From Temnopleurus reevesii (lineage: Eukaryota > Echinodermata > Echinoidea > Temnopleuroida > Temnopleuridae), in assembly GCA_036244855.1 (NCBI GenBank), contig BQKZ01001673.1, positions 21,794 through 85,793 on the forward strand: 64,000 nucleotides of DNA, given 5' to 3'. Below the pieces are notes generated by a model. That model ran no database searches and was not told where the DNA came from. It saw nothing but the letters and a program-made list of their open reading frames with translations. The translations under genes and the position numbers were made by a program. Position 1 is the first letter of the stretch, and every line of letters begins with the position of its first letter. Shown here piece by piece: positions 1-64,000 of the stretch.

Positions 1-236
1 TTCGTAGTAAACACAAGGGGACCCAGCGACGACCCTTGTGTCATGTCATATATTAATACACGGTCAAGGGAATACATTACACAGGTGCTGTGTTCTCATG
101 GACAAAGATCGTTATGAATAGGAGATGATGGCTTCATCTTAACAAATGACGCTATCAACAAACAAAAGCCGGTAATAATGAGACTATTACCGGGTTATTC
201 ATTTTCATGAATGCCATAAACGACAATGTTCCAAGT

Positions 237-264
237 CCCCCCCCCCCCCCCCCNCCCCCCCCCC
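237..264. repeat. Poly-C run with one undetermined base
   Basis: A run of 27 C residues is interrupted only by an N at 254. The length is probably unreliable because homopolymers of this size sequence poorly. Confidence 0.9.
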
Positions 265-1969
265 GCCCAATTCCGCCATGTTAACAAAAATGCTCAAAGA
301 ACATGTTTAGCTGATCTCTAGCACCATCATTCATTCAACATTAACGTTGATACTACTGAAACACAATTTTAAACAAATGATACATGCCATGATAGCACGC
401 TATTGTGGGTTAAGTCAGATGAAAAGATCTACCCCACCCCAAAAAAGGGAGTGATGTCAACTTTCTTTCTATACCTTTAAGTAGTCATATCCTATGATGA
501 TAACTTAAGTCAGTGCATTTATGAGAAACGGCTTTCATCGTCTCAACCTGGGTTTCTATTCAATAGAGTTATGGGGAATAAAGCACAGGTCTTGTGGTGT
601 GTTATGATTTGTAGCCAGCGTGATAATTCATCGGGTTTCCTGCAAAGTAGGTCTACCATCGGATGGGGACGGCCTCTTCTATTGATAGTAAATCATGCAT
701 GAATATTCATACGCCTTCAATCACCGGCTCATTCTTCATACATTATTAGAATGTTATCACACCCTGGCCATGTTCTGCGCTGAGAACATAGCATGTGCTT
801 TATACCCTGTGAATATCCTCCTTATATTGGACCCTTAGAAAGCAAGGACGCTACGCTCAATTACTCGCCGTATCAAAGCCATGATATAGCAATAAATATC
901 GCATCATGACGTCAACGTGTGGACGAGTAACGTTGATAAACATGTTAAGACGATGTTAATACAAGCATTGCTACTTACACCCAACAATAATTGTCTCTTT
1001 AATTAGTCGGGCAGCGAGGACAAGACGGGATGAGAACAGGAGTGTAATTGCTTCTTCAAATGACATATAATTATCGTTGCTTTAATCATTGCTTGTGGTT
1101 TTTCACGATAGCACATTTATTACAAAGCAAATAAGCCACGTTGAGAATTAATTTTGTTTGAAAGGTAGCAAGTCAGGGGTGTCAATCTTAGTTTAGCGCA
1201 GAGACGAGAAGAGATATTTAGGAACTATCAGTGAATGTCAAATCTAATTAACATCACTGTGATAAGGTGGCTACTGGTTGATTGAAAAAAAGACAAGAAT
1301 GTACTAATTTAAGAAGATTTTTGTCTTGGCTGATACAATAAAAGCCAACAAGCTTTGTGTGTCCAAAGAGTATTAACATTACATTATACCTTTTTCTACT
1401 CCAGACTTTGAGGACTTGTTAGATCTATACATACATAATTTTTTCCAGGAAAATTTTCACTGTGATCATGAGGATGATTCCTCACCGCGATCTTTCTCTG
1501 ACAGTCTTTCCACCCTCTCTCTCTCTTCCTCATACCTATTATAATTTAGACCATTAACCAATGCACGTACAAATGATGTCTATGACTGTGTAGTCATGGT
1601 AGTACCTCAGTCTCTGAGCTCCTCAAACCTCAATGAACATGTCTACACATACATGATGTCTTGTAATTGAATCAAGACTAATCACCCATACTATGAATAT
1701 GGAATAAGTGAGGCAGTAAAGACATCGTCAGTAATGTCATGACGGGTGTTTTGTGGGGGTACTTGGGGAGCGGACGGGTGAAGATGCACCCCAACCTGCC
1801 AACCGAAGTGAACTAGCAGATTCGAGGGGACTTTTGGCAGTTCAAGTGGCATTCAGTCATTATGTGGTGGTATGTCGGACTCGGGAAATGGATCACGCTG
1901 GTTGCCAATATATTAATTTTTTATTAATGTCTTAACATTGCATATTAACTTACTATACATTTGCATTAT

Positions 1970-2004
1970 TTGTTGTTGTTGTTGTTGTTGCTGCTGTTGT
2001 TGTT
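1970..2004. repeat. (TTG)n microsatellite
   Basis: About eleven TTG/CTG triplets in a row, with two CTG interruptions. Confidence 0.85.
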
Positions 2005-2099
2005 TAGGTTATGACGTTTCAGTCAAGTTCGACTATTTACGCCATTATTTGTTGGTTCGTAATCTGTTGAAATAAAGCCAGATAGACACTTCGAAATTG

Positions 2100-2345
2100 G
2101 GTTAAATTTGGGGGTTAAATTATGCATCCTTGTGGGTGCAGTTACTGGTTTATTTTCAGCTCCCTTGAAGGTTGAGATATGTACCCTTTATGGATGGAGG
2201 TATCCACCATAGGCTAGAGAAATTCAATATGTACCGTGGAGATCTGCATCCTAGGGGTGCATAATTATTTTCACCCATAAAGGGTGCGACAAATGTACCT
2301 GTGGCTGAACCCCCGAGGGTGCAAATCTGCATCCTAGTGTCTTAA
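2100..2345. repeat. GGGTGC/GCACCC-rich repeat fragment
   Basis: The motifs GGGTGCA, GCATCCT and ACCCTTTATGG recur in both orientations over about 250 bp, giving weak internal inverted similarity. The wording resembles the stretch around 44500-44680, so both may be remnants of one repeat, but the match is too loose for firm assignment. Confidence 0.35.
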
Positions 2346-2372
2346 AGTGTAGGCTAAACAGCTTGAATGTTG

Positions 2373-2452
2373 TTAACCCTCTGACTACTGAATTTTGTAA
2401 TTCTCATAGACTTTGTTCAGGGATCACCCACTTCCAGTTGTTAATGAGTTAA
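2373..2452. mobile_element. Foldback element, family F
   Basis: Short inverted-repeat element of about 80 bp whose ends read TTAACCCTCTGACTACTG and, inverted, TTAACTCATTAACAACTGG. The same palindromic layout occurs at 5472-5550 and 13746-13813, with one arm at 35337. It has no coding capacity. Called as a MITE-like repeat from multiplicity and inverted ends; the mobilising enzyme is unknown. Confidence 0.65.
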
Positions 2453-2519
2453 CTTAACTATCATCCATAGTGTTTTGCCAGTGAACTCTCCCTTTACGCT
2501 CTCGTGTTGATGTACGCCT

Positions 2520-2769
2520 CTAAACACCGACTCACACCGTTGTGTTTTTAGCCTGCGTCGGCCCAGCGTTTTTGTTTTAAAACGCACCCTAAACGCACAT
2601 CGCACGCAGACTAGACGATGGAGCGACGTTCGGCTTGCGCTCAACGAACGTACGACGAGCGTCAGTCCACCATATGACCTGTGTCTTTGTGCGTCAAGGA
2701 AGCGTTTTTAATTCCCAAAACACTGGGCCTACGCAGGCTAAAAACGCAAACGTGTGAGTCAGCCTTTAG
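2520..2769. mobile_element. Foldback element, family A
   Basis: About 250 bp with long inverted arms built around TTTTTAGCCTGCGTCGGCCC (left) and its inverse near 2725-2750. A second inverted core, GTTCGGCTTGCGCTCAACGA, lies in the middle. Better-preserved relatives occur at 38696-38949 and 50429-50682, where the ends are TTAAAGCCTGCG. The left end here is eroded. The overlapping short open frames on both strands are shadows of the palindrome. Confidence 0.75.
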
Positions 2770-3848
2770 CGGGCAGAACACAGACACAAACCTACCAAGA
2801 CGTTCATCTAAAGTACGTGGACATCTTACTAATAGATGCCGATTCATTAACGATAGAGTCTATGATGAATTTTTAAACAGATGGTTGTCATTATGAATGG
2901 TGGCTAGTCGCTACTGCATCATGTATGCTTAAGTGTAGTCTTCATGGTTCCTTCGGGGGATATAATGTAATGGAAACTTCCCATAGAGATTACGTTATAT
3001 TAAAACATTATCATGTGAACTATGTTTGATTGGGGTTTCATTTAAATCCAACACGAATGAAACATGTTTGATGTCAAATCTAGAACATCAACTATGTGAT
3101 CCACATTTTAATCAGTGGATACTTCAAAAGAGCTGCTTTATTCCATGAAAAATAGAATATGGTGATGATTGATAGCACTGTTTTCATATCTGCATTTGAT
3201 ACCATGCATTCACTTTCGCTATGTGGGCTTCATTTGGGCTAAAAAGGGTATTGTGAGTCGCAAATGCATCTTCCGTTGGTTCAGATCACTTTACACGCAA
3301 TATCTGAAGTGTTCAATATCTTCAGTGTTAATTTTCGCATCTAAAGAGCTCCCAATATAACTTCTTATATAAGTTCTTTTATAAGTTCTTCCTATACTTA
3401 GGCTGAATTTATCCATTCAAATGCCCAATATGCGCCATTTTACGAATATTCATTCAGTGTGTTAAAAGTGTGTTAAAATTACTCTTTAAGTGCAACCCAA
3501 CGAACACTTAAAGAGTGGCACTTGATGAAATCTCACCAAGTGCTAAATCTGGGTTTAAATATCAATATTTGCTATCCAGAACAAGGCGGAGTTCTAATTA
3601 TCTAAACCAAATCCCACCGCTGCCACCAACCAAATCCACAAATCTGAAACCACGTGCCATTCCATGATATTTTTTTCTGAAAACAATTATGAGAATATGC
3701 ATCTTATATATTATGTGCCAGAGTTACTAAGTATTGATGGTCCTCTTTTTCAATATGTTGTGGTCTATTCCTGGAGACATATGTCTCTCTGTGTGAACTC
3801 CCCGATGTCCATGTCAGTAGGGATTTGGGACATACTTAATTAATGTAT
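2770..3848. other. Gene-free stretch, nothing recognised
   Basis: AT-rich unique-looking DNA without repeats I could match elsewhere in the window and without a plausible exon. Confidence 0.6.
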
Positions 3849-3849
3849 A

Positions 3850-3960
3850 AGTGGGTTTTCGAAATTGGTGGACGGTGGGTTGTGGACGATAGAGCACGAG
3901 TGCGCACTGATGTACCCAGTAAATGACAAGTGTGCAACTGAACTGCGCATTTCCTATCTT
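3850..3960. mobile_element. Half copy of foldback family H
   Basis: Begins GTGGGTTTTCGAAATTGGTG and continues with the internal words seen in the complete copy at 27787-27964 (guarded by the same end). The opposite inverted arm is missing, so this is a truncated or decayed element. Confidence 0.55.
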
Positions 3961-4925
3961 TCAGAAGCCTCCGTCTATCAATTAAAAAAAAACATCCTAA
4001 TGCAAGGTACGTGCACGGGACGGGAGAATGAACTTGGATACGTTAGGCATAAACATTATAGAAAACCATATCAATCTGACTATATCTATCGAATTTAATG
4101 TTTATCAGTCTGTAATTTAAGTGAATCGGCACATGGGATTGATCAGTTTGTACTTTTTAGAAGTCTGTAGTAGTTTGGCTATTCCAAGAGAAAGAAGCAA
4201 GGGATCTTTTTTATACGAAAGGGTCGTATTTGATATTGAACAACATTCAATGAATTTAGAAAGTTCAGAAATGTTTGAAATGCATCGAATTGTTACACTT
4301 TGTTAAGTAGGCTCATCATGTTTTATTATTTAAAAAAGAGCTAGGGTTTGTGGAGTTTATGGAGTGTAAATGTGAAGTTTGTGGTCTTTAATTCTTCGTT
4401 TATTCACAAATTTGTTTCAAAATTTCACCATGTATTTGAAAATGGGCCATGAAATGTGAATCATCATTGTTAATTGTCGCTATCATCAATATTATTCATT
4501 TAACATTTCACATTGACTTTTTAAATTCTAATTGATGATATTAAACGTCATTTAGGATATACAACTCAAAAGCGGCACACATGAAGCCGACAATCGTTGA
4601 GGATATCGTGATTGACTTGTAACTGAGGCTAGCTCCAAGATATTGTCATGTGACTTGGTTAAGTGCGTCAGTACCTCTTGAAGTTAAGCCCAAGTCACAC
4701 TAAACATACGGGTGTGCATGACTACACGGTTGCAGCGGGGAGATGGCATGTGTGCGGGGTCGTTTGAAGGAGTAAGAATGCACCTGTGACCGGGTCATTA
4801 GGAGGGAGTGTGGGTTGGCGTATCGCTGAATAACCGCAGGCTTGCAGAGCTAGAGATGAAGATGACGATGGAATTGTATCGCTTGCTCCTTAGAGCTCCT
4901 CGTCTTCCTTCCTAGATTTCGTTCA
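3961..4925. other. Gene-free stretch, nothing recognised
   Basis: Mixed-composition DNA. Small open frames here have no recognisable motifs. Confidence 0.55.
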
Positions 4926-5077
4926 CTCTTTCCTCTTCTCCTTTCTCCTCATCTTACTCTCTCTCTCCCCCTCTCTCTATCTCTTTCTTTCTTTCTCTTT
5001 ATTTCTCTCTCTGTCTCTTTCTTTCTCTCAATTTATTTCTCTCTCTCTCTCCCTCTTTCTCTCTCTCCCTCTCTCTA
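4926..5077. repeat. CT-rich low-complexity tract
   Basis: Imperfect CT, CTTT and CCCT repeats over about 150 bp. A shorter tract of the same kind follows at about 5277-5320. Open frames translated through these tracts are rich in Ser, Leu and Phe and are not credible proteins. Confidence 0.9.
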
Positions 5078-5471
5078 TGACACAAACATACATTCATACA
5101 CTTCATCTTTTTATTTCTACACGTTGTTTGGATATTTTAAATCTATACTTTTCACACTTCTTCTTATACATATATGTTTGCTAGAATCTCCGAACATGAT
5201 TGCGTTCAGGTTTGCGTTCAGGAAATGCCTTTGCATGATTTCCCCATGATAGTTGACACTCTGTCTTTCTTTGTCTATCTCCCACCCCCCCCCCCTCTCT
5301 CTCTCTCTCTCTATCTATCCCTTCAACACACACCTTCTTTTTTCACTCTTGTACTCACTGACTCTGTATTTATGCCTATCTTGTGGAGTAGACGGGTGTT
5401 GCGGCTCTGAGTTTTGTCTTTTATCAAGATGGCAGCGGTTCGTATCCTATCCAGCATATGGATTCCCTACA

Positions 5472-5550
5472 TTAACCCATTTACTACTGAATTATGTAAT
5501 CCCCATAGACTTAGTGCACGAAGCACCTAGTTCCAGTATTCATTGGGTTA
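5472..5550. mobile_element. Foldback element, family F
   Basis: Left end TTAACCCATTTACTACTGAA, right arm inverted (ending CATTGGGTTA), about 79 bp in total. It is the most symmetrical of the family-F copies here. Confidence 0.65.
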
Positions 5551-6257
5551 GGAGATTCATCCACGGCGTGCTGCTTTAAAACAAGGAGAGATGAAACGGT
5601 TCATTGCAGAAAAAATATGTATTTCTAGAATTGCCTGTGTGCCGGAATGGCGAACGCTAAGGCTAGGTTAATCATCTTGAAAAAATGAGACTCGATACAT
5701 TCCCACTATATTTCGCTGTACATATTATAATTGTTTCTGTTTGGGTTTCCATTTTATTTTGCTCTCCACTTCTTCTCTATTCAATCCCTCTTCACCTTTT
5801 CGTCTTACTGTCAATCATCTTTCCCTTTCATTCAGTAGATAATTCTGATTCTTATTAATCAACGATTTCACTCGTTTGGTGTTGTAAATGGGTCAACCCT
5901 GAAATGTTCGTTAGCCTTATTGTTTGTATTTGACAAAGCGGAAGGTTATCACGCAAGGACTGTGCAGTTATGCGTATACGCAACCCATTCATAAGCGTGC
6001 ATTCATGGAAAAGAATGCATTCTGAGTTAATTAGCCTGTTTCTTAGCCCACTTTTGTCATTTTTTTTGTCCCTCACTGAATCCATTTTCTCTGTATCTAT
6101 GTATTTCTATGGATTTAATTTAACGACATCTTCAGAGGGTATTGCTTGCCTTTTTCGACTTTTGTGCGGAGTGCGTGCTTGTAAATTTATCTTTTCCAGG
6201 CTACATTTTTTGGAGTGTGATTTCTTTTTCCTTCCCACACCTTTTAAGGTTCCATTC
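5551..6257. other. Gene-free stretch, nothing recognised
   Basis: No matched repeats and no exon-like frame. It runs into the CT-rich tract that follows. Confidence 0.5.
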
Positions 6258-6537
6258 TGCTCCTCTATCTCTTTCTCTCTCTCTATCTATCTATCTCTCT
6301 CTCTCTCCTTCTTTCTCTCTGTTTATCTTTTTCCCCTTTCTATCTATCCATACCTTACCATCCCCTCTCTCTCTTACACACACCCTTCTCTCTCTGTCTC
6401 TATCTGTCTCTCTCCCTCTCCATATCTCTTCCTCTACCTTCCTTCCCCCTTCTCTTTCGCGTTCTCTTTTTCTTATATCTCCCCCACTATCTCTCTCTTT
6501 GACCCTTTTTCATATTTCTTCTCATTTTCTCTCAAAA
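6258..6537. repeat. CT-rich low-complexity tract
   Basis: Nearly 280 bp of CTCT, CTAT and CCTT repeats. The 197- and 134-codon open frames across it are low-complexity translations (Ser/Leu/Phe) in two different frames and are rejected as genes. Confidence 0.9.
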
Positions 6538-6935
6538 TTCTTTTAAACTATACTACTCTGTAAATGTGTCTCTAGTTGCACTTTCTGTCATTGCTTTAGG
6601 GTCCATTAACTTCTGCTCGATGACATTGGAAGGTGTTTTTACCCACTATTTCTTCTTATATTTCACATCTCATTTTCCTCTCATTTTAGTTTATTATATC
6701 ATGTGTATTCTGTTACCTCCCTGTCCATCAAAGTACTTCCTAATCCTGTCAAGTATCTTCCGTGTATATAATGTCTTCGGAAATTAAAGTATGTGCCTTT
6801 ACTGTCCTTATATTTCAAACTTAACTTTTCCTTTTTGTTCATGTCACTTATGTGATGGTATTCCGGTTGGATTTATTTTCAAATGATATTTTGGTCCCTT
6901 TTGCTCCTCTCACTGTTTTATAGATTCATGTAGAG

Positions 6936-7050
6936 AACACGATATAAAGCATTTTAAGGAAAATGAAGTTGAACGCCAATTTAATGCACCTTTTTAATGC
7001 TATTGAAAGCAGGACCGGCATGCGACTGTAATGTCCACACAGTCTAATAC
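6936..7050. mobile_element. Half copy of foldback family C
   Basis: Starts AACACGATATAAAGC and carries the family-C internal words (GAAGTTGAACG, AATGCTATTGAAA, GTCCACACAGT) but lacks the second arm. A family-B element begins about 40 bp further on, so the missing half may have been lost or displaced. Confidence 0.5.
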
Positions 7051-7086
7051 ATGTCGTAAGGATCTTTATTGTCCCATGACACACTA

Positions 7087-7248
7087 AGGGGGTGTTGTTC
7101 AAAAGTTGCAATTGGTCGCAAGTTGCAGTTGATCGGAACACACCAATCAAAATCATTGTTTCATGCGCGTCTTGTTAAATGCGCATACCGTGCACGAATG
7201 AAAATGCACGTTAAAATTTAAGTTGCAGTCGATTTTGAGCAACATCCG
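7087..7248 (-). mobile_element. Foldback element, family B (reverse orientation)
   Basis: Begins GGGGGTGTTGTTCAAAAGTT and ends in an inverted, decayed arm (TTTTGAGCAACATCC). Inside are CATTGTTTCATGCGCGT and GCGCATACCGTGCACGAA, which occur in every family-B copy. The orientation of these words is opposite to the copies at 13474, 29417, 33533 and 44195. It is non-coding. Confidence 0.75.
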
Positions 7249-7480
7249 ATCAGTTTTTAGACAGTGTTGCTAACCATCTTGACCGTACATTTTTATTATA
7301 ATCTCTGCATTTCTCAGAATAATGGGTACTATTTTCCATATACACATTACGTAATATACGTTGGCTACGAACGGAAGGGCCTAATTGAGCCTTACGTGAT
7401 TATGTGTTATTATCAATGCATGACGTATATGGCTGCTAAATCGTGCCACATTTATTTTTTAACAGGTTCATCTCCATACC
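7249..7480. other. Unassigned spacer
   Basis: AT-rich DNA between a family-B element and the tandem array, with no feature recognised. Confidence 0.4.
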
Positions 7481-8016
7481 TTTTACATTTTTTTTTAATT
7501 CAACAATAATTGACACCCTTTTCTTTTTTTTTTAGCAATGGTAGATACTCCTTGTAAATGTATATGCATATTCAATGTAATCGAAGTAGAAAGATGGGTA
7601 ACTTTTACATTTTTTAAATTCAACAATTAAAACCCCTTTTCTCCTTTTAGCACTTGTAGATACTCCTTGCAAATGTATATGCACATTCAATGTATTCGAA
7701 CTAGGAAAATGGGTAACTTTTACATTTTTTAAATTCAACAATAATTGGCGCCATTTTCTTCTCTTTTTTTAGCAATGGTAGATACTCCTTGCAAATATAT
7801 AACCAACACGAAATAAAATATTTCCGAAAAGTTAACTCGAACGCAGACAATAGATCCGTCCACCGTGTATTCAACTGTGCGGACACAACAATGACATGCG
7901 GGTACCGATTTCAATATCATTACAAAGGAGCATTGAAATTGCCTTCGACTTAACTTTTCGAAAATACTTTATATCGTGTTCTGCACATTCAATGTAATCG
8001 AAGTGGGAAAATGGGT
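7481..8016. repeat. Three-unit tandem array (~117 bp unit) interrupted by a family-C element
   Basis: Unit 1 is 7481-7602, unit 2 is 7603-7717 and unit 3 runs 7718-7804, then resumes at 7981 and fades near 8016. Each unit holds a T-rich run ending in AG, then a 62-base block containing GTAGATACTCCTTG, and ends TGGGTAAC (TGGGTTTG in unit 3). The block in units 1 and 2 has acceptor-like and donor-like flanks and one open frame, discussed as a finding. The third unit is split by the element at 7805-7980, so the array predates that insertion. Confidence 0.8.
7805..7980. mobile_element. Foldback element, family C, inserted in tandem array
   Basis: About 176 bp, with inverted ends AACACGAAATAAAATATTTC and, inverted, AACACGATATAAAGTATTTT, followed by the shared inner arm CCGAAAAGTTAACTCGAACG. 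The surrounding repeat units supply the unoccupied sequence, so the boundaries are better fixed than for most copies. Related copies lie at 21288, 45522, 45796, 57159 and 57433. Confidence 0.8.
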
Positions 8017-8695
8017 TTGAACCTTAAAGATTCTAGTTTCATATTGTCAGTCCTATTTCCGCCTCAGAAATACGACGTGATTCTAAGAAAAGAGAAATTT
8101 GAAAACATATGTGAGAAAATAGCACTTTCCATCCTCGAGTTTGAGAGATTGCGTTTCATTTTAGAAACCTTAGCTGATAATGGTTACAGTGAAATATACT
8201 GTCTCACTGAGCATTGACCCATAGATATAGTGACAAAGGTAAGTACTCAAAAGAGCAAAGGGGCGGGATACTTTATTCTAAAACTTCCGATTATTCTCCA
8301 TTTCTACTTTCTAAATTCCAAGGGTTGAAAGATCGAACTAAAATATTTTAGCCAGTGACCAATGGAAATTGTATTGAAATTATTGAATTGAAATTTTCAA
8401 TCCAATTGGCATTGGCCGTCTGTGATCACAATTTTTCATATTGACTTTTCAATCCTAATAATTTAGACCCCCAAATACCATTTTTATTCGTAAAAAGGGA
8501 AAATTAAGTTGTGCAAACAAGTCAAACTTTCTCCAACAATCATGGCAATGAATATGAATGCCCAAGATCTCGGCAAAACACTCGCATGGTTCTCCACCAT
8601 GTCCTCTATACCACAAAGTATGTCTCTCCTTGAAGAATAAGATATGAGCATCCAGTGCCATCCTTGCTATGGCATTCAGTTTGAAGTTTCTTTAA
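8017..8695. other. Gene-free stretch, one unremarkable open frame
   Basis: An open frame of 68 codons (8011-8217) begins inside the last tandem unit. Its translation looks compositionally ordinary but carries no motif I recognise, and it is too short to support as a gene. Confidence 0.4.
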
Positions 8696-8814
8696 GCCCC
8701 GGTCACATAGGGCCCCGGTAGCAACACGATTCAACACGACACTTTGTTTAAAGGCAGTTAACTGTGAACTCAACAAAGAGTCATGTTGCTTCCGGGGTCC
8801 TATGTGACCGGGGC
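8696..8814. mobile_element. Foldback element, family D
   Basis: About 119 bp with strong inverted ends: GCCCCGGTCACATAGGGCCC on the left and the inverse, GCCCCGGTCACATAGGACCC, on the right. The core contains TTTGTT / AACAAA inverted words. The left flank reads TTTAA. A second copy is at 11108-11238. Confidence 0.85.
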
Positions 8815-9204
8815 ATTACATTGTTAACAAGGTTCTCCAACTCTCCAACGGGTCTCCCTCCTCTCTTCATCCTCCAATATTTGAAGCTTAATTCTCGGGC
8901 TGAATTCATCGCCCGGGAACCAAATAAACTGATAAATATGCATTCTGCTTCTCGAGTGTACCACCGAAGGCTAGTGGCTAATATCTGAGGCGTATCACAT
9001 TGGGGTATAATGACAGTTGAAGTACCTTGCGACTTAAGCGAGTGCCTTGTAATGAGCGTCTCTTGCTTGTGTTAAAGGCGGGAAAAGAGCGCGGGAAATC
9101 AAAGACGAGAAAAAGAGGTACGCCATGATATTATGCAGACGACACTGCTTGAGATTTGCTTACACATGAAGCGGGAACCACACGTTCACTCCAAGTCTCT
9201 ATTT
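8815..9204. other. Gene-free stretch, nothing recognised
   Basis: No repeat or exon identified between the family-D element and the CT tract. Confidence 0.45.
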
Positions 9205-9338
9205 TTATCCCCTCTCTCTCTCCCTCACTCACTCTCCCTCTCTCCCCCTCTCTTTCTCGCTGTCTACATCTAACCTCCATCTCACTCTTTATATTATAAC
9301 TATTTATAAATTCATTCTCCCTTTCCCCGCCCCCCTCC

Positions 9339-9381
<43 letters not shown>
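9205..9381. repeat. CT-rich tract ending in pure (CT)n
   Basis: Imperfect CT/CCCT sequence that becomes an uninterrupted CT dinucleotide run at about 9345-9381. The reverse-strand open frame through it is Arg-Glu repeat and is not a gene. Confidence 0.9.
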
Positions 9382-9384
<3 letters not shown>

Positions 9385-9814
9385 TCCTCTTGAGGGTTTT
9401 TTTAAGATTGTTTTGCTTCCCGACTCCTCTTGGCCTATATAGGCCTATGAATGTGTGAATGTAGATGGCGAATTTTCTACGACCAAAATAGCAAGGCATC
9501 TTAACATTATTGCCAATTTGTATCGACTGTTTTACGCAGCCAGAAATGAGTTGGGCTCGGGAAAAGAATTAGCTACCTTTGTGCCCGGTATAGATAGCCA
9601 AAATGTATTAACATGTATGTCAACATGGACTTGTATGTCAATATTCATTTGTAAGTCAAAAATATATCATAAGTCAAACTTTATTTCTAAGTAAAGATCG
9701 TGCGGTATAATACGTTCATATCTACTACTGATATTGTGACTGCTTTATTGTCCTCTTGTTTGTTACTTTAAACGATTAAAAAGAGTCTGTTCTCCCTGTC
9801 CCTGTCTATCTTAC
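9382..9814. other. Gene-free stretch, nothing recognised
   Basis: AT-rich DNA without matched repeats. A few TATGTCA/AAGTCA words recur near 9600-9690. Confidence 0.4.
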
Positions 9815-10071
9815 ACACATGCATATATATATTAAAGCATACACATACACGCACAATCAAACGCACACTCACATAAAACAAATACGCATACACACAAAAG
9901 CACACATACAAACACACGTACACATACAACCACACACAAATACACCCCAAGATAATATTAAAACGTCTATGCATACACCACCACATGCACACCCAATCAC
10001 ACTCTCATGCAAACATGCATATTTACACACAAAAATACACTCGTAATCACACACACAAACACACTCACATC
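9815..10071. repeat. CA-rich low-complexity tract
   Basis: Imperfect CACA/CATACA repeats over about 250 bp. The overlapping open frames on both strands (His/Thr- or Cys/Val-rich) are products of the repeat. Confidence 0.9.
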
Positions 10072-10442
10072 TAAGCAGCTAATACCAAGCTGTTAATATT
10101 TTCCTTTTCCTTTCACTTTTTCTGATCAATTTCTTATTCATTCAGAAGCAAGGCTATTTCGAAGTATCTTAGAGATTATTACCAAATTATTTGATGCTTT
10201 CTTGATTTTTTTTCTTCAGATATATATATTGGCAAGAAGTATCACTTTTTCATGTATTTATTAATTCATTTGTTTTATTTCAATATGGTTTCCCAGTCAG
10301 TGATCGCAGCACTGTTTTTTTTTTTTACATAATAAGAACTTAAATTGAATACAATAGCCAACATAAATGCTTAATCAGAGAATAATCTAATCTACTCGAG
10401 TATAGACAACAGAAAAAGTGAATAACAATTATACATGTACAT

Positions 10443-10592
10443 ACAGTTAAACCTGTCTATAGTGGACATTTAAATTGATTCGCTCCATGTGAAAATGCAT
10501 GTTAAAGAACCTGTCTATAGAGGCCACCTGTTTACAGTGGCCACTTTTTCTATTTCCCTTGGGGTGGCTTCTGTAGACAAGTCTGACTTTAT
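10443..10592. mobile_element. Foldback element with AACCTGTCTATAG ends
   Basis: Left end ACAGTTAAACCTGTCTATAG; the right end inverted reads AAAGTCAGACTTGTCTACAG. The internal phrases 'AACCTGTCTATAGAGGCCACC' and 'ACAGTGGCCAC' repeat the end motif. Ends of this wording are, in my experience, typical of widespread Tc1/mariner-pogo-type non-autonomous elements, but the superfamily assignment is inference. Confidence 0.6.
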
Positions 10593-11060
10593 ATTTCTAA
10601 AATCATCATCATAATCTGTTTTAATTTCTCCACTCATATATGCATTTCCCATGAATAAAACTAGTATTCGTTGATCACGCACAAGCACGTATTATCAACT
10701 TCTGAGCGCAGATAATTACTCTTTTTTCCCCAGACCATAGTCGACTGCGTCCATCCAATTTATTGTCATATTGATCGAAGGGGCGATCCACGAATTATTA
10801 TCAATTTCGAGGGGCGGATGATGAAGTATTAATATTTACGCACTGTGTCAGTCATTCTTATAGGTCGCAGTATTGGAGTATAGCCCTAGAAAGAAGTTAA
10901 AAAAGGACAGGAATATATTGATATATACTGGCCAGGGTCAATGGCGAGAAGGCCAACTCAATAACGATGATAATTTGAGGCGAAATTGACACAGGCGACT
11001 CTCCGTGAAGGTCATAATAAGAATTCGTCAATGTACATTCCTACACTGGGATATGTGTAT
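10593..11060. other. Gene-free stretch, nothing recognised
   Basis: No repeat matched. Small inverted words occur near 10720-10830 without an element structure. Confidence 0.4.
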
Positions 11061-11690
11061 ATATATATTCTATTGTGTGCAATTCAATGAAATGAAGGTT
11101 AGATTAAAGCCCCGGTCACATAGAGCCCCGGAAGCAATACAATTCAATACGCCTCTTTGTTCGGAGGCATTTAACTGTGAATGAACAAAGAGTCGTGTTG
11201 AGTCGTGTTGCTTCCGGGGCCCTATATGTGACCGGGGCTTAATGCTAAATTCGATTTCTTCATCGGAAGTCTTTTCACTCTTTCACGTTTTTGTTTTTAT
11301 TTCTCTCTTTTATATCTTAACTTCGAGGAACTGCTGGTTTACTGGCTTAGTGTACTTTTGGAATTTATTCATCTGAACGCCATCGACATATACAGCCAAC
11401 ATTTTGATCTTCATGATTATTTTCTCTAATTTCATAGTTGTTTTGTTTTTGTGTTTTACAGTTACTCTGACCTTAATTTGTATCATAATTTGAATCATAA
11501 TGTAATTTGTGTCTTTTACCCAATATTGATTTATTCAGCTTCCTTTAAAATACCTCAAGCATTCAATCCATCCGTCGAATGTAACATTTAAACGTGAGAC
11601 ATACTAATCTCTCTGATAAAGATATATTAAAAAAAAGAATTCAAATAATCGGAGCCCCACGGCTCTGTCCTTACAAGCATACACACTTGT
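11060..11690. repeat. Local tandem duplication, copy 1 (carries family-D element)
   Basis: Runs in parallel with 11696-12165. Shared words include GCAATTCAATGAAATGAAG (ACAATTCAATG in copy 2), CTTCATCGGAAGTCTT, TATCTTAACTTCGAGGAACT, and TAAAGATATA followed by a CCCCACRGCTC phrase. Removing the 131-bp family-D element restores collinearity. No coding frame is conserved between the copies. Confidence 0.8.
11108..11238. mobile_element. Foldback element, family D, flanked by TTAA
   Basis: Inverted ends AGCCCCGGTCACATAGAGCC and GCCCCGGTCACATATAGGGC (inverted right end). TTAA lies immediately outside on both sides (11104-11107 and 11239-11242). The parallel duplicate at ~11735-11745 lacks the element and shows an ATTA-containing empty site. 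A 4-bp TTAA target duplication is what piggyBac-superfamily transposases produce. Confidence 0.85.
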
Positions 11691-11695
11691 TTTTT

Positions 11696-12165
11696 CTTTA
11701 TATTCTATGGTGTACAATTCAATGAAATGAAGTTTAAATTACTGCTCAAATCGATCTCTTCATCGGAAGTCTTCTCACTCTTTCACGTTTTTGTTTTTAT
11801 TTCTCTCTTTTATATCTTAACTTCGAGGAACTGCTGGTTCACTGGCTGAGTGTACTTTTGTATTGTTGCTCTCTCTTCATTCTTCTTTTCTCCTATTTCA
11901 TGTTTGTTTTGTATTTCTGTTTTACTAATTACTTTGACCTTAATTTGTCACATAATGATGCTTATTTATGAATTACATCTCTTACGCAATCATGATTTCT
12001 CCATCTTTCTTCTGAAAATACCTCAAACATTCAATCTATATCTAGATGTAATATTTATAATGAGACATACATTACATTGTACTCTAATAAAGATATAACA
12101 AGAAAGGAAAGCAAAGATTTGGAACCCCACAGCTCAATCCTGACAAGAATGCCCAACAGGTATAT
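11696..12165. repeat. Local tandem duplication, copy 2 (empty site)
   Basis: Second copy of the block starting at 11060, without the family-D insertion. Divergence rises toward the distal end: CTTCATCGGAAGTCTTCTCA through GGAACTGCTGGTTCACTGGC is nearly identical, while after 11950 only scattered words align. Confidence 0.8.
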
Positions 12166-12739
12166 ATTTGTTATGTTCCATAAATTGCGGAAATATTATT
12201 TTCATCATTGCTTAATTAAAAAAAATGGGAAACCCCCTAATATTTCTGGGAGAGACTGTCTACAGGCGATGTAATGACTGTCACAATACATGCGCTATAA
12301 CCTTGCGGAGGGCAAGAAATTTGTTGAATTCTATCATCGTCTTTTCTTGAATTTCATTACTTTCTTTCCTTTCTTTTTCCTGCGATGAAGCAGAGTGCTT
12401 TCACTGTGATTTCGTCACCTCCAGCCAATGGCTGACATCGCGTTTGACACCCGTCCATACATTTAGACTTGATTGGCAGAAAGAGACTGCTAACAAATCT
12501 TTGATTGAATTGTCCGCCCTCCCCCTCATGTAGGCATGTAGAGTGGTGTAGACGAGGGGTGCTGTGGTGGGGCTTGTTACCCATAATGTTTCAGTAACAC
12601 GTGTGCGTCTCTAATTCAGTGTATGCACAGCATTTATGCTCCTTATACGCAAAAATAGGCGTAAGGAATTTGCAAAGAAGATAATTTCAATCAGATTGTG
12701 CTCGTCGTGCTCACATGCTAGCATTACAGCTAAACATGC
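12166..12739. other. Gene-free stretch, nothing recognised
   Basis: A 75-codon reverse frame near 12357-12584 has no motif, and no repeat was matched. Confidence 0.4.
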
Positions 12740-12860
12740 TTAGAGGGAGAGAGAGCATCTGCCCAAAAGCGGGAGGTCGTGGGATCGAACCCCGGTCGAT
12801 TCATACCATAGACGTATAATGGGACCATCTCCCTTTCTTGCCAGGCTCTAATCAATTTTA
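12740..12860 (+). mobile_element. tRNA-derived SINE fragment
   Basis: Contains GAGCATCTGCCCAAAAGCGG then GTCGTGGGATCGAACCCCGG. The second part is a near match to the RNA polymerase III B box (GGTTCGANNCC) in tRNA T-arm context. No cloverleaf can be completed and no ATT tail follows, so I call a SINE head fragment rather than a tRNA gene. Confidence 0.5.
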
Positions 12861-13473
12861 AAATACGAATGTGATTAGAATAACTTTGTATTATACAAAG
12901 CCCGCTTGAAGAACAGTGTTTATCTGAAAATGGTTACCCTGGGCAAAATGAAGATATTATCAAAGGGACCCTCATCTAAATTCAATCACATGAGGGGGGG
13001 GGGGTGATGATATGAAAGCACAAGGTGGATGGGGGAAATATAAGTGGTAGAAACATGAACATGATGAATATACAAACCCGATCTATTGCTATGATTGTGA
13101 TAATTTATTCTATGTACTTCTACCCCAATCGAATGACGCCCCTTTTATTGCTATACTCAGGCTTCGCCACTGGTCGTGTACATAATCGCTCTACTCTTTT
13201 CGGAATGAGTTTCCTGACTTTTCTCAATTGAACATACTCAATGCTGAATGTTCGCTTTGCTTTCCAATAAAGAACACACATAATTGAATTCATTTAGCAG
13301 CATTCAATATATCTATATAAGGGACACGTGCCTATTTTCTTTCCAACATTGCAATTAGGTCTCAAAATGTCCAATTTCAGCTTGCTCGTAAATAATCACC
13401 AACCGTCTTATTCTGAACGTAACTTTGACGATTCTTCAGCAAAAGTTGTTCAAATAATTAGTTGTATGTCTTA
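12861..13473. other. Gene-free stretch with short poly-G
   Basis: Contains a G-run near 12995-13006 and otherwise unremarkable DNA. Confidence 0.4.
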
Positions 13474-13652
13474 GGGGGTGTTGCTCAGAATCAACTGCAA
13501 ATCAACTGCAACATTGCAAATTATAACGCGCATTTTCAATCGCGCACGGCCTGTACATTTATAACAAAAATCGCATGAAACAATGACTTTCATTGGTGCT
13601 TTTCAATCAACTGCAACTTGCGATCAATTGCAATTTGTGAGCAGCACTATAC
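13474..13652 (+). mobile_element. Foldback element, family B
   Basis: Starts GGGGGTGTTGCTCAGAATCA, then the doubled word ATCAACTGCAA, GCGCATTTTCAATCGCGCAC and AACTTGCGATCAATTGCAAT. The right end (GAGCAGCACTATACC) is decayed. About 179 bp, non-coding. Confidence 0.75.
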
Positions 13653-13745
13653 CTTAAAATACTTGCCCCAGCACGGCGGTGAAATTAACTACTCGTATAA
13701 ATTACGCACCACACATAATTGATTTTTTTGTAGATCACGTTAAGA

Positions 13746-13813
13746 TTAACTCATTGACTCCTGAATAATGTATATTCCATACACTATGTCGGTTCCAGTA
13801 GTCAATGGGTTAA
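13746..13813. mobile_element. Foldback element, family F
   Basis: Inverted ends TTAACTCATTGACTCCTGAA and TTAACCCATTGACTACTGGA (inverted right end), total about 68 bp. Both ends finish in TTAA. Confidence 0.7.
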
Positions 13814-13849
13814 GCTAAAACAAGAGTAAAACATTTTTTTAAATAGCGA

Positions 13850-15483
13850 ACGGATCGTTTCTTTAAGCCCCACACTCGATCGGACTCTGACAAGATGCAA
13901 TCATTTCGATGTTTTTCTTTCCTCTCCATCAATCGTATCCCGTCGGCCTCGTTTCGTCTCTTCACCCGTTCGTGCTCGTCACACATACCCTTTCTTGCCC
14001 AATCAAACTCCGATTCCGTCACCCATTTACGTCTGATTGGCACTAAATGGTACGAGAAGAGGCAGTGTCCTCATCCCTCTCCTCCCCCGCCAGGCCCGCC
14101 GCCTCTCCGTCACTGCACCGGGGCGATGCAGCAGTGCAGCTCTTGGGTTCAACAGTGTTCACGCTGTAATTATTACACAGCTATATAAGCGTGATGCTCC
14201 AGAGATAATAATGAATAATGGAAGTGGTGGCTACCTATATATCGCGCATGTCTTGGTGCATTAGAAACAATTAAGAACAACCAAATAAACAGATAGGAAA
14301 AACATGAAGAAGATAAAAATTAAACAACATTTTTTTAGAGAGAGAGAGAATCTCCTGAACAAAAATAATAGATATAAAATAATAAGTCTGGTGAAAACAG
14401 ATGAGCTTTTAGAGGTTTGGTCCTATAACTGAAAATGCAAGATCTCCCCATCCTTGCTTTGTTCGAGGAATATTCAGTATTAGAGCATCGGAATGTTCAT
14501 AAGGTTTATTTTTAATGAAATTTAGAGGCTATCATTACAAGTCAATGGCCGAGCGCATGGCTAATATTGTAATAATTTCCCTCATAAGCATCTCTAATCT
14601 ATATAACTATCTCTTCGTAGGCTGAAGAACATTTCATTAAAAAAACAACGAGAACACTTTCATTGCCAAGAAGCAATGTGATGACTCATAATTTTCATGT
14701 ACATGTGACTCGAAATCAGATTTCCATACTATACCCAATCTTGTTTTGGTCGCGAGCTCATCATTTTAATGGAGCAATTAAAAAGTATTTGATATAAAAA
14801 TGAATATCCTTATGACAAGTAGCCCCATGACTTTGGATAGAAATATTATTTAATTCATATTTATTTCTTTAAAAAATAAAAAACAATTTTATGTACAAGG
14901 GAAAATATATAAATAAAATCGAATGAAGAGACAGCTAGAAAGAACAGCGTCCTATGAGATGCTGCCATCAAATGATACATAAAATGATACATAAAATTAT
15001 AACGAGTTCCAAAGATCAAGAAAACTATACACTTATTTTTCGGTCTCACCAAAATCTCAATCTTCTCTTTAAATTTTAGCAGGCCTCTCCTTCCTTGTTA
15101 TGTTACCATGGAAATTGAAGAGCTGAATTAGGATTGTGCTCGACCTAGTTTACTTCAGTCATTCTCTGCCGAAATTCTTTAAATTTGAGTTGAACCTCAA
15201 GGCGGCAAAATAGGAAATTGTTAATCAATTTGGGCCATTCCTTTTCCATCCCACTAAACTGGTCTTCAATATAACCACTTTCTCCAATTTAGAGTGAAAT
15301 GGTTGATGAATTGTTGTGTTGGCATTTCAGATCCATTGTCACTAGTTGAGAAATCCCTAACACTATTATACCAAGGATAACCTAAACATTCAAGTAAAAG
15401 AAAAATATATATCCGGAATAAAGTATTATATAATATGATTAAGCATAATTGTTCACTCTTTGTGTTATATTTTTCATAATGAT
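13850..15483. other. Gene-free stretch, nothing recognised
   Basis: The GC-richer patch at 13880-14160 contains two overlapping frames (97 and 75 codons) with Pro/Ser-rich, motif-free translations. The remainder is AT-rich, with a short GA run at about 14338-14349. I support no gene here. Confidence 0.5.
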
Positions 15484-15650
15484 ACATGCAACTTATAAAG
15501 CCTTTGTATCATCACCCCGGCTTAATCCATCACCATCCCGATCCGAAGCATTTCAAGCAACGAATATTCTTGCCACGTACCCATTCACCTCGCCTGGGTT
15601 GAGTGCAACACAGAATGGATTGAATTCTTGCTGAAAGAAATTAACGAACT
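15484..15650 (-). mobile_element. SINE body fragment, reverse strand
   Basis: Read on the reverse strand it contains TTTCAGCAAGAATTCAATCC, GTTGCACTCAACCCAGGCGA and GGTGAATGGGTACGTGGCAA, the same order as the full SINE at 30152-30450. The tRNA-like head is missing or decayed. Confidence 0.65.
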
Positions 15651-15984
15651 GCGATCCTCTGGTTTAAATGCAAGTATTATGCATGGCTACACCCCGACGC
15701 TTTCGAAAATTCTGAGAATTGAAATAGCAATTTAATTGAAACAGTTATAGTAATTCATATAACCAACTCCATTATATTTAGCGATTATTTCATGCATAAT
15801 ATATGATAAAAGATATATCTCTAATGTTGATCGAAATGAGGGGCGAGTCCAGCTATTCCTATACGATAGGGAGGGATAACATTGCAAACTCAGCAAATAA
15901 AAGATGAAACAATTGAATAGTTCCCATATCTTTATTAAACGATTTGATATAAATTGTAGAGGCGTTTATAGCTCCACTAAATCT
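15651..15984. other. Spacer between opposed SINE fragments
   Basis: AT-rich DNA, nothing recognised. Confidence 0.4.
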
Positions 15985-16149
15985 ATCTGCTGCACTCAAC
16001 CCAGGTCAGGTGAATGGTTACCTGGTAGGAATATTGATTCCTTGAAACGATTGCGCTGGTGGCTGCCGGGCTAAAGCCAGGGTAATAATGCTGCAATTTT
16101 AGAGCGCTTAGGGAGTTCTCATGATTTGATAAGCGCTATATAAATCCGT

Positions 16150-16228
<79 letters not shown>
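15985..16228 (+). mobile_element. SINE body with (ATT)n tail, running into a gap
   Basis: Holds TGCTGCACTCAACCCAGGTC, GGTGAATGGTTACCTGG, GGGCTAAAGCCAGGGTAATA and the terminal GCGCTATATAAATCCG before about 25 ATT triplets (16153-16228). The tRNA-like 5' part is not recognisable, so it is 5'-truncated. The tail leads directly into undetermined sequence. Confidence 0.75.
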
Positions 16229-16359
16229 NNNNNNNNNNNNNNNNNNNNNNNNNNNNNNNNNNNNNNNNNNNNNNNNNNNNNNNNNNNNNNNNNNNNNNNN
16301 NNNNNNNNNNNNNNNNNNNNNNNNNNNNNNNNNNNNNNNNNNNNNNNNNNNNNNNNNNN
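16229..16359. other. Assembly gap (131 N)
   Basis: Run of undetermined bases between an (ATT)n tail and a 13-base C run (16360-16372). Gap size may be an estimate. Confidence 0.99.
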
Positions 16360-16372
16360 CCCCCCCCCCCCC

Positions 16373-17509
16373 TCTCAAATGATGCATGTTTCGGGTGATG
16401 ATCTCCATCCACTTGAGCGTTTATCTGCGCCATGCGGCGGGTGGAAAGATACCCATACCCTCACACCAGTTCGATTAATTTCTTGAGAGAGCGTGTTTAT
16501 GGTAAATTACAAGGGTTGCGGACCATAAATAATTAATACGCAGCAGTCACGGGTGCGTGATCAGGCGAAAGGGAGATGGGGGGAGTGTGTTTGGGATGCG
16601 GGAGGGGTGGATATATACTGTTAAACGTGTTGTTAGGTTATTAGTAATGCTGTCTCATGATGACAGATATTGTTCGTCATTTCGACTAACTCTCTTTGTA
16701 TTGGAAATCTTATCATAATTTCTTTATCTCACTACAAACCAAGTGTTCACTGTTCCATATTCCCCTTCCCCACCCGACACCAAATGTCTCATGTTCGGCT
16801 TTCTAACATATTTTGAATTAGTTATAATCGTATAAAAATATATAAGAATACAAAGCATGATGAGCTACAGAATACGATACAGTGGATATATACTCGGTGG
16901 ATATATTTTCTTCAGTAATGGGATTGTGACAACAAAGGATCATTCATTCCGTGAAATTAACTTTATCAAAGCTCTTTTAAAAGAAAATTAAAAATGATTG
17001 CTATGATTGCATGTTCCAATACTTGACGTAATGGGGTAGTCACAAATACAAATTGATCCAACTCTGCTGCCAAACTGAATTGTCTTAGATTTGAAGTTTG
17101 AAATAGATGATTGGTTTAATCAATGAATTTGTACAATTGATATTCAGAACAAATAAAATTTAAACATCAGATTTCAAAAGAAAAAAGACAATGATGATTA
17201 CAAAATTATTTTCGATACGGTTTGACATAAGTCAGTTGGTGAGACAGCCCTATCAAAGGTTATAGTAAGGCACCATAGTTGATTCTTCGAAAATGTGATA
17301 ACTTCAATTGTGATGCGATATGATATTTTCCTAGACTAGACCTCTGACATTGTAGATCTATGATTAATTCATAATTTCAGCACAATTAGCATCCCTTTAA
17401 GCACCTCCTACAAGAAGGGAGCTAATATTAGGCTATCTGTAGACCGGCCAGAGGCGAATTCAAATCGCCATGGCGTACGGGGAATTGGGACCGATCGTGG
17501 CAGACGCAA
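16373..17509. other. Gene-free stretch, nothing recognised
   Basis: AT-rich unique-looking DNA with no exon or repeat that I can match within the window. Confidence 0.5.
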
Positions 17510-18570
17510 GACGTAAGAAGCCACAAAATGACGCGAATGGAATCGCTAAGAGGGTTTTATCAATTGATAAAGTGACATCATATCTAACGACTGCGAAACG
17601 TCACACTATGCTTGCCAGAGGCTAAATTACACTTATGCGATTATGATGATGATAATTGTCTAACTAGTACTTATGAATGTAAAATACGCCCCACGACGGC
17701 AGAGATAAGGAGGGAAGATGCTTGGCCGCCTTTGAAGGCGTTCTATCCGCTCACTTCTTCTCCTGGCATAAATATTCAAATTTGAACGGTAAACGGCGCA
17801 AAACTCAAATTCTTTTTTCCCTTCCCCCTCCCTCTCTCTTTCTCTCTCCCTCTTTCTGAGCCTGAAGTTACAAAAAGCCGGAAAAATGACGCGACTGGAA
17901 TGGCTAAGAGGTTTTTATCAATTGATAAAGTGACATCATATCTTAAGACTGTAGAACGTCACACTATCTTGCTAGAGGCTCAACCACACTTAAACAATTA
18001 TCATGAACGTCTGAAAAGCATTAATGAATCTGAAAGACGCACCGTCAACGCAGAGGGAAGACACTTGACCGACATTGCAGGCGTCCGACTGGCGCTCGAC
18101 ATATACACAAGTTAGCGACTGCTCAGCATCTTTCCTTAGTAATTCTGCGTTCACGGAGCGTCATTCAAATGTCATGAACGCTGGACAGACGTTGGTTTAG
18201 GCTGACTCACACCTTTGCGTTTATAAGCAACCTCTGTCCATCGTTCATGACGCTTCCAGAAATCAGATATATGGAGGGAAGACGCTTGATCAACGTAAAG
18301 ACGTTTCTCCAGCGCTTGACATACGCATGCGTTTTAGTCAAGTGAGCGTGGTTCCTCTTTATTTCTTTGATGACGGAATGCCATAAACTTTGGGCGGACG
18401 TTGATCATAAACACAAAGGTGTGAGGCAGCCTATATAAACGCAAATGTGTAATTGAGCTTTAAGACGTAAGAAGCCATGAGATGTATCGAATGACTAAGA
18501 GGTTTTAGCAATTGATAAAGTGACATCATATCTTATGACTGCAGAACGTCACATCTTGCTTAAAACGCAG
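17510..18570. repeat. Nested degenerate repeat complex
   Basis: A block containing CAATTGATAAAGTGACATCA occurs three times (17562, 17920 and 18510 for the shared AATTGATAAAG word; a less conserved TAAGAGG phrase precedes it). A second block containing GGAGGGAAGAYGCTTG appears near 17709, 18052 and 18272. A family-A-like inverted repeat (18196-18434) sits between units 2 and 3. A CT-rich tract lies at 17818-17858. The 71-codon frame in the middle is a by-product. Confidence 0.7.
18196..18434. mobile_element. Foldback element resembling family A
   Basis: Inverted arms: TTTAGGCTGACTCACACCTT on the left, and inverted right TATAGGCTGCCTCACACCTT. The wording TCACACCTTTGCGTTTATA resembles the family-A ends at 38696. 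The interior is unrelated to the better copies. Confidence 0.55.
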
Positions 18571-18832
18571 AAATGTATGTCAATTTTTGTTGCATTCATA
18601 GTTTTTTTCTCTCTCTTAGCAAATGAACTGACACTCTCAACATGCTTTTGATTCATTAATTTAATGGGATGCGTCGTGTTGTGTGATAGAAAATAGATAT
18701 TGAAATATTACTTTGGGATTTAATTAGGATTATACTACATGTAAATATATTATTTGTTTCACTAATCTCGCTTATGGATTTACCCCTTTAATAGATATTG
18801 TCCGTGTATTCGGTGTCAAACATCTTTGTACA
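18571..18832. other. Spacer
   Basis: AT-rich DNA, nothing recognised. Confidence 0.35.
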
Positions 18833-19080
18833 TATGTGTGTGCTAGTGTTTGTTTGTGCGTATGTGCGTGTGTGTGAGGATGTATGTTTATGTGTATGTA
18901 GTAGTTCGTAAGCCCTTATGTGGAAGTAGATTAAGTGGAAATGTGTGTTTAGGTTATGTCGGGGGAATGTGTAATTGTGTGGAAAGTGTGTATATGTGTA
19001 TTTGTTTGTGAATACGCGTGTGTATGCGTGTTGAGGGAAGCGTTACATGAGGAAGTGTGTTTGCAGGTCTATGTTAATTT
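18833..19080. repeat. GT-rich low-complexity tract
   Basis: Imperfect TGTG/GTGTATG repeats over about 250 bp. Confidence 0.8.
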
Positions 19081-20049
19081 GTATAGAAGTAGATGGGTGG
19101 ATATGTAGATGTAACAAAGGGGGTCATTGCTCCATACACACAGTCTCTTCCCATAATCCTTTCTATGTCGCTGTAATCTCTCTCGTGGGAGAAGGCTCGG
19201 GATAAGATGAGCATAACCATCATGCCCCAAAATTAATTTGATTCAAAATTGATGACAGGGGGCTCGCCGAATTCATGTCTTCTCGGCTATGACCGGTCGA
19301 AGCATGCTATAGACATACGTGAAGATCACGTAAACATCACTGCCCATTTCAGGTACATCTATAAAGCGAGGTCCAGACCGGGGACTATTTCAATTCGAAC
19401 AGTAAACAACTTCATGCATCTTTATTTCTACTTCAAGCGTTCTCGTAAAGCTTTCAATTTCCATTAGATTATATTGAAGTTTTCACTCAATATATTACAC
19501 CAACATGCAATAAGCATACATTTGAATATTCTGTGTAATCTTATAACTTCATTTACTTATTCGTTTATTTATCAAAACAATATTTTACATGAGGACAACA
19601 TCAATTTAATACAAGATACAAAGTGGTTTTGATTGTGCAGGCATATTACCGTCGTGTTTCTGATGCTTTAAAAACGTCAAAATCAAAAGTTTATAGCATT
19701 TTTTTTTCTCTTGAAATATCAAAGCAGATGAAGAAAATAAGTCAAGTAATCTCCTGATAGTAAACGCACTGCTGTGCAATAACGCCCAGTGTGTGCCGGG
19801 CTCAAATCGTGTTAACATCGCTATACTGTAGTCGCGGTGACTGCATCATGCATGGAGCGGTATGATGTATGAGCTGTGAAAGTCTATTATCTCATACCAA
19901 TAGTGATGAGAACACATTCTTCCAGTCTGTATATCTTTCCTCCATTGTACATGAACATGGGAGAATATAAGCTCACTCATCTTTGAGATTGAGATTAACA
20001 CATTTCACCCTGTTCATGTTGGAACCGAGATAGTAATATACAAAGCCAA
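19081..20049. other. Gene-free stretch, nothing recognised
   Basis: No repeat or exon identified. Small frames at 19249 and 19606 have no motifs. Confidence 0.5.
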
Positions 20050-20291
20050 TGGGTGACTTCAAATACGGTGTTCGGTGTTGGTGTTGGTGTTGAGAGAGCA
20101 AAACGGTCCGTAAACCGAGCTCCAACACCGTTGGTCAGCTTACAAAAGTGATACAGAAACGACCGGAAATATGTCAGACTCTTGCAAGGTCGACCCCAAA
20201 CACCGACAGACTTCAAGTTTGGTGTTGAGGCTGGTGTTGGTTTTGCTGCAACACCAACACCAGCGTTCAACACCGTACTTGAAGTCACCCA
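20050..20291. mobile_element. Foldback element with GGTGTTGG-rich arms
   Basis: The left arm TGGGTGACTTCAAATACGGT matches the inverted right arm TGGGTGACTTCAAGTACGGT with one mismatch, then both arms run into GGTGTTGG repeats. About 242 bp. The 116- and 65-codon frames on opposite strands are both inside it, which is what a palindrome produces. Singleton in this window. Confidence 0.8.
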
Positions 20292-21287
20292 GTGTTTTCT
20301 CGACGGGGTATTCAACGAATTTACATCATGTATAGTGTGCATCATAAGTGTGAGGGACCTAACCGACGGTCAGAGTTAGGGGTGACGGGCAAATTTTTGG
20401 TCAAATCTACTAAATTACTAAATTCTTGTGCTGCGAACCATAGTAAAATATTTTACTTTATATGACGCACAATGAAATAAAAACATCAGAAACTTGTCAA
20501 GACTTCACAATTGATGTAACAGACAAAGGAGAGGCGCTTCCATGTCATTCAGCAATAATAATCTGTTATACATTTCCTTAAAAAAATATGTTGTTGCCAT
20601 TTCTCGTTTTTGTGCGCGAGAGCCAAATTGAGGGCTTAAATGGGAAATTACATATTTCGTTCAATTTCTTTGTCATTCGATTTCACAGTGCCATCACTTT
20701 ATATAAGGAAAAATAGTCATACACGATAATTTATTCTTACTCCTATCGGTTCATCAATATTTCATTTGGTCATTGTTATAAAGCAGGTCGTCTATTGTCT
20801 GGCTAAATTGAATTTCTCCTAACAAGTGGCCTGTCAATTGGTTATGAAAACGTTGTCAAGTTGTTCATCACCAACATGCATGACGCGTAATACATGATGA
20901 TGATGAAGAAAGGTGCTTATATAATTGTTCTTTTGACTCTCGTTCTAAAAATGTGCTTTTACTCATCGACTATTGGTGTGCGGTATAAGAAGTGTTCTCG
21001 TTATAATTTAATTGATGTTAAAAATATCTAATTGTTGTATCCATTTTATTTATTCATTCCACATCAGTTTTACGGAATATATTTTTCAAGCATTCATTTC
21101 ACTTTTGGTATCACCTATGAAAATAGTGATTGATATTAAATTGATAAAATATGTATATTGAATGTACATGGATCGTAGGCATTTATTCTACACCAATTCT
21201 TCCAAAACCCTTGTAAAGTATATCTATGATTTTGTAGATCCTTGAAAATGGGTGCAATTGTCAGTTTTAATATTTCATTTGAGCATT
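20292..21287. other. Gene-free stretch, nothing recognised
   Basis: AT-rich DNA with scattered short inverted words only. Confidence 0.5.
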
Positions 21288-21466
21288 GAAGACGATATAA
21301 CTTGTTTCCGAAAAATTAAGTCGAACGTAAATTCTATGCTCCTCTGTAAATGCTATTGAAATCGCAAACCGGCTTGTCATTGTTGTGTCCGCACAGTTGA
21401 ATACACGGCTTGCGGTTCTATTGTCTGCGTTCGACTTAACTTTTCGGAAAAAGTTTATATCGTGTT
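21288..21466. mobile_element. Foldback element, family C
   Basis: Ends GACGATATAACTTGTTTCCG and, inverted, AACACGATATAAACTTTTTC. The internal arms AAATTAAGTCGAACG / CGTTCGACTTAACTTTTC and the central ATTGTTGTGTCCGCACAGTT are shared with other copies. The 83-codon reverse frame covering it is a shadow: its C-terminal peptide recurs in frames over other family-C copies. Confidence 0.8.
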
Positions 21467-22570
21467 TTTCGTTCATACAAATATCAGTAGTTCCATCTCT
21501 TAGCTTCATTATCCACAAATTGAAATAAATCCTCGAAATCCCACTTGAACTTTAATTTGAACCTCTAAATCGCACAAAATCGCAATATTTAACCTTTGGA
21601 CAATAATAAAGCCCCCAAATAACCAGACGTAAACACTTTGGACATTGGACGGATGAGATCAATTTAAGACGATATAATATCGTGCTGTAAAACATCACCT
21701 TTACTCGGGCAGTCCCATTTAGAGTGAGATTTATCACATCCCCACGCAACACCTTCTGGTCGTACAACAGAAGAGATTTAATCTAGATCATGCTCCCAAA
21801 GATGGCTTAAAGAGATGATTCAGTTTCTATATTCTTTTGAGCTTTCACGATCACTTTATGGGAGTTATGAAGAATAGTACATCACTAATGTTTGATATCA
21901 TTCTGTCATAGGTATTGAGGCCTATTATCGCATCCTCAGGTAGCTACATTTTCTCTTACAGCATAGGATATTGAATCTAGATCATGCTAAAAAAATATGA
22001 CGTCAAGAAGGATTTCATTTACGAGGTGTCTTTGAGCTTTCGGGGTCACTTTTTTTGAAATTGTGAAGAAAATTGCATCATTATTTTCGTCAGCGTTTTT
22101 ACGAACCGGCCTGCAACTATGGGGGCGCTGCTTGAACATGTAGAAACCCCGACATAGCGTCAAGTTCAATGGCATGCCAATTGAATACATGTTATTTCAA
22201 TAGCATTTATTTCAATTGTTTAATTGAATTGCTACGACTGGTTTGTGCAACCACCCCTCGCTAGTAGGGCGGTTCGTAAAACCGGTGACGTTTTGTTAGA
22301 TGATTTTTTTTGTGCTAATACAATCATCCCCATTATAGTACTGTTAACTTGTGAATGTATGCATTCAATGAAATAAATATTACAGTGGTATTGTATTAGT
22401 AAACAATTACCCCCGGGTAAATCAGTTAAGTAGTTGTTTTCGTTGTTGTAGTTTCTGTTACTGCTGATGTTGAAATTATCATCCAAACTATAACCTTGAT
22501 TGGAAAACAGAGAAAATGGAACATTGCCTCGATACTCCTTTTAAGCGTTCTCGACATGAGAATCAGGGCG
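21467..22570. other. Gene-free stretch, nothing recognised
   Basis: The phrase ATTGAATCTAGATCATGCT (near 21970) also appears in shorter form near 21780, each followed by a comparable AGCTTTC...TCACTTT phrase, suggesting an old ~190-bp duplication, but it is weak. Confidence 0.4.
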
Positions 22571-22820
22571 GTGTTTCACCAAGATAAAAAAATAATTTAT
22601 GAACGAATGGTATCCGTTCTTGTGCTTAATGATCTTCGGCAGGTATTAGTCGTATCCCAGTACAAGATAATGTACCAATCTTTCATTAAAAATCGTTCTA
22701 AATGTCTTTCTTACAGTATAAGAATTACGGTACGTGTCATCACTTTGTGGACAGGGGTTGATTACATTATGCGTACTCAGCACAAGAACTGGTATCAGTC
22801 GTTCTTAAAGTCGTTATTAG
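22571..22820. mobile_element. Degenerate foldback element related to family I
   Basis: Contains GTGTTTCACCAAGATAA on the left and ACTGGTATCAGTCGTTCTTA on the right, both also found in the compact copy at 36464-36628, but with about 90 bp of extra, diverged interior. The 137-codon frame spanning it is the longest reading frame here outside simple repeats in this part of the window, yet it covers the element end to end and has no domain I recognise. Confidence 0.45.
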
Positions 22821-23515
22821 ATTCTTTCGTTGGTGAGAAACCACCCAGCTTTACGATGCCAATGAATTTTTTACACATTTACGGAAAGAGTCGTCGAATC
22901 GTAACATAGATATATTGTTCAAAAAATGTAACAGTGTTACACCAATTTTGCTCCTAATGGGCCAAGACCTAGCAGTTTAATATGGCATATTAGAGAGCAT
23001 AATTTATGATCATCATATAAGCATCCCATTCGATGTCAGAAAGCAGTAAGTCCAATTCATTGGATTGGTAATTCTTTCATTTGTATATTTCAAGCATTCT
23101 AGAAATAGATGGACTTCATCATCGACCTTTCCCATTACACGCTCATTACAAAATCGTAAATTTGGTGGAATTGTAAGGGGCGTCGGTGTCTTCGAGTTTC
23201 TATTTCAAGGTTGTTTGAACTGGATTGAATATATTACGTCTATTTCAATTCCGAGTCATTGAACTTGTCATGTCACCCCTGTGAAATAGACCCCAGGGAT
23301 TCTGTAGTTGTGGGTTAGAATAACGACGAAATATTCGAGGAACATTTCTGACATGTATATTTGTCTTTGATAATAAGATGTGCAATTGTATTACAGTAAA
23401 CCCTGGAGCCAGGGTCGGGTTTCAATCATGGATGTGCATGTCCTAGGGTATGGCTTTATGCTGCTTATTTTGATATTTCTGACGGTCCCATGGAATAGTT
23501 CAGGGGCCGATTGCT
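22821..23515. other. Gene-free stretch, nothing recognised
   Basis: No repeats matched, no exon-like frame. Confidence 0.45.
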
Positions 23516-23698
23516 CAGGGGCCGATTGCTCGAAATGGTCTTAGCTATCCTCTTCTTGCTAAAACGTCTTGACTTCTTGTGCAATCCTCGTAACATAGAC
23601 ATTAGCGTCGATACGACTATGTTAAGAGGGTGACGCAAGAACTTAAGACGCCTTAGCATGAAGAGGATAGCTGAGACTATTTCGTGCAATTGGCCCTG
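23516..23698. mobile_element. Foldback element, CAGGGGCCGATTGCTCGAAA ends
   Basis: Left arm CAGGGGCCGATTGCTCGAAA followed by TGGTCTTAGCTATCCTCTT; the inverted right arm is CAGGGCCAATTGCACGAAA followed by TAGTCTCAGCTATCCTCTT. About 183 bp. A partial copy of the left end (CAGGGGCCGATTGCT) is duplicated just outside at 23501-23515. Singleton in this window. Confidence 0.8.
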
Positions 23699-24176
23699 GT
23701 TACTGGATGGAAGACGTACATTTGTATGTGTATGTAGGGATTTGACTGGATAAAGAGTCAAACTCTCAATGATCTTTCCATCTTCCAGAACAAGACATTT
23801 CATTTTTTTATGATTGTGTGTTTTATTTATTGATTTATTGATCATCTATTCGGCATTTTGAACCGGTCTTTGTTCAATTGGACCGGTTTGTGTGTGTTGG
23901 GGTGTACACATGATGAGAAAACATAGCAAGTGAATNTATGTAACAAGAATAAAATATTTCATCTTGCATAATTTAGATGATCTGTAGACATGAAAGAGGG
24001 GCACAGGATTATGTACAGATGTATACATGGGGAATATAAAAGACATTACAGTATAATTGTTGCACGACAACATCATAGAAAGCTAGAGCAAAGAGGAAAG
24101 AAGAGTTCTTCATAAATACACTTGAGCTTAAAGGTCAAATATATCACCATTTCTTAAAGTTACTAGATAATTCAGG
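23699..24176. other. Gene-free stretch with one undetermined base
   Basis: Contains an isolated N at 23936 with no duplicated flanks, unlike the N positions at 34073 and 49410. Confidence 0.5.
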
Positions 24177-24408
24177 CATGCACCCAGAATTTTGATACCC
24201 GGGGGGCTGAGCACAAATTTGGCGCCCCCCCCCTCTTTCCGGCTGACCTGACAAACAGAAATAGGTCATCACCTACAATTTGGCCCCCCTTCCCCCCGGG
24301 GACTGAAAGAGCTGACAAGCAAAAAAAAATGGCATCGTCTAAAATTTGGCGCCCCTTATAACCACTTTTGGTCATCAAATTTTGGCGCCCCCCCCACGGT
24401 GCGCGCAT
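24177..24408. repeat. Short degenerate tandem repeat, TTTGGCGCCCC units
   Basis: Phrases of the form AAATTTGGCGCCCC recur four times (near 24215, 24279, 24341 and 24376), each preceded by a GGTCATC or GGCATCG word. Includes C-runs of 8-9. The 78-codon reverse frame is a product of the repeat. Confidence 0.65.
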
Positions 24409-25716
24409 GTGAATAGTTCATCAAATTCGATGTGTTCTCTATCTTTCAGTTGGAGGGAATTACCATTTTCCTGAAACCAAAGAAATGTGCCATTTGAGAG
24501 GTAAAGGTCTCATCTTGTCACGGAACTGTGTGTTAAAACAGTTCGACACCTCGAATAAACGGAGGTGACAGTTTTGTCTGAGTACCTACCAGTGGCAAGT
24601 CAGACACTGCAATGACAATGATAGCTCAGTAGGTGAAGAATTAGCGGGATACATGCGTTTTATATCCAGCTTTATGATACTTAAGAATAGCCTACGCTAG
24701 CTGAGGTTTGCTATTTAATTGAGAGACGCTTGGCTGAAGCATGTGCTTTCTTTGGACGCAATAAATTCAACGTCAGCTTTGTGTCTTACTGGCATAATCC
24801 TGAAAACATAGAACATTTTTTTAAGTTTCATCGGTGCTGGACATACGTAAGGTTGGTGATAAAGTACACAATGTTTTCAGCAAAAGGGTTCCATTCATAA
24901 AGATGATGTCCCCATTTATTTTCGTTACTTCATAATACCCAAAATATATCCTAGATAGTTCTGAAATACATCATATTCTGGGATTTTACACCTGTTGTAT
25001 CGTCGTTGGTCGCTCAATGATTCGTCTCACTAAATACCGTCTCACTATGAGAGTTTTGCATACTGAATTGACAAAATTTATGTCTTGTCCCATAATAATT
25101 ATGTCACCATGGAAACAAACACATCAAAATGCATGTCAAAGTATACATCTTTCTTGGAACACCTCATTAATTTAACCAAGTAAACCTCGTATACTTCTTC
25201 TCCCCATACAATATCAACAATTCTATTTTCCTGACAAAAGGAAACGATTCACTCAGTAATGATAATGTCCTTATTAAAATAATTCAGGCTGATCATTTAA
25301 TCAAATATTTAGCCTATGCCTACATCATTGTGAAGCCGTACTAGACGCCATAGTGCGGCACGTGGCGCCACAATAGACCACGTGACCTCGTTACCCTGTT
25401 TTGGCGCGGTATGCATGGTATAACGAATCCATGGTGATCCAGGCTCAACAAGTCTGCTTTCAATCAGGAAGCCTGAGCGGAAACAATACTCCATCTCCTC
25501 CAAGCATACAATGGGGGTATATTTGTGTTGGTATTGATTTGATATCGGGGCAGTTTAAGCGGTATGCATTTATCTAGTGTCTTACGTGGAGAAGGTTTCG
25601 TTTAATATGAGGGGTGCGTGGTGGCGAGGTTAGGAGATATTTTCATAACACAGATACTTCCTATGATAGAGCCATGTGACAATCCCATCAGCTATGCTCC
25701 ACTTAACATGCTCACA
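24409..25716. other. Gene-free stretch, nothing recognised
   Basis: Low-complexity-free DNA without matched repeats. A 64-codon reverse frame (25309-25503) has no motif. Confidence 0.5.
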
Positions 25717-25992
25717 CATATGTCCTCACACAAACACACCTAAATACTCAAAACCACACACTTACACTCACACATACACACACACACACACAGAACGCAC
25801 ACACACAAATTCTGGTACACAGCCACGTAGAAATAAACATAAACTCACTGACACGCACAACATCCACGTAAACACATACCACATGTACATAATGGCACAC
25901 ACCCTCGCGCTAACAACACACACATGAACGAAACAAAAGCACACATACGCACACACGCACTCATTTACATTAAAATACATAAACAAACACAC
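25717..25992. repeat. CA-rich low-complexity tract
   Basis: Imperfect CACA repeats with a pure stretch at about 25777-25793. Frames on both strands are repeat translations. Confidence 0.9.
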
Positions 25993-27476
25993 AGCGTTCT
26001 TTCAATAGTTATACATACTTATTTGTGAAACTTAATTTTGAATTTAAAATGATAAATGTTATAGGCATGTTGACAAGATGTCAAAATAAGTTACTTACGC
26101 TCGTGCAAATAGCAAGTTTAGCATATCTGCATCTCCTGAATCTAACTGGACAAAATTTTCTGGAAAATTAGTTATTTTATTTTTAACAAGATTTAACAAG
26201 AAGAGATTGGAACATATCACCATCATTAACGATATAAATGCATCCGAATAATTCACTACATTCAAATTTATGCATGCTTCTTGCCAAAGGACGTAGTTAT
26301 GTGGTATTCCTTATAGCGGATCGTAACAGTATTTTGAATCTAGATTACATCCATTATATTTTGCTATGCCCGGCAAGCCTCGGGTTCACTTCCGGCTTCT
26401 AATCTAATCCCACCTTTTGACTGGAAAACCCATCATAAATGGGGCTAATGGTGTGCTTACGTGTGCTACCAAATATGTGGTATGCAAATAGCATTGTCGG
26501 TATCAGATATAAAACATGCATTGAGATTTCCTCACATGGGATCATGTCATTTGCATTGTTCCTTCAACACATTTCGTCTGGGATATATTGACGTTAACCG
26601 AAATGTGATAGCATTTGTTCTTCCGGCTATTGGTAACCCCGTGTCAGATCCGAGATCGAATATCTGCCAAAGATCACATACTCCCGGAGCTTTGAAGAAT
26701 AAACTGACAAGCGGTTCGCACAAATTTGTACTTCTTTTTGTGACGTAAATTCGCTTGGTTTGATGCTTAACAGGAATGTCGTACAACATTCGTTAGTAAG
26801 AGAAAAGTTAATCGATCAGTAAATATCATAAACTGACCGAATATAACAACATCATGCAATAAATTGCAGCTTATTATGTTATCGTATTAATCGTTTATCA
26901 GATGGTAAATTCAAAAGAAGAAATAAAAAAGAGTGCTTTCTAATTGAGGATCTAAGGAGAAAATGTAACTTGCTGGCTTTGTAAACGTCTTGAAGGAATA
27001 ATATCTTTCGAAAAATAAAAACATTTCAACGTAGTTGTCTAGACAAATATTACGTTTGCTTACTTTACGAACATTTAAAGAATTTATTCTCTTGCAAGCC
27101 AGCAGATTGCTATGCATTGTTTTCTTAGTAACATTTTTATAACAACATTACTATCAAAGACAATGTTGTTTTAAATGTTCATCCAAGTACTTGAAGGTAA
27201 TTCATCGTTGCTTTAAGGGACACCGAGACCAAACTCATTGCTGCATAACTGTCCTAAATTCCAAGCCAAGTTCACGCATCCTTTTCTTTTATATGGCACC
27301 TCCATTTTCAAATCATGTGGTTTATCTTCACTTGGAGCTGCCAAATACCGATATCCTTTTCTGAGGTTCAATGTCAAAGAAAATGATACCCTCTCGTGAA
27401 GGTCCCACGGCCGGGGGGTTGTGACCTTGCCTAAGCACCCACCAGATAGCTGTCCATCACACCGACATTTCAGTTT
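25993..27476. other. Gene-free stretch, nothing firm
   Basis: Contains a 95-codon forward frame (26461-26748) and part of a 124-codon reverse frame (27213-27587). Neither carries a domain I recognise; the second is discussed as a lead. Confidence 0.4.
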
Positions 27477-27786
27477 GGATAACACTGACGAACCCGTCAA
27501 GGTTATCAACATCGGAAATAAGGTCATTCTGATGGCACCGTTAAGGCCCCAGCACACCAAACACGGCACGGCATAAAGGCACGGCATTTACGCAGTATCT
27601 TGGTTATTATTGGCCAACGCGCTGCTCCGCGCAAAGAATCTTTAACAATCGGCCAATCACAGAAAAGACACCGCGTAAATACCGTGCCGTGATTCCGTGC
27701 CGCGTTTGGTGTGCCCGGGCCTTATCACTGACGACCCTTTCAAGGTTATCAACATTGGGGAAATAAGTCGTCCTGATGGCCTCATT
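27477..27786. repeat. ~62-bp direct repeat flanking a foldback element
   Basis: 27477-27542 and 27723-27786 share TATCACTGACGA/CACTGACGAACC, AAGGTTATCAACAT, GGAAATAAG and CCTGATGGC words in the same order. The foldback element at 27543-27724 lies exactly between them. Confidence 0.75.
27543..27724. mobile_element. Foldback element, TTAAGGCCC ends
   Basis: Left arm AAGGCCCCAGCACACCAAAC then CGGCACGGC; the inverted right arm AAGGCCCGGGCACACCAAAC then CGGCACGG. About 180 bp. The left flank reads GTTAAGG, so the outer end may be TTAA, comparable to families A, D and F. Confidence 0.8.
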
Positions 27787-27964
27787 AGTGGGTTTTCGAA
27801 ATTTGTGGACAGTGGATTGTGACGGCAGAAAACGAGAGCGCATTTGATCTGCGCATCAAATGACAAGTGCGCAAATGATCCGCGCATCTTTAAATGCGCA
27901 CATCAGAATGCGCACACTTTTCTGCCGTCCACGATACACCGTCCACCTATTTTGAAAACTCACT
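27787..27964. mobile_element. Foldback element, family H
   Basis: Left AGTGGGTTTTCGAAATTTGT, inverted right AGTGAGTTTTCAAAATAGGT, followed by inverted GGACAGTG / GGACGGTG and a GCGCA-rich core. About 178 bp. ATT abuts both ends, a possible 3-bp target duplication. A half copy is at 3850. Confidence 0.75.
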
Positions 27965-28249
27965 ATTGACGAGTAAAATAAACACATTCGAGCAGAAATG
28001 TAGTCAGAGGAATATTTTGAGAGAAGTCGTGTCAATTATTTGCACTGAGTCACATTCGATCTATTGAACTTGCCAACTTGTCATCGGGAAATGTCAAGAA
28101 ATGTGACATTTTGGTTTGGATCACTCCGACAAACATGCCAATGAGGTTGGTTTGGAGGTGGTTGATTTTGTGTCATCGTAACCCGGTAGCGTCAATCGAT
28201 AGCGATTTTTTTTTTTCGTTTGTCTGTTTCATGTTCCATTTTCAGTGTT
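27965..28249. other. Spacer
   Basis: Nothing recognised. Confidence 0.35.
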
Positions 28250-29043
28250 ACTCATTTGATATGTGTGTGATATGATACGTTCATCATACCTCTTGAGTTC
28301 AATGTTTTAGTCTTTCAAAATATGAAACAGTTCTGAATATGTTACATAAAAGAGAAAAAACTAGCATTGTTACTTTTATATTCATCTACCTATTTTGCAC
28401 TCAAAAATTGTAACGGTGTTATTTGTTATCTGGAAGGACCCAAATAGGGACTGAAATAAATTGCATTTAGAGTACAAAGTTTTCTTATAAGACTTAGAAA
28501 GGATCAGATTATCACAAAAATTAGCTGACACAGAATAATTTAAATTTTATTTGTGATATTTTGGGATCAACACAAATATTTGGCGTATCAACTTGGTCCT
28601 GTTCTGAAAGAATCCTCTGGTCATAATCGTTTTGAAGGCTGGAAAGTGACAGTTTGTGAATTTTAGTAGTTTAATATCTACCTTAGATCGTTGGGAAAAT
28701 TTGTGACAGTATCACTTCCTGGTCAATACTGCACTGCAAAAACACTGGTGTTAAATTTAACATCAGCTGAAATCTATATAGGAACATACCAGGAAAGTGT
28801 TAAAATAACACCAGTTTGAATTCCATTTAATATATTTCAACACCAACTGGTGTTGTTTAAAGCTCTGGACAACACCAGTCGGTGTTGAAATATATATATG
28901 TATTTGATTCTAAATTGGTGTTATTTTAACACTTTTCTGGTGTGGTCCTATATAGATTTCGATTGGTGTTAAATTTAAGACCAGCGTCTTTGCAGTGCGA
29001 GAGGGTCAGATTATTACCTAGATTTGCTTATTTGGGGACGAAC
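28250..29043. repeat. Tandem duplication, copy 1
   Basis: Aligns with 29155-30097 through CCTCTTGAGTTCAA, ACTGAAATAAATTGCA, TGGTCATAATCGTTTTGAA, CTACCTTAGATCGTTGGGAA and the enclosed family-G element. It ends at or near the single N at 29044. By eye the best-aligned ~115 bp differ at roughly 8% of sites. Confidence 0.8.
28731..28998. mobile_element. Foldback element, family G (in duplication copy 1)
   Basis: Ends GCACTGCAAAAACACTGGTG and, inverted, GCACTGCAAAGACGCTGGTC. The interior has two further inverted pairs (GTGTTAAAATAACACCAG; TTTCAACACCAACTGGTGTT), making the whole ~268 bp a multi-armed palindrome. Non-coding. Confidence 0.8.
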
Positions 29044-29416
29044 NTTCATCAAATTAATTTCAATTAACCTTAAATACATTTCCAATGAAACACATTCAGA
29101 CGACATTTGTCGCATTTCGTTTTCAAGTAACGAATGAAGTTCTAGTTTGATTTGTCTTTGATATGATTACGTCACCGCACCTCTTGAGTTCAAGGTTCTA
29201 GTCTTCCTGAATATGAAATAATTCTCAAGATGTTACACATAAGATAAAAATTGTAATTTGTTTACATATATTTACATATTCATATTACATTTACATATAT
29301 TTAAATATTCATTTATCTGCACTCTAAAGTCTGTAACTTTCCTTCTTGGCAGCTGAAGGGACCCATACAGGTACTGAAATAAATTGCACTTATAGTGCAA
29401 AGTTTACTTTTAATCT

Positions 29417-29606
29417 TAGGGGTGTTATAAACACTTGCGATAAATTGCAAATCAACTGCAAGTAACTTGCAGATTGATACGCGTATTTTCATTCCGCACG
29501 ATCTGCGCTCTTTCCAAAACGAACATGAAGCAATGATTTTCATTGGCTCTAGCTTGCCGATCAGCTGCAACTTGCAATGATCGCAACTTTTAGCCAAACA
29601 TCTTCC
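29417..29606 (+). mobile_element. Foldback element, family B (in duplication copy 2 only)
   Basis: Begins TAGGGGTGTTATAAACACTT, carries AAATCAACTGCAAGTAACTT, ACGCGTATTTTCATTCCGCA and ATGAAGCAATGATTTTCATT, and ends with a decayed AACATCTTCCCT. It is absent from the matching site near 28490 in copy 1. Confidence 0.75.
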
Positions 29607-29804
29607 CTGCCTATGTTTGTTATGTGGGGATCGAAATTAAGGTTAGAAGGGCTTGGTATATCAACTTGGTTCATTTCGGTAAGAATCCTATGGTCATAAT
29701 CGTTTTGAAAGCTGGAAAGTGACAGTTTATGAATTTGAGTAGGTTGATATCTACCTTAGATCGTTGGGAAGATTTGTGACAGTATCACTTTTCTGGTCAA
29801 TACC

Positions 29805-30071
29805 GCACTGCAAAAACATTGGTGTTAAACTTAACACCACCTGGAATCTATATACGACCACACCAGGAAAATGTTAAAATAACACCAGTTTGAAATCCAT
29901 TTAATATATTTCAACACAGACTGGTGTTGTTTAAGGCTCTGGACAACACCAGTCGGTGTTGAAATATATATGGATTTGATTCTAAATTGGTGTTATTTTA
30001 ACACTTTTCTGGTGTGGTCTTATAAAGATTTCGATGGGTGTTAAATTTAAGACCAGCGTTTTTTGCAGTGC
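29805..30071. mobile_element. Foldback element, family G (in duplication copy 2)
   Basis: Same structure and position as the element at 28731-28998, so it was inherited through the duplication rather than inserted independently. Ends GCACTGCAAAAACATTGGTG / inverted GCACTGCAAAAAACGCTGGT. Confidence 0.8.
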
Positions 30072-30151
30072 GAGAGGGTCAGATTATTACCTAGACGAAC
30101 GCACATTGCTGTGTGATTATATTAAATATGAATGGAGGCGGAAATTGGCTG

Positions 30152-30450
30152 ATAATATATATATAATATATGCAATTTATAAAGCGCACGTACCCAATTT
30201 CTTTGCTGAGTGCTCAAGGAGCTTTACATTATTATTACCCTGGCTATAGCCCGGCAGCCACAAGCGCACTTGGAATTTCAAGGAATAAATATTCCTGCCA
30301 GATACCCATTCACCTCAACTGGGTTGAGTGCAGCACAGTGTGAATAAATTTCTTGCTGAAGGAAATTGACGCCATGGGTGAAATTCGAACCTACAACCCT
30401 CTGATTGAAAAGCGAGAGTCACGACCACTACACATCGGCGCCTCCACTGC
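30152..30450 (-). mobile_element. tRNA-derived SINE, near full length, reverse strand
   Basis: Read on the reverse strand from 30450: GAGGCGCCGATGTGTAGTGG (A-box-like region), then GTAGGTTCGAATTTCACCC (B-box match GGTTCGAATTTC), TTTCCTTCAGCAAGAAATTT, GTGCTGCACTCAACCCAGTT, GGTGAATGGGTATCTGGCAG, GGGCTATAGCCAGGGTAATA, and a tail GTGCGCTTTATAAATTGC. This order matches the SINE at 39291, confirming one family. Not a functional tRNA gene: the acceptor stem is absent. Confidence 0.8.
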
Positions 30451-32019
30451 TAAGAAACTGACTCCAGATTAAGAGCAAAGAGGTTATGTTTCTCAACTGG
30501 TTATCGAAACCAGTTCCAGACCGAAAGGGTCCAATTAGTTTCCAACGTTATTTAGTGACGTACGGGAAACTACTTCTGTGGAATATATAGGGTTCAAGGT
30601 ATACCGTCTTTTATCATATTTAGGATTCAAGGTATATATAGGATCCAAAGGTTTTATTAATATCCGGGTCAAATATCGAATGAGAGTGGTTGTTTTGGAT
30701 GAGAGTGAAGAAAATGATCTATTGTAATAATACGTTTTCTTTAAAGTACTGCATGAAATAGAGTTGACTCTATATGATCAGGGGAAAAGAGTAACACAAA
30801 ATTCACGCTCGCAATATTATCTAAAATATTATCGAGATTTCCAATGATCACATGCTATTATTTTTAATGTAGCAAATAGTTTAAAACTGAATCTGGTTGG
30901 ATCATATTTCACAGCTTGCATTACAAAATGCAAATTTTTCACCCATAAACTTCATCCTTTATTGTTTTAAATATAATAAAGATTCGAAATATCGCGTAGT
31001 ATGCGTCCACACGTCGTCATGCGCATGCTCAGATGATCGTACGGTGGTCACGAAAAGGCAAACAGTATATTTTTCCGTCAATGAGAACCTTCTTTGAGGG
31101 CGTTCGAGTAATTGAAACGGTTTGTCCTCCCAATCAAACCAATTACAAGCAGCAACTTGAGATTCACAAATTATCCAGACGCCAGGTTTGTGCAAGCGTT
31201 AGATAGCCACCAGAGACGGTATGAGATACGCTTAATCTAATATGGTGAGATATTTGAGAGCAAAACAGATAGAGTCGGCCTCAGCGATGCCACGCTAGCC
31301 GTGTACGGATGGGCTTAGGGGATTTTGATACCGGGGTTCGTTACACGAAAGCGGGAGACGCTCACGATCACCGACATCCATAGGAATGCGTGTTAAAGCT
31401 TAAGCACGCTTTCAATGGAGTGCTTGTGAACATATCGGTGAAGATGTTGCTATTGCAGACTCATGCAATTCCCTCGGGTCAATATACTTGATCAAGGTTT
31501 GATCCTTGAATAACAATGAAAGGGAGAAACTCGGGTAAAGTAACCTTGTCCAAATCATTACCCATCTCTGCGCTTGTTCATCAAAATGTAGTGTTTCGTG
31601 TTTCATACGAAATTTAGTGATTTATTTGAACATCAAACGTAAGCAAATTCCTGTTTTTTATTAGGTGCTACATTGCGTCATTAATTTGGGTAATTTTGGA
31701 TATTAAAGACGAAACTGAGCAAACAGTAAGAAAAATTGCATTGATCTTTAATCCCAAGGCTCACCTGTAAATGTTTTTGCCTTTTCATTCGAGATTTATC
31801 GTCGCTTTATATACCTTTTGTCCCTTTTTTTGGTCATCATAATCACACAATATCATTTGTTTATTAATACTTATGGATGACGAAATGTATACATTTTATT
31901 TGCTATCGTTTTCGATTAGAATTTTGATCTACCGTATAATATATTAATATCCGAATTTTGCCACTACATCCACTGGAACACTCAAATCTTTAAAAACAAA
32001 ATAATACACAGCCGCAGAA
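30451..32019. other. Gene-free stretch, nothing recognised
   Basis: Short frames only. GGATTCAAGGTATA-type phrases repeat near 30590-30645, a minor duplication. Confidence 0.5.
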
Positions 32020-32033
32020 ATACACACACGAAC

Positions 32034-32064
<31 letters not shown>

Positions 32065-32072
32065 TCACACAT

Positions 32073-32103
<31 letters not shown>
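32020..32103. repeat. (CA)n microsatellite
   Basis: Nearly pure CA dinucleotide repeat, with a few interruptions. Confidence 0.9.
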
Positions 32104-33532
32104 AATAAGCACTCAACATGCGTAAGCACTTCTCCTTTTTTGGTACAGCCTCCTTTTATCCCATTTCGATTTTGTCGAGCAATTATTGTTTTACACCATT
32201 TTTTTTTCAACCATGATGGTTTCTTTCAAATTCATCAGAATCTAAAACGCGGACACACTTCCAACCATCAAAAATGTCGTAGAAATGACATCTTGGAGTG
32301 AAGAAAAGAATGATATTTGCTGAAAATATTAGCATCAATGAACGAGGCACTGTCAAAAACCAATTCTCTCTCAGAAAGGACAATTATATGATTAGTTTTT
32401 TGTTTGTGTTTAAAAGGAGCAAACACGTTTATTCGCGATGGAAACGAAGTGTTTATTTTTCAATTAGTCAATAAGTGATATAAGGATTTTTATTTCATAT
32501 CGTTTCACGTTAATTAAAAGTGTAAAAGTCAGTCTTAGCGTTTTGGTTAAGAATTTTTTGACAAACATCATGTCTAAGTACATGTTTTGTTCAGTGACAT
32601 TTAACACATTTTCTTTCATTTTTTCTTTAGTCTATTTCTCGCCAAAGTGTGTTTTTTATTAAAGATAATCAAAGGTCATAATATGGGTGGTGTTTTTTTC
32701 TTTTTAAATGGTTTCATACCGATGCATGAATTTCTTTTCTGGTAGAAGAAACATTACAAGTAATAATAATTGTTGTGGAATGACGTCTGACATATAGATT
32801 GTTCTAAAATAGGTCGGGAGATGGGGCAGGAAGGCCGCGAGCCCTTATGAGCAGCCCACATAATATCGTGGTATCCTTCTGCTAGAGGGGTAAAAATATA
32901 TAAGAAAAATTGTAATTTTCGTTATTTATTTTGTTAAATCACCATAGGTGAGGATCCCTCCCCCTTTTTGGCTTTTCGTCAGTTTCTTTTTAAAACTAAG
33001 GGATCTGCCAGACACAATTTTAGTGTCATGGAGATCCCAAATGAAAAGCACTTTTAACTGAACCAGATTGTCATTCATTCTCTTAAAAAACAATGAATAA
33101 AGTCACAGCAAAATAAAAACAACGGAAAAATTGACCACTAATATTGTTTCTATATCATCTTTTTTGATGTCTTAACAATACATGTTGTAGAAAATGGTAG
33201 TGATGCAACAACACCATGTCTGAGCTCTGTAGTATGCATTGCTTGCCAGCGGAGCATTGTTTATCTTTAAATTATTCCCTTACAAAAATTAAGTCGTAAT
33301 ATATTCAGCTAGAAGCATTCATGTAGCTTTTGCCCCTAGCAATTTGGAACCCGAGGACTTGTTATTCATGCTAATGTCCATCATTACAATTTCAATTGAG
33401 GAATAATGACAGAGAAGGTAGTTTAGATTGATTATGTAAGCATATTAAACTACAATCATATGCTGCTAGATCATCGGCAAAATGTCAAAGTGTTTTCGCA
33501 CTCGCTTCGAGGGCTGTTTCATGAAGTCATTC
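32104..33532. other. Gene-free stretch, nothing recognised
   Basis: AT-rich DNA with no matched repeats and no exon-like frame. Confidence 0.5.
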
Positions 33533-33708
33533 TAAGAGGGAGTTGCTCAAAATCAACTGCAAATCAACTGCAACCTAAGAAACGCGCATTTTCATTCACA
33601 CAAGGTATGCGCATTTAACAAGACGCGCATGAAACAATGATTGTCATTGGCACGTTCGGATCAACTGCAACTTGCGATCAATTGCAAATGTTGAACAACA
33701 CCCCCTAA
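33533..33708 (+). mobile_element. Foldback element, family B
   Basis: Left GAGGGAGTTGCTCAAAATCA, right AACAACACCCCCT. The doubled AATCAACTGCAA word, GCGCATTTTCATTCACAC and CATGAAACAATGATTGTCAT are as in other copies. Well-preserved right end. Confidence 0.8.
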
Positions 33709-33971
33709 CTCTATTTCATTCAAGTTAGGACATCTAACTTTATTAGACCAAAAACGAAAACGTGGGAGTGTAATTGTGATGCAAATCTGTAACAGGCCTC
33801 TTATTCTCCCAAATTTGGCACGACTCTTTTACGCAGATTACTGGTTGCTGTTGTTGTTTTTGTTTTCTGTTTCCAATATACCGTAATTCTCGTTTTTTAG
33901 TTCACAGATATAGGACTCTTGTTTGGTGACACGCATAAAATGCTTGACATGCCTACACTGCTTAAGTAGAG
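33709..33971. other. Spacer
   Basis: Nothing recognised. Confidence 0.35.
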
Positions 33972-34174
33972 TCCTGGCAGATAAGTCAGGAGCTCTTTGA
34001 GTGTTTTTGAGTGGCTTTTAAGATATCAAAATTTTGTTCCATTTTGGAGCATGCTCATATAGCGATGAAGAANTCCTGGCAGATAAGTCAAGAGCTCTTT
34101 GAGTGTTTTTGAGTGGCTTTTAAGATATCAAAATTTTGTTCCATTTTGGAGCATGCTCATATAGCGATGAAGAA
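33972..34174. repeat. 101-bp direct repeat split by a single N
   Basis: 33972-34072 and 34074-34174 are identical except for one G/A difference (TCAGGAGCTC against TCAAGAGCTC), and the only base between them is an N at 34073. This is the signature of two contig ends that overlap but were not merged, so the true locus probably holds one copy. Confidence 0.9.
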
Positions 34175-34310
34175 ACAGACTCTGTGAATGTACAACGTAG
34201 TCAAGTTAGGGTTGTGATAAGTTAGGCATGGTAGGTACTAAATAGTCAATGTGGCACTAATCTGCATCTCATTGTCCAATGACACCATATCAAATCTTTA
34301 CACCAAGTTT

Positions 34311-34488
34311 AGGGGGTGTTGCCCAAAAGTTGCAATTGATTGCAAGTTGCAGTTGATCGGAACGTGCCAATCGAAATCATTGTTTCATGCGCATCTTGTT
34401 AAATGCGCATACAGTGCGCGAAGGAAAATGTGCGTTACAATTTGCAAAGTTGCAGTTGATTTGCAGTTGATTTTAAACAACACCCCCA
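34311..34488 (-). mobile_element. Foldback element, family B (reverse orientation)
   Basis: The best-preserved copy: AGGGGGTGTTGCCCAAAAGT on the left and AACAACACCCCCAT on the right, 178 bp. Internal words are inverted relative to 13474 and 33533. The 82-codon frame over it shares a peptide (CKVAVDLQL-type) with the frame over the 29417 copy, purely because both lie on the same element. Confidence 0.85.
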
Positions 34489-34942
34489 TAGAGATATAGA
34501 GGGCCAATGATTTTTATCGAAGTCCCACGAGATGTATGTTAATATATGTATCGTAAAAAGACCAAGAAAGTACCCCTAAAATATGATCTAATCATTTATT
34601 TCTCATTCAAACCATTATTTGACTCAATCCCTGCCTTACTCATTACAAATGTTGCAGACCGTTTTTCCTAACCGCCAAAATTTCTTATTCAGCAGCAAAA
34701 TTTTTACTTTGTATTTTCTTTTGTGAAAGGTGAACGGTTAGGTCTCGCACTGAGTAATTCGATTCAAAAGTTCTGATTTTACCTTCAAAGGAGGTCCATA
34801 TCATATTATGCACTTCAATCAATAACAAGGTAGCGCACCTCATCGGGTAGCAGAGTGGTCTTCACCTTCTGCAAGTTGTGTAGAAAAGAAATGCGGAGTC
34901 GGCGGCGAGTTGTACACCTTCCTCATGTAGCGTCCAATTCAG
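34489..34942. other. Gene-free stretch, nothing recognised
   Basis: No matched repeat, no exon-like frame. Confidence 0.4.
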
Positions 34943-35068
34943 TCATGACCAGTCAGGACCATTCGCGGAAATCCACCAATTGAGGAATTAGAGGATTTCC
35001 ATGCATTTCCGCACGAGTTCGTTCATGAATTATTGGTGGATTTCCACGAATGGTCCTGACTGATGACC
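34943..35068. mobile_element. Short foldback element or inverted repeat
   Basis: Arms of about 37 bp: GGACCATTCGCGGAAATCCA on the left and, inverted, GGACCATTCGTGGAAATCCA on the right, separated by about 52 bp. The loop itself contains smaller inverted words (GGATTTCCATGC). Only one copy in this window, so mobility is inferred from structure alone. Confidence 0.65.
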
Positions 35069-35336
35069 GACCTGTTTTGCAAGGAACCTGTACTCTTTCT
35101 TGGCTAAATAATGTTCGATATCATAGAGATTGGTTTGGATTCAGTGTAAAGAACTCATAAGGAGGGCTTTTGAAGAGACGTTTAACCACATATTGCTCGA
35201 CAATTCAACAAGATGGGAAGGAGAGTTAAGATAGAGATGGCCGATAGGGGTAGAAGGAAGACCACCGAAAGTACATTTGATGAATAGTTATATCGTCGTT
35301 TGTAAATTACCGAAAAGATCATTACAAAAGGTTTCC

Positions 35337-35375
35337 TTAACCCATTGACTACTGGAACCGGATAATCCTCGCACA
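35337..35375. mobile_element. Single arm of foldback family F
   Basis: TTAACCCATTGACTACTGGA matches the family-F arm exactly as found inverted at 13794-13813, but I find no partner arm nearby. Confidence 0.5.
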
Positions 35376-36463
35376 AAGATAGGGACATTACGAAATTCAT
35401 AGGTCAAAGGTTTAGAGTGGTGTGGCATTCTTTCATTAGTTCATGCTTAGCAACCAATGAGCTTTAGGGTCCCTAATCGTATTGACAAATTATGCATCAT
35501 TTTTAAAGAAATGCATGTATGATTCCCTTAAAGTATATTTTCTGGAAGTCTTTTCATCTCCATTTTTTTCTAATGACATGCGCTTCATTTGCTGCAAAAT
35601 ACATTATCGATTTCTTTTTACATGTTTTATGTGACTTCATGACCTACACGTGCTATGAAATGAATCTATAAAGGCAAGGTGTTTTCTTTTTAGTCTGAGA
35701 CTTTCCATGACGCAAGCTTGAACAAAAAAATACCCACAATCATTCCGACGCTATGTCTTTCCATTTAGCTAACCTCAAAAGAAATAATCGTCACCTTACC
35801 AATAATTAATGAAATCGAATCTATTACGGGGCACTCACCTTTCAAATTTTAATGCACCCATCACAAGACATGTGTAGGAATACACCTGCAGAGTATAGAA
35901 TTGACATGGCGGAGCCTTGAAAAACACGCCATTGTTCTCTATGTGTGGGGCTACACAAGAAAGGAAAAAGCAAGCGGCACTTTTACCGTAATGTGAATTT
36001 CAATTAATTTTGAATTCCGAAGCGAAGAGAGAACGTACACTAAATTGACTCAGTTAACCGACGCTATATTCAATTATGGAGAGAAAGCGTGTGTGTTGTG
36101 AGTGGAGACGAGGCTACTTTCAACCAAAGGAGACATTTTCGGGGTACATTTTTTCCCCATTTTATTCCTTTCCTTTTGCTTTTTTGCTAACTGAACAGGA
36201 AGTTTCGATTTAATGTTGTTGAAAGCAGTATGACTTTATCAGTTGAATGTGCATACAATGTCCTTCACATTATCTCGTTGTATTGAATGAAACAAATGCG
36301 TACAAATGCAGAGAGTACCAACCGTTCCGCAATGTACATGATTTTAAATGTTCATAACAATTCAAGGCTTTCACCACAAGTAAAATGGCTGGGATTGTGG
36401 TTATTGTTGTCAAGCTTTAAATCACTTTTGCTCAGTGCTACTTTATATCTTATTTGTTACCTC
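35376..36463. other. Gene-free stretch, nothing recognised
   Basis: No repeats apart from the outer inverted arm at 36308-36329 described with the family-I element. Confidence 0.45.
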
Positions 36464-36628
36464 ATTGTGTTTCACCAAGTCGTTCTTAAAGTTACGCACG
36501 ACTTTAAGTTCGACTGGTATCAGTTCTTGCGCGAAATACGCGTAATAGTGTGAACCATTACGCACAAGAAGGGATACCAGTCGAACGTAAAGTCGTTCTT
36601 AAAGTCATTCTTATCTTAGTGAAACACC
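36464..36628. mobile_element. Foldback element, family I
   Basis: Ends ATTGTGTTTCACCAAG and, inverted, ATGGTGTTTCACTAAG. Inner arms carry GTCGTTCTTAAAG and TTCGACTGGTATC in inverted order, with a GCGTAATAGTGTGAACCATTACGC hairpin tip at the centre (about 36539-36562). About 165 bp. It is flanked asymmetrically by a second inverted pair, 36308-36329 and 36633-36653. Confidence 0.75.
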
Positions 36629-36653
36629 ATCCTGGAACGGTTGGCACCTCTGC

Positions 36654-37227
36654 AACTCTGAAAGTGAAAAGGTGCCTTGCGAAGAAGAACCATGGAAGTA
36701 GATACGTGCTGATGCATGCGAGCTCTCATTTAGACACCAGAAAAGGTGTGATATAGGCTATCTCATAGTGAATGAATTCATGAGAAATCTCTGATAGAAT
36801 GGTTTGGAATAGATGAAGAATTATTACGTGACCCACATAACGACATATGAATGTAATACACTGTTGTGGGATATAGATTCCTGCACAAATTGTCTGTCAA
36901 TGGATGGACTCATGGATACATTTCACTAAGTGTGACGTCACCGATATTTGATTTAGATCGCGTAAGATCCGTTTCCGAAATAGACGTAGAGTAAAATGTT
37001 ATTTTAAATTTTTGCTTGAAACAGAAAAAGCTTGTAATGATCAAAATTGCATAATCATTTGGAAAACGCCGGAAATTACAACAACATCATCCATGCGTTA
37101 CATCAAATCTTCTACCGCAATTTTGCATGTTATGTTTTGTTTTCATGGTGCCAGTTTTTTTAACCAATTAAATTTCATACTCAGTTTCATTTTCATTACA
37201 ATCATCTTCGTCATAATTCTTTTTCTT
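36654..37227. other. Gene-free stretch, nothing recognised
   Basis: Nothing recognised. Confidence 0.4.
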
Positions 37228-37475
37228 TTTTTCTCCGTCTTCTCTGTCATCTCCGCCTTCTCCTTCTTCTTTTTCTTCTTCTACTTCTTCTTTTTTCCTT
37301 CTTTTTCTCTTCTTCTTCTTTTTCTGTCTTCTTCTTCGTCTTCTTTCCTCCACCACCACCATCATCACCATGACGACGACCATCACCATCACCATCGTTA
37401 TTACCATCCTCATCTTTCTATTATTATTCATCATTATTTTCGTCTCCTTCTTCTCACTTTCGACAGATCTGGCCA
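37228..37475. repeat. TTC/CTT-rich then CAC/CAT-rich microsatellite
   Basis: Pyrimidine-rich TTCTTC sequence grading into CACCATCAC repeats. The 175-codon forward and 102-codon reverse frames (Phe/Ser/His-rich and Lys/Glu/Met-rich) are translations of it. Confidence 0.9.
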
Positions 37476-37828
37476 AACTTTACTGGAATCAAAACTACCA
37501 CTATTGTCTGCATATAAGTCAGGAGTGAAAAGAAAATGACAAAAGAATAGTGATGATTTCTTCCGGAACTAAATGCTTCCTACATTCCTATTGGTGTTAC
37601 CACCACATTTGTCTCCGACCTTGTCCCCCTTTTGCTGCTGTTCTTCAAGCAAACGTAATTTTCATTGATGCCTGAGAAGGTCAACCATGACCACTAATCA
37701 TATTCAATGTTCAGAAACGGAAGCGATGTCGTGTCTTGGTTCGGAATCTCACCTTTTTTTCTTCTTATTCTTTTTTCTTGGTAGGGAGGGGGTATATAAA
37801 CGTTTCTGCGCGGAGATCCAGAATTTGG

Positions 37829-37997
37829 TTGTGTTTCATAAAGCTGTGCGTAGATCTACGCACGGCTGTTCGAACGACTGGTTATCCTTTCTCACACTCA
37901 GTAACAACACCAGGCGATGGATTGCACCGAAGAAATGATCACCAGTCGTTCGCACAGTCGTGTGTAGATGTACGCACAGCTTTATGAAACACGGCCC
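37829..37997. mobile_element. Foldback element, family J (copy A)
   Basis: Ends TTGTGTTTCATAAAGCTGTG and, inverted, GCCGTGTTTCATAAAGCTGT, followed by inverted GTAGATCTACGCAC / GTAGATGTACGCAC and AACGACTGGT / GATCACCAGTCGTT. About 169 bp. The 83-codon frames over it are by-products. Confidence 0.8.
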
Positions 37998-38010
37998 TTG
38001 TCAAGAAAGA

Positions 38011-38110
38011 TTTTGATTTGATTTGATTTTATTCGTCATAATGCAAGAAAAATACATTGACAAGGATATCCCATGAAAGCCGAAGGCTTATTTCCAATGG
38101 GGTCCTTGAT
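38011..38110 (-). mobile_element. Probable LINE 3' end fragment, reverse strand (copy A)
   Basis: On the reverse strand the sequence ends in AATAAAATCAAATCAAATCA, preceded by TTGCATTATGACG and a small hairpin AAGCCTTCGGCTT. A short repetitive tail next to a 3' stem-loop is typical of CR1/L2/RTE-type non-LTR elements. No reverse transcriptase motif remains, so the clade cannot be named. Confidence 0.45.
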
Positions 38111-38695
38111 GGATTCCTTGATGAATTCCCCCTTTAAGTCACCATGCCTATAAAGTGCTAAGTATGGACATGGAAGCCATATGTTTTATTCTTCAAGACG
38201 AGTCAATAATTGACTATGACTGATTAACTCTCGTTTACATTTACGACGACATAACACTTTAACAGAAACCAGTTTAACATGAGTTAGTTTAATAGAGATG
38301 TGAACGGGGCGAGCGGTCATGAAAGTGGACTTCCAAACTGGTTTAGAAATTCAAAGATATGTCCGATTGTCGGTGAGTCCGGGGTACCAGGAGATTATGA
38401 CAGGCGGTGAATTTGGTCCACCTTACTTTAAACAAAAGGACAGGTAAATAACAATACTTGTCACATAACAATCATAATCAATTGCAGACTACGCATTTCG
38501 GAGGGGAAGATATTCTAATAAAATAGATACTAAAATGTGTGTGACTTTATGACTTGTTTCGGGTTGTGGAAGGTTTAGCGGGTTTTATTTCTGCACTCAC
38601 TGTACTTTTAATTGAAATGGCGTTTATGAACCGCCTAATCACCCACAAATCGAAACAAGAGCATGAGATCCCATATGTGACAATATATTGCATAA

Positions 38696-38949
38696 TTAAA
38701 GCCTGCGTCACACATTTGCGTTTTTAGCCTGCCTCGGCCTAGCGTTATTGGAAATTAAAAACGCTTCCTTGCCGGACAGCATACGCAGATCAGACCGTGG
38801 ACTGACGTTCGGCTTGCGCTCAACGAGCGTACGACGAGCGTCAGTCCACCGCATGACCTGCGTCTTTGCGCGTTAAGGGAGCGTTTTTAACTTCCAAAAA
38901 CCTTGGGCCGACGCAAGCTAAAAACGCATAGGTGTAACGCAGGCTTTAA
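38696..38949. mobile_element. Foldback element, family A (copy A)
   Basis: 254 bp with the cleanest family-A ends: TTAAAGCCTGCGTCACACAT and, inverted, TTAAAGCCTGCGTTACACCT. Inner arms contain GCGTTTTTAGC and its inverse, and the centre has GACGTTCGGCTTGCGCTC. Both ends finish in TTAA, which could be a target duplication. Confidence 0.85.
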
Positions 38950-39252
38950 AGTAAGGTGGACGAAATCCACTGCAGGACACAATCCACTGCAGGACACAAT
39001 CCGCTGGTACACCAATGACTCCAACCGGTACCGAGCGGCTCTATAACGCAATGACTCGCGCTTGAATTCCCTGTTCAGTGGCCGTCAAATCGCCCTGATA
39101 CAATTTGTCAAGGGGAATTTTCCGGTGCACCCGTCAAAAATAATGCGCCACCGAGTCAGGGGAAAGTAACCGTCTAGCATTAGGGATGTACAGAGGGGGG
39201 AAGGAAAGATCAGATGAAGGGTCGAATGTGTTAAATTATAAGACGAAAGAGG

Positions 39253-39290
39253 TAGTAGTAGTAGTAGTAGTAGTAGTAGTAATAGTAGTA
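39253..39290. repeat. (GTA)n microsatellite (copy A)
   Basis: About 12 AGT triplets with one interruption directly upstream of the SINE. The equivalent in copy B is at about 50985-51023. Confidence 0.85.
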
Positions 39291-39577
39291 GTGTAGTGGT
39301 TCTGACTCTCGCCTTTCAGGCAGAATTCCGCGGTTCGAGTCCTACCCAGGGCGTTAATTTCCTTCAGCAAGAAATTCATCCACACTGTGCTGCACTCAAC
39401 CTAGGTGAAAAATGGGTACCAGGCAGGAATTTATTCCTTGGAATGCTTGAGCGCCTAACTGGCTTCCTCGGAAGTTATAGCCAGTGTAATAATATGGTAC
39501 CTAGTATCAAGCGCAGTAGAGTATATGCATATAGTGATTGCGCTATATAAATGGACCTATTATTATTATTATTATTA
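39291..39577 (+). mobile_element. Full-length tRNA-derived SINE (copy A)
   Basis: Head GTGTAGTGGTTCTGACTCTC (A-box region), perfect B box GGTTCGAGTCC at 39332-39342, body CCTTCAGCAAGAAATTCATC, GTGCTGCACTCAACCTAGGT, AATGCTTGAGCGCCTAACTG, TTATAGCCAGTGTAATAATA, terminus GCGCTATATAAATGGACC and an ATT tail. About 287 bp. The 84-codon frame inside is not a protein. Confidence 0.9.
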
Positions 39578-39961
39578 GTAGTAGTAGTAGTAGTAGTAGC
39601 AGTGGTGGTGGTGGTGGTTGTGGTGGTGGTGGTTGTGGTAGTATTAATAGTAGCAATATAGAGTCTGAGGAACCGGGGGCTGAGGGGGCCTGCCCCACCC
39701 CATATTTTTGACAAGTGTGTGTGTGTGTATGTGTGCCCGCAATCTCGAAATCATTCCGCCCCTCCTGCAGTAGTAGTTGTTGTTGTCGTTGTTGTTGATA
39801 TAATTATTTTTGTTGAAGCAGGAGTAGTAGAAGAAAGAGGAAGAAGGAAAATGACATAAGTTAAGTTAAACGACCAAGAATAAGAAAATAAAGCAAGAAG
39901 GAGAAGAGGAGAAGGAATAGTACACGAAAAAGTAATACAAACCAACAAAACGATGATCATA

Positions 39962-40009
<48 letters not shown>

Positions 40010-40105
40010 GAGAGGATGAGGAGGAATAAGAAATAGAAGAAGGAGAAGAAAATGAAGAAGAAGAAGAAGAAGAAGAAGAAGAAGAAGAAGAAGAAGAAGA
40101 ATGGG
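39578..40105. repeat. Compound microsatellite region (copy A)
   Basis: (GTA)n and (GTG)n at 39577-39640, a TG run at 39714-39728, (ATG)n of about 15 units at 39963-40008, and (GAA)n of about 16 units at 40053-40100, within GA-rich DNA. The ATG and GAA blocks are much shorter in copy B. Confidence 0.9.
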
Positions 40106-42755
40106 GGAGGAGAAAAAGTGGACAGAAAAAACAATGGGATTGGGACGTTTATAAGAAAAAATACGAAGAAGAAACAACAGTGGTATATAGTTTAAAGGAG
40201 ATGGGTGTTATAAGGACTAAAGGACATGGCCGAGAGGTTAATAAAAAGAATAGACAGAGGGGATAAGGAGATAAGAAAGACAGAAAGAGACAAAAGAAGA
40301 TTTGAAAGAAGCCGGTTATCCTGGTATTGCGGCACGTGTGGACGTAAATTTGATATTCATATTTGATGATCTGTATCATTGAAGCCTCAATGACTATCAC
40401 CCTCCGTGGGGGTATAGCACAGGCGCGAACGGTGTATAATTTTCACTATACTTATTACGAATCTTCATAATCAGATTTTGGTTGAGATGGAGACTTTAAA
40501 AAATTGAGTTTTTCGATTCAATGATGAGGGTAATCGTGCCTGTAAGTGGGTGATAATGGATCGATTGCTTCAAGCAAAATGCGGTCGAGATTGACGGGGT
40601 CAAAGGTCAAGTTGATTGATGCGTTTTTAAGGAGGGATGGAATTCACAATGAGGGATAAAGTCAGTGTCCGGTTATTGATATCCATGCCATGTATCATAA
40701 TTGATATACTATGAAATTCAAATTATGGTTTGTCGTATGTGAATGTCAAGATCATTATGATGTTTTTTAAAGGAATAATAAGAAAGATATGGGACGTTTT
40801 AGATATTTAACATGCTAGATATGAGGGGTACTTTAAAGAAAGAGAAGGGAGTTGCGAGACAAAGAGAAACAATGGATTAACATTGAATAATTGTTGATTC
40901 AAAATTTGATGTAGGTCAAACAGTTAGGGTTGAAATGAAATGAATCGAGAAGAAGAGAAAGAGAGGGAGGGAGAGAGAGAGAGTGAAATTAAAATGAAGA
41001 AAGGAGATAGACAGAAAGAGAGAAGCGGAGATGAAATGGAATACTAGTATATCATCCGATATTCGGTCGGGAAAATTTCTCTCCCTTATATGCGCATACT
41101 GCGGCAGATTCAATAAACAGTTTCATCAGTGTATATACATTTCAGTGTATAATTTGGACATCCCAGGATTCTCGATGATTATTATTTTTTCTGGCTGTCT
41201 GTTGGAATCAAATTTTAATTGTCCCTGGGTCTCGCTAGCATGCATATTACATGTAATGCATTTACAAATGCCATTGACGAACTAATCCAATAATCATCAC
41301 TCGTGTTAATATCTAAAGGTAACAGTTGTTAAGACGAAGGATAAAATTGAAATATTGGATGTATTCTGACAGGTTTAAAAAGAGAGGATTGGTAATTTGG
41401 GGGTCATATTTTATCATGTTTCTTTATGCATGAGACAGTCACCACAGGCAATTTCAGATCTGAGAAGAGATTACCACAATGTCATTTTATTATCATAATG
41501 GATTTGTTCTTCATATTTTTGTCATTTTTTTTAATACCGATCATTGAAATGCGATCTGCTTTAAGTAGTATGGGTGTAAACGTTCAAACCATACTGTATA
41601 TCTAATTATTTGTGTTTTTATATGTTGCAAAGATACTGCTTTCGTTTCTACGACTAAATTTGTGTGCATGCGTTCGCAATCGATTCAATAATTCAAAAGT
41701 CAAATAGAAATTAGTTTGAACTTGAATGCGATGCTCTCGATGGACGAACGAATTATCTTCCTACACAGAACGGCACGCGTGGGACCAGGCTGAATGAAAT
41801 GAGATTCGATTTGTTATTTGAATAGTACATATTGATATATCAATCATCTGAGTCTAATAATTGTTAACGTTTAACGGAAGCTGCCAAGGCCAAACGTGTT
41901 TAGGGCTCTAGAACTGATGATTAGTTCCTAGCTTGTTATAATGAAACCTGTGGTAGAAGTGGGAATGGTGGCACGGTGGCCGGGTTGTGGGTGTGATACA
42001 GTCGTGGTGTGATGGTGGTAGTTTACCACTCACAGGTATCTGTCCGGTCAAAATGGCGTCAAAACGTTACTGATTGAATTTGAATGCATGGTCCAAAAGA
42101 TATGCATTAGATCAAAAAATATCCCTTCATTAATCTCTTTCTAGATTTCGATTAGCTTGAAGGCACAAGAATGATGTTAGCATTCTGAAAATACTAAATG
42201 TTCACGCAATAGCGAGTTGAATTTGAGTGCCTTCGAATATTTTTTCATTCGTTTTCTAGAAATGTAACCCCCGAGTTTCCCCTAATGTTATGAGGGATCA
42301 CGGACACCACTACACAATGTGTGAATTAAACATAATATTTTGTCAATTTCACATTTCACGACTTTTGATACAGATTCTCTCGTTTACTATATAGTGAAAG
42401 TTATCATGATCTATTTTCTTCTTTTTTGTAGCTAGAGGGTGAGAGAGAAAGATGAGGAAAAGATAAGTCATAACAAATAATCGTGTCGAGCTTGTTTGCA
42501 TTCATGACTTTCACGATGATTCAAACTTTCCAAAAAGTTTTGATGCGAGCCACTAATTTGTGCATAATTCTAAACTTATATTTGCTCTTTTCATTTAGAC
42601 TTTCCATAGTTTGTCTCCAGAAACCGCCAACATGTCTCTCAGTCTGACGAGAGAGTTAATTCGTCTGGGATAAAGTCGTCCATGTTTCAAATTATCGTTC
42701 ATTGATTATAATTTAAGATTGAATTGAGGAGAAAAAAATGAAAATTATACATTAG
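40106..42755. other. Gene-free stretch in copy A
   Basis: A GA-rich patch lies at 40950-41035. No exon was recognised. The 84-codon frame at 41031-41285 is preserved in copy B, but so is the surrounding non-coding sequence. Confidence 0.5.
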
Positions 42756-43035
42756 TTGGGATTTGAGACGGTTTAACAATCAATTGTATCTTTATTTTCT
42801 GGATTCTCCACCATGTATTGTGTATCTGCAATATAATTAACAAGTAACTATTATAACCGTTTTACATATTTGCGATATTTAAATTGATTGAAAACAATTT
42901 TGATTAGCATACCATCAGTTGAGATTGTAGACGATTTACTAATCAACGGTATGTCTACTTTGCAAGGTTCTCCACCATGTTTCAGTCAACTGCAATGCGT
43001 TTTATCGTTACTCAATTAACGGTTTTATGATTTTT
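42756..43035. repeat. Degenerate internal direct repeat (copy A)
   Basis: Two blocks of about 115-125 bp, the second starting near 42918, share TGAGA..TAGACG/GAGACGG, TTCTCCACCATGT and CAATTAACGGTTTTA-type words in the same order. Old and eroded. Confidence 0.5.
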
Positions 43036-43248
43036 CTTTTTCTTTTCACATGATCCGCCTGTTTCTGGTTGTTTCACGCTCTTCATTCATCAATCTGACC
43101 AATGTTCATATTTTTTGCCTCATCATGTTACACATATACAGGTAAGTGACGTCATCAATTCATTTTGTATTCTTTGAAAATGTAATAAACATGTTAAACT
43201 TTACATTTGAAAATGAACATCGAAATGAATGGTTTCATATCGAACCAA

Positions 43249-43375
43249 GGGCCTGTAACATAAAAGATGCAATTGAACTTACAATAAATATTTATCGTAA
43301 GTCTATGGCAAAATGTGTATCAAAGAGATGCAATTAATTGCAAGATTAATTGCATCTCTTTTATGTTACAGGCCC
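43249..43375. mobile_element. Foldback element, family E (copy A)
   Basis: Ends GGGCCTGTAACATAAAAGAT and, inverted, GGGCCTGTAACATAAAAGAG. Near the right end there is a second nested palindrome, GATGCAATTAATTGCAAGAT and following. The centre holds ATCGTAAGTCTATGGCAAA, present in all family-E copies. 127 bp, non-coding. Confidence 0.8.
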
Positions 43376-44194
43376 CAAATCTGGTAAGTACCAATTTAAT
43401 CCAAATGTGACATCGTAAAGGCATTTCCATTACTGTTTCTCCTGTTTTTTTTACAAGGCCAGTCTTGGTTCTGCCGAGTAAGATTCGACTCAGTGTCAGT
43501 TTTAATCAACTTTTTTTCTGAATGAAAGTAATCATAGGTAACGAGTCATTTTTATTCGAAGCTATGTGACATCAACTAAGAATTGACATGATATGGGCTG
43601 GAAGAAGAAAACCTCCAGATTAGTCACTTTGACTAAGATGAAATTTATTTATAGGTGATGTCATTTCCATATTCACGACATTGAATTAAACTGCGGTGTC
43701 ACTGATCAATAAAGACCAACAGATTCGAATGAAGCGATTGTATGGTTTGGAGAATGAGCTCAAAGGAACAAGTAAATACGATAATTTGTATGATGCAATT
43801 TCAATGTAGTCATGGGTCGTGAACTGGTGAAATAGAACCTACGATCATGCTACCATGGGAGTATAGCAGTTACTATCTCCCCGGTGTGACGGTGATTCAG
43901 TGGTCATGTGATACGGTAGAGTCATGCCGATCGTTCTTTAAGGGCACGTGACCTAGCAATTCAATATAAAAAGTCATATTTAATATTGCGAGATATACAC
44001 AAACACGGGTCATGTATTATTGCTTTATGATCAGCATGCACCAATTGTTGCATTCATAGAATACATGTTGGTTGTACCTCATGAAAAGGGGTGTAGAACG
44101 TTGAACAGTTTGTTGTTCATTCGTTTTATTGCCCACCCAGTGAATATTAATTCACTTCTATCATGATTTACTACGAAATTACAATAGATGTCTT

Positions 44195-44376
44195 AAAGGG
44201 TATTCAAAATCAACTGCTAATCAACTGCAACTAATCGACTGCAGCTTTGCAAATTGTAACGCGCATTTTCATTCGCGCACGGTATGCGCATTTTAACAAT
44301 AACAATGATTTTGATCGGCATGTTCTGATCAACTGCAACTTGCTATCAATTGCAATTTTTGAACAACGCCTCCTTA
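44195..44376 (+). mobile_element. Foldback element, family B (copy A)
   Basis: Contains AAAATCAACTGCTAATCAAC, GCGCATTTTCATTCGCGCAC, GGTATGCGCATTTTAACAAT and CAATTGCAATTTTTGAACAA. Both ends are weakened (AAAGGGTATTC / GAACAACGCCTCCTT). Confidence 0.75.
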
Positions 44377-44548
44377 ATCATTATAACAGAGTTATATATA
44401 TATATACATTAAACAAATATTTGAACCTTGCCAGCATATTATATACACCTTAATGTGGTTTTTGGGGGGTTTTTTGTTTGGAGGTACAGGCGCTGGGACA
44501 ATAGCAGCACCCTTTGGGGTGGAGATGTGCACTATTACGATGGAGAGA

Positions 44549-44628
44549 TCCACCCTATGGAGCATATCTCTACCCTATGGAGCATATCTCCACCCTATTG
44601 GGCATATCTCTACCCTATTGGGCATATC
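44549..44628. repeat. 20-bp minisatellite, four units (copy A)
   Basis: Four perfect-length 20-base units of the form TCYACCCTATKGRGCATATC. Position 3 alternates C/T/C/T while the TGGA/TTGG difference splits units 1-2 from 3-4, so the array probably grew by duplication of a two-unit block. It overlaps two short frames that are repeat translations. Confidence 0.9.
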
Positions 44629-44840
44629 TCTAACCTAAAGGGTACTGTTATCGTACCAACGAGTGCACCCTAAATTCTTAGCATGTACAGAAAGCGATTG
44701 ATAATGATATATGAATCTACAATTATGGTATTGCCCCCTTTTCCCTCCAATACTGTTGTATTCATCTATATTTCAGAAACTTTGCCAACGTTGCCATTCC
44801 ATACATAGATTTTCCTTCATGTTGTCTACATATACATATG

Positions 44841-44994
44841 GCAGGAATTTACTCCTTGGAATGCTTGAGCGCCTAACTGGCTTGCTCGGCAGTTATAGCC
44901 AGGGTAATAATATGGTACCTAGTATCAAGCACAGCAGAGTATATGCATACAGTGATTGCGCTATATAAATGGACCTATTATTATTATTATTATT
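44841..44994 (+). mobile_element. 5'-truncated SINE (copy A)
   Basis: Starts inside the body at GCAGGAATTTACTCCTTGGA and runs to GCGCTATATAAATGGACC plus ATT tail, nearly identical to the 3' half of the SINE at 39291. Confidence 0.85.
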
Positions 44995-45521
44995 TGTTTA
45001 GATTTAGTTATTATTTCAGTGTCTTTGATATTTTCAATGGTTATTTCTACTGGTTTTCTCATTTGATATTCATGAAAATTCCCACGTTCAACTTGCCTGG
45101 TAATGAGGCTAAATGCGAACAATGTATGTTTCGGAAAATAGGTATCGTCGTATTGAATCCATCATTCTCATTGACACCATTTTCAAAAGGAAACGTTTTT
45201 CACACTATAGATTTTCTTCACTCTATAGATTTTCTTCACTCATCCAATTCTCAAAGCAATTTTTGAGGTGAATTCTAAGCATGTCGAACGCTCATAACAA
45301 TCAAAGATATCATCCAATATCAGAATGATCCATAGACATTGTAAAAATAGACTCGAAAGGGGAAAAAGATCATTACTATTGCTAACACGTGACTCGACTT
45401 GGCTCGCGTGGTAGACTCGAAATACAGACCTAATCTGTATACTTTGTTTTGTGGCGCCGATTAAATAGGAACAAATGCGTCCGGAACTAACTCTAGCACA
45501 GCTGCTGAAAAAGACATATTT

Positions 45522-45697
45522 AACACGATATAAACTATTTTCGAAAAATAAAGTCGAACACCATTTCAATGGTTCTTTCTAATGCTATTCAAATCTTAAC
45601 CGGCTTGTCATTGTTTTGTCTGCACAGTTCTATTCACGGCGAACGGATCTATTCTCCTTCAACCGACTTTATTTTTCGAAAATAGTTTATATCATAT
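45522..45697. mobile_element. Foldback element, family C, first of a pair (copy A)
   Basis: Ends AACACGATATAAACTATTTT and inverted AATATGATATAAACTATTTT, with inner AAAAATAAAGTCGAAC. About 176 bp. Confidence 0.8.
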
Positions 45698-45795
45698 TAT
45701 TACCTAATTTTTGGTTAAAACCAGCTTTTAGTTCTCATTGTAGTTTTATATTTCAGACGTAACTCATGTTCGTTGTAGACGGGAAATATACCATG

Positions 45796-45971
45796 AATAC
45801 GAAATAAACTATTTCTGAAAAGTTAAGTGGGCCACAGACAATAGAGCCGTACGCCATGTATTCAACTGTGCGGACACAACAATCGCAAGCCAGTTCCGAT
45901 TTGAATAGAATTAGAAAGGACCATTCAATTTGCATTCGACTTAATTTTTCGAAAATATCTTATGTCGTGTT
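45796..45971. mobile_element. Foldback element, family C, second of a pair (copy A)
   Basis: Ends AATACGAAATAAACTATTTC and inverted AACACGACATAAGATATTTT. The central TTCAACTGTGCGGACACAAC is in opposite orientation to that of the element 98 bp upstream, so the two are separate insertions facing opposite ways. Confidence 0.8.
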
Positions 45972-46382
45972 CACATATCGTGTCTGCATTTGTAGACTAA
46001 CATGGAGTCTTATATCATCTGAAGATGAACCACTAGCCTTCTCCCCCATGTTCGCTGGAGTAAATTGAATTAGAATAGCTTACCATCAACATAATTGAAC
46101 TGGGTCTGCGAACACATGCATAAAATATTTAAACGTCAAATAGAACTAACTTGGCTGTTCATTCCTTTACGTGATTCAATGTGTGTCATAAAAAGTGATG
46201 AATCAATTGTAATGATATTTGTAAGAATGAAAATTTGATTCGTCTTATGACGCATTATGGTTGTTTCATGCTCTACTAAACGGAGAGACAGCAAAAAGAC
46301 TGAGAACATGAAAGCAATTTAAAAGGTCATTAAAAAGGGTCTTAAATTGATTTTTACCGGTATTATGATTACACAGACCACT

Positions 46383-46425
46383 TGTGCGCTTTGAAACACC
46401 TGTATAAAGCGCCTTATAAATGTAA

Positions 46426-46456
<31 letters not shown>

Positions 46457-46461
46457 TATTA
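46383..46461 (+). mobile_element. SINE tail fragment (copy A)
   Basis: GCGCTTTGAAACACCTGTAT then AAGCGCCTTATAAATG and an ATT/ATC tail. It resembles the 3' end of the SINE family but with a distinct terminal sequence, so it may belong to another subfamily. Confidence 0.55.
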
Positions 46462-47000
46462 AATGCTAAATCTTAAATTCCGTCTCAATATGCTGAATAT
46501 TTTAGTGTGCACATATAGCTGCAGGTGAAAATGTTAGCCTTCAAAACCAACGTTTAGTAAGTCAAAAAGGTATTACATATTTCCTCCGTAGACACACTTT
46601 ATATGAATTGCGATTTGTTAGGACTCTAGATTAAACGTTCGTAGATATTCTCTATGTTTGCATTTTTTTGTTGGTTTTCCATCCTTTTGAATGAAATCAA
46701 ATATAGCAGACAGCTTGATTTTATTTATGTACAGTGTTCTTAGTACCAACATGTGTGTTAGTTATACAAATAAAATAAAGAGTCATGATTGCCAGTAATT
46801 TGCATTTTTATCACAATTTGCGTTTTGAAATTAAATTCTCACCGTTAAATCACAAAAGTTGGATTTTCTCTGTCAGTTTTTATTTGAGACACCCTTACCT
46901 TTGAATAGAGATGTTTTTATTGAATGGCAAACACCTGCAAATGTGTTCGGTGTAGATGTAGTGAATATCGTCATAGATTCATTGACAAATACACACTCCT

Positions 47001-47119
47001 GAGCCCTGTAACATACAGCTTTCCAATCAATCGCACGATTGATATCAGTCGTAAGTCTACGGGAAACCATGAACTTAAGATCTGCGATTGATCGCAAACG
47101 ATTTGATGTTACAGGCCCC
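47001..47119. mobile_element. Foldback element, family E (copy A)
   Basis: Ends GAGCCCTGTAACATACAG and inverted GGGGCCTGTAACATCAAATC, with inner AATCGCACGATTGATATCAG and TCGTAAGTCTACGGGAAACC. The most decayed of the three family-E elements in this copy. Confidence 0.75.
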
Positions 47120-48736
47120 ATGATAAAAATGCCCGCGTTTTGATGACTCGGAGAAAGCTATTTGTCTTAAAGATTGACATTTATTCAATTTAGCAAGAAA
47201 AAAGGAATGAAATGAGGCGAGAAAAATATTCAGTATGCCTGCCATTCATGAATTTTCTTAATAGTATTCTAGGCTTGGAAAATTATTACAAAAATAGAAT
47301 TTGACATGTTCTTCTCCTTTCTATGCACTGCAATATGGAGCATGCGAATGTGTTTTTGTTTGTTATGAACATATCATTAACAACAGGACACAAACCATTC
47401 CGCAAAAGTACATGCGAAATCATGTTTTAATTAAATGTTTAATTAGATTTGTATAGTAAAATCATTATAAACGCTAACGAACAATATTTTTACTGAAATA
47501 CTAATATTACAACGACGCATCATTTATCAGCAATTCTAGTGTCGTGTCGTAGTTTGAAATGGTTTATTAAAAAGATAATATCGTTTGGTTTTATGAATTT
47601 TCCTGTTTATCAATCAATCAATGATTTTGCACGTAACTTTTGCGCAATAGTTTGTGGTACATTGTTAAGTATAATTTATGTTCATAAAAAAACTAAACAC
47701 ATTCGCAAGGTCCATATATTTCTTCCTAAGCAATCCCTCCAGATGTGCCTTGTGCTAAAACCCAAGCATAATTCAAAATGGCTTAATCTGCTATCATTTT
47801 GAGATAAGTCTAAAACATACCATTCTGTTAATTTTATAATTCAATATCGATTCTTATTCAAGGATTCCATTTTCACTTTCTTTCACTTTATTTCACTTGT
47901 AATCTATATCCGCATTCAATTTCGATTGGCAGGATTCCAGCTCAGTTAACAAAAAAAAAAGGAAGGTACTAATTATACACCACGCATCCAGCTACATTCA
48001 ATAATATAATATCAAGTTCACATTATTATGTAATTATGTTGTCCATATCCCTCAATGTTCTGCACACATCATAAATAACACGAAAACTTCTGTCTCAATA
48101 AATGAATTAAATGTGCTGCTCGGTGCTCAACATCATCAGATATCAGATAATGTCATGAAGCGTATTAATATCAATTTGTCTGTAATCATAATTGGAAGCC
48201 CGTGCTGTTAATATCATCCCTGTCATGATCTGTTTAATAAAGAGAGACAAGCAAATTAGATCCTGCATCATAATCGTGCACTGCCATCGTGGATTTAGGC
48301 TTAGTTCTAATGCTTTTTAAACAGTCGAATTTGTCAAATGCTTTAATCGATGATCCGTGCATTTTTCAAGCCTAAACACATCATTTAGGGGAGATTTAAT
48401 AGTGAGTCAATGGCTACATTTTTTACGCTATTAAGTGGCCTGATTAGGATGTCATGTCTTTATTTTATTTGTTTAGTAATTATTCATGTTTTCATCATTT
48501 CATTTTGTCGCTATTAAAAGCAACGACAAATGTTTGCTTTTAAATTGGTGAAAGGACTACCTAATGTACGTGAAGTCAAGATTCTAATGAAAAGTATGAA
48601 ATGATCATTTCCAATTGGGTATACAGTGAAAAAAGTGTGGCGTTATAAATTAAGCTGATATAGTTTGATATAGATACTAGGGTGATGTTGAAATATGCAT
48701 GGATAACACCATCGGTTTTACCTTAAACCAGTACCA
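47120..48736. other. Gene-free stretch in copy A
   Basis: No exon or repeat recognised. The 87-codon frame at 47539-47802 exists in both copies without a domain I know. Confidence 0.45.
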
Positions 48737-48869
48737 GGGCCCCGTAACATAAAGGTTTGCGATTAATTGTTAATCTGATATCAATCGTAAGTCTATGGCA
48801 AACCATGTACTAAAAATTGATCGCAAAATTGAATAGCGATTAATCGCAAACCTTTATGTTACGGGGCCC
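48737..48869. mobile_element. Foldback element, family E (copy A)
   Basis: Ends GGGCCCCGTAACATAAAGGT and inverted GGGCCCCGTAACATAAAGGT, identical over the first 20 bases, followed by TTGCGATTAAT / TTGCGATTAATCGC. 133 bp, the best-preserved copy. Confidence 0.85.
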
Positions 48870-49409
48870 AGGTAAATTTAACGCCAGTAATTTTGCATTG
48901 CATTAACGCACAAAAATTGAGCTCTCATGTGAAAACATAATATCTGAGTGAAAAAGGACATACTTTATTTCATACTTTACTCCAACATAATTAATTTTTA
49001 ATGATACAGCTTTAACATGCTTGTTTCAAACAGCCTTTGAATTTTGATCATGAAAATGGTCACGTGATCAGAAATTTTCTCGAGGAGTACCTCATAGAGC
49101 AAAGTGCTGCAATTGTCATAATGGACCGGTGTAAATTCGACAGAAAATGAAATAATAAAACAAGATATGGATATCATAAAAGAGTCTTGAAGACTTTCAA
49201 CCTCTCTCGCGCGAAACGTCATCTTAACCGTTCGTAAAATTGGCGGGAGAAATGCGAGGTTTTGGCGGTATAAATCATCGCAGGAGTCGGGAACCCATGT
49301 AATTAAGGAGAGAGCCCTGAGACAGAGGTATAAACAAACAGAGTTGAGGAGCTTGTCAGTGTAGATAGACTGATAGGGATGGCTGGAAGAGGGCAAGGTG
49401 ATCCCGGGG

Positions 49410-49410
49410 N
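49410..49410. other. Single N at the junction of the duplicated segments
   Basis: Left of it the sequence ends as copy B does at 61045, and right of it begins as copy A does at 37679. The duplication breakpoint therefore coincides exactly with an undetermined base. Confidence 0.99.
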
Positions 49411-49560
49411 GGTCAACCATGACCACTAATCATATTCAATGTTCAGAAACGGAAGCGATGTCGTGTCTTGGTTCGGAATCTCACCTTTTTTTCTTCTTAT
49501 TCTTTTTTCTTGGTAGGGAGGGGGTATATAAACGTTTCTGCGCGGAGATCCAGAATTTGG

Positions 49561-49729
49561 TTGTGTTTCATAAAGCTGTGCGTAGATCTACGCACGGCTG
49601 TTCGAACGACTGGTTATCCTTTCTCACACTCAGTGACAAAACCAGGCGATGGATTGCACCGAAGAAATGATCACCAGTCGTTCGCACAGTCGTGTGTAGA
49701 TGTACGCACAGCTTTATGAAACACGGCCC
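49561..49729. mobile_element. Foldback element, family J (copy B)
   Basis: Counterpart of 37829-37997 with only a couple of differences (for example AGTGACAAAACC against AGTAACAACACC). Confidence 0.8.
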
Positions 49730-49742
49730 TTGTCAAGAAAGA

Positions 49743-49842
49743 TTTTGATTTGATTTGATTTTATTCGTCATAATGCAAGAAAAATACATTGACAAGGATA
49801 TCCCATGAAAGCCGAAGGCTTATTTCCAATGGGGTCCTTGAT
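49743..49842 (-). mobile_element. Probable LINE 3' end fragment, reverse strand (copy B)
   Basis: Counterpart of 38011-38110. The 94-codon reverse frame leading into it (49768-50052) is open here, but copy A has a stop codon in the same frame where AGAATTGAAC reads AGAATAAAAC. Confidence 0.45.
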
Positions 49843-50428
49843 GGATTCCTTGATGAATTCCCCCTTTAAGTCACCATGCCTATAAAGTGCTAAGTATGGA
49901 CATGGAAGCCATATGTTCAATTCTTCAAGACTAGTCAATGGTTGACGATGACTGATTAACTCTCGTTTAAATTTACGACGACATAACACTTTAACAGAAA
50001 CCAGTTTAACATGAGTTAGTTTAATAGAGATGTGAACGGGGCGAGCGGTCATGAAAGTGGACTTCCAAACTGGTTTAGAAATTCAAAGATATGTCCGATT
50101 GTCGGTGAGTCCGGGGTACCAGGAGATTATGACAGGCGGTGAATTTGGTCCACCTTACTTTAAACAAAAGGACAGGTAAATAACAATACTTATCACATAA
50201 CAATCATAATCAATTGCAGATTACGCATTTCGGAGGGGAAGATATTCTTAAGGAATAGATAATAAAATGTGTGTGACTTTATGCACTTGTTTCGGGTTGT
50301 GAAAGGTTTAGCCGGTTTTGTTTCTGCGCTCACTGTACTTTTAATTGAAATGGCGTTTATGAACCGCCTAATCAACCACAAATCGAAACAAGAGCATGAG
50401 ATCCCATATGTGACAATATATTGCATAC

Positions 50429-50682
50429 TTAAAGCCTGCTTCACACCTTTGCGTTTTTAGCCTGCCTAGGTCTAGCATTTTTGGAAATTAAAAACGCTTC
50501 CTTGACGGACAGTATACGCCGATCAGACGGTGGACTGACGTTCGGCTTGCGCTCAACGAACATACGACGAGCGTCAGTCCACCGCATGACCTGCGTCTTT
50601 GTGCGTTAAGGGAGCGTTTTTAACTTCCAAAAACGCTGGGCCGACGCAGGCTTAATTCGCAAAGGTGTACCGCAGGCTTTAA
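50429..50682. mobile_element. Foldback element, family A (copy B)
   Basis: Counterpart of 38696-38949, same 254-bp length but with noticeably more substitutions than surrounding DNA, for example TCTAGCATTTTTGG against CCTAGCGTTATTGG. TTAA at both ends. Confidence 0.85.
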
Positions 50683-51023
50683 AGTAAGGTGGACAAAATA
50701 CACTGCAGGACACAATCCACTGCAGGACACAATCCGCTGGTACACCAATGACTCCAACCGGTACCGAGCGGCTCTATAACGCAATGACTCGCGCTTGAAT
50801 TCCCTGTTCAGTGGCCGTCAAATCGCCCTGATACAATTTGTCAAGGAGAATTTTCCGGTGCACCCGTCAAAAATAATGCGCCACCGAGTCAGGGGAGAGT
50901 AACCGTCTAGCATTAGGGATGTACAGAGGGGGAAAGGAAAGATCAGATGAAGGGTCGAATGTGTTAAATTATAAGACGAAAGAGGTAGTAGTAGTAGTAG
51001 TAGTAGTAGTAGTAATAGTAGTA

Positions 51024-51310
51024 GTGTAGTGGTTCTGACTCTCGCCTTTCAGGCAGAATTCCGCGGTTCGAGTCCTACCCAGGGCGTTAATTTCCTTCAG
51101 CAAGAAATTCATCCACACTGTGCTGCACTCAACCTAGGTGAAAAATGGGTACCAGGCAGGAATTTATTCCTTGGAATGCTTGAGCGCCTAACTGGCTTCC
51201 TCGGAAGTTATAGCCAGTGTAATAATATGGTACCTAGTATCAAGCGCAGTAGAGTATATGCATATAGTGATTGCGCTATATAAATGGACCTATTATTATT
51301 ATTATTATTA
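51024..51310 (+). mobile_element. Full-length tRNA-derived SINE (copy B)
   Basis: Counterpart of 39291-39577, apparently identical in the body including the B box GGTTCGAGTCC. Confidence 0.9.
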
Positions 51311-51785
51311 GTAGTAGTAGTAGTAGTAGTAGCAGTGGTGGTGGTGGTGGTTGTGGTGGTGGTGGTTGTGGTAGTATTAATAGTAGCAATATAGAGTCTG
51401 AGGAACCGGGGGCTGAGGGGGCCTGCCCCACCCCATATTTTTGACAAGTGTGTGTGTGTGTATGTGTGCCCGCAATCTCGAAATCATTCCGCCCCTCCTG
51501 CAGTAGTAGTTGTTGTTGTCGTTGTTGTTGATATAATTATTTTTGTTGAAGCAGGAGTAGTAGAAGAAAGAGGAAGAAGGAAAATGACATAAGTTAAGTT
51601 AAACGACCAAGAATAAGAAAATAAAGCAAGAAGGAGAAGAGGAGAAGGAATAGTACACGAAAAAGTAATACAAACCAACACTGAACGATGATGATGATGA
51701 TGATGATGATGATTGAGAGGATGAGGAGGAAGAAGAAATAGAAGGAGGAGAAGAAAATGAAGAAGAAGAATAAGAAGAGGGGGAG
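51311..51785. repeat. Compound microsatellite region (copy B)
   Basis: Counterpart of 39578-40105 with about 8-9 ATG units at 51687-51712 and only a few GAA units near 51758-51778. Confidence 0.9.
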
Positions 51786-54420
51786 GAGACAAAGTGGACA
51801 GAAAAAAACAAGGGGGTTGGGACCTTCAAAAGAAAAAATACGAAAAAGAAAGAACAGTGGTATATAGTTTAAAGGAGATGGGTGTTATAAGGACTAAAGG
51901 ACATGGTCGAGAGGTTAATAAAAGAATAGACAGAGGGGATAAGGAGATAAGAAAGACAGAAAGAGACAAAAGAAGATTTGAAAGAAGCCGGTTATCCTGG
52001 TATTGCGGCACGTGTGGACGTAAATTTGATATTCATATTTGATGATCTGTATCATTGAAGCCTCAATGACTATCGCCCTCCATGGGGAGTATAGCACAGG
52101 CGCGAACGGTGTATAATTTTCACTATACTTATTACGAATCTTCATAATCAGATTTTGGTTGAGATGGAGACTTTAAAAAATTGAGTTTTTCGATTCAATG
52201 ATGAGGGTAATCGTGCCTGTAAGTGGGTGATAATGGATCGCTTGCTTCAAGCAAAATGCGGTCGAGATTGACGGGGTCAAAGGTCAAGTTGATTGATGCG
52301 TTTTTAAGGAGGGATGGAATTCACAATGAGGGATAAAGTCAGTGTCCGGTTATTGATATCCATGCCATGTATCATAATTGATATACTATGAAATTCAAAT
52401 TATGGTTTGTCGTATGTGAATGTCAAGATCATTATGATGTTTTTTAAAGGAATAATAAGAAAGATATGGGACGTTTTAGATATTTAACATGCTAGATATG
52501 AGGGGTACTTTAAAGAAAGAGAAGGGAGTTGCGAGACAAAGAGAAACAATGGATTAACATTGAATAATTGTTGATTCAAAATTTGATGTAGGTCAAACAG
52601 TTAGGGTTGAAATGAAATGAATAGAGAGAAAGAGAAAGAGAGGGAGAGAGAGAGTGAAATTAAAAAGAAGAAAGGAAATAGACAGAAAGAGAGCAGCGGA
52701 GATGGAGTGGAATACTAGTATATCATCCGATATTCGGTCGGGAAAATTTCTCTCCCTTATATGCGCATACTGCGGCAGATTCAATAAACAGTTTCATCAG
52801 TGTATATACATTTCAGTGTATAATTTGGACATCCCAGGATTCTCGATGATTATTATTTTTTCTGGCTGTCTGTTGGAATCAAATTTTAATTGTCCCTGGG
52901 TCTCGCTGGCATGCATATTACATGTAATGCATTTACAAATGCCATTGACGAACTAATCCAATAATCATCGCTCGTGTTAATATCTAAAGGTAACAGTTAT
53001 TAAGACGAAGGATAAAATTGAAATATTGAATGTATTCTGACAGTCTGACAGAGAGGGTATTGGTAATTTGGGAGTCATATTTTATCATGTTTCTTTATGC
53101 ATGAGACAGTAACCACAGGCAATTTTCAGGCCTGAGAACAGATTACCACCAAGTCATTTTATTATCATAATGGATTCTTTTCTTCATATTTTTGTCATTT
53201 TTAAACCGATCATTGAAATACGATCTACTTTAAATAGTATGCGTAAAAACGTTCAAACCATACTGTATATCTAATTATTTGTGTTTTTATATGTTGCAAA
53301 GATACTGCTTTCGTTTCTACGACTAAATTTGTGTGCATGCGTTCGCAATCGATTCAATAATTCAAAAATCAAATAGAAATTAGTTTGAACTTGAATGAGA
53401 TGCTCTCGATGGACGAACGAATTATCTTCCTACACAGAACGGCACGCGTGGGACCAGGCTGAATGAAATGAGATTCGATTTGTTATTTGAATAGTACATA
53501 TTGATATATCAATCATCTGAGTCTAATAATTGTTAACGTTTAACGGAAGCTGCCATGGCCAAACGTGTTTAGGGCTCTAGAACTGATGATTAGTTCCTAG
53601 CTTGTTATAATGAAACCTGTGGTAGAAGTGGGAATGGTGGCACGGTGGCCGGGTTGTGGGTGTGATACAGTAGTGATGTGATGATGCCAGTTACCACCCA
53701 CGGGTATCTGTCCGGTCAAAATGGCGTCAAAACGTTACTGATTGAATTTGAATGCATGGTCCAAAAGATATGCATTAGATCAAAAAATATCCCTTCATTA
53801 ATCTCTTTCTAGATTTCGATTAGCTTGAAGGCACAAGAATGATGTTAGCATTCTGAAAATACTAAATGTTCACTCAATAGCGAGTTGAATTTGAGTGCCT
53901 TCGAATATTTTTTCATTCGTTTTCTAGAAATGTAAACCACGTGATTACTTCGATGATATGTGGGATTATGGACACCACTACAAAATGTGTGAAATAAACG
54001 TAATAACTGTTTTAAAAGATATCCCATTAATACAGATTCACTCGTTTATCATATAGTGCAAATTATCGCTCATGGTTTATTTTCTTCTTTTTTTATAGCG
54101 AGAGAGTGGGAGAGAGAGATGAGGAAAAGATAACCTAACAGATAATCGTGTCGAGCTTGTTTGCATTCATGACTTTCACGATGATTCAAACTTTCCAAAA
54201 AGTTTTGATGCGAGCCACTAATTTGTGCATAATTCTAAACTTATATTTGCTCTTTTCATTTTGACTTTCCATAGTTTGTCTCCAGCACCCGTCAACATGT
54301 CTCTCATTCTGACGAGAGAATTAATTCGTCTGGGATAAAGTCGTCCATGTTTCAAATTATCGTTCATTGATTATAATTTAAGATTGAATTGAGGAGAAAA
54401 AAATGAAAATTATACATTAG
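51786..54420. other. Gene-free stretch in copy B
   Basis: Counterpart of 40106-42755. Contains the diverged pocket at about 53934-54070. Confidence 0.5.
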
Positions 54421-54700
54421 TTGGGATTTGAGACGGTTTAACAATCAATTGTATCTTTATTTTCTGGATTCTCCACCATGTATTGTGTATCTGCAATATA
54501 ATTAACAAGTAACTATTATAACCGTTTTACATATTTGCGATATTTAAATTGATTGAAAACAATTTTGATTAGCATACCATCAGTTGAGATTGTAGACGAT
54601 TTACTAATCAACGGTATGTCTACTTTGCAAGGTTCTCCACCATGTTTCAGTCAACTGCAATGCGTTTTATCGTTACTCAATTAACGGTTTTATGATTTTT
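54421..54700. repeat. Degenerate internal direct repeat (copy B)
   Basis: Counterpart of 42756-43035 with no difference that I can see. Confidence 0.5.
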
Positions 54701-54913
54701 CTTTTTCTTTTCACATGATCCGCCTGTTTCTGGTTGTTTCACGCTCTTCATTCATCAATCTGACCAATGTTCATATTTTTTGCCTCATCATGTTACACAT
54801 ATACAGGTAAGTGACGTCATCAATTCATTTTGTATTCTTTGAAAATGTAATAAACATGTTAAACTTTACATTTGAAAATGAACATCGAAATGAATGGTTT
54901 CATATCGAACCAA

Positions 54914-55040
54914 GGGCCTGTAACATAAAAGATGCAATTGAACTTACAATAAATATTTATCGTAAGTCTATGGCAAAATGTGTATCAAAGAGATGCAATT
55001 AATTGCAAGATTAATTGCATCTCTTTTATGTTACAGGCCC
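54914..55040. mobile_element. Foldback element, family E (copy B)
   Basis: Counterpart of 43249-43375, no differences seen. Confidence 0.8.
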
Positions 55041-55849
55041 CAAATCTGGTAAGTACCAATTTAATCCAAATGTGACATCGTAAAGGCATTTCCATTACTG
55101 TTTCTCCTGTTTTTTTTACAAGGCCAGTCTTGGTTCTGCCGAGTAAGATTCGACTCAGTGTCAGTTTTAATCAACTTTTTTTCTGAATTAAAAGTAATCA
55201 TAGGTAACGAGTCATTTTTATTCGAAGCTATGTGACATCAACTAAGAATTGACATGATATGGGCTGGAAGAAGAAAACCTCCAGATTAGTCACTTTGACT
55301 AAGATGAAATTTATTTATAGGTGATGCATTTTCCATATTCACTGCATCAAATTTGCTCAATAAAGACCAACAGATTTTAATGAAACGATTGTACGGTCTG
55401 GAGAATGAGCTCAGAGGAACAAGTAAATACGATAATTTGTATGATGCAATTTCAATGTAGTCATGGGTCGTGAACTTGTGAAATAAAACCTAAGATCATG
55501 CTGTCATGGGAGTATAGCAGTTACTATCTCCCCGGTGTGACGGTGATTCAGTGGTCATGTGATACGGTAGAGTCATGCCGATCGTTCTTTAAGGGCACGT
55601 GACCTAGCAATTCAATATAAAAAGTCATATTTAATATTGCGAGATATACACAAACACGGGTCATGTATTATTGCTTTATGATCAGCATGCACCAATTGTT
55701 GCATTCATAGAATACATGTTGGTTGTACCTCATAAAAAAGGGGTGTAGAACGTTGAACAGTTTGTTGTTCATTCGGTCTTGCATTGCCCATCCAGTGAAT
55801 ATTAATTCACTACTATCATGATTTACTACGAAATTACAATAGATGTCTT

Positions 55850-56031
55850 AAAGGGTATTCAAAATCAACTGCTAATCAACTGCAACTAATCGACTGCAGC
55901 TTTGCAAATTGTAACGCGCATTTTCATTCGCGCACGGTATGCGCATTTTAACAATAACAATGATTTTGATCGGCATGTTCTGATCAACTGCAACTTGCTA
56001 TCAATTGCAATTTTTGAACAACGCCTCCTTA
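55850..56031 (+). mobile_element. Foldback element, family B (copy B)
   Basis: Counterpart of 44195-44376, no differences seen. Confidence 0.75.
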
Positions 56032-56203
56032 ATCATTATAACAGAGTTATATATATATATACATTAAACAAATATTTGAACCTTGCCAGCATATTATATA
56101 CACCTTAATGTGGTTTTTGGGGGGTTTTTTGTTTGGAGGTACAGGCGCTGGGACAATAGCAGCACCCTTTGGGGTGGAGATGTGCACTATTACGATGGAG
56201 AGA

Positions 56204-56283
56204 TCCACCCTATGGAGCATATCTCTACCCTATGGAGCATATCTCCACCCTATTGGGCATATCTCTACCCTATTGGGCATATC
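56204..56283. repeat. 20-bp minisatellite, four units (copy B)
   Basis: Counterpart of 44549-44628 with the same number and order of unit variants. Confidence 0.9.
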
Positions 56284-56495
56284 TCTAACCTAAAGGGTAC
56301 TGTTATCGTACCAACGAGTGCACCCTAAATTCTTAGCATGTACAGAAAGCGATTGATAATGATATATGAATCTACAATTATGGTATTGCCCCCTTTTCCC
56401 TCCAATACTGTTGTATTCATCTATATTTCAGAAACTTTGCCAACGTTGCCATTCCATACATAGATTTTCCTTCATGTTGTCTACATATACATATG

Positions 56496-56649
56496 GCAGG
56501 AATTTACTCCTTGGAATGCTTGAGCGCCTAACTGGCTTGCTCGGCAGTTATAGCCAGGGTAATAATATGGTACCTAGTATCAAGCACAGCAGAGTATATG
56601 CATACAGTGATTGCGCTATATAAATGGACCTATTATTATTATTATTATT
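56496..56649 (+). mobile_element. 5'-truncated SINE (copy B)
   Basis: Counterpart of 44841-44994. Confidence 0.85.
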
Positions 56650-57158
56650 TGTTTAGATTTAGTTATTATTTCAGTGTCTTTGATATTTTCAATGGTTATT
56701 TCTACTGGTTTTCTCATTTGATATTCATGAAAATTCCCGCGTTCAACTCGCCTGGTAATGAGGCTAAATGCGAACAATGTATGTTTCGGAAAATAGGTAT
56801 CGTCGTATTGAATCCATCATTCTCATTGACACCATTTTCAAAGGGAAACGTTCTTCACACTATACGTGTAGTTCTTTTGCACACATCCAATTCTCAACGC
56901 AATGGGTAAATTCTAAGCATGTCGGACGCTCATTACAATCAAAGATATCATCCAATATCAGAATGATCCATAGACATTGTAAAAATAGACTCGAAAGGGG
57001 AAAAAGATCATTACTATTGCTAACACGTGACTCGACTTGGCTCGCGTGGTAGACTCGAAATACAGACCTTATCTGGATACTTTGTTTAGTGGTGCCGACT
57101 AAATAGGAGCAAATGCGTCCGTAATGAACTCTAGCACAGCTGCTAAAAAGACATATTT

Positions 57159-57334
57159 AACACGATATAAACTATTTTCGAAAAATAAAGTCGAACACCA
57201 TTTCAATGGTTCTTTCTAATGCTATTCAAATCTTAACCGGCTTGTCATTGTTTTGTCTGCACAGTTCTATTCACGGCGAACGGATCTATTCTCCTTCAAC
57301 CGACTTTATTTTTCGAAAATAGTTTATATCATAT
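57159..57334. mobile_element. Foldback element, family C, first of a pair (copy B)
   Basis: Counterpart of 45522-45697. Confidence 0.8.
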
Positions 57335-57432
57335 TATTACCTAATTTTTGGTTAAAACCAGATTTTAGATCTCATTGTAGTTTTATATTTCAGACGTAAC
57401 TCATGTTCGTTGTAGACGGGAAATATACCATG

Positions 57433-57608
57433 AATACGAAATAAACTATTTCTGAAAAGTTAAGTGGGCCACAGACAATAGAGCCGTACGCCATGTATTC
57501 AACTGTGCGGACACAACAATCGCAAGCCAGTTCCGATTTGAATAGAATTAGAAAGGACCATTCAATTTGCATTCGACTTAATTTTTCGAAAATATCTTAT
57601 GTCGTGTT
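57433..57608. mobile_element. Foldback element, family C, second of a pair (copy B)
   Basis: Counterpart of 45796-45971. Confidence 0.8.
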
Positions 57609-58020
57609 CACATATCGTGTCTGCATTTGTAGACTAACATGGAGTCTTATATCATCTGAAGATGAACCACTAGCCTTCTCCCCCATGTTCGCTGGAGTAA
57701 ATTGAATTAGAATAGCTTACCATCAACATAATTGAACTGGGTCTGCGAACACATGCATAAAATATTTAAACGTCAAATAGAACTAACTTGGCTGTTCATT
57801 CCTTTACGTGATTCATTGTGTGTCATAAAAAGTGATGAATCAATTGTAATGATATTTGTAAGAATGAAAATTTGATTCGTCTTATGACGCATTATGGTTT
57901 GTTTCATGCTCTACTAAACGGAGAGACAGCAAAAAGACTGAGAACATGAAAGCAATTTAAAAGGTCATTAAAAAGGGTCTTAAATTGATTTTTACCGGTA
58001 TTATGATTACACAGACCACT

Positions 58021-58063
58021 TGTGCGCTTTGAAACACCTGTATAAAGCGCCTTATAAATGTAA

Positions 58064-58094
<31 letters not shown>

Positions 58095-58098
58095 TATT
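58021..58098 (+). mobile_element. SINE tail fragment (copy B)
   Basis: Counterpart of 46383-46461. Confidence 0.55.
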
Positions 58099-58638
58099 AA
58101 ATGCTAAATCTTAAATTCCGTCTCAATATGCTGAATATTTTAGTGTGCACATATAGCTGCAGGTGAAAATGTTAGCCTTCAAAACCAACGTTTAGTAAGT
58201 CAAAAAGGTATTACATATTTCCTCCGTAGACACACTTTATATGAATTGCGATTTGTTAGGACTCTAGATTAAACGTTCGTAGATATTCTCTATGTTTGCA
58301 TTTTTTTGTTGGTTTTCCATCCTTTTGAATGAAATCAAATATAGCAGACAGCTTGATTTTATTTATGTACAGTGTTCTTAGTACCAACATGTGTGTTAGT
58401 TATACAAATAAAATAAAGAGTCATGATTGCCAGTAATTTGCATTTTTATCACAATTTGCGTTTTGAAATTAAATTCTCACCGTTAAATCACAAAAGTTGG
58501 ATTTTCTCTGTCAGTTTTTATTTGAGACACCCTTACCTTTGAATAGGGATGTTTTTATTGAATGGCAAACACCTGCAAATGTGTTCGGTGTAGATGTAGT
58601 GAATATCGTCATAGATTCATTGACAAATACACACTCCT

Positions 58639-58757
58639 GAGCCCTGTAACATACAGCTTTCCAATCAATCGCACGATTGATATCAGTCGTAAGTCTACGG
58701 GAAACCATGAACTTAAGATCTGCGATTGATCGCAAACGATTTGATGTTACAGGCCCC
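58639..58757. mobile_element. Foldback element, family E (copy B)
   Basis: Counterpart of 47001-47119. Confidence 0.75.
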
Positions 58758-60372
58758 ATGATAAAAATGCCCGCGTTTTGATGACTCGGAGAAAGCTATT
58801 TGTCTTAAAGATTGACATTTATTCAATTTAGCAAGAAAAAAGGAATGAAATGAGGCGAGAAAAATATTCAGTATGCCTGCCATTCATGAATTTTCTTAAT
58901 AGTATTCTAGGCTTGGAAAATTATTACAAAAATAGAATTTGACATGTTCTTCTCCTTTCTATGCACTGCAATATGGAGCATGCGAATGTGTTTTTGTTTG
59001 TTATGAACATATCATTAACAACAGGACACAAACCATTCCGCAAAAGTACATGCGAAATCATGTTTTAATTAAATGTTTAATTAGATTTGTATAGTAAAAT
59101 CATTATAAACGCTAACGAACAATATTTTTACTGAAATACTAATATTACAACGACGCATCATTTATCAGCAATTCTAGTGTCGTGTCGTAGTTTGAAATGG
59201 TTTATTAAAAAGATAATATCGTTTGGTTTTATGAATTTTCCTGTTTATCAATCAATCAATGATTTTGCACGTAACTTTTGCGCAATAGTTTGTGGTACAT
59301 TGTTAAGTATAATTTATGTTCATAAAAAAACTAAACACATTCGCAAGGTCCATATATTTCTTCCTAAGCAATCCCTCCAGATGTGCCTTGTGCTAAAACC
59401 CAAGCATAATTCAAAATGGCTGATTCTGCTATCATTTTGAAATAAGTCCAAAGCATACCATTCTGTTAATTTTATAATCCAATAGCAATTCTTGATCAAG
59501 GATTTCATTTTCACTTTCTTTCACATCATGACATGTAATTTGTATTCACAATCAATTTCGATTGGCAGGATTCCAGCTCAGTTAACATGACAAAAAAGTA
59601 CTAATTATAGAGCACGCATCCAGCTACATTCAATAATATAATATCAAGTTCACATTATTATGTAATTATGTTGTCCATATCCCTCAATGTTCTGCACACA
59701 TCATAAATAACACGAAAACTTCTGTCTCAATAAATGAATTAAATGTGCTGCTCGGTGCTCAACATCATCAGATATCAGATAATGTCATGAAGCGTATTAA
59801 TATCAATTTGTCTGTGCTCTTAATTGGAAGCCCGTGCTGTTAATATCATCCCTGTCATGATCTGTTTAATAAAGAGAGACAAGCAAATTAGATCCTGCAT
59901 CATAATCGTGCACTGCCATCGTGGATTTAGGCTTAGTTTTAATGCTTTTCAAACAGTCGAATTGGTCATGTACTTTAATCGATGATCCGTGCATTTTTCA
60001 AGCCTAAACACATCATTTAGGGGAGATTTAATAGTGAGTCAATGGCTACATTTTTTACGCTATTAAGTGGCCTGATTAGGATGTCATGTCTTTATTTTAT
60101 TTGTTTAGTAATTATTCATGTTTTCGTCATTTCATTTTGTCGCTATTAAAAGCAACGACAAATGTTTGCTTTTAAATTATTAAAAGGGCTACCTAATGTA
60201 GATGAATGAAATCGAGATTCAAATGAAAAGTATGAAATGATCATTTCCAATTGGGTATACAGTGAAAAAAGTGTGGCGTTATAAATTAAGCTGATATAGT
60301 TTGATATAGATACTAGGGTGATGTTGAAATATGCATGGATAACACCATCGGTTTTACCTTAAACCAGTACCA
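58758..60372. other. Gene-free stretch in copy B
   Basis: Counterpart of 47120-48736, with more differences at 59440-59610 and 59930-60220 than elsewhere. Confidence 0.45.
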
Positions 60373-60505
60373 GGGCCCCGTAACATAAAGGTTTGCGATT
60401 AATTGTTAATCTGATATCAATCGTAAGTCTATGGCAAACCATGTACTAAAAATTGATCGCAAAATTGAATAGCGATTAATCGCAAACCTTTATGTTACGG
60501 GGCCC
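60373..60505. mobile_element. Foldback element, family E (copy B)
   Basis: Counterpart of 48737-48869. Confidence 0.85.
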
Positions 60506-61045
60506 AGGTAAATTTAACGCCAGTAATTTTGCATTGCATTAACGCACAAAAATTGAGCTCTCATGTGAAAACATAATATCTGAGTGAAAAAGGACATACT
60601 TTATTTCATACTTTACTCCAACATAATTAATTTTTAATGATACAGCTTTAACATGCTTGTTTCAAACAGCCTTTGAATTTTGATCATGAAAATGGTCACG
60701 TGATCAGAAATTTTCTCGAGGAGTACCTCATAGAGCAAAGTGCTGCAATTGTCATAATGGACCGGTGTAAATTCGACAGAAAATGAAATAATAAAACAAG
60801 ATATGGATATCATAAAAGAGTCTTGAAGACTTTCAACCTCTCTCGCGCGAAACGTCATCTTAACCGTTCGTAAAATTGGCGGGAGAAATGCGAGGTTTTG
60901 GCGGTATAAATCATCGCAGGAGTCGGGAACCCATGTAATTAAGGAGAGAGCCCTGAGACAGAGGTATAAACAAACAGAGTTGAGGAGCTTGTCAGTGTAG
61001 ATAGACTGATAGGGATGGCTGGAAGAGGGCAAGGTGATCCCGGGG

Positions 61046-61783
61046 CGGAGGCGGGTGAAATGGGACTGAGGATGGTCTCCTATTACCCTGGTAAAGGAGG
61101 GTGTGGAATCAAGCTTAAATCCTCCCAAAAGGGTGAAAAATGAGTATACATTGTATGTTTCCATGCCCGAATCCAATAAACCGGGGTAATAATAGCTCTA
61201 TGACATTGCAGGGCCCGGTTGGAGAACATTTCAGACAACTGAAGTGGCTACCATGGGGAAATAAAAGGGGGCAGTTCCCCTTTGTCCACTCGCGTCCATT
61301 TTCCACTTTTTATTGGACAACCTTAGGTGTTTCTTGACCACTGATTCAGTCCCAACAACTGCCCCATGCCATCTAAGTCCTAAATTGGTTCCACATGTGC
61401 TATGTGCGTATCTGCAGTAGATATGAACACATTAGAATACAATTACAATATCATTATGTGCACTAATGAAAGCAACGTTGTCAAAACGACTGCATGCTTA
61501 GTCAGTTTTGTAAAATTAGTCAATCATTCATGCATATTAACTATATGCTTGTAAGGGAAGAATGTAATTCGGTCACAAAAGAATTAAATGATGATATTAA
61601 AAATGCAACCTGCGCGCTATTCAAGTAGACACCAATATTAGCTTAACCGTTATTGAAATTTATTCGACTAGTAACCCTTTCGTGCAGGCATTGTAACTTC
61701 TGTATGTTTTAAAAGTGTCAATTGATTTGAACAATAATTTATGAAATCATCATGCTTCAATAACAACAAAAAAAGAGTAAGCG
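61046..61783. other. Single-copy sequence right of the duplication
   Basis: No match elsewhere in the window. The N-terminal part of the 180-codon reverse frame (60634-61176) begins here and runs into copy B. No promoter or splice signal was recognised. Confidence 0.4.
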
Positions 61784-61911
61784 GCAAGGAAGCTCTCTTG
61801 AAATATCGGTGCAATATTCAAAATTACTCTAAATTTAAAATAAAAGAAAGCAAGGAAGCTCTCTTGAAATAACGGTGCAATATTCCAAATTATTCGAAAT
61901 TTAAAGAAAGC
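61784..61911. repeat. 66-bp tandem duplication
   Basis: GCAAGGAAGCTCTCTTGAAA starts at 61784 and again at 61850, followed in both by CGGTGCAATATTC and an AAATTTAAA phrase. Two units, a few substitutions apart. Confidence 0.85.
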
Positions 61912-64000
61912 TCATAAAAGAGAGAAAAAAATCAGTGAGGTGCGGAAACATATAGACGGCTCCCATTCACGTCACAATGTATCACGCTTACTAACATTTA
62001 TCGTGATTTATTATCATCATGATACACCATGCGTGCTGTAAACAAATGACAAGATCAGATATTAGGTTTATCTCTGTCATGGCACCCAAGGCATCATATA
62101 TCTTCAAGACCCGACCAAATTAAGTGGATTTGTAAACTGAGGCCAGAGATTAAGAGTGACGGTAATATTTCTGGTCGAAGAGTTCAGTTATGGTGGTCTT
62201 AAAATGAAACGGTAAATATCGCGCGGCTTCATTATCGTCTAAAAAACTTGTAACGGTATTGTTAGCGTTCTCTTTTCATCAAATCACGACAAGTATATAA
62301 GATGTGTAAAGAGGAAACTCTGTTTACTTAAGTTCAGATAGTGCTCCTAAAAGTTGTGTCTTCAATTAGAATGTCATTTATGGGAAAATATCTTTAAGCT
62401 TGCTCTATGTGGCCACATCATGACAAGAAAAAATGATAATTTAGCTACCGTCAGATTCTTTAGACCTTAATTTTCACAAATCTCGTGTTATAATAATGTG
62501 CAATTTTAGATATGGCGCTGAAAGTATGAACTACTCTGTTACTGAATATTTATGGTTTATATACAATATAAATCACATTAATGCTCAAGCAATCAGCGCA
62601 TTGTTGTGTAACGCAAAATGTAAAATCTTTCCCAGGGCGTAATATAATTTTATATCCCATATGAATTCCCAACTCCATTCAGAAACATCTATAGAAAAAC
62701 ACACACATAGCTTGTAACTGCAATATGAGAATGACAAAAAGGGAAAATCGAAAATATCCTTGATCCTAAAGGTCATTTTTCTTCTTTTTTTCTGACTTGC
62801 GGCATTATCAGAACAAAGCCTTACAGACCATCAAACATTTCGGACGTGACATTTTGTCGCCAAGCATTCCGCAGAAAATATCCCGAATTATGATTGAATA
62901 TTACTATCTTGATTCTTCTTGACGAGACAAAATTGTTGTGCCCTTGTAGCATCAAGGTAGTAAATTTTAGGTTCGCATTAGGCCGTCTCCTTTTCCCGCG
63001 CTTTTTTTCCCGCGTTTTTTTTCAAGAGTTGATGTATGGGAGCATATAAGATGAACGTTCGTTTGGTGATGTCATCGTGACCAGGATGACTGGATTACGG
63101 TACTGGATTTAGCTGAGATTTAGGTCAATGAGATATGTTTCCGACTTAAAGCCGGAGAGGGGACAGCACTTGTCTTACAGACAGTCGAATTGTAGAAGGT
63201 CAAATACACAACTCTACCAATAAAATAACCTTGTGTCAGCAAGTGCTTCTTGCAACCGGGTTAACTCCGCTTTGCGCTGAAATACTTGATAACACCACTA
63301 AAGAGTGGATTACAAATGATGCCTCCTTAATTTTTCCCTTATTTTATTCTTGATTTTAGAAAGGAAGAAAGAGGTGGGGTACTGATTTCATATAAAGAGG
63401 GCTGCTCACACAGTGAAATATAATCTCTCAAGAAGGAAGTTCATGAAGAAAAATCGACAAAGAGAAACTAATAAAGTCACTTTATCGTTTAATACACCCA
63501 TCCTCTCCCTCCAAATTAGTCTTCGTAAAGCTCAGAATAGCGCCTCATTCAGGATGTATAAGATGTATAAAGAGGGGGTTGTCTGACAGAACGTTTCCTG
63601 TTCTTCGAGGCAAACATAAAGGCATATATCAGCGTACATACACAGTTGAATATCTGTCACAACGGGTGTGGTGTTTATCACGGAGATGCACTCTGAATCA
63701 TTTAAGCATTTCTTATATCTTGCCTTTATCATAACGAAAATGATGAATTGCTATGGATGAAACGGATTGGTGGTCCACAGTACTGAATCGACTAAAATGA
63801 AGCAAAATATTCGTTAAAAAGAAAAATGGTAAAAAGAATAAGGTAAGAAAGTCGCGAGGAAATAGTTGTTTAACTACAACACTTAATTCAAGCAGCGGTG
63901 CAAATTGATGACATTCTTGAAAAACGTCATTGCTGGGTTTTGAAACGGTAATCGTCACAAACATGAGAGCCATTACCAACGATGTGCTTTTTTTTTGGGG
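61912..64000. other. Gene-free stretch, nothing recognised
   Basis: AT-rich DNA. Frames at 62585 and 63713 (reverse strand) have no motifs. TTTCCCGCG is doubled near 62993-63018. Confidence 0.5.

Follow-up and report, generated by a model that had tools for sequence, protein, structure and literature searches.

In the window analyzed here, a 64-kb stretch of the Temnopleurus reevesii assembly (positions 21794 to 85793 of contig C1670), an 11.7-kb segment occurs twice in direct succession. Does the animal carry a tandem duplication, or has the assembly recorded a single locus twice?

Layout and copy number of the doubled segment

Self-comparison of the window yielded one dominant direct repeat (37679-49412 versus 49411-61048), with an identity of 96.7% over 11,758 columns. 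The match runs 3 bases past 49409 by extension through an N. Global alignment of the copies placed their limits as follows.

37679..49409, + strand: copy A, closing the left contig (11,731 bp; from self-alignment, with contig limits deduced from the N)
49410..49410, no strand: a single N, the presumed contig join, directly abutting copy A on its left and copy B on its right
49411..61045, + strand: copy B, opening the right contig (11,635 bp; from self-alignment), which runs on into the right flank

The global alignment contains 263 substitutions in 11,615 aligned columns (2.3%), consisting of 141 transitions and 122 transversions, together with 26 internal indel runs, the longest of which (28 and 29 bp) lie in GAT and GAA microsatellites. 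A sequence-only reading of this stretch had described the copies as collinear over these same limits and as differing in substitutions and microsatellite lengths; both self-comparison and global alignment confirm the collinearity, and the tally of differences agrees with that description.

The N at 49410 is the sole ambiguous base of the segment and touches both copies. The 31 bases right after it are found again at 37679, and the 31 bases just before it are found again at 61015-61045. The terminal sequence of the left piece lies inside the right piece, where the match reaches 61045; conversely, the right piece opens with sequence that the left piece carries from 37679 onward. The dovetail is flush, with 0 bp to the N on either side, and the breakpoint thus falls exactly at the lone N, as had been claimed. 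This layout is that of two contigs overlapping by 11.7 kb and written in succession. A true tandem duplication can produce an identical layout, but the N must then coincide with the junction. The mark of a true tandem segmental duplication would be a junction carried by a single molecule or an uninterrupted contig; at 49410 the junction is broken by the N. Chance is no candidate for a match of 11.7 kb. The probability that at least one of five random single Ns in 64 kb falls no more than 2 bp from the junction is ~0.0004, a figure that would rise if assemblers break at duplication junctions.

We searched the assembly (558 Mb in 10,433 contigs) for further copies. Two probes, one of 410 bases taken from the end of copy A and one of 801 bases containing a divergent pocket, each had exactly two matches, both in this contig. 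The right flank (61100-64000) had one full-length match among the 40 scored of 364 candidates, and the other 39 corresponded to a dispersed repeat of about 147 bp.

61118..61264, + strand: dispersed repeat, recurring elsewhere with 78-86% identity in 39 of the 40 candidates scored (364 in total)

That the two probes match only these two copies and that the right flank has a single full-length match further support a haplotypic origin of the doubling. The dispersed repeat begins 73 bp beyond the position matching the last base of copy A and may explain why the left contig ends where it does; the closeness of this contig end to a dispersed repeat, about 70 bp away, counts among the points in favor of a false duplication.

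Single Ns elsewhere in the same assembly

If the doubling were instead a true, recent 11.7-kb tandem duplication, the assembler would have broken at its junction, and the mosaic of differences described below would be the product of partial gene conversion. Repeats do break assemblies, so a break at a real junction would not be pure chance. In copies this alike, however, a break or a collapse would be expected somewhere inside the copies rather than precisely where the overlap begins and ends. We consider a true duplication improbable, and the other single Ns of the assembly also bear on it.

The control sample comprised 17 stretches (four of them all N), to which 3 and another 3 were added (L029 and L033 are all N). 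These N runs may represent gaps or withheld sequence. Together with the window, it held 193,305 non-N bases and 14 single Ns, five of them in the window. Using the natural ends of self-alignments, we scored an N as flush when a duplication of at least 60 bp at no less than 85% identity ended 5 bp or less from it. Four of the 14 single Ns were flush on both sides (49410 and 34073 in the window, L008:3287, and site 9413 of L028+L031) and a fifth on one side (L028+L031 site 10808), so that 5 of 14 were flush on one side or both. Of 100,000 positions drawn at random from the same sequence, 21 were flush on both sides and 310 on at least one. With 49410 excluded, 3 of the remaining 13 Ns were flush on both sides and 4 on at least one (binomial P = 3e-9 and P = 6e-8, respectively); the nine Ns outside the window gave 2 and 3 (P of about 2e-6 in either case). 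Sampling was not entirely random, as L031 was chosen to follow up the findings in L028; before L031 was added, 12 Ns had given 3 and 4, and 100,000 random positions 17 and 296. In L028+L031, sites 9413 and 10808 represent one error and are not independent. A different random control, based on arbitrary cuts, was discarded because cutting inside any repeat creates a flush end (1,183 positions gave 211 one-side and 44 both-side results).

The second example in the window is a short suffix-prefix overlap with the same layout.

33972..34072, + strand: left copy of a 101-bp suffix-prefix overlap
34073..34073, no strand: single N, flush between the 101-bp copies
34074..34174, + strand: right copy of the 101-bp overlap, with 1 mismatch

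At L008:3287, three collinear blocks at 97.3, 93.3 and 88.4% identity are separated by large length differences, with both outer ends flush with the N and an overlap of about 1.8 versus 2.5 kb. In L028+L031, the two contigs on either side of the piece 9414-10807 share a 294-bp end overlap at 94.6% identity; both ends of the piece match neighboring parts of L028:6112-6461, and its middle (about 1 kb) is extra. Finally, L012:4482-5720 (~1.2 kb), which has a single N at each end, is a complete copy of L012:6198-7439, the pair differing by 19 substitutions and one 3-base indel. The L012 sites failed the strict natural-end test, and 5721 was flush when its two sides were compared separately. The recurrence of the flush layout at 34073, L028+L031 and L008, and the presence of the contained L012 piece in the same assembly, argue against a true tandem duplication at 49410. 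Moreover, substitution divergence in eight aligned blocks from the other sites ranged from 1.0 to 11.2%, and the 2.3% between copies A and B fits this range, as would be expected if the doubling were false.

Abutting two-copy direct repeats of at least 60 bp, aligned as one continuous match, were found three times in 181,853 non-N bases. Two have an N at the junction and the third is a 117-bp match without one; that the sole sampled repeat of this kind with an uninterrupted junction is so short also speaks against a true 11.7-kb tandem duplication.

Single Ns in this assembly probably mark contig joins. No nearby match was found across five of the 14 (window 254, which sits in a C run, window 23936, L008:6273, L028:5274 and L032:4638). 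At L030:8270, a 72-bp match begins 2 bp after the N and the other side falls short of it; at window 29044, a collinear 91% match is not flush. Given these five Ns and the two partial or nonflush cases, not every single N represents an unmerged overlap.

Pattern of differences between the copies

The differences between copies A and B are strongly clumped. Under a two-state model, 82% of columns differ at 0.18% and 18% differ at 11.7%, with mean tract lengths of 299 bp for the near-identical state and 66 bp for the divergent state; the longest identical run is 926 bp. The short pockets of difference mentioned in the sequence-only reading are thus real and sharper than expected.

For comparison, we simulated a neutral two-sample coalescent with recombination at rho/theta values of 0.01, 0.03, 0.1, 0.3, 1 and 3, with 300 runs per value, each retained if its total was within 30% of the observed one, under one mutation rate and with selection absent. 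The variance-to-mean ratio of differences in 100-bp bins was 7.7 for the copies, and the simulation means were 1.6 to 2.5; at every rate, 0 of 300 runs reached the observed dispersion, and the neutral coalescent was rejected as the source of the clumping. The count of identical runs of at least 400 bp weakly rejects the neutral model (reached in 0 to 1.7% of runs), and the longest identical run alone does not (926 bp was attained in 3.7 to 21% of runs). In 50-bp bins, the dispersion was 4.9 for the copies versus 0.5 to 2.4 in seven other blocks of at least 100 columns, all of them short. That the clumping exceeds both the neutral simulations and the other, much shorter, pairs is an observation that weighs against a false duplication.

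It is also what partial conversion would predict. A mosaic in which 82% of the sequence differs at 0.18% and 18% at 11.7%, clumped beyond the neutral coalescent simulations, is what conversion between tandem paralogs can leave, and the substitutions (141 transitions and 122 transversions) resemble real divergence and not random base errors. In its full form, such an account requires that the tandem duplication be genuine and young, that gene conversion homogenized 82% of the segment, that the pockets keep a divergence of about 12%, and that the assembly broke exactly at the junction; this combination is slightly less credible still than a true duplication as such.

The near identity of the copies over most of the segment would alternatively be consistent with a homotype false duplication, in which one haplotype was assembled twice through read errors and the pockets were badly built or wrongly filled. 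We regard this as very improbable. Transitions make up 141 of the 263 substitutions, versus the one third expected for random bases, the indels are small and clean, and in the ten stretches inspected the sequence looks natural on both sides. This transition excess says that the pockets probably reflect real divergence. The differences had been said to resemble those between two alleles, and this holds only in part: they appear real, yet instead of the even divergence of plain alleles they form a two-state mosaic beyond what the neutral simulations produce. Under a false duplication of two haplotypes, the mosaic may have arisen if the assembler merged mildly differing stretches into a single consensus that went into both contigs, keeping only the very divergent bubbles apart.

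Probable origin and meaning of the doubling

Overall, the segment is very probably a false tandem duplication that came from assembling a heterozygous diploid, with two haplotype contigs left unmerged, end to end, with one N between them. The probable haplotypic duplication proposed earlier is supported by an N that is flush with both overlap ends and by the same signature at other single Ns. The assembler would have built the contig ending at 49409 from one haplotype path, and the second contig, starting at 49411, would have come from the other. Paired reads may then have joined the unique parts of both contigs, leading to an estimated gap of about -11.7 kb; with 2.3% substitutions and 26 indels between them, the two ends would have been beyond what the scaffolder could merge, and it would have entered the smallest gap, one N, at 49410. 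The true locus would in that case consist of one copy per haplotype, and the window would be too long by about 11.7 kb. Some scaffolders write one N for a negative gap. The literature search returned related statements and not the rule that a negative gap equals a single N: the ALLPATHS-LG text consulted gives negative gap sizes for overlapping contigs, and that for SOAPdenovo2 describes gaps placed between overlapping contigs.

We also examined the gene content of the segment. Pfam scanning of copy A in six frames (with X at each stop) gave nothing above the curated cutoff. The only weak line, DUF7358, scored 17.3 bits against a cutoff of 27 over the GAT and GAA microsatellites and was rejected. 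The right flank (61049-64000, six frames) had no Pfam match up to an E value of 0.01, and neither Rfam (at the gathering threshold) nor tRNA scanning found anything in the window as a whole. As far as these tools show (the RNA scans of the window and the Pfam scan of copy A), the doubled sequence is noncoding. As copy A has no protein family above the cutoff, the damage falls on repeat and noncoding counts and not on known genes.

A false duplication is an ordinary assembly error, which causes the same DNA to be counted twice. The feature is, with high probability as to its cause, ordinary as biology and not a real duplication, and its use lies in its warning about single Ns. In this assembly, they are a usable flag for doubled sequence, with 4 of 14 flush, a fifth flush on one side and two bounding a contained copy. 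Gene counts, repeat counts, and studies of copy number and heterozygosity will be biased unless such joins are collapsed or masked.

Two described classes of error resemble the doubling. In heterotype false duplication, as defined in the relevant part of Ko et al. (2022; PMC9516828), alleles are assembled as paralogs in a haploid assembly, and the marks are haploid read depth, k-mers, gaps between the duplicates, and discordant linked reads or pairs. The N at 49410 is such a gap between duplicates; whereas the calls described there use depth, k-mers and linked reads, the present one is known from its sequence alone.

The second class is that of the duplicated overlapping contigs of Kelley and Salzberg (2010; PMC2864568), which, according to the sections of that paper on these duplications, arise from heterozygous sequence placed twice and are recognized by matches that exceed 300 bp in length and 95% in identity and come within 300 bp of both contig ends. 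The likeness lies in adjacent contigs whose ends align at >95% up to both ends: here, the pair at 49410 aligns over 11,753 columns at 96.6%, one N separates the contigs on the scaffold, and the distance to the ends is 0 bp on both sides if the N is taken as the contig boundary. At 11.7 kb, the pair is longer than most reported in those sections (the majority under 2,000 bp, a few in cow reaching 28 kb), and its identity is lower than the median given there (96.7% versus 98.1%). Kelley and Salzberg confirmed their cases by mate pairs, which should fit better with the copies merged, whereas sequence criteria alone were applied here. The same sections define contained contigs by >93% coverage at >95% identity, and the L012 piece falls within the sequence part of that definition.

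Distribution of differences between the two copies

When copy A (37679-49409) and copy B (49411-61045) of the 11.7-kb segment are compared, the substitutions form a sharp two-state mosaic, with a divergence of 0.18% in 82% of the columns and of 11.7% in the remaining 18%. Neutral coalescent simulations did not attain the clumping of these differences.

Repeats in and beside the duplicated segment

Each copy of the segment contains two occurrences of a 155-bp repeat (95% identity), at the following window positions:

39422-39576, 155-bp repeat, copy A
44840-44994, 155-bp repeat, copy A
51155-51309, 155-bp repeat, copy B
56495-56649, 155-bp repeat, copy B

Beside copy B, positions 61118-61264 hold a dispersed repeat of ∼147 bp; elsewhere in the assembly it has at least 39 further matches, with identities of 78 to 86%.

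Further repeats and undetermined bases in the window

At 33972-34174, 101 bp are present twice with 1 mismatch and a single N exactly in between; this is probably a second, smaller false duplication within the window. A single N at 29044 is surrounded, though not flush, by a collinear direct repeat (28580-29022 versus 29653-30095; 91% identity), inside which lies one further feature:

28731-28998, foldback element

This pair may represent either overlapping alleles that differ by large indels or a mobile element in two copies.

A gap of 131 Ns (16229-16359) has an ATT microsatellite to its left and a C run to its right; a C run likewise surrounds the single N at 254. Directly after the window's right edge (position 64000), the adjoining sampled stretch, L005, begins with 4,246 Ns in a row (L005 positions 1-4246), which may be either a gap or withheld sequence.

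Other stretches of the same assembly

Outside the window, contained or wedged contigs, i.e., short pieces bounded by two single Ns, were seen in stretches L012 (4482-5720) and L028 (9414-10807; continued by L031). Long, minisatellite-like tandem arrays were noticed in control runs in L013 (about 6100-9800) and L019 (about 7500-9000).
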